A stretch of DNA of 29,004 nucleotides. Origin: Nitrospinota bacterium (GTDB lineage Bacteria > Nitrospinota > Nitrospinia > JACRGO01). The notes under the pieces were generated by a model that had not been told where the DNA came from, did not search any database, and saw nothing but the letters and a program-made list of their open reading frames with translations. The stretch is taken from assembly GCA_016212295.1 (NCBI GenBank), contig JACRGO010000166.1:1-29004 (forward strand), read 5' to 3'. The position numbers and the translations under genes are program-made. Below are positions 1-29,004 of the stretch, one piece after another (positions within the stretch are counted from its first letter, which is position 1; each line of letters opens with the position of its first letter).

Positions 1-754
1 AGCCGGAAGAGATGCTCATCCAGTCTCCTCCGCTGCTGACAGCGGCCCTCCATGCCAAGGTCCCTCCGCCGGTATTGGACACGCTGAAACTGGTGGACGT
101 GGCCCCATACCCGACAGTCCTTGACTTGGGGGTGACGGATAGAGCGGGCGATCCGGAACCGCCGCCCGTGCCGCCGCTTGTGGAACCGCCGGTCGATCCG
201 CCTGAACTTCCCCCGGAGGAGCCGCCGCTCGTTCCTCCAGTCGATCCGCCTGCACCCTCTGACTGTTCAAGAACAAAATCCTTGATAAGCTCAACGCCCT
301 TGTATTTTATCGAGTCTCTTTTGGTTTTATAACCTGTTTTACTTACATTCGCCACGTAGGTGGTCTTTTTTAAGGCATTGCCATCAAAACAATAGTACCC
401 GTCGCTATCCGTCCGGGCGGCAAGATTTTTGGACCCTGCCTTCAATTTTACCGTGGCCTTATTAACAGCATCATCGTTTTGATCCGTTACGCTCCCTGAA
501 ATCCCGCACGTGTCCTCCGCAAGAAAGGCGGAAATAGAAGCGGTTGACGGTTCCCGGTTTTCAATTGTCAATTGTCGATTGTCAATTGCCGGTTGGAGAC
601 CGGTTGCCAGGGAAGTATGGGACTTGGCCCTATGGCGGAGTCCTTTCCCGCCCGCCGCTTCCGACGCGCCAAGAAAACAGGAGACGGCAAGATACACCGC
701 GCATATACCGCAAATGAAAACAAACAATTTTGGAAAAAAATTTTGCCTGGACAT
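1..754 (-). CDS. Secreted carboxypeptidase-regulatory-like / BACON domain protein, 3' end beyond window
   Basis: An uninterrupted frame of 251 codons runs off the left edge. The start is the ATG at 754-752, preceded by GGAGG 7 nt upstream. Residues 1-33 are a hydrophobic export signal ending near ASEA; a weak lipobox-like AVSC lies at 23-26. Residues 83-163 contain CGISGSVTDQ and TDSDGYYCF, typical of the carboxypeptidase regulatory-like beta-sandwich. Residues 165-202 are a Gly/Ser/Thr-rich linker. Residues 204-251 (LSVTPKSRTV, FSVSNTGGGTL, WMSIS) match the start of a BACON domain, a fold often seen in carbohydrate-binding or adhesive surface proteins. The role is probably cell-surface attachment or glycan binding, inferred from domains only. 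Residues 49-72 are encoded by a 7-bp-period repeat and look like inserted linker. A dedicated promoter lies at 1013-1040. Confidence 0.85.
   Translation of the reverse strand, partial: MSRQNFFPKLFVFICGICAVYLAVSCFLGASEAAGGKGLRHRAKSHTSLATGLQPAIDNRQLTIENREPSTASISAFLAEDTCGISGSVTDQNDDAVNKATVKLKAGSKNLAARTDSDGYYCFDGNALKKTTYVANVSKTGYKTKRDSIKYKGVELIKDFVLEQSEGAGGSTGGTSGGSSGGSSGGSTGGSTSGGTGGGSGSPALSVTPKSRTVGYGATSTSFSVSNTGGGTLAWRAAVSSGGDWMSISSG
540..609. repeat. Degenerate 7-bp tandem array inside the BACON gene
   Basis: Read on + the units stay in 7-bp phase from 540 to about 609. The cleanest block is 561-588, four copies of TCAATTG (one TCGATTG), flanked by units of the CCGGTTG type. In the gene it encodes residues 49-72, between the signal peptide and the first domain. 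Because 7 is not a multiple of 3, the repeat is read in all three frames and gives a non-repeating peptide. Confidence 0.8.
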
Positions 755-763
755 GGTGGAACC

Positions 764-798
764 TCCGGGTTAGGGGTTACGAGTTGCGGGTTCAGGGT
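764..798. repeat. Degenerate 7-bp tandem array in the leader of the BACON gene
   Basis: Five consecutive heptamers of general form TNNGGGT (+ strand, e.g. TCCGGGT, TAGGGGT, TCAGGGT). The last unit on the minus strand contributes the GGAGG ribosome binding site (766-762) of the gene starting at 754. Confidence 0.75.
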
Positions 799-829
799 TT
801 AAAATTCGCGTTCTTCGCGGCTGAAAGAC

Positions 830-880
830 AAAAAATAAAAAAGCCCGTTTGACGCCTCAGATCGGCTTTTCAAACGGGCT
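830..880 (-). terminator. Intrinsic terminator in the leader of the BACON gene
   Basis: On the minus strand, the 9-bp stem AGCCCGTTT / AAACGGGCT (880-872 with 850-842) encloses a 21-nt loop and is followed by a T-rich run of 13 nt (842-830). It lies downstream of the promoter at 1013-1040 and 75 nt before the start codon. It would therefore attenuate this gene's own transcript, unless the promoter belongs to a separate short RNA. Confidence 0.75.
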
Positions 881-922
881 CCTAAACTTAAAATAAAAAA
901 AAGAGTCAGGAAGGATGAAGTT

Positions 923-971
<49 letters not shown>

Positions 972-1012
972 GTCCATGTGCTTTTAGATCAAGATGAATA
1001 AGTTTTCGCTAT

Positions 1013-1040
1013 ATTATACCCTTCATTCTTGCTTTGTCAA
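1013..1040 (-). promoter_or_regulatory. Sigma-70-type promoter for the BACON gene
   Basis: On the minus strand: perfect -35 TTGACA (1040-1035), 16-nt spacer, perfect -10 TATAAT (1018-1013). Transcription would start near 1006, giving a leader of about 250 nt that includes the GATT repeat, the hairpin at 842-880 and a heptamer array. Confidence 0.8.
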
Positions 1041-1105
1041 ACGAATTTTTTTCCACCGGACTTTTTTCACCACTATAGTAAACGAAGGCGTTGGCTATAA
1101 CAGCT

Positions 1106-1134
1106 AAAAAAGGGCCGCGCCTACCTGCCGGCCC
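1106..1134 (-). terminator. Intrinsic terminator overlapping the aroC stop codon
   Basis: Minus-strand stem GGGCCG (1134-1129) / CGGCCC (1117-1112) followed by TTTTTT (1111-1106). The aroC stop TAG (1123-1121) sits in the loop, so terminator and gene end are fused. Confidence 0.7.
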
Positions 1135-2185
1135 TGTGCCTTAAAAAGTGGTCGGCTATGGTTATGGCAGCCATGGACTCCGCCACTGGAATTATCCGCG
1201 GACAAATACAAGGGTCATGGCGGCCCCCGACGCGGATCTCCCTCTCCCTGCCTTGGACGTCCACTGTCCTCTGGGCCAGGGAAATAGACGGTGTGGGTTT
1301 GACAGCGGCGCGAATGACGATTTCCGCGCCGGTGGAAATTCCTCCAAGTATCCCGCCTGAGTTATTGGACTCCAGCGCCGGGACCCCACCACTGGAAATA
1401 AAGGGATCGTTGTTTTCCGACCCCAACATACCCGCCGCGCCGAAGCCGGCCCCGATCTCCACTCCCTTGACCGAGCCCAGGCCCATGATAGCCTTGGCCA
1501 AGTCGGCGTCCAGTTTGTCGAAGACCGGCTCTCCGAGTCCAGCCGGAACGCCAGTGGCCCGAATCTCTATCACGCCGCCCACGGAATCGCCCTTGGCCTT
1601 GAATTCCATGATCCTTTGCGCCATCAATTTCGCCGCGCGCTTGTCAGGACATCTCACGTCGTTACGCTCTATCTCCCTTCTGTCGAACTTTTCCATCCTG
1701 ACGTCATGTATTTGAATGGAGTACCCGAAGACCTCCATGCCGTGAAGGGCAAGCAGCTTTTTCGCGACCGCCCCGGCGGCGACGCGGCCCACTGTTTCGC
1801 GTCCGCTGGATCTCCCCCCTCCCCTGTAATCGCGGAAACCGTACTTGGCGTGATAGGTGAAATCCGCGTGGCCTGGCCGGAAAAGGTCTTTAATTTTTTC
1901 ATACGCGGATGAATCAACGTCCTGGTTTTCCACAAGTATGGAAATCGGGACGCCGGTGGTCTTGCCCTTGAAGACGCCGGAAAGGATAACGGCCCTGTCC
2001 TTCTCTTTTCTGGCGGTGCTTACCTTGCTTTGCCCTGTCCTGCGGCGGTCCAATTCCCTTTGAACGTCCTTTTCGGACAGGGCAAGTCCGGCAGGGCACC
2101 CGTCGATGACAGCGCCGACCGCCGGGCCGTGGGATTCTCCCCAGGTGGTCACGCGAAAGATACTACCAAAGGCATTTCCGCTCAT
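1121..2185 (-). CDS. aroC: Chorismate synthase
   Basis: Converts 5-enolpyruvylshikimate-3-phosphate to chorismate with reduced FMN, the last step of the shikimate pathway, in the cytoplasm. The 354-residue length is normal for the family. Family signatures are visible: [18 protein letters not shown] near residues 16-33, RRRTGQS near 47, [10 protein letters not shown] near 103, the Arg/Ser-rich [19 protein letters not shown] near 121, and HDPCICPRI near the C terminus. The ATG at 2185 overlaps the stop of the upstream glycosyltransferase gene as ATGA (2185-2182), so the two are translationally coupled. The gene ends inside an intrinsic terminator, making it the last gene of this unit. No second aro gene is visible nearby. 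Confidence 0.97.
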
Positions 2186-2898
2186 AATAATTCCTTTCTC
2201 ATGCGCAGCCTGAACCGGATGACCTTCAGGGCCGTGTCTAAATACTGCCCCAGGGTCTTGGTGGTTTCACCGTGGCAGCGCTCCTCGAACAATATTGGTA
2301 TCTCCTTGATCCTGTATCCCTTCAGCACACAGGCGTACAGAACCTCCTCCACTATGGACGGGCCGACTGAAACCATTTTTTCAAGGCCGATGGACGCCAG
2401 GACCTCCCTTTTAAAACAGCGATAGCCCGAGGTGCAGTCCATTATATCCACTCCCATCAACAGGCGGATATAGTTATTGGCGAACCATGTTATCAAAGTC
2501 CGCAGGATATTTCTTCCCCTTTCCTTTCCTCCGTGGATCAGCCTGGAGCCGATAACGACGTCGCATTTCTCCATCTCCGACAAAAGGGATGGAATATACC
2601 TTGGATGGTGGGAGTAATCAGCGTCCATTTCAATGACATAATCGACGCCGGAGCGGACCGCGAAGAGAAACCCTTCTATCCCGGCGGTCCCGCGCCCCTT
2701 CTCACGGGTCCGGTGAATAAGAGACACTCTGCTGTCCTTTTCAGCCATCTCCCGGACAAGCTTCCAGGTCCCGTCCGGAGAATCGTCGTCCACAACGATG
2801 ATTGATATATCGGGACCAATGGAAAGTATCTCAGGAACCAGTTTAACCAGGTTCTCCCTTTCATTATAGGTCGGGAGCATGACCAGGGTTTTTTTCAT
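2182..2898 (-). CDS. Polyprenol-phosphate mannosyltransferase-like GT2 (DPM1 type)
   Basis: A 238-residue GT-A fold family 2 glycosyltransferase. [10 protein letters not shown] (8-17), [10 protein letters not shown], the metal-binding MDADYSHHP, the acceptor-region DCTSGYRCF and the late FEER are the classic dolichol/polyprenol-phosphate mannose synthase motifs. It likely transfers a hexose from a nucleotide sugar to a polyprenyl phosphate at the inner membrane. There are no C-terminal membrane segments, so it resembles the short DPM1 form. The true sugar cannot be read from sequence. The ATG at 2898 has no clear Shine-Dalgarno. It is coupled to aroC by a 4-bp overlap; no metabolic link is obvious. 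A later cluster in the window holds GT-C enzymes that use such lipid-linked sugars. Confidence 0.9.
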
Positions 2899-2910
2899 GT
2901 GGGCCGGTTT

Positions 2911-3063
2911 ATATTATTACGTTCAAAATTTTGCGTTTTCCGCGCAAGTTTTTCAACCGCTTCTTGGGGCGCGCATGTCCGCAACCAAAATAAATTTCTC
3001 TTGAAGTATTCAACGTTAATTTTGTTTCAAGCGGAAAACGTAAATTTCTGAACGTAATAATAT
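2911..3063. repeat. Large imperfect inverted repeat, MITE-like
   Basis: The arms at 2911-2943 and 3031-3063 are 33 bp each and match as reverse complements at about 29 positions (both begin ATATTATTACGTTCA at the outer ends). The spacer is 87 bp. CCGG lies just outside both ends. No coding sequence is inside. The left arm reaches to 13 bp before the glycosyltransferase start codon. The structure could be a non-autonomous mobile element or a long hairpin in the transcript leader. Confidence 0.7.
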
Positions 3064-3130
3064 CGCCGGACGTTTGAATGCATCCAAATTTATCTTGGTC
3101 GCGGCCATGCCGCGCTACTATGGAAAATGA

Positions 3131-3170
3131 GAAAAAAAAAGGCCCAATGAAATAGAATATTCATCGGGCC
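3131..3170 (-). terminator. Intrinsic terminator of the lipoprotein gene
   Basis: Minus-strand stem GGCCCGATGAA (3170-3160) / TTCATTGGGCC (3151-3141), 10 Watson-Crick pairs plus one G-U, 8-nt loop, then nine T (3140-3132). It starts 18 nt after the stop codon at 3188. Confidence 0.9.
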
Positions 3171-3187
3171 CGTTCATTTGGCGTTTT

Positions 3188-4093
3188 TTATTCAATGTCC
3201 CTGATGGCCGCCTTGATTTTGTCCCTGATGGCCGATGGGGGCCTCTCATCCAGGGCATTTTGGAGGGCTTCAATGGCCTTGGATTTTTCGCCAAGGGCGC
3301 TGTATGAAAGCCCCAGCATGTACCTGGAATCGTGGATCTTGTTGCCTTTGGGATAATTATCAACCACATTCTGGAAGCTGTCGGCGGCCTTATCGAACTC
3401 CTCAAGCTTGTAATAACACTGCCCGATCCAAAAAGAGACATTGTCCGCAAGGTCGTCCGGCGCGTTCCTGCCCTCTATTTCCTTCAAGGTATCCAGCGCG
3501 TCCTCGTATTTCCTGGCGTTAAAAAGTTGCACCGCCTTGTCATAGCTCTTTCTTACGCTTACCCCATCCAGTGAGGAGACGCGGGTTTTTTTGTAATCCC
3601 TTTCAGTCTTCTTTTCCGTGGTGCGCATCTTCATTTCCTTGATTTCATCCTGGAGGCCGGCAAGTTTTTCCTTTAATTTTCCTACTTCTCCGTTCGACGC
3701 GCCGCCTGAGCCTACCTTCATCTCGTTCAGCTTGCTTTCCACTTCCCTCTTGGAATCCTGAAGACTCTTCAAGGTCGATTCAAGGGAGCTTATGGTATCT
3801 TCCAAGCCCTCGATCTTTTTCTGAGTCTCATCTTGCTTTTCCGTCAAGTCCTTGATTTCTGATTGAAGGTCGCCGGCCTTGGCTTCGGACCTGGCTTCGC
3901 CCTTGCCGCCCTTGGCGTTTTTGGTGTCTTTGGCGTCCGCCTGGTCCGAGCCTAACTCATTGTCCAATGTATCAACTTCCTCATCCTCATTGCCAAAACC
4001 CAACATGGAACAACCGCTAAATGAAAGCCCGGTACCCGCCGCCATCGCGCACACTAAAAAAATGGCCCACAATTTTCTTATTTCAGAACCCAT
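3188..4093 (-). CDS. YbgF/CpoB-like lipoprotein with coiled coil and TPR repeats
   Basis: 301 residues. The N terminus has a basic start, a hydrophobic stretch and the likely lipobox FSGC (Cys28), so it is probably an envelope lipoprotein. Residues 35-75 are acidic/lysine-rich. Residues 77-160 have the Leu/Glu/Lys heptad pattern of a coiled coil. Residues 180-301 hold TPR units, including FNARKYEDALDTLKEI, FWIGQCYYKLEEFDKAADSF and YMLGLSYSALGEKSKAIEAL, followed by a final helix. This order (coiled coil then TPR) is that of YbgF/CpoB, which links Tol-Pal to peptidoglycan synthesis. No tol or pal genes are adjacent, so the role is inferred from architecture. The gene has its own promoter (4120-4148), an AGGAGG ribosome binding site and its own terminator, so it is monocistronic. 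Confidence 0.85.
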   Translation of the reverse strand: MGSEIRKLWAIFLVCAMAAGTGLSFSGCSMLGFGNEDEEVDTLDNELGSDQADAKDTKNAKGGKGEARSEAKAGDLQSEIKDLTEKQDETQKKIEGLEDTISSLESTLKSLQDSKREVESKLNEMKVGSGGASNGEVGKLKEKLAGLQDEIKEMKMRTTEKKTERDYKKTRVSSLDGVSVRKSYDKAVQLFNARKYEDALDTLKEIEGRNAPDDLADNVSFWIGQCYYKLEEFDKAADSFQNVVDNYPKGNKIHDSRYMLGLSYSALGEKSKAIEALQNALDERPPSAIRDKIKAAIRDIE

Positions 4094-4119
4094 AAATCCT
4101 CCTAATAAAATTCTTAGCG

Positions 4120-4148
4120 ATTATAGAGAAGCTACATTATAAAGTCAA
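4120..4148 (-). promoter_or_regulatory. Sigma-70-type promoter of the lipoprotein gene
   Basis: On the minus strand: -35 TTGACT (4148-4143), 17-nt spacer, -10 TATAAT (4125-4120). AGGAGG follows about 5 nt before the ATG at 4093. Confidence 0.8.
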
Positions 4149-4164
4149 GGTTACAGTCAATTAA

Positions 4165-4192
4165 AGTCAACGCTTTTTAAAAAGCGTTGACT
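4165..4192 (-). terminator. 28-bp perfect palindrome, probable terminator of the signalling operon
   Basis: The sequence is its own reverse complement over 28 bp (arms AGTCAACGC / GCGTTGACT around a T5A5 centre). On the minus strand it lies 23 nt after the CheD-REC stop and is followed by TTTAATT. The short U tract makes it a moderate terminator. It could instead be an operator, because it lies just upstream of the lipoprotein promoter. Confidence 0.55.
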
Positions 4193-4215
4193 ATCCAGCC
4201 GGATCCTAGAGCGGC

Positions 4216-5166
4216 TCATGTATGCTTATTTTTGGCGTTTACTATAAACAACTTTTTCCGCGCCACGTGGATCGCTGCTTCCCTCAAACGCGGAAGATAC
4301 TCCCTGCGGATTGAGTCCATTCCCCGGTAAATATCCAGCTTTTCCTTGTCAACGCTGCAGACGGCGCCGTATTCCCGCGCCTTTTCCGCTATGTCCGAAC
4401 CGGCCTTGGCGATGGTGCTGCAGATTACCACCGGCTTGGGATAGTGCCGGGAAAGCTTTTTAAGGAAGGCAAGGCCATTCATCTTAGGCATGATTATGTC
4501 GAGGCTGATGACGTCCGGGTCGGTTTCCAGGATCAGGTTACGCGCCTCGAAGGCGTCGCGGGCCTCTCCGCAAACCATCATCCCCGGCTCATGCTCCACG
4601 GACAATTTAAGGATTTTTCTCACAAGCGGCGAGTCATCCACAATGAGCACCCGTATATCGCGGGAGGCCATGGTCCGGCGTTTATTTTCAAGCGCCTCGG
4701 TTTCCCGGGACTTCTCGATCATCCGCACCCTGACCTTGCCGGTCATGGTGTCCATGTATATCCTGCGGCCATTCGTGCCTCCGACGTCCTCATCCACGAT
4801 GTTGATGCCGTGTTCGCATAGAATTTTTCTTGCCACTTTAATGTTTCTTTCCCCGATAGTGGCGGCGGCTCCCAGGTGTCCTATAACTGCCCCGCCCCCG
4901 TATACCCCGGCCTGGAGTTTTTTTATGTCCGGGCTGAGTTTCTCCATGAGCCGGATGATGAGGCTGGTGGAGGAGTCTCCATAACGGCCCTGGTCCTCGC
5001 CCCCCTCTGGAAATTCCGCGAGGAGGAAGTGGTTCATGGCGGCGTAGCGCTTTGTGGTATGCCAGAGGGTCACGCCCACGCAACTGCCCAGAAGGGTCGC
5101 TATTTCACAGCTTGAGCGTGAAACACGGAATTCACCCGGCAAAAGAAATTTTCGTTCACCAATCAT
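4216..5166 (-). CDS. CheD deamidase fused to a CheB-type receiver domain
   Basis: 316 residues from the ATG at 5166. A GTG 25 codons further upstream would begin inside a heptamer array, and AAGGG lies 8 nt before the ATG. Residues 1-155 are CheD: the catalytic Cys29 in LLGSCVGVTLW, His46 in AAMNHFLL, and the GGGAVIGHLGAAATIGERN segment. CheD deamidates receptor glutamines and binds CheC phosphatases. Residues 171-295 are a receiver closest to the CheB N-terminal domain: VLIVDDSPLVRKIL, phosphoacceptor Asp223 in SLDIIMPKMNGLAFL, and GAVCSVDKEKL. The CheB methylesterase domain that normally follows is absent. No other chemotaxis gene is nearby. It is the last gene of the operon with the kinase and REC-phosphatase, so phosphorylation may gate the CheD activity (inference). 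Confidence 0.88.
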   Translation of the reverse strand: MIGERKFLLPGEFRVSRSSCEIATLLGSCVGVTLWHTTKRYAAMNHFLLAEFPEGGEDQGRYGDSSTSLIIRLMEKLSPDIKKLQAGVYGGGAVIGHLGAAATIGERNIKVARKILCEHGINIVDEDVGGTNGRRIYMDTMTGKVRVRMIEKSRETEALENKRRTMASRDIRVLIVDDSPLVRKILKLSVEHEPGMMVCGEARDAFEARNLILETDPDVISLDIIMPKMNGLAFLKKLSRHYPKPVVICSTIAKAGSDIAEKAREYGAVCSVDKEKLDIYRGMDSIRREYLPRLREAAIHVARKKLFIVNAKNKHT

Positions 5167-5181
5167 TTTTAAAACCCTTAA

Positions 5182-5251
5182 TAGTAACAAGTGACGAGTT
5201 ACAAGTGACAAGTAAAACTCGTCACTCTTTTTACTAGTCACTCGTCACTAT
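5182..5251. repeat. Heptamer array with inverted halves between kinase and CheD-REC genes
   Basis: Ten consecutive 7-bp units in phase. The left half (+ strand) uses AAGTGAC/GAGTTAC-type units. The right half uses their complements (ACTCGTC, TCACTCG, TCACTAT), so the array can fold into a hairpin. It fills the gap between the kinase stop (5250-5248) and the CheD-REC start (5166) and includes the kinase stop codon. Confidence 0.8.
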
Positions 5252-6174
5252 CTTTCAAGCTTTGGAATCCTCAACATTATGGCCGTGCCATTGCCTGGCG
5301 AGGAGTCGATCCACATCCTGCCGCCGAATTTCCGGACTACGTAATACGCCTTGGTCAAACCGAACCCGCCGCCTTTTGTTTCCCTGTCCTCCACGTTGGA
5401 GGCCCGGTATCCGAAACGCACCGATTTGGCTATCTCGCCTTCTGGAATGCCAAGACCGTTGTCCGAGACCTCCAGGACGACTTCATTTTCATTGCATTCC
5501 AGCAGGGCCTTGATCCTGCCGCCCACAGTGGTGTATTTGCGGGCGTTTGCCACAAGGTCGCGCAGCGTGTCCTGAAGCACGATAGGAATGAACATGGACC
5601 CGTCCTCTTTCACCCCGCTCAAGCTCAATTGGACCAGGTAGCCGGAATCCGTTTTGTCCCCTTCCTCATACACTATGCCGAAGCGTCCTCGCGAATTGGC
5701 GGCCACGGCCTCCAGGAAGAGCCGGAGATTGCTCTTGATGTCCTCCGCCTGTATGGAGATCCATTCGCCAGGGGCCTCTCTCAAAAGAAACAACTCCCTC
5801 ACGCGGGTATGCAGCACGTCCATGACGCCTTCGATGTTCTTCGCAAGTTTATCCATTTCCTCGCAACGGGCCGGAATAAAGGAGGAATCCTCCAGCGCCT
5901 TCAGCAAAATATGGTCCACCTCCTCGCGGAAGACGGCCTCGAGGCTTTCAATATGGTCGATGGATTCCCTGGTCTTTTCACGGCTGTGGAAAGATGAGAT
6001 CAGGTCCCGGCAGATTTCAAGGCTTTTGGAAAGACCGCCGGGGCGTCCGGCGGCATTTTCCAGAAGCAGGAACCTAGAGGCCAGCACGTTGACGGCATTG
6101 AAGAGGGAGTGGGCCGCCACGAGGGCGGTTTCTTCCTCTGAAAGCTCAATCGGCTCCGTTATTTCAAGCTTCAT
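5248..6174 (-). CDS. Soluble histidine kinase without sensor domain
   Basis: 308 residues from the ATG at 6174, which overlaps the stop of the upstream gene as ATGA. An upstream TTG would lengthen it into that gene and is less likely. It has no signal peptide or membrane segment. AAHSLFNAVNVLASRF (20-35) resembles a DHp H-box with His22 as candidate phosphorylation site. A long helical region follows (35-150). The HATPase domain shows an N box (LRDLVANARKYT, near 204-215), G1 (SDNGLGIP, near 239) and G2 (GGGFGL, near 271), then GGRMWIDSSPGNGTAIMLRIP. It probably phosphorylates the receivers of the genes on either side. The input signal is not encoded in the protein; a partner must supply it. 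Confidence 0.88.
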   Translation of the reverse strand: MKLEITEPIELSEEETALVAAHSLFNAVNVLASRFLLLENAAGRPGGLSKSLEICRDLISSFHSREKTRESIDHIESLEAVFREEVDHILLKALEDSSFIPARCEEMDKLAKNIEGVMDVLHTRVRELFLLREAPGEWISIQAEDIKSNLRLFLEAVAANSRGRFGIVYEEGDKTDSGYLVQLSLSGVKEDGSMFIPIVLQDTLRDLVANARKYTTVGGRIKALLECNENEVVLEVSDNGLGIPEGEIAKSVRFGYRASNVEDRETKGGGFGLTKAYYVVRKFGGRMWIDSSPGNGTAIMLRIPKLER

Positions 6175-7190
6175 TTTATCTTCATATCCCGAAGAAATTT
6201 TGCCACGCCGGAAATGGAAAGGGAAATATCGTGGCAGCACACTCTATAATCGTGCATGGATTTTCTCTTTCCCACCGGATCGACGATATCCAGGCGCTTG
6301 TTACCGTCCAGTTTGAATTCGCTTAACATGAAAGCCTTTTCCCTGGTGAACGGGTATAATTCCGCCAGGGAATTCAAATGATTTTTCTCCATCACAAGAA
6401 TCAGGTCCGCCTCCCGCGCGAGGTCTTTCGTTATGGACTTGGACCGGTGATTGGCAAGGTTTATGTTCATTTTGGAAAGGACATGAAGGATGCCGTCAGG
6501 AAGCGTGGAACCGGGGCTGGCCTGAAGTCCGGCGGATTGAGCGCGGATGGCGCTGTCCCCCATTCTTTTCAACTGGCGATTGAAAAGGAACTCCGCGATG
6601 GGGCTTCTGAAAATATTGGCCTTGCACAAGAATAAAACTTCTTTTATTCCTCTTTGGGCAATCTTCCTCAGCTCCATAGGCCATTCAACCGCTTTTTCGA
6701 TTTTTTCTTTTTTCATGGCCGCGCCAATTTCCTTGGACCGGGAAGAGGCCAATATCTCCCTTGGAGGGCCGGCGATACGGTCTTTCAGGGATTCGTTTTC
6801 CCGGAGCAATTGGTCGATCATGACCTTGGTCCTGAGTTGCGCCCGTACCCTTGCGAGCAGGATTTTCAAATCGCAGGGTTTGGTGACGTAGTCATCCGCC
6901 CCCTTGTCCAGCCCTTCCACGATATCCTCTATATTTGAACAGGAGGTCAGCATGATCACCCTTATATAAGAGGTGGAATACTGGGACTTGAGTTTCTCCA
7001 ACAACTCGATGCCGCCCATTTCCGCCATCATTTTGTCCAGGATCAAGAGGTCCGGCTGGGATTCCAATTCCTTTTCAATTGCCTCTCTGCCGTTATTGGC
7101 CACCATGACGAAATATCCGGCCTTACTCAGGCAGTGGACTATAAGCTTTTGTAACGACAGATCGTCTTCCACCACAAGGATATTGCTCAT
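6171..7190 (-). CDS. Response regulator: receiver fused to low-molecular-weight protein tyrosine phosphatase
   Basis: 339 residues from the ATG at 7190. AGGAG is 5 nt upstream; a GTG two codons earlier would sit on the ribosome binding site. Residues 1-120 are a receiver: Glu8/Asp9/Asp10, phosphoacceptor Asp52 (LLILDKMM), Thr82 and Lys104 (VTKP). Residues 120-180 are a helical linker. Residues 183-339 are a LMW-PTP/ArsC-fold phosphatase with P-loop LCKANIFRSP, keeping Cys189 and Arg195-Ser196. The usual Gly and second Cys of the loop are Ala and Phe. The general-acid Asp304 is in DIVDPVG, with Tyr315 following. LMW-PTPs such as Wzb dephosphorylate bacterial tyrosine kinases that control exopolysaccharide export. 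Catalytic residues are intact, so activity gated by Asp52 phosphorylation is likely (inference). It is first in the operon. Confidence 0.9.
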   Translation of the reverse strand: MSNILVVEDDLSLQKLIVHCLSKAGYFVMVANNGREAIEKELESQPDLLILDKMMAEMGGIELLEKLKSQYSTSYIRVIMLTSCSNIEDIVEGLDKGADDYVTKPCDLKILLARVRAQLRTKVMIDQLLRENESLKDRIAGPPREILASSRSKEIGAAMKKEKIEKAVEWPMELRKIAQRGIKEVLFLCKANIFRSPIAEFLFNRQLKRMGDSAIRAQSAGLQASPGSTLPDGILHVLSKMNINLANHRSKSITKDLAREADLILVMEKNHLNSLAELYPFTREKAFMLSEFKLDGNKRLDIVDPVGKRKSMHDYRVCCHDISLSISGVAKFLRDMKIK

Positions 7191-7300
7191 AGCCACTCCT
7201 GAAAAACGGGTAAGTTCATAAAATTGATTTTATATTGTAATACAGCGGAACAATTTTTGACAGGGCAAGGACAATCCGTTATTCTTTCTTGAAAAAGCAG

Positions 7301-7370
7301 TCAGGTTTCAGGTTTCAGGTTTCAGGTTTCAGGTTTCAGGTTTCAAGCGTCAGGCGTCATAATTCATAAG
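7301..7370. repeat. Heptamer array, TCAGGTT units
   Basis: Ten 7-bp units in phase: six perfect TCAGGTT copies (7301-7342), then TCAAGCG, TCAGGCG, TCATAAT and TCATAAG. It lies between the divergent starts at 7190 (-) and 7569 (+). Together with 7495-7557 it forms an inverted pair. Confidence 0.95.
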
Positions 7371-7494
7371 ACAGAAGACTCTGCTGCCTCCACAGTGGCG
7401 AAGCCCTGTGGAGCCACAATGCCGGAAACTAAACTCAGTATGGCTCCATAGCCCTGGCAGGACTATTGAGCCGGCAAGGAAGTTACTGGTTTTC
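7371..7494. repeat. Palindromic spacer between two inverted heptamer arrays
   Basis: Contains nested small inverted repeats: CCACAG/CTGTGG (7390-7395 with 7406-7411) and TGGAGCCA/TGGCTCCA (7409-7416 with 7441-7448). No convincing gene is present in 7197-7568. A weak minus-strand promoter for the REC-PTP operon may lie near 7225-7260 (TACAAT with a poor -35). Confidence 0.55.
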
Positions 7495-7557
<63 letters not shown>

Positions 7558-7568
7558 CTAGTCCCCAA

Positions 7569-9044
7569 ATGTCCCTTCCTCTAAAAACCACGCAGCCACA
7601 GGGCCTTTATATACTCTTTTTCGCTGAGTTATGGGAGAGGTTCAGCTTCTATGGGATGCGCGCGCTTCTGACCCTTTACATGGCCAAGGAACTCCTCTAT
7701 GCCGATGAAAAGGCTTACGGGGTGTACGGCGCCTATGGGGCCCTGGTGTACACTACCCCGGTCTTGGGAGGGCTCATAGCGGACAAGATACTGGGCCGGA
7801 GAAAGGCCATAACGCTTGGGGCGGTCATCATGGCCATGGGACATTTCACAATGGCCCTCAATACGGAATTCACCTTCTATATAGCCCTTTCCCTGCTCAT
7901 CATCGGAAACGGATTCTTCAAGCCCAATATCTCCAGCCTGCTGGGAAAATTATATGAGGAGGAAGACCCACGGCGCGACGGGGGATTCACCATCTTCTAC
8001 ATGGGAATAAACATCGGGGCCTTGCTGGCCCCGCTGGGCTGCGGCGCCATAGGGGAGCTTTACGGGTGGCATTACGGCTTTGGACTCGCGGGAATAGGCA
8101 TGATCGCCGGACTGCTGGTCTTCAGGGCCGGGGAAAAAAAATTTGGACAAAAAGGAATGCCTCCAAATCCGGAAAAATTGGCGAAAAAGATTTTCGCGGG
8201 GACCAGCCTGGAGCAATTGATCGTCGCCGGGTCCTTTTTAAGCGCGCCTTTGTTCGCCCTGCTGGTACGGCAAAACCAGGTGATGTCCTATCTGCTTGGC
8301 GTAATGGGCGTGGTGATATTCGGGTCCCTTTTCCTTACCGCCCTGAGAAGCGAGAGGGTCGAGCGGGAGAAAATATTCGTGATCCTGGTGCTGTCCTTCT
8401 TCTCCGTGCTTTTCTGGTCTTTTTTCGAACAGGCCGGGAGTTCCATCACCCTGTTCACGGACAGGAACGTGGACAGGAACCTTTTCGGCCTGGAAATCCC
8501 GGCGTCGCTTTTTCAGGGCGTCAACCCGGCCTTCATAATTCTTCTTGCCATGCCCTTTTCCAATATATGGATTTTCTTGAGCAAGGCCGGCAGGGAGCCT
8601 TCCATGCCCATGAAGTTTGCCATTGGGACCATGCAGCTTGGATTGGGATTCTGGATTTTTGTTCTGGGGGCCTGGTTCGCTGGAGGGGACGGGATAGTCC
8701 CAATGGCCTTTCTCCTGGCCGGGTATTTCCTCCAGACAACCGGGGAGCTTTGCCTCTCGCCCGTTGGGCTTTCAATGGTGACAAAGCTTGCGCCGGGAAA
8801 GATCGTGGGGTTCGTGATGGGGACCTGGTTTCTCTCCACTGCCTTTGCCCACCATATAGCCGGGCTCATAGCAAAGATGACGGCCCCTGCTGGAATGAAT
8901 GGAGAGACGGCCATGTCCGCCGCCGGGTCCCTGCCCAACTATGCGCGCGTCTTCGGCGGAATCGGACTAGTGGCGGCGGGGGCGGGTCTGCTGCTGCTTC
9001 TCCTTGTCCCGCTGCTCAGGAGGTGGATGCATGGAGTGCATTAA
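7569..9044 (+). CDS. POT/PTR family proton-dependent oligopeptide transporter
   Basis: 491 residues, a multi-spanning inner-membrane protein of the major facilitator superfamily with about 12-14 hydrophobic helices. Helix 1 carries the POT motif ELWERFSFYG (E20, E23, R24), needed for proton coupling. FFKPNISSLLGKLY and FYMGINIGALLAPLG (near 138-152) match the PTR2 signatures. FFEQAGSSITLF and TTGELCLSPVGLSMV are the conserved helix 7 and helix 10 segments, the latter with a conserved Glu. It takes up di- and tripeptides with protons. The ATG at 7569 has no Shine-Dalgarno because a heptamer array runs almost up to it. The gene stands alone, divergent from the signalling operon, and a further heptamer array starts 18 bp after its stop. 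Confidence 0.95.
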   Translation: MSLPLKTTQPQGLYILFFAELWERFSFYGMRALLTLYMAKELLYADEKAYGVYGAYGALVYTTPVLGGLIADKILGRRKAITLGAVIMAMGHFTMALNTEFTFYIALSLLIIGNGFFKPNISSLLGKLYEEEDPRRDGGFTIFYMGINIGALLAPLGCGAIGELYGWHYGFGLAGIGMIAGLLVFRAGEKKFGQKGMPPNPEKLAKKIFAGTSLEQLIVAGSFLSAPLFALLVRQNQVMSYLLGVMGVVIFGSLFLTALRSERVEREKIFVILVLSFFSVLFWSFFEQAGSSITLFTDRNVDRNLFGLEIPASLFQGVNPAFIILLAMPFSNIWIFLSKAGREPSMPMKFAIGTMQLGLGFWIFVLGAWFAGGDGIVPMAFLLAGYFLQTTGELCLSPVGLSMVTKLAPGKIVGFVMGTWFLSTAFAHHIAGLIAKMTAPAGMNGETAMSAAGSLPNYARVFGGIGLVAAGAGLLLLLLVPLLRRWMHGVH

Positions 9045-9062
9045 CGGAATTCAGGGGGTAGT

Positions 9063-9139
9063 TGTCAGGGAAGGGCGAAGGGCTGAAGACAGTGGACGGA
9101 GGCGCATGACTCATGGCACATTACTCATGGCGCCTTGAT
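9063..9139. repeat. Degenerate heptamer array after the transporter gene
   Basis: Eleven 7-bp blocks keep phase from 9063 to 9139: two GAAGGGC copies, then more diverged units, then a run of CATGACT, CATGGCA, CATTACT and CATGGCG type. The right end supplies the first codons of the truncated BrnT frame. Confidence 0.6.
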
Positions 9140-9292
9140 GCGGATACAATTGGAATTGACAGGAATGGCATTTTGTTGGTTGTAATACATACTTTCCAGC
9201 AGTTGGATGCCGACTGTTGCAGAATTAGAATTATTTCTGCCCGCAAGACAACCAGAAAAGAATCAAAACAGTATCAGGAGGAAAATAAATGA
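9113..9292 (+). pseudogene. Truncated BrnT-type ribonuclease toxin (C-terminal half only)
   Basis: A 59-codon frame from an ATG at 9113 to the TGA at 9290-9292. From about residue 13 it reads as the C-terminal half of BrnT: IGIDRNGILLVVIHT, then RIRIISARKTTRKESKQY, the family's C-terminal signature. The N-terminal half, with the start of the RNase fold, is missing. The first ten or so codons come from the heptamer array and an 18-bp direct repeat (9123-9140). It ends in an ATGA overlap with the next gene, the normal toxin-antitoxin arrangement. The protein is probably inactive. It could instead be a short expressed remnant. Confidence 0.75.
9123..9140. repeat. 18-bp direct repeat, left copy
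   Basis: ACTCATGGCGCCTTGATG, identical to 9728-9745. The two copies bracket the truncated toxin and antitoxin-like gene. BrnT homology begins directly after this copy. Confidence 0.9.
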
Positions 9293-9492
9293 AAAAAGAA
9301 TATGATTTTTCAAAAGGTGAGAGAGGTAAGTTTTATCGTCCAGATGCGGAATTGTATCTACCTATTTACATTGAGCCTGACATGATGGAGGTTCTAAGAA
9401 AATTCTCGAAGCAAAAAGGCGTCGATGTTGCGACAATAGTAAATGAATGGATAAAAAAAGACATATCCATAGTAGAAACAATAACAAAATAA
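9289..9492 (+). CDS. Small antitoxin-like protein paired with BrnT remnant
   Basis: 67 residues. AGGAGG lies 7 nt before the ATG at 9289. The protein starts EYDFSKGERGKFYRPDAE, the N-terminal style of BrnA-type antitoxins. It continues with LYLPIYIEPDMMEVLRKFS and VDVATIVNEWIKKDI, a beta strand followed by two helices as in ribbon-helix-helix DNA-binding proteins. It overlaps the toxin remnant by 4 bp. It probably once neutralised BrnT and repressed the operon. With the toxin truncated it is an orphan and could still act as a DNA-binding repressor. The family call rests on this N terminus and the position after BrnT. 9493-9708 downstream holds nothing I can recognise. Confidence 0.7.
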   Translation: MKKEYDFSKGERGKFYRPDAELYLPIYIEPDMMEVLRKFSKQKGVDVATIVNEWIKKDISIVETITK

Positions 9493-9708
9493 CAATGCCT
9501 GGGGCAGCGTCTGAACAGTGAATAACGGACTAAAGAGATTGCAGGTTTAAATCCAAATAAAACAGAAAATACAAATAAAAACCCACTGGGAACAGAAGCC
9601 TCGAAGGGCACTGAGAAAAAATGACGAATTTTCTATAAACTTGGCGGCTAATTTACTTTTTGGTTTTCCATTTGTAATGTTCACTATAGGCAAAAAGAAC
9701 GCTTCAAC

Positions 9709-9743
9709 ACATGACCCAAGACGCATGACTCATGGCGCCTTGA
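9709..9743. repeat. Heptamer array overlapping the 3' end of a glycosyltransferase gene
   Basis: Five 7-bp blocks of ACATGAC / GCATGAC / TCATGGC type. It contains the right copy of the 18-bp repeat and the stop codon (9732-9730) of the minus-strand gene. Confidence 0.6.
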
Positions 9744-9745
9744 TG
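9728..9745. repeat. 18-bp direct repeat, right copy
   Basis: Identical to 9123-9140. Read on the minus strand it encodes the last residues (IKAP) and the stop codon of the glycosyltransferase ending at 9730. Confidence 0.9.
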
Positions 9746-10455
9746 TGCTTAATGCTTTCCTTCTTCTTTATGGCCTCCATGAAAATGGCGAGCAGGACCT
9801 TCACCATGTAATAAACGGAGCGTATGGGGGTGATGGAGGACTTTCCGCCGCTTCTCTCCTCCATTGTGACCGGGACCTCCACGAAGGTGAGTCCCACCTT
9901 GTGCAAAAGGACAATGGCCTCGGGTTCCGGGTAATCCTCCGGGTAATCATGCGCGAAGAACCTGATTGCCTCTTTGTCAAAGGCCCTGAACCCGGAAGTG
10001 GGGTCAGTCACCTTTTGAGAGGTCAGCATCGAGAGGATATACGCGAATATCCTGCTGCCCACCTTCCTTTGAAAAGATGAACCATAGCCGGTATTTTCGA
10101 GATACCTGGAACCGATGGCCACGTTGGCTTCTCCGCGCTCCAGAGGCCCCATCAGCTTTTGGGCCTGGTCCGGCCTGTGCTGGCCGTCTCCATCGATTTG
10201 AATGGCTATATCGTAATCGTTTTCAAAGGCATACCTGAATCCTGTTTGCATGGCGCCCCCTATGCCCAGATTGTATGGAAGACGCACAGGCTCCACCCCT
10301 GTGGCGAGAATTTTTTCATAGGTGGAATCCGGGGACCCGTCATCAACCGCGCAGATATCGGCCTCCGGCAGGTGGACGCGGATGCTGGACAGGACGGCCC
10401 CAATGCTCTCCTCTTCCTTGTATGCCGGAACTATCGCCAATATTTTTTTTTTCAT
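9730..10455 (-). CDS. GT2 glycosyltransferase, polyprenol-phosphate sugar synthase type
   Basis: 241 residues. LAIVPAYKEEESIG (6-19), VDDGSPDST, RLPYNLGIGGAMQTGF, the DxD-type QIDGDGQHRPDQ, IGSRY and DPTSGFRAF are the motifs of DPM1/DPG-synthase-like GT2 enzymes, which load a hexose on undecaprenyl or other polyprenyl phosphate at the cytoplasmic membrane face. There are no extra C-terminal transmembrane helices. It lies 10 bp after another GT2 gene and is probably co-transcribed. The final residues and stop lie in a repeat shared with 9123-9140, so the original C terminus may have been replaced. Confidence 0.9.
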   Translation of the reverse strand: MKKKILAIVPAYKEEESIGAVLSSIRVHLPEADICAVDDGSPDSTYEKILATGVEPVRLPYNLGIGGAMQTGFRYAFENDYDIAIQIDGDGQHRPDQAQKLMGPLERGEANVAIGSRYLENTGYGSSFQRKVGSRIFAYILSMLTSQKVTDPTSGFRAFDKEAIRFFAHDYPEDYPEPEAIVLLHKVGLTFVEVPVTMEERSGGKSSITPIRSVYYMVKVLLAIFMEAIKKKESIKHIKAP

Positions 10456-10465
10456 GAGATCGATA

Positions 10466-11476
10466 TCACTTGGTTTTCCTTACCCCTGGTCCCTGGCGCC
10501 AGGGAACTATTACGAATTTTATCAGCCCGCGCAGCAGGCCCGCGCCCCGGTAAAATCCCCTCAGGAAGGTGCAGAGCGCGAATAGATAATATTTGGGATC
10601 GCCTTTTCTCTTCACGATGCTGCGGGCCAATGGCATTTGTATCGCCAGATAAAAAAGCAGCAAGAAGGCATTGATAATATTAGCCGGCCGGTAAATCAAC
10701 CCTGCCGGCAAAAGGGCCGCGATCAGTAGGGCAAGCGGCGGCTGGATAAAATCAAACATGCCGCCATAGCTGTCACCAGACGCCATGTCCGGGTGGTCCC
10801 TGTAAATTTTCATCCTCCAGCACCCATGCCGGAATTGTTGGCGGAGGTATTTGAAAAGGCGGTCCGGGTGGTAATGGGCAACGGCGGAGTCTTGCGCGAA
10901 GGAAAGCTTATAGCCCTTCTTCGACACCCTGTAGGCAAGGTCGTTGTCCTCGCCGCTTGCGCGTTTGTACTCCTCGTTAAATCCCCCCACCTCTTCCAAA
11001 ACGGATTTTTTATATGACAAATTGAATGAGCCCAGGTAATTGACGAATTTGGGCTGCGCTTCATGGCGTATCTTTATTTCCTCGTGAATGCAGGAGGCCA
11101 GGAAATTGTCCGCGTTCATTATGTCATAGGTCCCGCCAACTCCCCCGACCTCCTCCGAGCAGTAGCCTTCCAGCAACTTAGCGATCCAGTCTCTTCGAGG
11201 GACGCAATCCGAATCCGTGAAGCAAACTATATCGCCTTTCGCCGCCCGCCATCCCTTGTTTCTAGCCGAGGCAGGGCCGCTGTTCTCCTGGCGTATAATT
11301 TTTACAGGATATTTTTTTACTGCCTCCACGCCGCCGTCAGTGGAACCGTCGTCCACCACAATGACCTCCGTCTCATACCCGGCCAAGTCCTGGCTTAGAC
11401 ACGCCTCCAGGGTCTTTTGAATGGTCCCGGCTGAGTTATAAAGGGGGATGACTATGGAAATGAGGTAAGAGTTCAC
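10466..11476 (-). CDS. Membrane-associated GT2 glycosyltransferase
   Basis: 336 residues. The N-terminal GT-A domain has ISIVIPLYNSAGTI (7-20), VVDDGSTDGG, GPASARNKGW, the DxD segment FTDSDCVPRRDW and the catalytic-base region ASGEDNDLAYRV. After residue 230 there are hydrophobic helices (PPLALLIAALLPAGLIY, INAFLLLFYLAIQM), so it is probably anchored to the inner membrane and adds sugars to a lipid-linked glycan. The start is GTG at 11476, immediately after a perfect heptamer array with no Shine-Dalgarno. The domain begins so soon after it that no longer natural N terminus is needed. The C-terminal WRQGPGV is encoded by another heptamer-type stretch (10482-10502). Confidence 0.9.
   Translation of the reverse strand: MNSYLISIVIPLYNSAGTIQKTLEACLSQDLAGYETEVIVVDDGSTDGGVEAVKKYPVKIIRQENSGPASARNKGWRAAKGDIVCFTDSDCVPRRDWIAKLLEGYCSEEVGGVGGTYDIMNADNFLASCIHEEIKIRHEAQPKFVNYLGSFNLSYKKSVLEEVGGFNEEYKRASGEDNDLAYRVSKKGYKLSFAQDSAVAHYHPDRLFKYLRQQFRHGCWRMKIYRDHPDMASGDSYGGMFDFIQPPLALLIAALLPAGLIYRPANIINAFLLLFYLAIQMPLARSIVKRKGDPKYYLFALCTFLRGFYRGAGLLRGLIKFVIVPWRQGPGVRKTK
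10482..10502. repeat. Short heptamer stretch at a glycosyltransferase 3' end
   Basis: Three 7-bp blocks: ACCCCTG, a GTCCCTG variant and GCGCCAG. The first and third recur side by side at 25272-25285, at the 5' end of another glycosyltransferase gene. It includes the 12-bp palindrome CCTGGCGCCAGG. Confidence 0.45.
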
Positions 11477-11520
11477 GGGTGTCAGGTGTCAGGTGTCAGG
11501 TGTCAGGTGTCAGGTGTCTC
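11474..11520. repeat. Perfect GTCAGGT heptamer array at a glycosyltransferase start
   Basis: Five perfect copies (11481-11515) plus a partial unit on each side. On the minus strand it abuts the GTG start at 11476 and occupies the ribosome binding position. Confidence 0.95.
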
Positions 11521-11607
11521 CTCCATGAACCTTATGGGCAAATAGCGGTGAAACTCCTTGCTGCTTTTCCTGCCCCCAGTAAACTGATGCCAAAATATTT
11601 TTGTACC

Positions 11608-12006
11608 CTACCAAAGATATTCCTTGGTGTCGAAACCCCTTTTTTTACAGTCCTCTTCCATGGCGATGAGAAAAACCGAGGATACGGCCCTTTCCTTGTC
11701 CTTGTCCTTGGGATGGGCGCCCATGTAAGCCTCCACAATGCCGCGAATATCGCCATAGGTCAGATCGGAAATGCATTTGTCAAAGTTGGGAAATGCTGAT
11801 TTTGGGGTGATCACTTCGCTATCTTTATCTGCGCGTGGAGGGAACAGGAACCAGTGGTTAAAGGTATCGACCAGGCCCATCATATATGTTTGCTTTGCCT
11901 CCAGCGGCCAATCCAGGTATTGCGATACTGTCCTGGTGGCCAAGGCTATACGTGGCGCCAGGAATATTGCAAGCAAAAAGGCGAAGAAAATAGTGATTTT
12001 TTTCAT
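11608..12006 (-). CDS. Small exported protein of unknown function
   Basis: 132 residues from the ATG at 12006, with GGAG 8 nt upstream. Residues 1-23 (ITIFFAFLLAIFLAP, ending IALA) are a clear Sec signal peptide. The mature part is mostly helical. It has Trp-rich YLDWPLEAKQTYMMGLVDTF and two cysteines (FDKC, EEDCKKRG) that could form a disulfide bridge around a helix (YGDIRGIVEAYMGAH). The layout is loosely like small periplasmic Rap1a/Tai-type proteins, but I do not recognise the family. It lies in a minus-strand series with ftsB-like and eno upstream and two glycosyltransferases downstream, with gaps of about 100-130 bp and no terminator seen. Confidence 0.7.
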   Translation of the reverse strand: MKKITIFFAFLLAIFLAPRIALATRTVSQYLDWPLEAKQTYMMGLVDTFNHWFLFPPRADKDSEVITPKSAFPNFDKCISDLTYGDIRGIVEAYMGAHPKDKDKERAVSSVFLIAMEEDCKKRGFDTKEYLW

Positions 12007-12066
12007 TAATGGACTCCAATAATGGCGGGGTGGATAGGAAATTTTATTCGGGATATTAAGGAACCG

Positions 12067-12087
12067 CGGAGACACAGAGGCGCAGAG
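12067..12087. repeat. Short heptamer stretch (CGGAGAC / ACAGAGG / CGCAGAG)
   Basis: Three 7-bp blocks sharing a GAG core, between the exported protein start (12006) and the ftsB-like stop (12111). It is short and degenerate and is included because of its position between genes. Confidence 0.4.
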
Positions 12088-12110
12088 GTTTTTATAAAAT
12101 GTTTACAGCG

Positions 12111-12470
12111 CTATGAATCCGGGAAAACGAAAATGGTTTCATCAGGCAAGGCAAGGCCGAGGTCTTCCCGCGCTATTTTCTCCATGTGCCTCGGATCGTT
12201 TTTCAGGGAATCGATTTCCCTGATGAGCCTCTCATTTTCTTTTTTTAATTTGGAGACGCTGGACTTGAAGGCGCGCGCCTCTTTTTCTGATTCCACTGCC
12301 TGCAGGAACCCGTCTTTGTTGAATATCCCGATAAGGGCCAGGGAAACCATGATTCCAAGGCTCAGGTATAAAATGGTTTTAAAATTTCCAACAACCGGCC
12401 AGCCAAGGCCCTCGATGTTAGGATCAATCACCTTTTTGTCCACAAGTTTTTCAAGTTCCTTCTTGTTCAT
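12111..12470 (-). CDS. ftsB: FtsB/DivIC-like cell division protein
   Basis: 119 residues. There is one transmembrane helix (TILYLSLGIMVSLALIGIF, about 32-50) after a short cytoplasmic N terminus. A Leu/Lys/Glu coiled coil (about 66-92) and the septum-formation-initiator tail NDPRHMEKIAREDLGLALPD, ending IFVFP, follow. This topology fits a bitopic divisome protein that joins FtsL and FtsQ and signals septal peptidoglycan synthesis. It follows eno by only 4 bp, a common bacterial gene order that supports the call. The distinction between FtsB and DivIC naming depends on lineage. Confidence 0.85.
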   Translation of the reverse strand: MNKKELEKLVDKKVIDPNIEGLGWPVVGNFKTILYLSLGIMVSLALIGIFNKDGFLQAVESEKEARAFKSSVSKLKKENERLIREIDSLKNDPRHMEKIAREDLGLALPDETIFVFPDS

Positions 12471-12474
12471 GGGA

Positions 12475-13758
<1,284 letters not shown>

Positions 13759-13797
13759 TCAGCTTTCTCCTTAATTTAACATGCCTAGACGTGTTAT

Positions 13798-13825
13798 ACT
13801 ATAATCCAAAATGAGAAAAAGTCAA
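13798..13825 (-). promoter_or_regulatory. Sigma-70-type promoter of eno-ftsB
   Basis: On the minus strand: -35 TTGACT (13825-13820), 16-nt spacer, -10 TATAGT (13803-13798), about 40 bp upstream of the eno start. Confidence 0.65.
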
Positions 13826-13903
13826 GAATGAAATTAGGGAAAGGCCGTGCCGGGACTTCACAGAGGCGAATAATTCAAAGGACCAATAAGATTTCTTCAT
13901 TGG

Positions 13904-13933
13904 TTGACAAAGGCCGGAGCAGGCAAATAAAAT
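13904..13933 (+). promoter_or_regulatory. Candidate promoter of the cytochrome-like / helicase operon
   Basis: Perfect -35 TTGACA (13904-13909), 18-nt spacer, -10 TAAAAT (13928-13933). The start codon it would serve is over 200 bp away, past a cluster of hairpins. Confidence 0.4.
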
Positions 13934-13979
13934 GAGTTTAAGCTTTGCGGACATGCCGCGCTATGCTTGTTTTTAATAA

Positions 13980-14142
13980 CTCCGCCATTCATGGCGGAGA
14001 AACGAAAACGACTACCTGGCTTTAGCCATGACTTTACTGCCCGCGCGTCGTGCGCAAGAGCGCATCGTGCGCTGGCAGGCAAATATATTCAAGGCTAAAG
14101 CCCTACTTAGTTTGTTTGCAGGCTCCAGCCTGAAGGCTGGAG
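13980..14142. repeat. REP-like cluster of short palindromes upstream of the cytochrome-like gene
   Basis: Three hairpin systems. CTCCGCCAT / ATGGCGGAG is at 13980-13999 with a 2-nt loop. GGCTTTAGCC (14018-14027) pairs with GGCTAAAGCC (14093-14102) and encloses GC-rich small palindromes. CTCCAGCC / GGCTGGAG is at 14123-14142. The 3' arm of the last hairpin holds the GGAG that serves as ribosome binding site for the ATG at 14151. No gene is evident in 13759-14150. Confidence 0.65.
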
Positions 14143-14150
14143 TTAAGCCC

Positions 14151-14693
14151 ATGAAAAAAACTAAAATATTGCTCCTGATTTTTTTGGGCATTATTGCGCT
14201 GCCGGTTTTATTGATAGCCACGCCCAATAGCCTTGGTGAAAGAATAGGTGAAAGAATAAAGGAGGAGGCCAGGGCGCAAGGCTATCTGGAATACACGCCA
14301 TTACAGGCTAAAAAACTCGCTGAAACACGGTGTACACAATGCCATGAGGTTGACAGGATCGCCAAATACTGCAGCAGGTGCGGTCCGCCATTCATAGTGG
14401 TGATAACCCACATGAAGAGATTGATGAAGCAGTTCATGGAGCGCGAGCCTGGCAAGAAGATCACCGGCCTTACGAAGCCGCAGGAACTTGCCGTGGTCCA
14501 GGCATGGAACGCCATGGTGGGCAACTGGGAAGCGGACTTCAGGAGGGAAGACATGGAGGCCATGATAGGAAAGGAAAATACGCATCTGCTGGCCTTGCTC
14601 GACACCCCCATCGGGCAAAGGGAGATAGAGCGCGGCTTGAAGGAGGCCGGGATCCGTTTGAAGGGGGCGTATGTGGAAGAGATGAAACACTGA
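14151..14693 (+). CDS. Membrane-anchored c-type cytochrome-like protein, one CXXCH
   Basis: 180 residues from the ATG at 14151; an earlier in-frame ATG would start inside the hairpin cluster. Residues 5-23 are a hydrophobic signal or anchor helix. CTQCH (61-65) is a haem c attachment site. CSRC (74-77) adds a second Cys pair without His, which may be structural or metal-binding. The region after TPLQAKKLAETR is typical of small cytochrome c domains. HMKRLMKQF supplies candidate axial Met residues. The C-terminal 30 residues form a charged helix (REIERGLKEAGIRLKGAYVEEM). It is periplasmic, with electron transfer or haem sensing inferred. It is only 6 bp before the SNF2 helicase gene, an unexpected partner. 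Its last 83 coding bases recur at 18195-18277. Confidence 0.75.
   Translation: MKKTKILLLIFLGIIALPVLLIATPNSLGERIGERIKEEARAQGYLEYTPLQAKKLAETRCTQCHEVDRIAKYCSRCGPPFIVVITHMKRLMKQFMEREPGKKITGLTKPQELAVVQAWNAMVGNWEADFRREDMEAMIGKENTHLLALLDTPIGQREIERGLKEAGIRLKGAYVEEMKH
14602..14684 (+). repeat. 83-bp direct repeat, copy 1 (3' end of the cytochrome-like gene)
   Basis: Matches 18195-18277 at 77 of 83 positions, same orientation and reading frame. The copies bracket about 3.5 kb containing the helicase, MntA-HepT and the Phd relic. Confidence 0.95.
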
Positions 14694-14699
14694 CGTGCC

Positions 14700-17171
14700 A
14701 TGAAAAAAAACAATCTAAAAGCGAAACCATCAGCGCCAAGGCTTTCAAGGACCCATAAGCCGGAGGGCATTGATCTGGCGGAATGGCAGAGGGCGCTCAG
14801 AAAGCAGTATGGGGTCCAGATAAATTATACGCTTAAAAACACCGGCGTCCACCCGATTTTTTCCGAATTCCTGGCCGCCAATCCGGACACAGGCAAAAGT
14901 TACAAAATCGCCATCCGGGGAGAGAGGCCGGGAGAAAACTACTGTTCCTGTCCCGATTTCGCCATTAACAATCTCGGCACCTGCAAGCATATTGAGTTCA
15001 CGCTTTCGCGGCTTCTGCGAAAACGGGGGGCCAGGAGAGCGTTGCTGGAGGGCTTCTCTCCCCCGTACTCCGAAGTCTATCTGAGTTACGGCATGAAGCG
15101 GGAGGCGCGGTTCAAGGCCGGGAAGGACGCCCCCAGGGAACTTCTTGATCTCGCGGACAAGTTCTTCGATCGTGACGGCGCGTTGCGGGAAGACCACATC
15201 CTCGATTTCCACCGGTTTCTCGAAAATCTTCCAAGGAACACTGGCCATGAGGTGAGATGTTATGACGATGTGATGGGCTACATCGCCGAACACCAGGATG
15301 AGGCCCACAGGCGGAAGCTTGTAAGGGACAGCCTGGGACATGGCATCGAGAGTCCGATCCTCGACAAAGTCCTGAAAACTGAGCTTTACCCCTACCAGAA
15401 AGAGGGGGCCATGTTCGCCGTCAATGCCGGGAGATGTCTCCTCGGCGACGATATGGGGCTTGGAAAAACCATCCAGGCCCTGGCCGCTTCGGAGCTCATG
15501 GCGGAGCTATTTCAAATCCAAAAAGTCCTGATTGTCTCTCCCACCTCCCTTAAGTACCAGTGGAAGGATGAGATACAAAGGTTCACGGGAAGGACCGTGG
15601 AGGTGATAGAAGGACTAAACCATCGGCGCCGGTCCCTTTATACCAGCGAATCCTTTTACAAGCTGGTCAACTATGAATTGGTCCGGAGGGATATCGATCT
15701 GATCAACGAATGGGCACCAGATCTGATCATCCTCGACGAGGCCCAAAGGATCAAGAACTGGGAAACCCGCACGGCGAAGTCCGTTAAACAGCTCGCATCG
15801 CCTTATGCCATGGTTCTTACCGGCACCCCCATTGAAAACCGCATCGAAGATCTCCATTCCCTGATGGAATTCGTGGACCGGCGCCGCCTGGGTCCCCTCT
15901 ACCGGTTTGTCCATGACCACAGGATGATGGATGAGGCCGGAAAAGTGGTGGGGTACAAGGACCTCCAATCCATACGGGCGTCCCTTAAAGGCGTGCTGAT
16001 CCGGAGACGCAAGGGCGATGTGCTGAAGCAGCTCCCGGGGCGGATAGACAAGAACTTCTTTGTTCCCATGACCAACGAGCAGAGGATCATCCATGACGAG
16101 AATTGCGATATCGTCACGCGGCTGGCGGCCAAGTGGCGCAGGTATAAATTCCTGTGCGAGGCGGACCAGCGGAGACTCCAGATCGCCTTGAATTTCATGC
16201 GGATGGCGTCGGACAACACCTATCTTGTCGACCGGAAGACGGTCCACGGCCCGAAGCTGGAAGAGTTGGACATCGTGTTGAAGGAGACGGTGGTCGAGGG
16301 GGGCCAAAAGGTCGTGATCTTCAGCCAATGGCTCCGCATGACCGAACTGGTGGAACGGGTCCTGGCCGCCAACAATATCGGCTACGCGCATTTGAATGGA
16401 AGCATCCCGTCGAGGGAGAGAAAGGACCTGATGGCCCGATTCAGGGAAGACCCGGATTGTAAGGTTTTTCTTTCCACCGACGCTGGCGGCGTGGGCCTGA
16501 ACCTCCAAAGCGCCTCCACAGTCATCAACATGGACATACCGTGGAATCCCGCCATACTGGAACAGCGCATAGGCCGGGCCCACAGGCTTGGACAAAAAAG
16601 GACCGTGCAGGTCATAAATTTCATCACCTCCTCTTCCATTGAAGAGAGGATCCTGCACCTTTTGAAATTCAAGAAATCGGTCTTCGCGGGAAGCCTGGAC
16701 GAGGACGGAGAAGACGTGGTCATGGCCGGGGAGTCACAGCTTGCCAAACTCATGAAAGGCGTGGAAGCCATGACCCAGGACCTTGAAAGACCCGATCCGG
16801 AAACGGAAAGGCAAGAAAAGTTTGAGGCGGAACAGGACGCGAAGGCCGTAGAAACAGGCGATAAGGCTATTCAGGGCGAGCAGATGGGCGGGGAGCCCGA
16901 AGGGTCCCAGCCCAGAGTATCGGGAAAGAAGCCGGAGTCCCTGGAAGACCTTTTCCTGGCGGGCGCCAGGTTGTTGTCCGATTTGGGAAGGGCCATGTCC
17001 GGGGATGGCGCGACCCTGAAGGCGTCCGTTGAAAGCTTGGTACGGCGGGATGAGAAGGACGGAAAGGACTATCTGCGAATACCTTTGCCGGAGGCGGACA
17101 TCGTCAAAAATCTTTTCTCCTCCCTCGGTGATCTGGTGGCCGACGCCATGCAGGGGAAGAAGAGGGGATAG
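14700..17171 (+). CDS. SNF2-family DNA translocase/helicase with N-terminal SWIM zinc finger
   Basis: 823 residues. Residues 82-97 (CSCPDFAINNLGTCKH) are a SWIM zinc finger with Cys82, Cys84, Cys95 and His97. The Snf2 ATPase core follows: GDDMGLGKT (249-257, Walker A), PTSLKYQW, DEAQ (346-349), TGTPIENR (374-381), FSQW (541), STDAGGVGLN (592-601) and QRIGRAHRLGQ (622-632). It would use ATP to translocate on duplex DNA and remodel DNA-protein complexes. SWIM-Snf2 proteins are widespread in bacteria, mostly uncharacterised, and Snf2 proteins also occur in anti-phage systems. Residues 690-823 are a charged tail without recognised domain. It is 6 bp after the cytochrome-like gene and 3 bp before mntA. 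No strong ribosome binding site is visible. Confidence 0.93.
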   Translation: MKKNNLKAKPSAPRLSRTHKPEGIDLAEWQRALRKQYGVQINYTLKNTGVHPIFSEFLAANPDTGKSYKIAIRGERPGENYCSCPDFAINNLGTCKHIEFTLSRLLRKRGARRALLEGFSPPYSEVYLSYGMKREARFKAGKDAPRELLDLADKFFDRDGALREDHILDFHRFLENLPRNTGHEVRCYDDVMGYIAEHQDEAHRRKLVRDSLGHGIESPILDKVLKTELYPYQKEGAMFAVNAGRCLLGDDMGLGKTIQALAASELMAELFQIQKVLIVSPTSLKYQWKDEIQRFTGRTVEVIEGLNHRRRSLYTSESFYKLVNYELVRRDIDLINEWAPDLIILDEAQRIKNWETRTAKSVKQLASPYAMVLTGTPIENRIEDLHSLMEFVDRRRLGPLYRFVHDHRMMDEAGKVVGYKDLQSIRASLKGVLIRRRKGDVLKQLPGRIDKNFFVPMTNEQRIIHDENCDIVTRLAAKWRRYKFLCEADQRRLQIALNFMRMASDNTYLVDRKTVHGPKLEELDIVLKETVVEGGQKVVIFSQWLRMTELVERVLAANNIGYAHLNGSIPSRERKDLMARFREDPDCKVFLSTDAGGVGLNLQSASTVINMDIPWNPAILEQRIGRAHRLGQKRTVQVINFITSSSIEERILHLLKFKKSVFAGSLDEDGEDVVMAGESQLAKLMKGVEAMTQDLERPDPETERQEKFEAEQDAKAVETGDKAIQGEQMGGEPEGSQPRVSGKKPESLEDLFLAGARLLSDLGRAMSGDGATLKASVESLVRRDEKDGKDYLRIPLPEADIVKNLFSSLGDLVADAMQGKKRG

Positions 17172-17174
17172 TAA

Positions 17175-17462
17175 ATGAGAATTTCACAGGAACAAATAGA
17201 TTGCTTGAAAAATAAAATCAAGGCTGTTTTGCCGGATGCGGTGGTTTATCTTTTCGGTTCACGGACGGACGACAATAAGAAGGGTGGAGACATAGATATC
17301 ATGGTTCTGTCTGAAAAAAAAATACGGTGGAAGGAAAAAGCCATGATACGATGGCATTATTTTGAAAAATTCGGCGAGCAGAAACTGGATATAATATCAT
17401 CTACCTTTAAAGACGAGGACGCTTTTAAACAGATGGTGTTAAGAGAAGGGATAAGGCTATGA
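17175..17462 (+). CDS. mntA: MntA-type minimal nucleotidyltransferase antitoxin
   Basis: 95 residues. The polymerase-beta-like nucleotidyltransferase signature is present as YLFGSRTDDNKKGGDIDIMV (29-48), with Gly-Ser and the Asp-x-Asp metal site. A third carboxylate lies in LDIIS. In characterised pairs MntA transfers AMP groups from ATP to a tyrosine of HepT and so inactivates it. GAGGGG lies 7 nt before the ATG, inside the end of the helicase gene. It overlaps hepT by 4 bp (ATGA, 17459-17462). The block is AT-richer than the helicase gene before it. Confidence 0.9.
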   Translation: MRISQEQIDCLKNKIKAVLPDAVVYLFGSRTDDNKKGGDIDIMVLSEKKIRWKEKAMIRWHYFEKFGEQKLDIISSTFKDEDAFKQMVLREGIRL

Positions 17463-17911
17463 CATCTGAAGCCTTAATGATAAAAGAACTGAAAGAAGAT
17501 TTTAACAGATTGGACCGCGCTGTCAGGGTTTTAAAATATTCATTGCAGCAATGCCTGAAAATAGGGATAAAGATAGATTACTCATTAGAAGAACTGGACA
17601 GATTTGAAAGCCTTACTTCCAGGTTTGCCAGGACAAGCGATATTTATACACAGAAAATAATGAAAGGGATAATACTGATATTAAGGGAAGATTCCAACAC
17701 TTTCATAGATAGAGCTAATTTGTTTGAAAAGCTGGAGATATGCGGCGCGGAAGATTTAAAATTGATAAGGGACTTAAGAAATGAAATATCCCATGAATAT
17801 AAAATAGACGATATCACTGAAATATTTGAATCCGTGATTGAATATACCCATAAGCTTATGGAAATCATCGAAAGGACAGAGGTGTTTGCTAAAAATAAAT
17901 GCTTGATATAG
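17459..17911 (+). CDS. hepT: HepT-type HEPN ribonuclease toxin
   Basis: 150 residues, all helical. The HEPN active site RNEISHEY near residues 110-117 fits RX4HXY exactly: Arg and His form the RNase site and the Tyr is the residue MntA adenylylates in characterised pairs. Length and position after MntA are typical. Both genes appear intact, so this is the only complete toxin-antitoxin module in the window. It could serve plasmid-like maintenance of the adjacent segment or anti-phage abortive infection; the sequence does not decide. Confidence 0.88.
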   Translation: MTSEALMIKELKEDFNRLDRAVRVLKYSLQQCLKIGIKIDYSLEELDRFESLTSRFARTSDIYTQKIMKGIILILREDSNTFIDRANLFEKLEICGAEDLKLIRDLRNEISHEYKIDDITEIFESVIEYTHKLMEIIERTEVFAKNKCLI

Positions 17912-17921
17912 AATTCATCGT

Positions 17922-17951
17922 TTGACATGATTTGCTTCTTAAGTTTAAAAT
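17922..17951 (+). promoter_or_regulatory. Candidate promoter of the Phd/PIN relic
   Basis: TTGACA (17922-17927), 18-nt spacer, TAAAAT (17946-17951). Transcription would begin close to the relic's ATG (17958), and no ribosome binding site is visible. Confidence 0.4.
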
Positions 17952-17957
17952 CAATCC

Positions 17958-18101
17958 ATGTTAAAGTTGAATATCCATGAGGATAAAACCCATCTATACA
18001 AGTATGTAAACCGCCTTGCCGAAAACGATTTCATGGGCTCAAAATAGCTTTTTGGTCCTCTCCCAAGGGACATCGAACTCTCTTTTTATGGAAAATCATG
18101 A
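17958..18101 (+). pseudogene. Phd/YefM-type antitoxin relic, internally deleted with in-frame stop
   Basis: ATG at 17958. Residues 2-20 (LKLNIHEDKTHLYKYVNRL) match the N terminus of Phd/YefM antitoxins (usual form NIHEAKTHLS). After 29 codons there is a TAG (18045-18047). The same frame continues with FGPLPRDIELSFYGKS and a TGA at 18099-18101, the usual C-terminal tail of Phd proteins paired with PIN toxins. The middle 30 or so residues are missing. The TGA overlaps the toxin ATG as ATGA, so the operon layout survives. Confidence 0.8.
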
Positions 18102-18295
18102 AGCTTATTTTGGATACCTGCGCCTTTCTTTGGGTTTTAAGCGACCCTCTTAAACTTTTCGAAAAAGCCAGGAATTTTTTTTCAGACCCAGCAAACACCC
18201 CCATCGAACAAAGGAAAATAGAGCGCGGCCTGAAGGAGGCCGGGATCCGTTTGAAGGGGGCGTATGTGGAAGATATGGGTGTCGGATCAAAGTAA
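18098..18295 (+). pseudogene. Chimeric PIN toxin remnant fused to copied cytochrome-like C terminus
   Basis: A 65-residue frame. Residues 1-32 (LILDTCAFLWVLSDP, then LFEKARNFFSDPAN) are the N terminus of a VapC/PIN ribonuclease toxin with its first catalytic Asp. From residue 33 the sequence switches to TPIEQRKIERGLKEAGIRLK and on, nearly identical to the C terminus of the protein encoded at 14151-14693. The rest of the PIN domain, with its other catalytic acids, is missing, so no RNase activity is expected. The junction lies at about 18195, the start of the 83-bp repeat. It is in frame, so a chimeric protein could be made. Confidence 0.85.
18195..18277 (+). repeat. 83-bp direct repeat, copy 2 (inside the PIN remnant)
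   Basis: 77 of 83 positions match 14602-14684. The six differences are scattered, so the duplication is not recent, or one copy has drifted without selection. Confidence 0.95.
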
Positions 18296-18377
18296 ATACA
18301 AAATTGGCGTGTTTTATGGATAGTGGTTTCCTTGGCTGCAGGAGGGAAATCTGATAAAACAATAGAAAGGTATTTTC

Positions 18378-19778
18378 TTGAATAATAGATTTATCTCGTA
18401 TCGGGACTTTAAAATATTTTCACTGGCCAATATTTATTTTTTTTTGTTTCTTATTTTTGGGTTTGTTTTATATGGTTGCTCAGAGACCGTTGCTCCAAAT
18501 GTTATTTTAATTACAGTTGATACTTTGAGACCGGATCATTTGAGTTGCTATGGATATCCTCGCCGTACAAGTCCTAATATTGATAAAATCGCATCCCAAG
18601 GCATTCTCTTTGAAAATGTAGTAGCCCAATCTAGTTGGACCCTGCCATCCGTTGCCTCCATTCTTACATCAAGGTTTCCTGGAGAGCTGAGAATGGTAAA
18701 TTCCTTCTCAAAATTTAGAGATGAATCATTAAGGATAGCCACAATTTTGCAAGAAAGAGAATTTTATACAGCGGCATTTATTTCCGGTGGCTTAATCTCT
18801 GCTTCAAGAGGATTTGACAAAGGATTTAACACATTTACGGACATAGTAGGCAGGGCAGAGGTTATTAATTCACACGTTTTTAAGTGGTTGAATCAAAAAA
18901 GGGATAAACCGTTTTTTTTGTGGGTTCATTATTTTGACGTTCACTCTGATTACGATGCCCCTCCACCATTTGACAAACGATTCGATGAAACCTTTTCTGA
19001 TCTAAAAATTGGCAGGACTGATTATTTGCTAAATGTTATAAAAAATGGATTGAAATTGCCTCCAGCAGAAATTTCAAAAATAAAATTACTTTATGACAGG
19101 GAAATCCTCTATACTGACCATCATATTGGAAAATTATTAGAAAGACTTAGAAAAAAACAAGTATTGGATAATTCTATTTTAATAATAGGCGCTGACCATG
19201 GCGAAGAGTTTATGGAGCATAGCAAGATGGGCCATTCTTTTACCCTATATGACGAAGTGGTAAAAGTGCCTCTAATAATAAGATATCCAGCTAAGCTTTC
19301 TAAAAGCAAAAAAATTTCGCAACAAGTCCAAAATTTAGATATACTGCCTACTATTTTAGATCTAATATCAGTTGACTTCATAGATTTCCAATTCAGGGGA
19401 AGAAGTCTTTTGCCATTGATTGAAGGAAAACTGGAAATGGATCAGTTCGCATTTTCTGAAACTCAGCCATTAGGGGAGTGGCTTAAAGATAGAGAAGAAT
19501 GGCCAAATAATATATTTAAGTCATTATATATGATTAGAACAAACAAAAATAAGTTGATTTTTGATGAGAAAAACAAATCTTGGGAATTTTTCGATTTAGC
19601 GGCGGACTCTGGAGAAAAATTTAACAAGTATTCTGAAAGTATTACCCAGGATAATGATTTCAAAAAAGCATTATTGGCTTGGAAAAAATCCTTGCAAGTG
19701 AAATTTTTAGTAAATGAAGAAATTGAAAAAAAGCAGAGTGAAATTGAAAAATTAAGGTCTTTGGGATACATAAACTAA
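18378..19778 (+). CDS. Sulfatase-fold (alkaline phosphatase superfamily) lipoprotein
   Basis: 466 residues. The TTG start at 18378 has AAAGG 8 nt upstream and there is no ATG near. A hydrophobic segment (20-33) ends in LYGC (Cys34), probably a lipoprotein. NVILITVDTLRPDHLSCYGY (41-60) gives the metal Asp. SSWTLPSVAS (85-94) is the active-site stretch, with Thr88 where true sulfatases have the Cys/Ser converted to formylglycine. GADHGEEF and MGHSFTLYDEVVKVPLI are the remaining metal-site motifs. The C terminus IEKLRSLGYI is typical of this lipoprotein group. With Thr as nucleophile it is more like a phosphotransferase or phosphodiesterase than an arylsulfatase. It is first in the glycan cluster, so it may modify the finished glycan. 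Confidence 0.85.
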   Translation: MNNRFISYRDFKIFSLANIYFFLFLIFGFVLYGCSETVAPNVILITVDTLRPDHLSCYGYPRRTSPNIDKIASQGILFENVVAQSSWTLPSVASILTSRFPGELRMVNSFSKFRDESLRIATILQEREFYTAAFISGGLISASRGFDKGFNTFTDIVGRAEVINSHVFKWLNQKRDKPFFLWVHYFDVHSDYDAPPPFDKRFDETFSDLKIGRTDYLLNVIKNGLKLPPAEISKIKLLYDREILYTDHHIGKLLERLRKKQVLDNSILIIGADHGEEFMEHSKMGHSFTLYDEVVKVPLIIRYPAKLSKSKKISQQVQNLDILPTILDLISVDFIDFQFRGRSLLPLIEGKLEMDQFAFSETQPLGEWLKDREEWPNNIFKSLYMIRTNKNKLIFDEKNKSWEFFDLAADSGEKFNKYSESITQDNDFKKALLAWKKSLQVKFLVNEEIEKKQSEIEKLRSLGYIN

Positions 19779-19816
19779 ATATATGCGAGAATCAACCACA
19801 TTAATTTTTTGGCAGC

Positions 19817-20566
19817 GTGAAAAACATGTTTGACCAGCGGTTATTATCGACTTTAAAAAAAATAATCCCACAATTTATTCAAAAAAGGATAGATCCTTTT
19901 GAAGCATTAGGAAATTCATTTTTAAAAAAGGCAAACGAAGAAACTTCTCCTGATGCTTTGGTACTAGACGCTGGAGCCGGAGAATGCGAGCATAAAGCCT
20001 TTTTCAACGGCAAAAAGTATATCTCAATAGACTTTGCCGAGGGCGACGCCTCTTATAATTACAGAAATCTGAGCATAATAGGGGATTTGCATAAATTGCC
20101 CTTTAAAGACAATATTTTTGAAATTGCCATAAATATTGTTGTCCTGGAGCATTTGAGGGAACCGAAAGATGCCTTAAAGGAACTGTACAGAGTTATAAAA
20201 CCAGGGGGACTGCTTTATATAAAAGTGCCTTTTTGTTGGGAAGAACATCAATATCCTTATGATTTTTTCAGGTTCACATCCTTTGGCCTTCGCTACCTTT
20301 TAGAGGCATCCAAATTTGAAGTTATTTCCTTGGAGCCAATTGGAGGATTTTTTTGGCTCCTTGGTAGAAGGCTGATGGGTGTTTTGCAATTTTTTCAGGA
20401 AGGATGGAAATATATATTTTTTTTACTTTTAGCGCCAATTTTTGGACTATTTCTTCCTATCGCATGTTATTACCTTGACCATTTTGATAAAGAACGCAAT
20501 TACACCATGGGATATCTTTGTATAGCGCAGAGACCGGAAAAATATGGGGAGTTGAGCAAGGAATGA
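19817..20566 (+). CDS. Class I SAM-dependent methyltransferase with C-terminal membrane segment
   Basis: 249 residues from GTG at 19817; an ATG three codons later is equally possible and neither has a strong ribosome binding site. LVLDAGAGECEHKAFF (about 49-64) is motif I of the Rossmann SAM site. LHKLPFKDNIFEIAINIVVLEHL and ELYRVIKPGGLLYIKVP are motifs II-III of the UbiE/Methyltransf_11 type. Residues 190-225 contain hydrophobic stretches (YIFFLLLAPIFGLFLPIACY), so it may sit at the membrane. The stop overlaps the next gene as ATGA. The substrate is probably a glycan or its lipid carrier, inferred from neighbours. Confidence 0.85.
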   Translation: MKNMFDQRLLSTLKKIIPQFIQKRIDPFEALGNSFLKKANEETSPDALVLDAGAGECEHKAFFNGKKYISIDFAEGDASYNYRNLSIIGDLHKLPFKDNIFEIAINIVVLEHLREPKDALKELYRVIKPGGLLYIKVPFCWEEHQYPYDFFRFTSFGLRYLLEASKFEVISLEPIGGFFWLLGRRLMGVLQFFQEGWKYIFFLLLAPIFGLFLPIACYYLDHFDKERNYTMGYLCIAQRPEKYGELSKE

Positions 20567-21993
20567 AAAAAATATTATTTATGAGACCCCAGGCACCAGG
20601 ACCACGCTTTACGCCGTTTGGGATTTTGTACCTAACCGCATATATCAAAAAAAATGAATATCCCGCTGAAATCAATCTTCTTGATCTTAGAGGCCGATCA
20701 TTAACGCGGCAGCAAATTTCCTGCGAAGTTGAAAACTTCAAACCTGACTTAATCGGAATTTCTTCACTGAGCACGGAATCTTTACCCACCCATGAACTGG
20801 TTGGGATTTGCAAGCAGGTTTTGCCAAATACCCCAGTTGTAATAGGGGGACCTTATGCCTCGGCCGAATGGCAATATGTGCTCGAAGATACCCAAGTGGA
20901 TTACTCTATAGTGGGGGAAGGAGAAAAAAACTTCTTGGAATTCCTGAAATACATGGGAGACGGGCGTAATCCTGAAGGCCTGGATGGGGTGGCATCGCGG
21001 GATGACTCCGGCAAGGCCATGTTAAGCGCTTCACGCACCTTCATTACCAACTTGGATGAAATTCCTTTTCCTGCATATGAATTGATAAACATTGAAGAAT
21101 ATTCTTGCAAGGCTAATTCCCATCTTCCTGCTTTCGATGTTAATAAACGTTTTACCCAAATGTTTACCTCGCGTGGATGCCCTTATCTTTGCAGCTTTTG
21201 CCATAACATTTTTGGCAAAAAAATTCGATATCGTAGTATAAGCAACGTCATGCAGGAAATGGACTGGTTGGTTAATAAATACGGAATTGAAGAAATACAC
21301 TTTGAGGATGATTCATTCAATATGGATTTGGAGCACGCAAAAAATATTTGCAGTGAAATTATCAAAAAAAATTATAAATTAAGATTTGCGTTCCCTAATG
21401 GAATCAGGGCTGATCATGTTGATGAGGAACTGGTTGATCTGTTTTGCCGGATGGGTGTGTATAGCGTGGGGTATGGAATAGAGTCCGCGAGTAAGGCAAT
21501 TAGAAAAAGAATCAAGAAGGCGCTAAACTTAGATAAACTGAACAAGGCCATTAGCCTTACAGCAAGGCGAGGCATTGTTGTTTCAGGATTTCTCATGGTC
21601 GGATTTCCGAATGAAACGGAGAAAGAGATAGAGGAAACCATACTTTTTGCCTGCAAATCCAAGCTTCATATAGCCATCTTTAGTCGCGTTATACCTTTTC
21701 CCGGCACGGAACTTTACAATGAGGTACTCCGGCTTGGCTTTCATTACAACAGGGAATTATTCAATAAAATAATGTTTGAAAAGGCGGCAATCAATTTTTC
21801 AGAACTCTCGAATGAGCAGTTGGAAGCGAAAATTCGATCCGCCATGCGTAGATTCTATTTAAACCCATTTAGATTGCTTAGAATTTTTCTTGTTTATCCT
21901 GGAAAGATAGGGCTTTTTTCTGAAGGACTAAGGGTAATTAAAGAAAAATTGCTTGGTTTGCACTCAAGCACAAATAATCATGGCTGTAAATAA
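20563..21993 (+). CDS. B12-binding-domain radical SAM enzyme
   Basis: 476 residues from the ATG at 20563. An earlier start lies inside the upstream gene. Residues 1-135 have the cobalamin-binding Rossmann pattern (PDLIGISSLS, VVIGGPYAS, VGEGEKNF) but no DxHxxG, as in many of this class. GCPYLCSFC (205-213) supplies the CxxxCxxC for the 4Fe-4S cluster (Cys206, 210, 213). FEDDSFNMD and YGIESASK are the usual barrel strands. Such enzymes often methylate unreactive carbons or rearrange lipid or antibiotic precursors. Placed between two methyltransferases and glycosyltransferases, this one may make a C-methylated or otherwise unusual sugar or lipid (inference). Confidence 0.9.
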   Translation: MKKILFMRPQAPGPRFTPFGILYLTAYIKKNEYPAEINLLDLRGRSLTRQQISCEVENFKPDLIGISSLSTESLPTHELVGICKQVLPNTPVVIGGPYASAEWQYVLEDTQVDYSIVGEGEKNFLEFLKYMGDGRNPEGLDGVASRDDSGKAMLSASRTFITNLDEIPFPAYELINIEEYSCKANSHLPAFDVNKRFTQMFTSRGCPYLCSFCHNIFGKKIRYRSISNVMQEMDWLVNKYGIEEIHFEDDSFNMDLEHAKNICSEIIKKNYKLRFAFPNGIRADHVDEELVDLFCRMGVYSVGYGIESASKAIRKRIKKALNLDKLNKAISLTARRGIVVSGFLMVGFPNETEKEIEETILFACKSKLHIAIFSRVIPFPGTELYNEVLRLGFHYNRELFNKIMFEKAAINFSELSNEQLEAKIRSAMRRFYLNPFRLLRIFLVYPGKIGLFSEGLRVIKEKLLGLHSSTNNHGCK

Positions 21994-22023
21994 ACAAAAA
22001 GATAGTTTCAAAGGACACATCAT

Positions 22024-22881
22024 TTGGGACAGTATAATATTGTTAAGGGGCAAGATTTTGAACTATGGCAGAAAGATATGGCCTTTTGCGCTCCAGGAGG
22101 GAAAACCCCTGTAATAGGTTGGGATTATCCTGAATACTATTTGGCTCAAGTAACCTTTAAGGCGGAAGAAGTGGAAAGAAATCCCAAAGCTCCACGATGG
22201 GAAAAGGCACAAAAGGCTGAAATCAATTTTTGGAGGAAATGGAGAAAAAATATTCTTTATAAAAATATAACCCCAGATACCGATTGGGCTGAGGTTTTGA
22301 AAAGGACCGGTGGGCCCCTACCCGCTGGCAAAGTACTGGATATTGGTTGCGGCCCTATATCGGTTTTAAATTTCTTTCGAGGAGATGGCATGCGACCCAT
22401 CGGCATAGATCCTCTGGCGGAATTATATGCTCGTGAACAAATAGTGGAATGGAAAAAAGGGTGGGAACCAATAACCATGGTTAGTCTCTCCGCGGAAAAG
22501 CTCCCTTTTGCCAACGAATATATGGACCACTTGATTTGTTTTAACGTATTGGACCATGTTGCGGATGCGGTTGCTATGCTGAAGGAAATGTTACGAGTAT
22601 TAAGGCCTGGTGGAACAATAAGAATTTACATTCATACCTTTTCACGTTGGCTTAAAAAACTCCTTTTTTTTGATTCTCCACATCTTTCCCATTGGGAGCA
22701 TATAGAATTTTCAAAACTTTTAGAGTCTTCAGGTTTAGAAATTATACAGGAAAATATAGAGTCGGCATTATTTTTTGAATTGCCTTCAGGCTTTTATGCT
22801 ACCTTAAGATATTTCTCATACTGGATAGCTTCTAAGGCAGTTAAAACTAGTTATTTTCTTTTGAAGAAACCCAATGGGTAA
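22024..22881 (+). CDS. Class I SAM-dependent methyltransferase
   Basis: 285 residues. The TTG at 22024 is the only usable start after an in-frame stop at 22003, and AAAGGA lies 8 nt upstream. An N-terminal region of 100 residues, rich in Trp and charged residues, precedes the SAM domain: VLDIGCGPISVLNFF (motif I, about 104-118), IGIDPLAE, LSAEKLPFANEYMDHLICFN and EMLRVLRPGGTIRIYIH. It is a Methyltransf_11-type enzyme with unknown acceptor. It overlaps the next gene by 8 bp, so the two are probably co-translated. Confidence 0.88.
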   Translation: MGQYNIVKGQDFELWQKDMAFCAPGGKTPVIGWDYPEYYLAQVTFKAEEVERNPKAPRWEKAQKAEINFWRKWRKNILYKNITPDTDWAEVLKRTGGPLPAGKVLDIGCGPISVLNFFRGDGMRPIGIDPLAELYAREQIVEWKKGWEPITMVSLSAEKLPFANEYMDHLICFNVLDHVADAVAMLKEMLRVLRPGGTIRIYIHTFSRWLKKLLFFDSPHLSHWEHIEFSKLLESSGLEIIQENIESALFFELPSGFYATLRYFSYWIASKAVKTSYFLLKKPNG

Positions 22882-24544
22882 AAAATATACTGATATGAAT
22901 CAAAAAGTAAAAAAAGATTTTTTTTTCTTATTGCTGGTAATATTATTTACCACATTGCCATTTTTAAACAAGCCATTTAATATTGATGATGCCCAATATT
23001 TTGAAATTGCCAGTTGGATTGATATAAACCCTTTCAATGTTGCAAAACATGATTTTGGTTGGCTGGGGCAGCAAATTAAAGGCGGGCTTATTTATGAAAC
23101 TAGCCATCCTATTTTATTCTTTTATTTTTTGAACGTTATTTCCAAAATTGGGCATGCCAATAGCGAGGCGATATACCATCTTATCTATATTTTTTTCCCC
23201 ATTTTAATAGCAGTATCATTTTATTTTATTGCAGCTAAATTTATTGAAAAACCTCTATATGCGGTTTTGCTACTTCTCGCAATGCCAGGGTATTTGGCAT
23301 GTTCTCACACTATAATGGCTGATTCCCCCACGTTATCTTTTTGGCTATCAGCTGTTTGCTTATATATTTATGGATTAGATGGCCGGAAAAAATGCTTATA
23401 CTTGACAATGGTCCCAGTTTTTTTTGCTTTGGGCTTTTCATATCAATCCCTTAGTTTAATCCCGCTATTATTGTTTTGGGCGTTGATCAAGCGCCAAATC
23501 TCGTGGAAAACTTTGTTGCCTGTCATAATTCCTGCCGGGATTTTTTTTGGGTACTTGGCCATTATTTATAAGATGCACGGGGTTTTCCCTTTTTTCGCCA
23601 ACATACGCGATTACAATATTAAAAATCTGATCTTGTCTCCCAATTATAGCCAGACACTCGGCCTTAAGACCATTTATATTTTTAGTTCCGTTGGGTCAAT
23701 GCTTTTAATTCCTTCCATTTTGTTTCTTTCCATGGAGTTAAAAGCTTCAAAAGGCAAGCTGATTATTTTGGGGGGAGTTATTTTTTGTTTTTTAATTTCC
23801 TTGGAATTTATAAGTGATTATTCCTTTTTTTACAAATTCCTTTTTTCCATTTATTTTATCTCAGGATTTTTTATTATTGTTAAGTCTTTTTCGGGGCTTA
23901 AAAAAAATTTAAAAATTTATGGCAAAAATATGGATGCAATGGCCCCTTTTTTTTCAGTATGGTGTTTGGGGATAATTTTTTACAATATTTTTATAATGCC
24001 AATGGGCGCGATTCGTTTCTTGCTCCCACTCTTTCCTCCTTTGATTTTGTTGTTTTTAAAAAAATTTGAAATAGATACAAAATGGAGGCACCAAAAAAAA
24101 ATTTTGGTCGTCTTTTTTGCCCAAATGGCATTTTCCCTATCGGTTGCCAGAGCCGATTACGAGTTTGCCTCCATATACAAAGACTTTAGCAAAACCATAC
24201 CGACATTGGTATCCGAAAAAGACCACGATATTTATTTTTCCGGAGAATGGGGATTTCGCTATTACATGAAAAAGGAGGGCTATATTTATTTTTTAAACGA
24301 ACATCATTCCCCAAAGACGGGTGATTTTATTATTCAACCTACTCTGGCGTATTTTGAACAAAGGCCAGAGAGTGTGGCTTCAAGGTTGAAACTTATAAAA
24401 ACCAAGGATTATAAAGGAGATATCCCATTACGCTTGTTTAATTTTGAGGCCAAAGGAGGATTTTGGTCGCATGACCATGGTTTGCTGCCTATTTCCATTG
24501 GAAATAATATAATTGAGTCGTTTAAAATATACCAAGTATCGTAG
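22874..24544 (+). CDS. Polytopic GT-C glycosyltransferase (ArnT/PMT-like)
   Basis: 556 residues with about eleven hydrophobic helices between residues 15 and 420, then a soluble periplasmic-type tail. NIDDAQYFEIA (37-47), just after the first helix, carries the Asp-Asp expected in the first extracytoplasmic loop of GT39/GT83 enzymes, which use polyprenyl-phosphate sugars to glycosylate lipid or protein on the outer face of the inner membrane. ETSHPILFFYFLNV and MADSPTLSFWLS follow the same family pattern. The lipid-linked sugar donor could be made by the DPM-like genes in this window. It is very AT-rich. The acceptor is unknown. Confidence 0.85.
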   Translation: MGKKYTDMNQKVKKDFFFLLLVILFTTLPFLNKPFNIDDAQYFEIASWIDINPFNVAKHDFGWLGQQIKGGLIYETSHPILFFYFLNVISKIGHANSEAIYHLIYIFFPILIAVSFYFIAAKFIEKPLYAVLLLLAMPGYLACSHTIMADSPTLSFWLSAVCLYIYGLDGRKKCLYLTMVPVFFALGFSYQSLSLIPLLLFWALIKRQISWKTLLPVIIPAGIFFGYLAIIYKMHGVFPFFANIRDYNIKNLILSPNYSQTLGLKTIYIFSSVGSMLLIPSILFLSMELKASKGKLIILGGVIFCFLISLEFISDYSFFYKFLFSIYFISGFFIIVKSFSGLKKNLKIYGKNMDAMAPFFSVWCLGIIFYNIFIMPMGAIRFLLPLFPPLILLFLKKFEIDTKWRHQKKILVVFFAQMAFSLSVARADYEFASIYKDFSKTIPTLVSEKDHDIYFSGEWGFRYYMKKEGYIYFLNEHHSPKTGDFIIQPTLAYFEQRPESVASRLKLIKTKDYKGDIPLRLFNFEAKGGFWSHDHGLLPISIGNNIIESFKIYQVS

Positions 24545-24558
24545 CCATATTTAAAAAA

Positions 24559-25272
24559 ATGGGCGATTTAACATTTTGCCCCTTAGTGAGTGAAAAAATG
24601 TATAGAGATAACCGGATTACCGTAATTGTTCCATGCCTGAACGAAGAAGATGCCATTGGCAAAGTAATAGAGAGCATTCCAAAGCTTGTGGACGAAATCA
24701 TTATTGTTGATAATGGCTCGGAAGACAGGACAGCAAAAATTGCCGAAGAATTGGGCGCCAAGGTCATCCATGAGCCAAACAGGGGATATGGAAGGGCTTA
24801 TAAGGCAGGATTCAAGAACGCGGTTGGAGACATTATAATTACCCTTGATGGCGACCATTCCTACCCCGCGCAGGATATTCATCTTTTGATTGACTTTTTA
24901 TTGAAAAAAAACGCTGATTTTCTTTCCGCCTCGCGCTTCCCATTAAAAAACAAAGAAAGCATGTCTTTTAAACATTATGTTGGAAATAAGATGCTTTCTT
25001 TTACCATGTGTCTATTGTTTCATGTTTGGATAGAGGATTCGCAGAGCGGTATGTGGGTTTTCAAGAAAAATATTCTGGATAAAATGAAACTGAGAAGCAA
25101 TGGCATGGCCTTTTCCGAGGAAATCAAGATTGAGGCCCTGATTAGAAAGGACGTAAAATTCATCGAAAAACACATCTCCTACTCCAACCGGGTCGGAGAA
25201 AAAAAATTGCAGCCCTACAGGGATGGCATGAAGAATATCCTGTTCCTGTTTAAAAAGAGATTCTTCGGATGA
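24559..25272 (+). CDS. GT2 glycosyltransferase, DPM1/DPG-synthase type
   Basis: 237 residues from the ATG at 24559; the ATG at 24598 (13 residues later, right before the conserved ITVIVPCLNEEDAIG) may be the real start. VDNGSEDRTAKIAEELGA, EPNRGYGRAYKAGF, TLDGDHSYPAQDI and DSQSGMWVF are motifs of the polyprenyl-phosphate glycosyltransferase group. There are no long transmembrane helices. It probably makes the lipid-linked sugar used by the GT-C gene before it. It ends in an ATGA overlap (25269-25272) with the next glycosyltransferase. The AT-rich stretch ends here. Confidence 0.9.
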   Translation: MGDLTFCPLVSEKMYRDNRITVIVPCLNEEDAIGKVIESIPKLVDEIIIVDNGSEDRTAKIAEELGAKVIHEPNRGYGRAYKAGFKNAVGDIIITLDGDHSYPAQDIHLLIDFLLKKNADFLSASRFPLKNKESMSFKHYVGNKMLSFTMCLLFHVWIEDSQSGMWVFKKNILDKMKLRSNGMAFSEEIKIEALIRKDVKFIEKHISYSNRVGEKKLQPYRDGMKNILFLFKKRFFG

Positions 25273-26312
25273 CCCCTGGCGCCAGGAACAACAACCCGTT
25301 GATTTCCGTTGTCATTCCCAATTGGAATGGAAAGAAATTCCTCCCAGCCTGCCTGGACTCCCTTAAACGCCAGTCCTACCCGAACCTTGATGTCATAGTG
25401 GTAGACAACGGGTCCACCGACGGTTCTGTTCAGTATTTAAAGGAAAACTATCCCGGTTTTGTTAAGATAGTCGAGCTTCAGGAAAACCATGGGTTCGACA
25501 GGGCTGTCAACGAGGGGATCAAGGTTTCCAAAGGCGCTTATATCGCCACTTTGAACAACGATACCGAGACCCATGAGGATTGGATAAGGGAACTGGCCAA
25601 GGGTTTCGATCATGGCGACAGGGTGGGAATGTGCGCGTCCAAGATTTTGTTTTACTTTAACAGGGACATCATCGATAAGACAGGCCACGTCATGTACCTA
25701 GACGGGCTCAACAAGGGAAGAGGGGCCATGCAAAAAGACAACGGTAAGTTCGAGGTTTGCGAGGAGGTTTTTTTCCCTGACGGATGCGCGGCTTTGTATA
25801 AGCGGGAATTATTCGACGAGGTGGGGCTTTTTGATGAGCGTTTTTTCGCGTATGGAGACGATGCGGAATTGGGATTCCGGGCAAGACTTTTCGGCTGGAA
25901 GTGTGTTTATATGCCGTCCGCCGTTGTGTACCATATCCACTCGGGAACGACAAGCCCCTATTCCAAATTGAAGGTTTTTCTGGTGGAAAGGAATAGGTTT
26001 TGGCTGGCCCTGAAGTTGTTTCCCTTGCCTTTCCTTTTGGCCACGCCGTTTTACACTGCCCTTCGATTTTACTGGCATTCCTACAGCGCCTTTTTCCAAA
26101 AGGGCTCCGCTGGACGCTTCAGAAAGGAATTTTCATCAGTGGAATTGGTCCTGGTCCTCATGAAGTCCTATCTGTCGGGCCTGAAAGGGCTGCCTTATAT
26201 CCTGGGGAAGAGAAGGGAAATCCTAAGGAAAAAAGCCGTGAACAACCGGCAAATAAAGGAATGGTTTTCCAGATTCGGCATCAGCGCGAAAGACATAGCC
26301 TTAATCGATTAA
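25269..26312 (+). CDS. GT2 glycosyltransferase, rhamnosyltransferase-like
   Basis: 347 residues. ISVVIPNWNGKKFL (13-26), VVDNGSTDGS, ENHGFDRAVNEGI, TLNNDTETHEDWI, FFPDGCAALYKRELFDEVG and YGDDAELGFRARLFGW are the motifs of WbbL-like rhamnosyl- or hexosyltransferases that extend O-antigen or capsule chains. A hydrophobic stretch (about 240-262) may associate it with the membrane. The first residues (TPGARNNN) are encoded by a heptamer-type stretch also present at 10482-10502, so the very N terminus is probably not conserved. It is coupled to the upstream gene by a 4-bp overlap. Composition is GC-richer than the genes before it. Confidence 0.9.
   Translation: MTPGARNNNPLISVVIPNWNGKKFLPACLDSLKRQSYPNLDVIVVDNGSTDGSVQYLKENYPGFVKIVELQENHGFDRAVNEGIKVSKGAYIATLNNDTETHEDWIRELAKGFDHGDRVGMCASKILFYFNRDIIDKTGHVMYLDGLNKGRGAMQKDNGKFEVCEEVFFPDGCAALYKRELFDEVGLFDERFFAYGDDAELGFRARLFGWKCVYMPSAVVYHIHSGTTSPYSKLKVFLVERNRFWLALKLFPLPFLLATPFYTALRFYWHSYSAFFQKGSAGRFRKEFSSVELVLVLMKSYLSGLKGLPYILGKRREILRKKAVNNRQIKEWFSRFGISAKDIALID
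25272..25285. repeat. Two heptamer units at a glycosyltransferase 5' end
   Basis: ACCCCTG then GCGCCAG, the same units as at 10482-10502 with one unit missing. It includes the palindrome CCTGGCGCCAGG. It is too short to be a tandem array on its own and is recorded because of the match. Confidence 0.4.
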
Positions 26313-26346
26313 CATATCGCTTGCAATTCTAACTAGGGGAAAACAG

Positions 26347-27468
26347 GTGGCGCTTCTTTCATCCCAACCCGGCAGGGGCGAATCCCCTTTCATGTCACGA
26401 TACGCCGTGCAATTTTTCAGGAACGTTTTTTTCAAGGGAAAACTTCGCTTCCTTATATTTTTCGCCACATCCCGTTGCAATTGCCTCTGCGAAACCTGTT
26501 TTTACTGGAAGGAGCTAAATCGAAACAATGACCTTGCCTTGGAGGAGATCGAAAAGGTATCCGCCTCGCTCGGTGAAGTCGACACCTTGTTGCTCTCCGG
26601 CGGCGAGCCCTTCCTGAGGCAGGACCTTTTTGAGGTATGCCGGCTGTTTATTGAAAAAAATAAAATATCCGTTCTCTCCATACCCACCAACGGCCTCCTC
26701 ACGGACCGCATTGTGGAATTTTCCGAAAAAATCATGGACAAGTACCCACGGCTCAAGCTGTCCATTAACCCCTCGCTGGATGGATTCAGGGAAACGCACG
26801 ACAGGGTCCGGGGCGTCCCTGGAGCTTTTGATAATGTTGCCAGGACCATGTCGAGGCTCTTGAAAATAGGGCGCGGGAGAGAGAATCTTATTATCGCGGC
26901 CAACACTGTGATAACACGGAAAAATCTACCGGAGCTTGAAGGCCTGATGGATTTTGTTTTTAAAAATTTTGACGTAACCTATCACGATTTTGAGCTTTTG
27001 AGGGGGGATTATAAAAACCAGGGCCTCTCGCTCCCCTCACTGGAGGAAATAAAATCCATCCACGGAAAAATCATCCGCAACAGAAGAAAGTATCTGGCCA
27101 GGAAAAACTCCGGATTTTTCGAAAACTTTGCCGTTACAGGAGTCTTGGCCTTGACCCAGGCCGTCAAGGAAGGCCATCTATGCAAAAAAGGCCCATTTTT
27201 TTCCTGCTCAGCAGGCGGGAATATAGGGGTGATCGACGCCAATGGCGATGTAAGACTTTGCGAACTGATGGCCCCCATTGGAAATCTGAGGGAATGCGGG
27301 CATGATTTCTATTCTGCCTGGAAATCACCCAAGGCCCAGGAACAGAGAAGGCACATCATTGAAAAAAGATGCGGCTGCACACACGTTTGTTTTATCAACA
27401 TGACGCTTGCCCGATATCTAAGAACTATATTTTATTTAATTTATTACTATAATAAACGCAAAAAATAA
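26347..27468 (+). CDS. Radical SAM enzyme with SPASM-type C terminus
   Basis: 373 residues. GTG at 26347 is favoured by AGGGG 7 nt upstream; the ATG at 26392 is an alternative. ATSRCNCLCETCFYW (40-54) contains CxxxCxxC (Cys44, 48, 51). LLLSGGEPFLRQDL is the SAM-binding GGE motif. IPTNGLLTDR and SLDGFRETHDRVRG follow the pattern of MoaA/PqqE-like enzymes. Near the C terminus, CKKGPFFSCSAGG, DANGDVRLCEL, and the Cys-rich end CGCTHVC give enough cysteines for auxiliary iron-sulfur clusters. Enzymes of this kind mature peptides or oxidise sugars. In a glycosyltransferase cluster, sugar or lipid tailoring is the simpler guess. No precursor peptide gene is seen nearby. Confidence 0.88.
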   Translation: MALLSSQPGRGESPFMSRYAVQFFRNVFFKGKLRFLIFFATSRCNCLCETCFYWKELNRNNDLALEEIEKVSASLGEVDTLLLSGGEPFLRQDLFEVCRLFIEKNKISVLSIPTNGLLTDRIVEFSEKIMDKYPRLKLSINPSLDGFRETHDRVRGVPGAFDNVARTMSRLLKIGRGRENLIIAANTVITRKNLPELEGLMDFVFKNFDVTYHDFELLRGDYKNQGLSLPSLEEIKSIHGKIIRNRRKYLARKNSGFFENFAVTGVLALTQAVKEGHLCKKGPFFSCSAGGNIGVIDANGDVRLCELMAPIGNLRECGHDFYSAWKSPKAQEQRRHIIEKRCGCTHVCFINMTLARYLRTIFYLIYYYNKRKK

Positions 27469-27471
27469 AAA

Positions 27472-28377
27472 ATGGAAAAGACGGACATTAGCGTCATTAT
27501 TCCGACCTTCAACAGGCCGGAGTTGCTTGAAAAGACGCTTTCTCTTTATAACGCCCAAACCTGCAATAACTATGAAGTTATAGTTGTCGACGATGGCAGC
27601 CCGGAAGATACCGAGGCCGTGGTGAAACTCCTGCAAGGAGAGGTTTTATATCGGTTGAAATATCTGCGACAGGAAAAATCAGGCCCTGCGGCGGCGCGGA
27701 ACAAAGGCATAAAAATCGCCGAAGGGGACATTTTATTGTTCACTGGTGACGACATCTTTCCCAAGGCGAATCTCCTGGAACGGCATCTGGCCGCCATCCG
27801 CAAGCATCCCGCCTTTGCCGTGCTAGGCCGCGTGGAATGGAGCGAGGACGGCAATGTCACGGATTTCATGCGGCATATCGCGCCGGACGGCTTTCAGTTC
27901 CGCTACGGAGGCATCAAGGACAAAATGAACTGCGGGTTCCGCCATTTTTACACCTCCAATATCTCCTTGTCGAAGACATGGTTTTTCGGGGACGCATTCG
28001 ACGAAGACTTTCCCTTTGGGGCGCTGGAAGACACGGAATTGGCCTACCGCCTTGAAAAAAAGGGGTTGAAAATCCTATTGGAGGAACAAGCCGTTGGGTA
28101 TCACCAGCATTTCACCACCCTTGAATCCTTCAAGCAAAGAATGAAACGGGTCGGGATATCGGCTGTTTTGCTGCTTGAAAAGCATCCTGAATTGACACAT
28201 ATCTTCTTGCCAGTTGATTTCAGGATTGTAAAAATAGTGGCCCTCAGCCTAAGAGTGGCGCCTATTTTCAAGAATATAAGGAAAGATTTTTTTTGGCAGG
28301 CGCAGATCGTGAGATCCTATATTGAGGGGGTAGAGGAAGGCATGAAGAGAAAACGGGACACTTTATCCCATTTTTAG
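27472..28377 (+). CDS. GT2 glycosyltransferase, last gene of the glycan cluster
   Basis: 301 residues. ISVIIPTFNRPELLEKTL (6-23), VVDDGSPEDT, GPAAARNKGI, FTGDDIFPKANLLERH (a GDD variant of the DxD site) and GALEDTELAYRLEKKG (catalytic base region) mark a soluble GT-A enzyme of family 2. It starts 3 bp after the radical SAM stop with no clear ribosome binding site, so translation is probably coupled. An intrinsic terminator follows. Donor and acceptor sugar are unknown. Confidence 0.9.
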   Translation: MEKTDISVIIPTFNRPELLEKTLSLYNAQTCNNYEVIVVDDGSPEDTEAVVKLLQGEVLYRLKYLRQEKSGPAAARNKGIKIAEGDILLFTGDDIFPKANLLERHLAAIRKHPAFAVLGRVEWSEDGNVTDFMRHIAPDGFQFRYGGIKDKMNCGFRHFYTSNISLSKTWFFGDAFDEDFPFGALEDTELAYRLEKKGLKILLEEQAVGYHQHFTTLESFKQRMKRVGISAVLLLEKHPELTHIFLPVDFRIVKIVALSLRVAPIFKNIRKDFFWQAQIVRSYIEGVEEGMKRKRDTLSHF

Positions 28378-28414
28378 GCAGCGTTGCTGGCCTTGAAAAT
28401 CAAACTATTTTATA

Positions 28415-28450
28415 ACCAAATTTGCACCTGGAGTGCAATTGGTTTTTAAT
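28415..28450 (+). terminator. Intrinsic terminator of the glycan cluster
   Basis: Stem ACCAAATTTGCAC (28415-28427) / GTGCAATTGGT (28433-28443), with a 2-nt bulge and 5-nt loop, followed by TTTTTAATTT. Confidence 0.75.
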
Positions 28451-28533
28451 TTGAGACATTCGCGCCTTTGCCGGCCGGTTGAAATGTTTACGAATAAACC
28501 ATTTAGAGATGGCCGATTTGAAAAAAATAAAAA

Positions 28534-28649
28534 TAGCGGGGTATCCACTTAATGCAAGTTAATACTATATATTGTATTCGGTTGTTATCTATTGATACCA
28601 TCTATTGTAGATATTTTGGCCTTACTTGCTCTAAGTGGATACCCCGCTA
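28534..28649. repeat. 116-bp MITE-like element with 18-bp perfect terminal inverted repeats
   Basis: TAGCGGGGTATCCACTTA at 28534-28551 and its exact complement at 28632-28649. The arms stay partly complementary inward (GCAAGT / ACTTGC). The 60-bp centre is AT-rich and non-coding. A/T-rich runs flank both sides. It is either a non-autonomous transposon relic or a strong hairpin. The rest of 28451-28533 and 28650-28760 shows nothing recognisable. Confidence 0.75.
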
Positions 28650-28838
28650 AAAATATAAAAAAAATAAATAAAAATGAAAACTTAAAATACACAGCAGGTG
28701 GGCAATGGATTATACTTTAGCCTTTTCTCACCCAAGAAAGCCCCGCGCGCTACCGGCTATTGCAACACTTGTGGATAACAAAGACCACGCGCGGTAAGCT
28801 ACGTTCTTCGTATTGTGCCACAACACAAGGAGAACGAC

Positions 28839-29004
28839 ATGGCTTACACACGCGTGACCAAAGAAGAACGCAATCTCATGTACCGCTGGCATCAAGGCGC
28901 TATCAGTTTGCGAGAGATAGCCCGGCGCCTTGGCCGGGCAGTCAGCAGCATTTGCCGGGAGTTTGCGCGCAACAAGGGGCAGCGCGGCTATCGGCCTAAA
29001 CAGG
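28839..29004 (+). mobile_element. IS30-family transposase, N-terminal part, continues beyond window
   Basis: 55 codons are visible from the ATG at 28839; AAGGAG lies 6 nt upstream. YTRVTKEERNLMYRW, then SLREIARRLGRAVSSICREF and ARNKGQRGYRPKQ, is the N-terminal helix-turn-helix of IS30-family DDE transposases (usual form SLREIARxLGRSPSTISRE). The left end of the element should lie in roughly 28740-28838, where GCAACACTTGTGG and GTGCCACAACAC stand out, but I cannot place the terminal inverted repeat without the right end. The open frame has no stop in view, so the copy may be intact. Confidence 0.88.

Follow-up and report, generated by a model that had tools for sequence, protein, structure and literature searches.

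Heptanucleotides are the commonest long simple-repeat unit in many bacterial genomes, according to an earlier survey as relayed in passages of two later papers (Mrazek 2007, via PMC4692102 and PMC4679880). In Xanthomonas and Nostoc, the heptameric repeats GGGAATC and GGGGA(C/T)T form one G-rich unit family per genome and are discussed as G-quadruplexes, with 70 and 75 closely spaced inverted pairs described for the Xanthomonas heptamers (Rehm 2015, PMC4692102). In marine Beggiatoaceae, direct repeats of the single unit TAACTGA lie mostly in forward orientation immediately upstream of start codons, and related heptamers are rare (MacGregor 2015, PMC4679880). The STRR of heterocystous cyanobacteria are likewise short tandem heptanucleotides, judging by the remarks on cyanobacteria in PMC4692102 and PMC4679880.

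The arrays investigated here, in the window (the whole 29,004-nucleotide stretch of Nitrospinota DNA analysed) and elsewhere in the same genome, share with the Xanthomonas and Nostoc repeats the 7-bp period, a dispersed intergenic location near gene ends, avoidance of divergent regions and variable copy number (PMC4692102), and the frequent convergent inverted pairs of Xanthomonas are also present. By contrast, the G-tract unit able to form G-quadruplexes is not found, GGG occurring in few of ~70 mostly non-G-rich units, and two families have common ends and exchangeable arms. The likeness to the Beggiatoaceae TAACTGA repeats lies in intergenic heptamer arrays, an environmental genome and a patchy distribution across phyla (PMC4679880), whereas many units, inverted pairs and the lack of an orientation preference set the present arrays apart. 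With the repeats of Mrazek 2007 they share the 7-nt excess and polymerase slippage as an explanation (via PMC4692102 and PMC4679880); inverted pairing and a mobile-element context appear in neither of the passages in those two papers. Like REPINs/RAYT (PMC3116915) and bacterial MITEs, they are short, non-coding, intergenic, hairpin-forming and multicopy; unlike both, their arms are tandem 7-bp arrays and their ends lack terminal inverted repeats, and an association with a RAYT or other transposase was not found. The published heptamer repeats of Xanthomonas, Nostoc and Beggiatoaceae thus look like the nearest relatives, and the elements here like a variation on a known kind.

Period 7 was the best lag in each of the eight main arrays listed in the first-pass annotation, with lag-7 identities of 0.90 (561-588), 0.71 (764-798), 0.60 (5182-5251), 0.86 (7301-7370), 0.89 (7495-7557), 0.51 (9063-9139), 0.64 (9709-9743), and 1.0 (11481-11515). 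These values were equalled by at most 1.4% of length-matched random windows, and by none for the arrays at 7301, 7495, and 11481; TRF on the window was concordant with the lag-7 test. The periodicity reported at first is therefore confirmed, and is stronger than first stated. Three weaker arrays fared less well. The sequence at 12067-12092 (lag-7 identity 0.07) is a half-arm of a period-8 family with the unit ACAGAGGCGCAGAGG. The weak ACCCCTG/GTCCCTG pair at 10482-10505, with the palindromic CCCTGGCGCCAGGG, is marginal (0.47) and dominated by a CCTGGCGCCAGG-type palindrome, as is the array at 25272, where an identity of 0.41 was matched by 11% of random windows and is not significant. TRF also detected a period-4 (TGAT)12 array at 924-970.

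Genome-wide scans covered 856 kb of the 3.74-Mb metagenome-assembled genome, in stretches not picked for arrays. Among 329 tandem arrays, 58 had period 7, 61 period 14, 35 period 21, and none period 5 or 6; a Markov-3 shuffle contained no period-7 arrays. Periods other than 7 and its multiples were not equally common, so this refuting outcome named in the first-pass annotation did not occur. An even-handed lag scan of the same 856 kb gave 52 strict intergenic arrays of period 7 and none of periods 5, 6, or 8; the coding sequence (687 kb) contained 11 arrays of period 7, an intergenic-to-coding rate ratio of 19. Arms of period 6, 8, and 9 are nevertheless present in this and related genomes, those of period 8-9 being frequent in the sister genome G001, so the period described as strict is strongly dominant but not rigidly fixed at 7 bp. 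Across 77 genomes of the phylum, the TCAGG core was found at period 7 in six and at period 8 in none.

The first-pass description of the arrays overlooked inverted pairing and sharp-ended dispersed elements. Of 144 arrays, 63 (~44%) had a strong partner in inverted orientation no more than 200 bp away, against 9 of 144 in direct orientation (Fisher p ~5e-14) and 3 of 144 in the control (p ~4e-19). The paired arrays are the arms of hairpins. At 5182-5251, arms of AAGTGAC/GAGTTAC and inverted GTCACTCGTCACT form a hairpin that starts at the stop codon of a HATPase gene (5248-6240, minus strand), lies upstream of a CheD/response-regulator gene and has an RNA fold of -41 kcal/mol (z=-8.2). At 7301-7559, a plus-strand left arm of (TCAGGTT)6 (7301-7345) is separated by a spacer (7346-7492) from the minus-strand, inverted right arm of (CCTGACT)n (7493-7559), which ends 10 bp short of the start codon of a POT transporter; the full structure folds at -118 kcal/mol (z=-6.8). 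The spacer holds a dispersed repeat that forms hairpins itself; the stretch 7378-7529 recurs in the genome and in G001. Most tested arms fold significantly (z -4 to -9). Folding was not significant for window arrays 9060-9145 and 555-600; in the latter, (TCAATTG)4 at 561-588 has a self-complementary unit (CAATTG), lies within a weak ORF and has a fold z of -1.6. No inverted partner was found for the degenerate TNNGGGT array at 764-798, just upstream of the start of a minus-strand ORF (2-754), and none was recognised for the perfect (GGTGTCA)5.9 array at 11478-11518, at the start codon of a glycosyltransferase gene (10466-11476). A possible common loop motif, GGTGGYAGGTTTTTT, was noticed by eye in several ATTTCAG hairpins with different arms and in two hairpins of G001. 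Mirror copying of arms was rejected, mirror identity (0.79) not exceeding lag-7 identity (0.82) in 21 testable cases.

At least three families are dispersed in the genome. Two of them, with ~35-40 copies each, share the ends GAACTTAWCGCCCTTCGGGCGG... and ...TGGAAATTCCTATACTAT but have unrelated heptad arms (AATGACT and GAACATC), and in the 32 element copies examined the ends were common and the flanks unrelated. The third, F1, occurs at ~40 places, with copies up to 98% identical to the consensus, and composite arrays recur almost intact at unrelated loci. The elements resemble MITEs in being short, non-coding, and present in many dispersed copies with defined ends; their ends GAACTTA... and ...CTATACTAT do not form inverted repeats, the inverted arms being internal. 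No clear target-site duplication was seen by eye in the flanks of sharp ends, and the ORFs beside ten element sites included no transposase. Two Y1 transposase (Y1_Tnp) genes and one reverse transcriptase were found, none tied to heptads. RAYT-driven REPs were rejected for lack of a link: at L242 the Y1_Tnp gene comes with separate palindromes that are not built of heptads (GCGGATTTGCAATCCGC), a heptad hairpin lying 400 bp away, and L241 has no heptads, so neither gene is flanked by the palindromes of the elements as in a REPIN/RAYT system. It is scarcely credible that a transposon making a 7-bp target-site duplication left the arrays as tandem footprints by inserting and excising repeatedly; such a process would count length rather than sequence and is compatible with unit diversity, but the array pairs are inverted, not direct, 7-bp direct duplications were not observed at any element, and the element ends show no clear duplication.

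From the dispersal of at least three families we infer that these are miniature non-autonomous mobile elements. The reading that fits best, and which we consider probable though far from certain, is one of small mobile non-coding hairpin elements with arms kept up by 7-bp slippage. A purely local origin, by in-place slippage with a 7-nt preference and template switching to produce the inverted partners, without a mobile element, is a real but unlikely possibility. It accords with the ~70 different units, with partnerless single arrays such as 11478-11518, and with the proposal that 7 nt corresponds to the stretch of DNA gripped by the polymerase (Mrazek 2007, as relayed in PMC4692102 and PMC4679880). 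In addition, many hairpins have arms common to others, yet BLAST matched their loops and flanks nowhere else, so simple transposition of a whole hairpin is not demonstrated for these. Against a local origin stand the common ends of two families amid unrelated flanks, the near-identity of F1 copies, and the composite arrays almost unaltered at unrelated loci.

Copies in the two families with common ends had arm lengths of 15/22/29, 34/41, 35/42, and 44/51/58, which differ by multiples of 7. Measured copy-to-copy within the genome, arms differed in length by more than 2 bp in 23 cases, and in 13 of these the difference was a multiple of 7 (expected 1/7, p 3e-6), indicating that arms grow and shrink by sevens. 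F1 indels comprised 17 of 7 bp compared with 9 of 6 bp and 4 of 8 bp, a spike that was weaker on confidently aligned core copies (8 compared with 4 and 4). In the window, CATGACT-type heptads in the direct repeat CGCATGACTCATGG..CGCCTTGATG at 9103-9140 include two additional units (CACATTACTCATGG) that are missing from the other copy at 9722-9745, which overlaps the stop codon of a glycosyltransferase gene (9730-10455), and the copies differ by exactly 14 bp. The original suggestion that length is counted rather than sequence agrees with these whole 7-bp steps; ordinary slippage in an existing 7-bp array gives the same outcome, so the steps do not prove a length-measuring machine. Slippage accounts for the unit steps, but not for period 7 across unrelated arrays.

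The unit diversity emphasised at the outset extends to the ~70 units of period 7, the commonest being AAATAAC, AAATCTG, AACATCG, and AATGACC. Unit-to-unit similarity declines steadily from 5.27 of 7 at one unit apart to 3.99 at five, which rejects a higher-order 21-bp repeat; in long arrays the sequence shifts along the array while phase is kept, and adjacent units are most alike. TGA/TCA is enriched in the units (49% compared with 27%). A stop-codon insulator, with a stop in every unit, was rejected, as a stop trinucleotide occurred in 76% of units compared with 71% of shuffled ones. Units frequently combine constant with varying positions (fixed columns 3.57 compared with 2.65 expected), as might be produced by an enzyme writing 7-nt units by templated or length-measured addition, with a core copied and other bases copied poorly. 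The sharp period preference and a geometry that stays constant while the unit sequence swaps within one element frame would also fit such an enzyme. We nevertheless regard it as very improbable, since duplication of mutated units also predicts the fixed-column excess, arms of other periods exist, and the reverse transcriptase and Y1 transposases provide no candidate.

For 40% of arrays a gene end was no more than 15 bp away, compared with 22% for random placement within the same intergenic regions. The enrichment at gene boundaries is thus genuine but modest, and the impression that nearly all arrays touch a gene end arises mostly from short intergenic regions. Divergent intergenic regions contained 7 arrays against 21 expected, and with respect to genes the loop favoured neither strand (12 sense, 20 antisense). 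Intrinsic transcription terminators were rejected on this lack of strand preference and because arms also lie upstream of start codons (7493-7559). The strong folding and intergenic position near gene ends could more generally reflect hairpins that function as RNA or DNA (terminators, stabilisers of mRNA, or arrays bound by protein) and are selected for structure rather than sequence. That is quite improbable: besides the indifference to strand, there were no compensatory changes, and hence no sign of structure-maintaining covariation, among eight copies (a comparison of low power), RNAalifold did not recover the F1 arms, Rfam gave no match for the repeats, and pairing selection would not yield an internal 7-nt period. 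Moreover, the hairpins at L100:7899-7978 and 5182-5251 are absent at the orthologous places in G001, a lineage-specific gain or loss in both cases. Plasmids gave no match for the repeats, and a literature search on the repeat sequences themselves returned nothing relevant.

Under the mobile-hairpin reading, most arrays would be arms, or single arms left over, of small non-coding hairpin elements, each with an arm of ~3-10 7-bp units, a like inverted run and a loop of ~10-170 bp. The gain and loss of whole units between copies most likely occurs by slipped-strand replication assisted by the hairpin. Point mutations accumulate in units between slippage rounds, so that adjacent units are most alike and phase is kept despite sequence change. 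That 7 is no multiple of 3 probably accounts for the avoidance of coding sequence, and divergent regions are presumably spared because promoters lie there, leaving arrays at gene ends. As for the preference for 7, the present data give no explanation, and the default, taken from earlier literature, would be some inherent feature of the replication machinery. A broader proposal, fairly improbable in our estimation, is that a mobile-hairpin superfamily extends across several families of the class, with the end TGGAAATTCCTATACTAT conserved and the hairpin rebuilt from changing 7-nt units; if so, the generating process, polymerase or element-encoded, would specify step length and not sequence.

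Bacterial genomes have more than once been observed to be rich in 7-nt repeats, but no cause has gained acceptance. In this genome, ~70 units of period 7 occur as hairpins, some within dispersed elements that can be counted and aligned. The cause becomes testable, because element copies record 7-bp gains and losses, and because related genomes with 6-, 8-, or 9-nt arms allow step length to be set against the genes for replication and repair. Annotation of such genomes calls for caution, as many 'gene-end repeats' are probably element arms rather than regulatory sites.

The contig (C125) belongs to a draft genome of 3.74 Mb (237 contigs, 90.5% complete), from which stretches totalling ~990 kb were sampled; statistics were taken from 856 kb picked without regard to arrays. 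In these 856 kb, TRF reported 329 arrays, with 58 at period 7, 61 at period 14, 35 at period 21 and none at period 5 or 6, and a Markov-3 control run under TRF yielded no period-7 arrays. A lag scan of the 856 kb, in which all periods were handled equally, gave 52 strict intergenic arrays at period 7 and none at periods 5, 6 or 8; period 7 was also seen in 11 strict coding arrays. The 7-bp period proposed in the first-pass annotation was thus not matched by equally common other periods. Each of the 11 arrays claimed in the window was tested separately by comparing its best lag with random windows, and period 7 held for 8 of them (best lag 7, at or past the random-window edge); among the weaker ones, 10482 was marginal, 25272 was not significant and 12067 proved to be a period-8 sequence. 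The sole long period-4 array noted in the window, a perfect (TGAT)12 at 924–970, is a candidate hypermutable site.

Seven is a strong mode rather than a law, since periods 6, 8 and 9 also occur. Short-loop hairpins with periodic arms in the source genome numbered 59 at period 7, 13 at period 8, 24 at period 9 (seven of these being N runs) and two at period 6. Relatives in family f6 carry many period-7 arms and some of period 6 and 8, and in the sister-species genome, G001, period 8 equals period 7 in frequency. Hairpins there with 8-nt arm units (TGGAGTAA type; stretches L217:5295–5451, L249:757–846 and L259:3254–3345) suggest that species may vary in which unit length they favour. We also searched 77 genomes of the phylum for four copies of the core TCAGG with spacers of 1, 2 or 3 nt, a probe of how widely such arrays are spread rather than a blind one, as TCAGG was picked for forming arrays in the source genome. 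With the 2-nt spacer (period 7), the source genome gave 38 hits, overlapping ones included, and five other genomes, from families f4 and f6, gave 15; the 1-nt spacer gave seven in two f5 genomes, and the 3-nt spacer none among the 77.

The arrays were depleted from coding and from divergent intergenic regions (7 observed in the latter vs 21 expected). Gene-boundary enrichment, also claimed in the first-pass annotation, was borne out, though it is modest: 40% of arrays lay within 15 bp of a boundary, compared with 22% when positions were drawn at random from the same intergenic regions. Many arrays are hairpin arms paired in inverted orientation, 63 of 144 having a strong inverted match within 200 bp, compared with 9/144 for direct matches and 3/144 for a control using other arrays' flanks; among intergenic inverted repeats whose arms reach at least 18 bp, 45 of 178 had period-7 arms. 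The single hairpin at 5182–5251 of the window folds with a z of −8.2, and the arm pair 7301–7345 and 7493–7559, whose spacer is a dispersed repeat, with a z of −6.8; further heptad hairpins range from −4 to −9, and folding was not significant at 9060–9145 and 555–600. A functional RNA role for the hairpins is disfavoured, because their loops showed no strand preference, eight close copies showed no compensatory change (a test of low power), and the arms of the F1 family of dispersed elements were not retrieved as a consensus structure.

Units drift within arrays. Phase 7 is kept over 10–18 units while the sequence may turn over almost wholly, as in L098:2593–2720, where units pass from CCATGCG via CCTCCGT to TGATACC. 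Unit similarity is highest between neighbours and falls over distances of one to five units (5.27, 4.82, 4.52, 4.26 and 3.99 of 7), a decay that fits stepwise single-unit duplication with mutation in between. The 127 arrays comprise ~70 canonical units, with AAATAAC, AAATCTG, AACATCG and AATGACC recurring frequently.

Arrays also gain and lose whole units. The window's direct repeats at 9103–9140 and 9722–9745 are identical save for exactly two extra units. Indels in F1 peaked at 7 bp (17, vs 9 of 6 bp and 4 of 8 bp; in a stricter set 8, vs 4 and 4). For the AATGACT and GAACATC families, the automatic indel count was noisy owing to some misplaced loci and was replaced by arm lengths between fixed anchors. 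Left arms of AATGACT measured 22 bp (n = 12), 15 bp (n = 2) or 29 bp (n = 2) and right arms 41 bp (n = 8), 34 bp (n = 3), 20 bp (n = 1) or 55 bp (n = 1), a few deviating by 1–3 bp or more. Left arms of GAACATC measured 42 bp (n = 10) or 35 bp (n = 1), alongside a 41/48/20 series that is offset by 1 bp, and right arms 58, 51 or 44 bp, with three of 40 bp. Of the arm-length differences exceeding 2 bp, 13 of 23 were multiples of 7. The window's ~600-bp segment at 9103–9745, bounded by heptad-containing 24-bp direct repeats, resembles an insertion or duplication; its 67-codon ORF (9289–9492) had no Pfam match.

When intergenic DNA was compared against the genome sample, several highly repeated families emerged, of which at least three carrying heptad arms are dispersed in the genome. 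F1 (~136 bp, ~40 copies in the sample, 76–98% to consensus) has CAAATNN heptads as both of its arms. Two others share a start, GAACTTAWCGCCCTTCGGGCGGACTTTAAAG, and an end, AAAAAATGGAAATTCCTATACTAT, with unrelated outer flanks, and enclose an AATGACT hairpin in one (~40 copies) and a GAACATC hairpin in the other (~35). A few copies with these ends enclose a different hairpin, or a GAACATC hairpin that itself contains a GTCATGA one; arm sequence has thus been swapped inside one frame. In two GAACATC copies (L308, L315), a 22–25 bp palindrome, AAGGGCACGACGCATCGTGCCC, within a heptad arm is an apparent nested insertion. The right-end motif occurred 81 times in the source genome, 5 times in G001, 3, 8, 1 and 7 times in four f2 and f4 genomes, and once, with three mismatches, in one f7 genome, and was missing from the remainder of the 77. 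It was preceded by GATGTTC arms in G001 and by different heptad hairpins (ACGAGTTGCGAGTTT.../...AACTCGTAAC) in another genome, G009, while several sites in a further one, G004, had no preceding hairpin.

Three orthologous regions of the source genome and G001 differ by entire insertions: the hairpins at L100:7899–7978 and window 5182–5251 and the dispersed repeat at window 2900–3115 are missing from G001, which carries another hairpin at the place of L100:8698–8804. The compared genes share ~72% DNA identity, so these differences are old and a precise footprint is illegible. The repeat at 2900–3115 is one copy of a ~200-bp family (..ATTATTACGTTCAGAAATTT..TTTTGGTTGCGGCCATGCCGC..) with dozens in the sample. 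Another repeat, AATTCCCCTCTTGAGAGGGGTGGCCGAAGGCCGGGGTGTGTCAG (~50 matches in the sample), lies at many contig ends (e.g., L022:1–99, L058:12–143, L097:15–147) and probably breaks the assembly. At L242:1100–2300 (contig C211), a Y1 transposase gene flanked by clusters of other palindromes (GCGGATTTGCAATCCGC, CGTTACAGGTTACAAACCTGTAACG) is likely a separate REP/RAYT system. Elsewhere in the window, a GC drop from ~51% to 36–43% over 18000–26000, with sulfatase, radical SAM/B12 and PMT_2 (mannosyltransferase-like) genes, suggests acquired DNA; ahead of it, at 17175–17911, a nucleotidyltransferase gene lies with a partner that matched no Pfam family, possibly as an MNT/HEPN-type pair.

For Xanthomonas, published work already describes an excess of heptamers that lie between genes, avoid divergent regions and even form inverted pairs (PMC4692102), and heptamer arrays at start codons have been published for Beggiatoaceae (PMC4679880). 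For many unit families within one genome, heptad arms in dispersed elements with conserved ends, and the swap of arms inside one frame, a search of open-licence papers turned up no description. The elements behave like miniature mobile elements, but their ends are not terminal inverted repeats, and they are therefore classed neither as MITEs nor as REPINs. Slippage on hairpin-forming DNA most likely produces the unit steps, and these alone; the 7 nt common to unrelated arms lies outside that explanation, and earlier work, as cited in PMC4692102 and PMC4679880, proposed for it the stretch of DNA that the polymerase holds. The elements themselves are probably moved by an enzyme.

Follow-up and report, generated by a model that had tools for sequence, protein, structure and literature searches.

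The 29,004-nt stretch of Nitrospinota bacterium DNA analysed here (the window; GCA_016212295.1, contig JACRGO010000166.1) carries three adjacent genes (Table 1), and it is well supported that the conserved unit among them is a two-gene module. In this module, a gene for a soluble histidine-kinase-like protein precedes one for CheD-REC, a fusion of the chemoreceptor deamidase CheD with a receiver domain. The CheD-REC proteins are a family of their own, apparently an undescribed one. Judging from the genomes searched, the third gene, encoding a receiver fused to an LMWPTP phosphatase (REC-LMWPTP), was added locally; it is likely to be co-transcribed with the pair but is not a conserved partner of it.

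Table 1. Genes and junctions of the three-gene operon in the window
Feature	Position	Strand	Basis or content
REC-LMWPTP fusion, 339 aa	7190-6171	-	Pfam Response_reg 5e-25 and LMWPc 1e-27
Soluble histidine-kinase-like protein, 308 aa	6174-5248	-	Pfam HATPase_c only, 4e-18
CheD-REC fusion, 316 aa	5166-4216	-	Pfam CheD 7e-21 and Response_reg 6e-20
ATGA overlap, REC-LMWPTP stop/kinase start	6171..6174	-	Read from sequence
81-nt kinase/CheD-REC gap	5167..5247	-	Contains imperfect 23-nt inverted repeat

Domain matches in all three genes are well over curated cut-offs, with E-values and motifs far beyond what chance would give, and active-site residues are intact in all five domains (numbered here from the window translations); the three-gene observation is thus confirmed. 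The earlier note had placed these genes in one unit; open reading frames on one strand, Pfam domains and catalytic motifs bear out the three genes. The preferred starts are ATG 7190 (REC-LMWPTP), ATG 6174 (kinase) and ATG 5166 (CheD-REC). The CheD-REC frame extends open to GTG 5241, and the starts of relatives align with 5166. The kinase ATG shares bases with the TGA of the upstream REC-LMWPTP gene (AAAATGAAG), and this overlap is likely to couple translation of the two. No terminator-like sites were found between the three genes on the minus strand; the inverted repeat in the kinase/CheD-REC gap was considered and rejected, as it was not called terminator-like. The sites on that strand fall within the kinase reading frame, and their overall number is at chance frequency. 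REC-LMWPTP is likely to lie in one transcription unit with the kinase/CheD-REC pair. Genes for MCP, CheW or CheR were not found among the neighbours of the operon in the window. A riboswitch or RNA leader was rejected (no Rfam match in the window), as was a defence system (PADLOC matches weak and at domain level only).

Upstream of the operon, two intergenic arrays of 7-nt repeats (TCAGGTT and TCCTGAC, at 7301-7356 and 7493-7552) are partly complementary. Elsewhere in the window, positions 14700-17171 encode a helicase of the SNF2 family that weakly matches a SWIM zinc finger. At 17500-26000, where sulfatase-like, methyltransferase, radical-SAM-like and glycosyltransferase-like genes follow one another, the G+C content falls to 0.36-0.43, against about 0.50 before; this stretch looks like a compositionally foreign island for surface glycans.

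The CheD domain of the window's CheD-REC is N-terminal (PF03975, 74.9 bits against a cut-off of 25) and the receiver is C-terminal. The CheD part has T24, C29 and H46, the established catalytic triad of CheD, and the receiver has D177, D178, D223 and K274. Across 32 proteins, the catalytic T and H are found in all and C in 31, and the receiver D/D/D/K residues are kept. In one CheA-linked CheD-REC (L087, 7983-8915) the catalytic Cys is replaced by Ser and the rest is kept. The receiver is of the CheB type (NCBIfam CheB, 1e-33), and a CheB methylesterase domain is absent, Pfam finding CheD and Response_reg only. When one genome per species was scanned, at least about 30 fused loci emerged; among the matches listed, the carriers are Nitrospinota, Nitrospirota, Adiutrix and other deltaproteobacteria, together with records titled as Planctomycetales, Omnitrophota, Hydrogenedentota and Lentisphaeria. 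CheA lies directly upstream of CheD-REC in at least 20 loci of the main branch, two from the window's genus included. At two loci (L082 and L093) the run goes on with CheR, CheD and CheB, so CheD-REC coexists with the ordinary enzymes. A CheA-linked CheD-REC is present in the complete chromosome of Deltaproteobacteria bacterium Smac51 (L089), and the window's own genome also has a CheA-CheD-REC cluster, near a gene that by sequence encodes a PilB-like ATPase.

The receivers of all 24 CheD-RECs tested fall into a single clade (100/99) within the CheB receivers, and CheD-REC thus looks like a CheB whose methylesterase has given way to CheD. In trees of CheD-REC, seven proteins, the window's among them, make up a type-2 clade (100/100), within which the kinase-linked CheD-RECs are one clade (99/97). 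In the receiver tree, the type-2 receivers have a long branch of their own (0.56). The simplest history would be that neighbouring cheD and cheB genes fused and the methylesterase domain was lost. In the window's own genome, one contig (C148) has separate CheD and CheB-receiver reading frames as overlapping neighbours, a plausible source of the fusion. Loss of CheC as the reason for the fusion was rejected, CheC being present in 11 of 20 genomes with no pattern. Chemoreceptor matches were found in all six genomes with a type-2 CheD-REC (9 to 33 per genome).

The kinase gene is directly upstream of CheD-REC, on one strand, in at least four genomes (the window's, G001, Nitrospinales nzgw265 at L065, and G399 at L180), the neighbourhood counts being lower bounds. 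Two of these, nzgw265 and G399, come from a phylum with 24 genomes searched; because the phylum of G077 and G399 excludes the window's genome, no fewer than two phyla have the pair. In G001, a sister genome from the window's genus, the kinase is 44% identical to that of the window and CheD-REC is 69% identical over the CheD part, the pair lying at a contig end. In G399, the pair is adjoined by a divergently oriented gene (L180, 4819-5934) for a CheR methyltransferase with a weak CheD-like N-terminal part. Two further genomes (G078 and G079) have between them three type-2 CheD-RECs without an adjoining kinase, and both encode the kinase elsewhere.

Few genomes carry the kinase: four phylum-wide searches found it in 2 of 77, 1 of 297, 2 of 24 and 4 of 246. 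Within the window's phylum it is found in both genomes with a type-2 CheD-REC and in none of the 75 without (Fisher p = 3e-4, with genome relatedness ignored and CheD-REC itself searched in 60 of the 77 genomes). Among 24 genomes with a CheD-REC, it is found in 3 of 3 with type 2 and in 2 of the 21 others (p = 0.005, relatedness again ignored). Four genomes (G088, G090, G602 and G645) have the kinase without a type-2 CheD-REC, so the kinase family is not tied to it, and in the kinase tree the CheD-REC-associated members are not one clade (2 changes).

REC-LMWPTP has the receiver residues D9, D10, D52 and K104, and both marks of an LMWPTP, the CX5R(S/T) loop and the DP general acid, are present in its phosphatase part (C189-x5-R195, reading C189KANIFR195S, and D304-P305). 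Of the 77 genomes searched in the window's phylum, the window's own has the fusion and the 76 relatives are without it; it was also found in 0 of 23 further genomes searched, among them most CheD-REC genomes and the other kinase carriers; both searches returned single domains only. None of the best 5000 plasmid records covered 80% of the protein. G001 has the kinase/CheD-REC pair without REC-LMWPTP and a rubrerythrin-like gene upstream instead. Its match to both the REC and LMWPTP domains, away from the pair, consists of two adjacent genes and was rejected as a fusion, as a single stop codon divides them. These genes (L036 1205-2164, G001:C519) share a frame, and a glycosyltransferase-like gene adjoins them. 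The receiver of REC-LMWPTP resembles PhoB/PleD-like receivers; that of CheD-REC falls within the CheB receivers. The earlier note had proposed the trio as a signalling system whose genes should co-occur in relatives. The neighbourhood survey upheld this for the kinase/CheD-REC pair and not for REC-LMWPTP, all three genes being found together in none of the relatives searched, an outcome that the note had named as refuting, and a conserved three-gene system is given up. Tyrosine dephosphorylation, which the note had made part of the pathway, falls outside the conserved pathway, because the fusion is private to its own genome among those searched and is not conserved with the pair.

The window's kinase consists of an N-terminal helical bundle with the H-box AHSLFN (H22) and a C-terminal HATPase_c in which the N, G1 and G2 boxes expected of a histidine kinase are present (N210, D238xGxG and G268xGxGL). 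H22, S23, N26, R124 and E127 are common to all ten rows of the N-terminal alignment, the HSxxN H-box being invariant, and H22, N210 (N box), DxGxG and GxGxGL are invariant in all seven rows of the full-length alignment. Seven members gave no match to the DHp families HisKA, HisKA_2, HisKA_3 and HWE (Pfam, E<=1), and beyond HATPase_c they gave chance-level coiled-coil matches only. The window kinase lacks the CheA domains Hpt (P1), H-kinase_dim and CheW, all of which occur in the CheA that the paralogous cluster of the same genome encodes. The view that this kinase lacks a sensor domain stands, its entire N-terminus being a predicted helical bundle.

The C-terminal half of the kinase, in an AlphaFold2 model (pLDDT 89), matches HK853 and WalK/YycG with Z about 16.5. 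The first 140 residues modelled alone give a single-chain helical bundle (pLDDT 85), which matches PDK/BCKDK with Z about 10.5 (many matches at Z 9-10.7, rmsd 2.7-2.9 over 118-122 residues), a score that designed and unrelated bundles also reach. The fold match thus does not separate kinship with PDK from a common helical-bundle arrangement. There is an earlier description of a monomeric histidine kinase, cited in PMC10359499, and a monomer would therefore not be unprecedented.

The explanation that we favour, with moderate confidence, is a kinase/CheD-REC module in which CheD is gated by phosphorylation and the small kinase provides a second input to adaptation. We infer the substrate and input signal of this model, its phosphotransfer and the direction in which it switches from the genes, domains, motifs, family, tree, neighbourhoods and chemoreceptor presence observed. 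CheD-REC would be a response regulator with a receiver inherited from CheB and the deamidase CheD as its output, and would deamidate chemoreceptor glutamines. In the main branch, CheA would most likely phosphorylate the CheD-REC receiver and thereby switch the action of CheD on chemoreceptors, forming a CheB-like feedback arm. In the window's branch, the small non-CheA kinase would take the place of CheA, autophosphorylating H22 in the helical bundle and then phosphorylating CheD-REC at D223. In this way a second, non-array signal would reset receptor modification. REC-LMWPTP may take phosphate from the same kinase. The module suggests that chemoreceptor tuning in some bacteria is driven by a second kinase and not solely by CheA. 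We offer as doubtful the broader idea that a family of sensorless, possibly monomeric kinases, with the phosphoacceptor in a single-chain helical bundle, replaced CheA in controlling a phospho-gated CheD, giving adaptation one input from the array (CheA) and another from the cytoplasm.

Counting against the favoured explanation are the lack of MCP, CheW and CheR genes beside the operon, the occurrence of the kinase family apart from type-2 CheD-RECs and the failure of the CheD-REC-associated kinases to form one clade. In addition, both CheD-RECs could receive their phosphate from the CheA encoded in the paralogous cluster. The adjoining kinase-like protein would then be an anti-kinase, phosphatase or phosphotransferase for CheD-REC, or would serve another regulator. 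The presence of a CheA-CheD-REC cluster in the same genome and the occurrence of the kinase family apart from type-2 CheD-RECs fit such an arrangement, but every family member aligned over its full length keeps H22 and the N, G1 and G2 boxes, a sign of active kinases, and the long separate branch of the type-2 receivers is expected if the partner kinase changed; we hold this arrangement to be improbable. A very improbable alternative is that the three genes are one branched phosphorelay, in which both receivers take phosphate from the kinase, which thereby links tyrosine dephosphorylation with the deamidation of receptors. It would account for the ATGA overlap, the single strand, the lack of a terminator-like site between the genes and the phospho-acceptor sites kept in both receivers, but not for a REC-LMWPTP fusion found in no other searched genome, a pair that stands without it in three other genomes, and receivers that differ in type.

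CheD-REC might also act mainly through binding, with receiver phosphorylation moving CheD on or off the receptors as an intramolecular analogue of the CheC/CheY-P control in Bacillus subtilis. There, CheY-P controls CheD through CheC by raising CheC-CheD affinity, and binding by CheD outweighs its deamidase activity in importance (PMC3513319). This precedent points towards binding, as does the L087 protein, in which Ser replaces the catalytic Cys and the remainder is retained. Against it, the other 31 of 32 proteins all keep the catalytic T, C and H, which argues for retained catalysis, and the mixed occurrence of CheC means that its loss is not the explanation. We consider binding as the main mode of action somewhat unlikely.

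In textbook chemotaxis, CheB is the adaptation enzyme coupled to the kinase through its own receiver, and CheD is under indirect control via CheC. A CheD bearing the receiver of CheB would solve the same feedback problem a second way, and the sub-branch with a non-CheA kinase would offer a genetic handle on feeding a non-receptor signal into receptor adaptation. Given the CheA-linked form in the complete Smac51 chromosome, the favoured explanation may therefore be partly testable outside metagenomes. In the literature covered, with most subscription papers outside its scope, we found no paper on CheD fused to a receiver or on a receiver-LMWPTP regulator; domain databases such as InterPro may list the architectures. 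The parts are of known kinds, and the combination and the kinase-linked branch look new in chemotaxis adaptation.

Compared with LMWPTPs and ordinary receivers, REC-LMWPTP has a standard receiver and a standard CX5R phosphatase, but the two are fused and were seen solely in its own genome among those searched. The kinase shares with orthodox two-component histidine kinases (WalK, HK853) a HATPase_c with all boxes, but has no Pfam dimerisation/phosphoacceptor domain, sensor or membrane part, and its HSxxN H-box sits in a 137-residue predicted single-chain helical bundle. Mitochondrial PDK and BCKDK have the same order, a helical bundle and then HATPase_c, although identity to them is only 6-7% and the bundle Z is within the range of unrelated bundles. 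CheD-REC has the CheB-type receiver of CheB, a chemoreceptor as expected substrate and, in the main branch, a place behind CheA; it differs in carrying CheD instead of the methylesterase and in having its receiver C-terminal, whereas that of CheB is N-terminal. With the CheD of Bacillus subtilis and Thermotoga maritima, which is under CheC/CheY-P, it shares the T/C/H residues and, as we infer here, control by a phosphorylated receiver. In CheD-REC, however, the kinase beside the window's branch is not CheA, and the receiver is fused, so that CheC is unneeded as a link.
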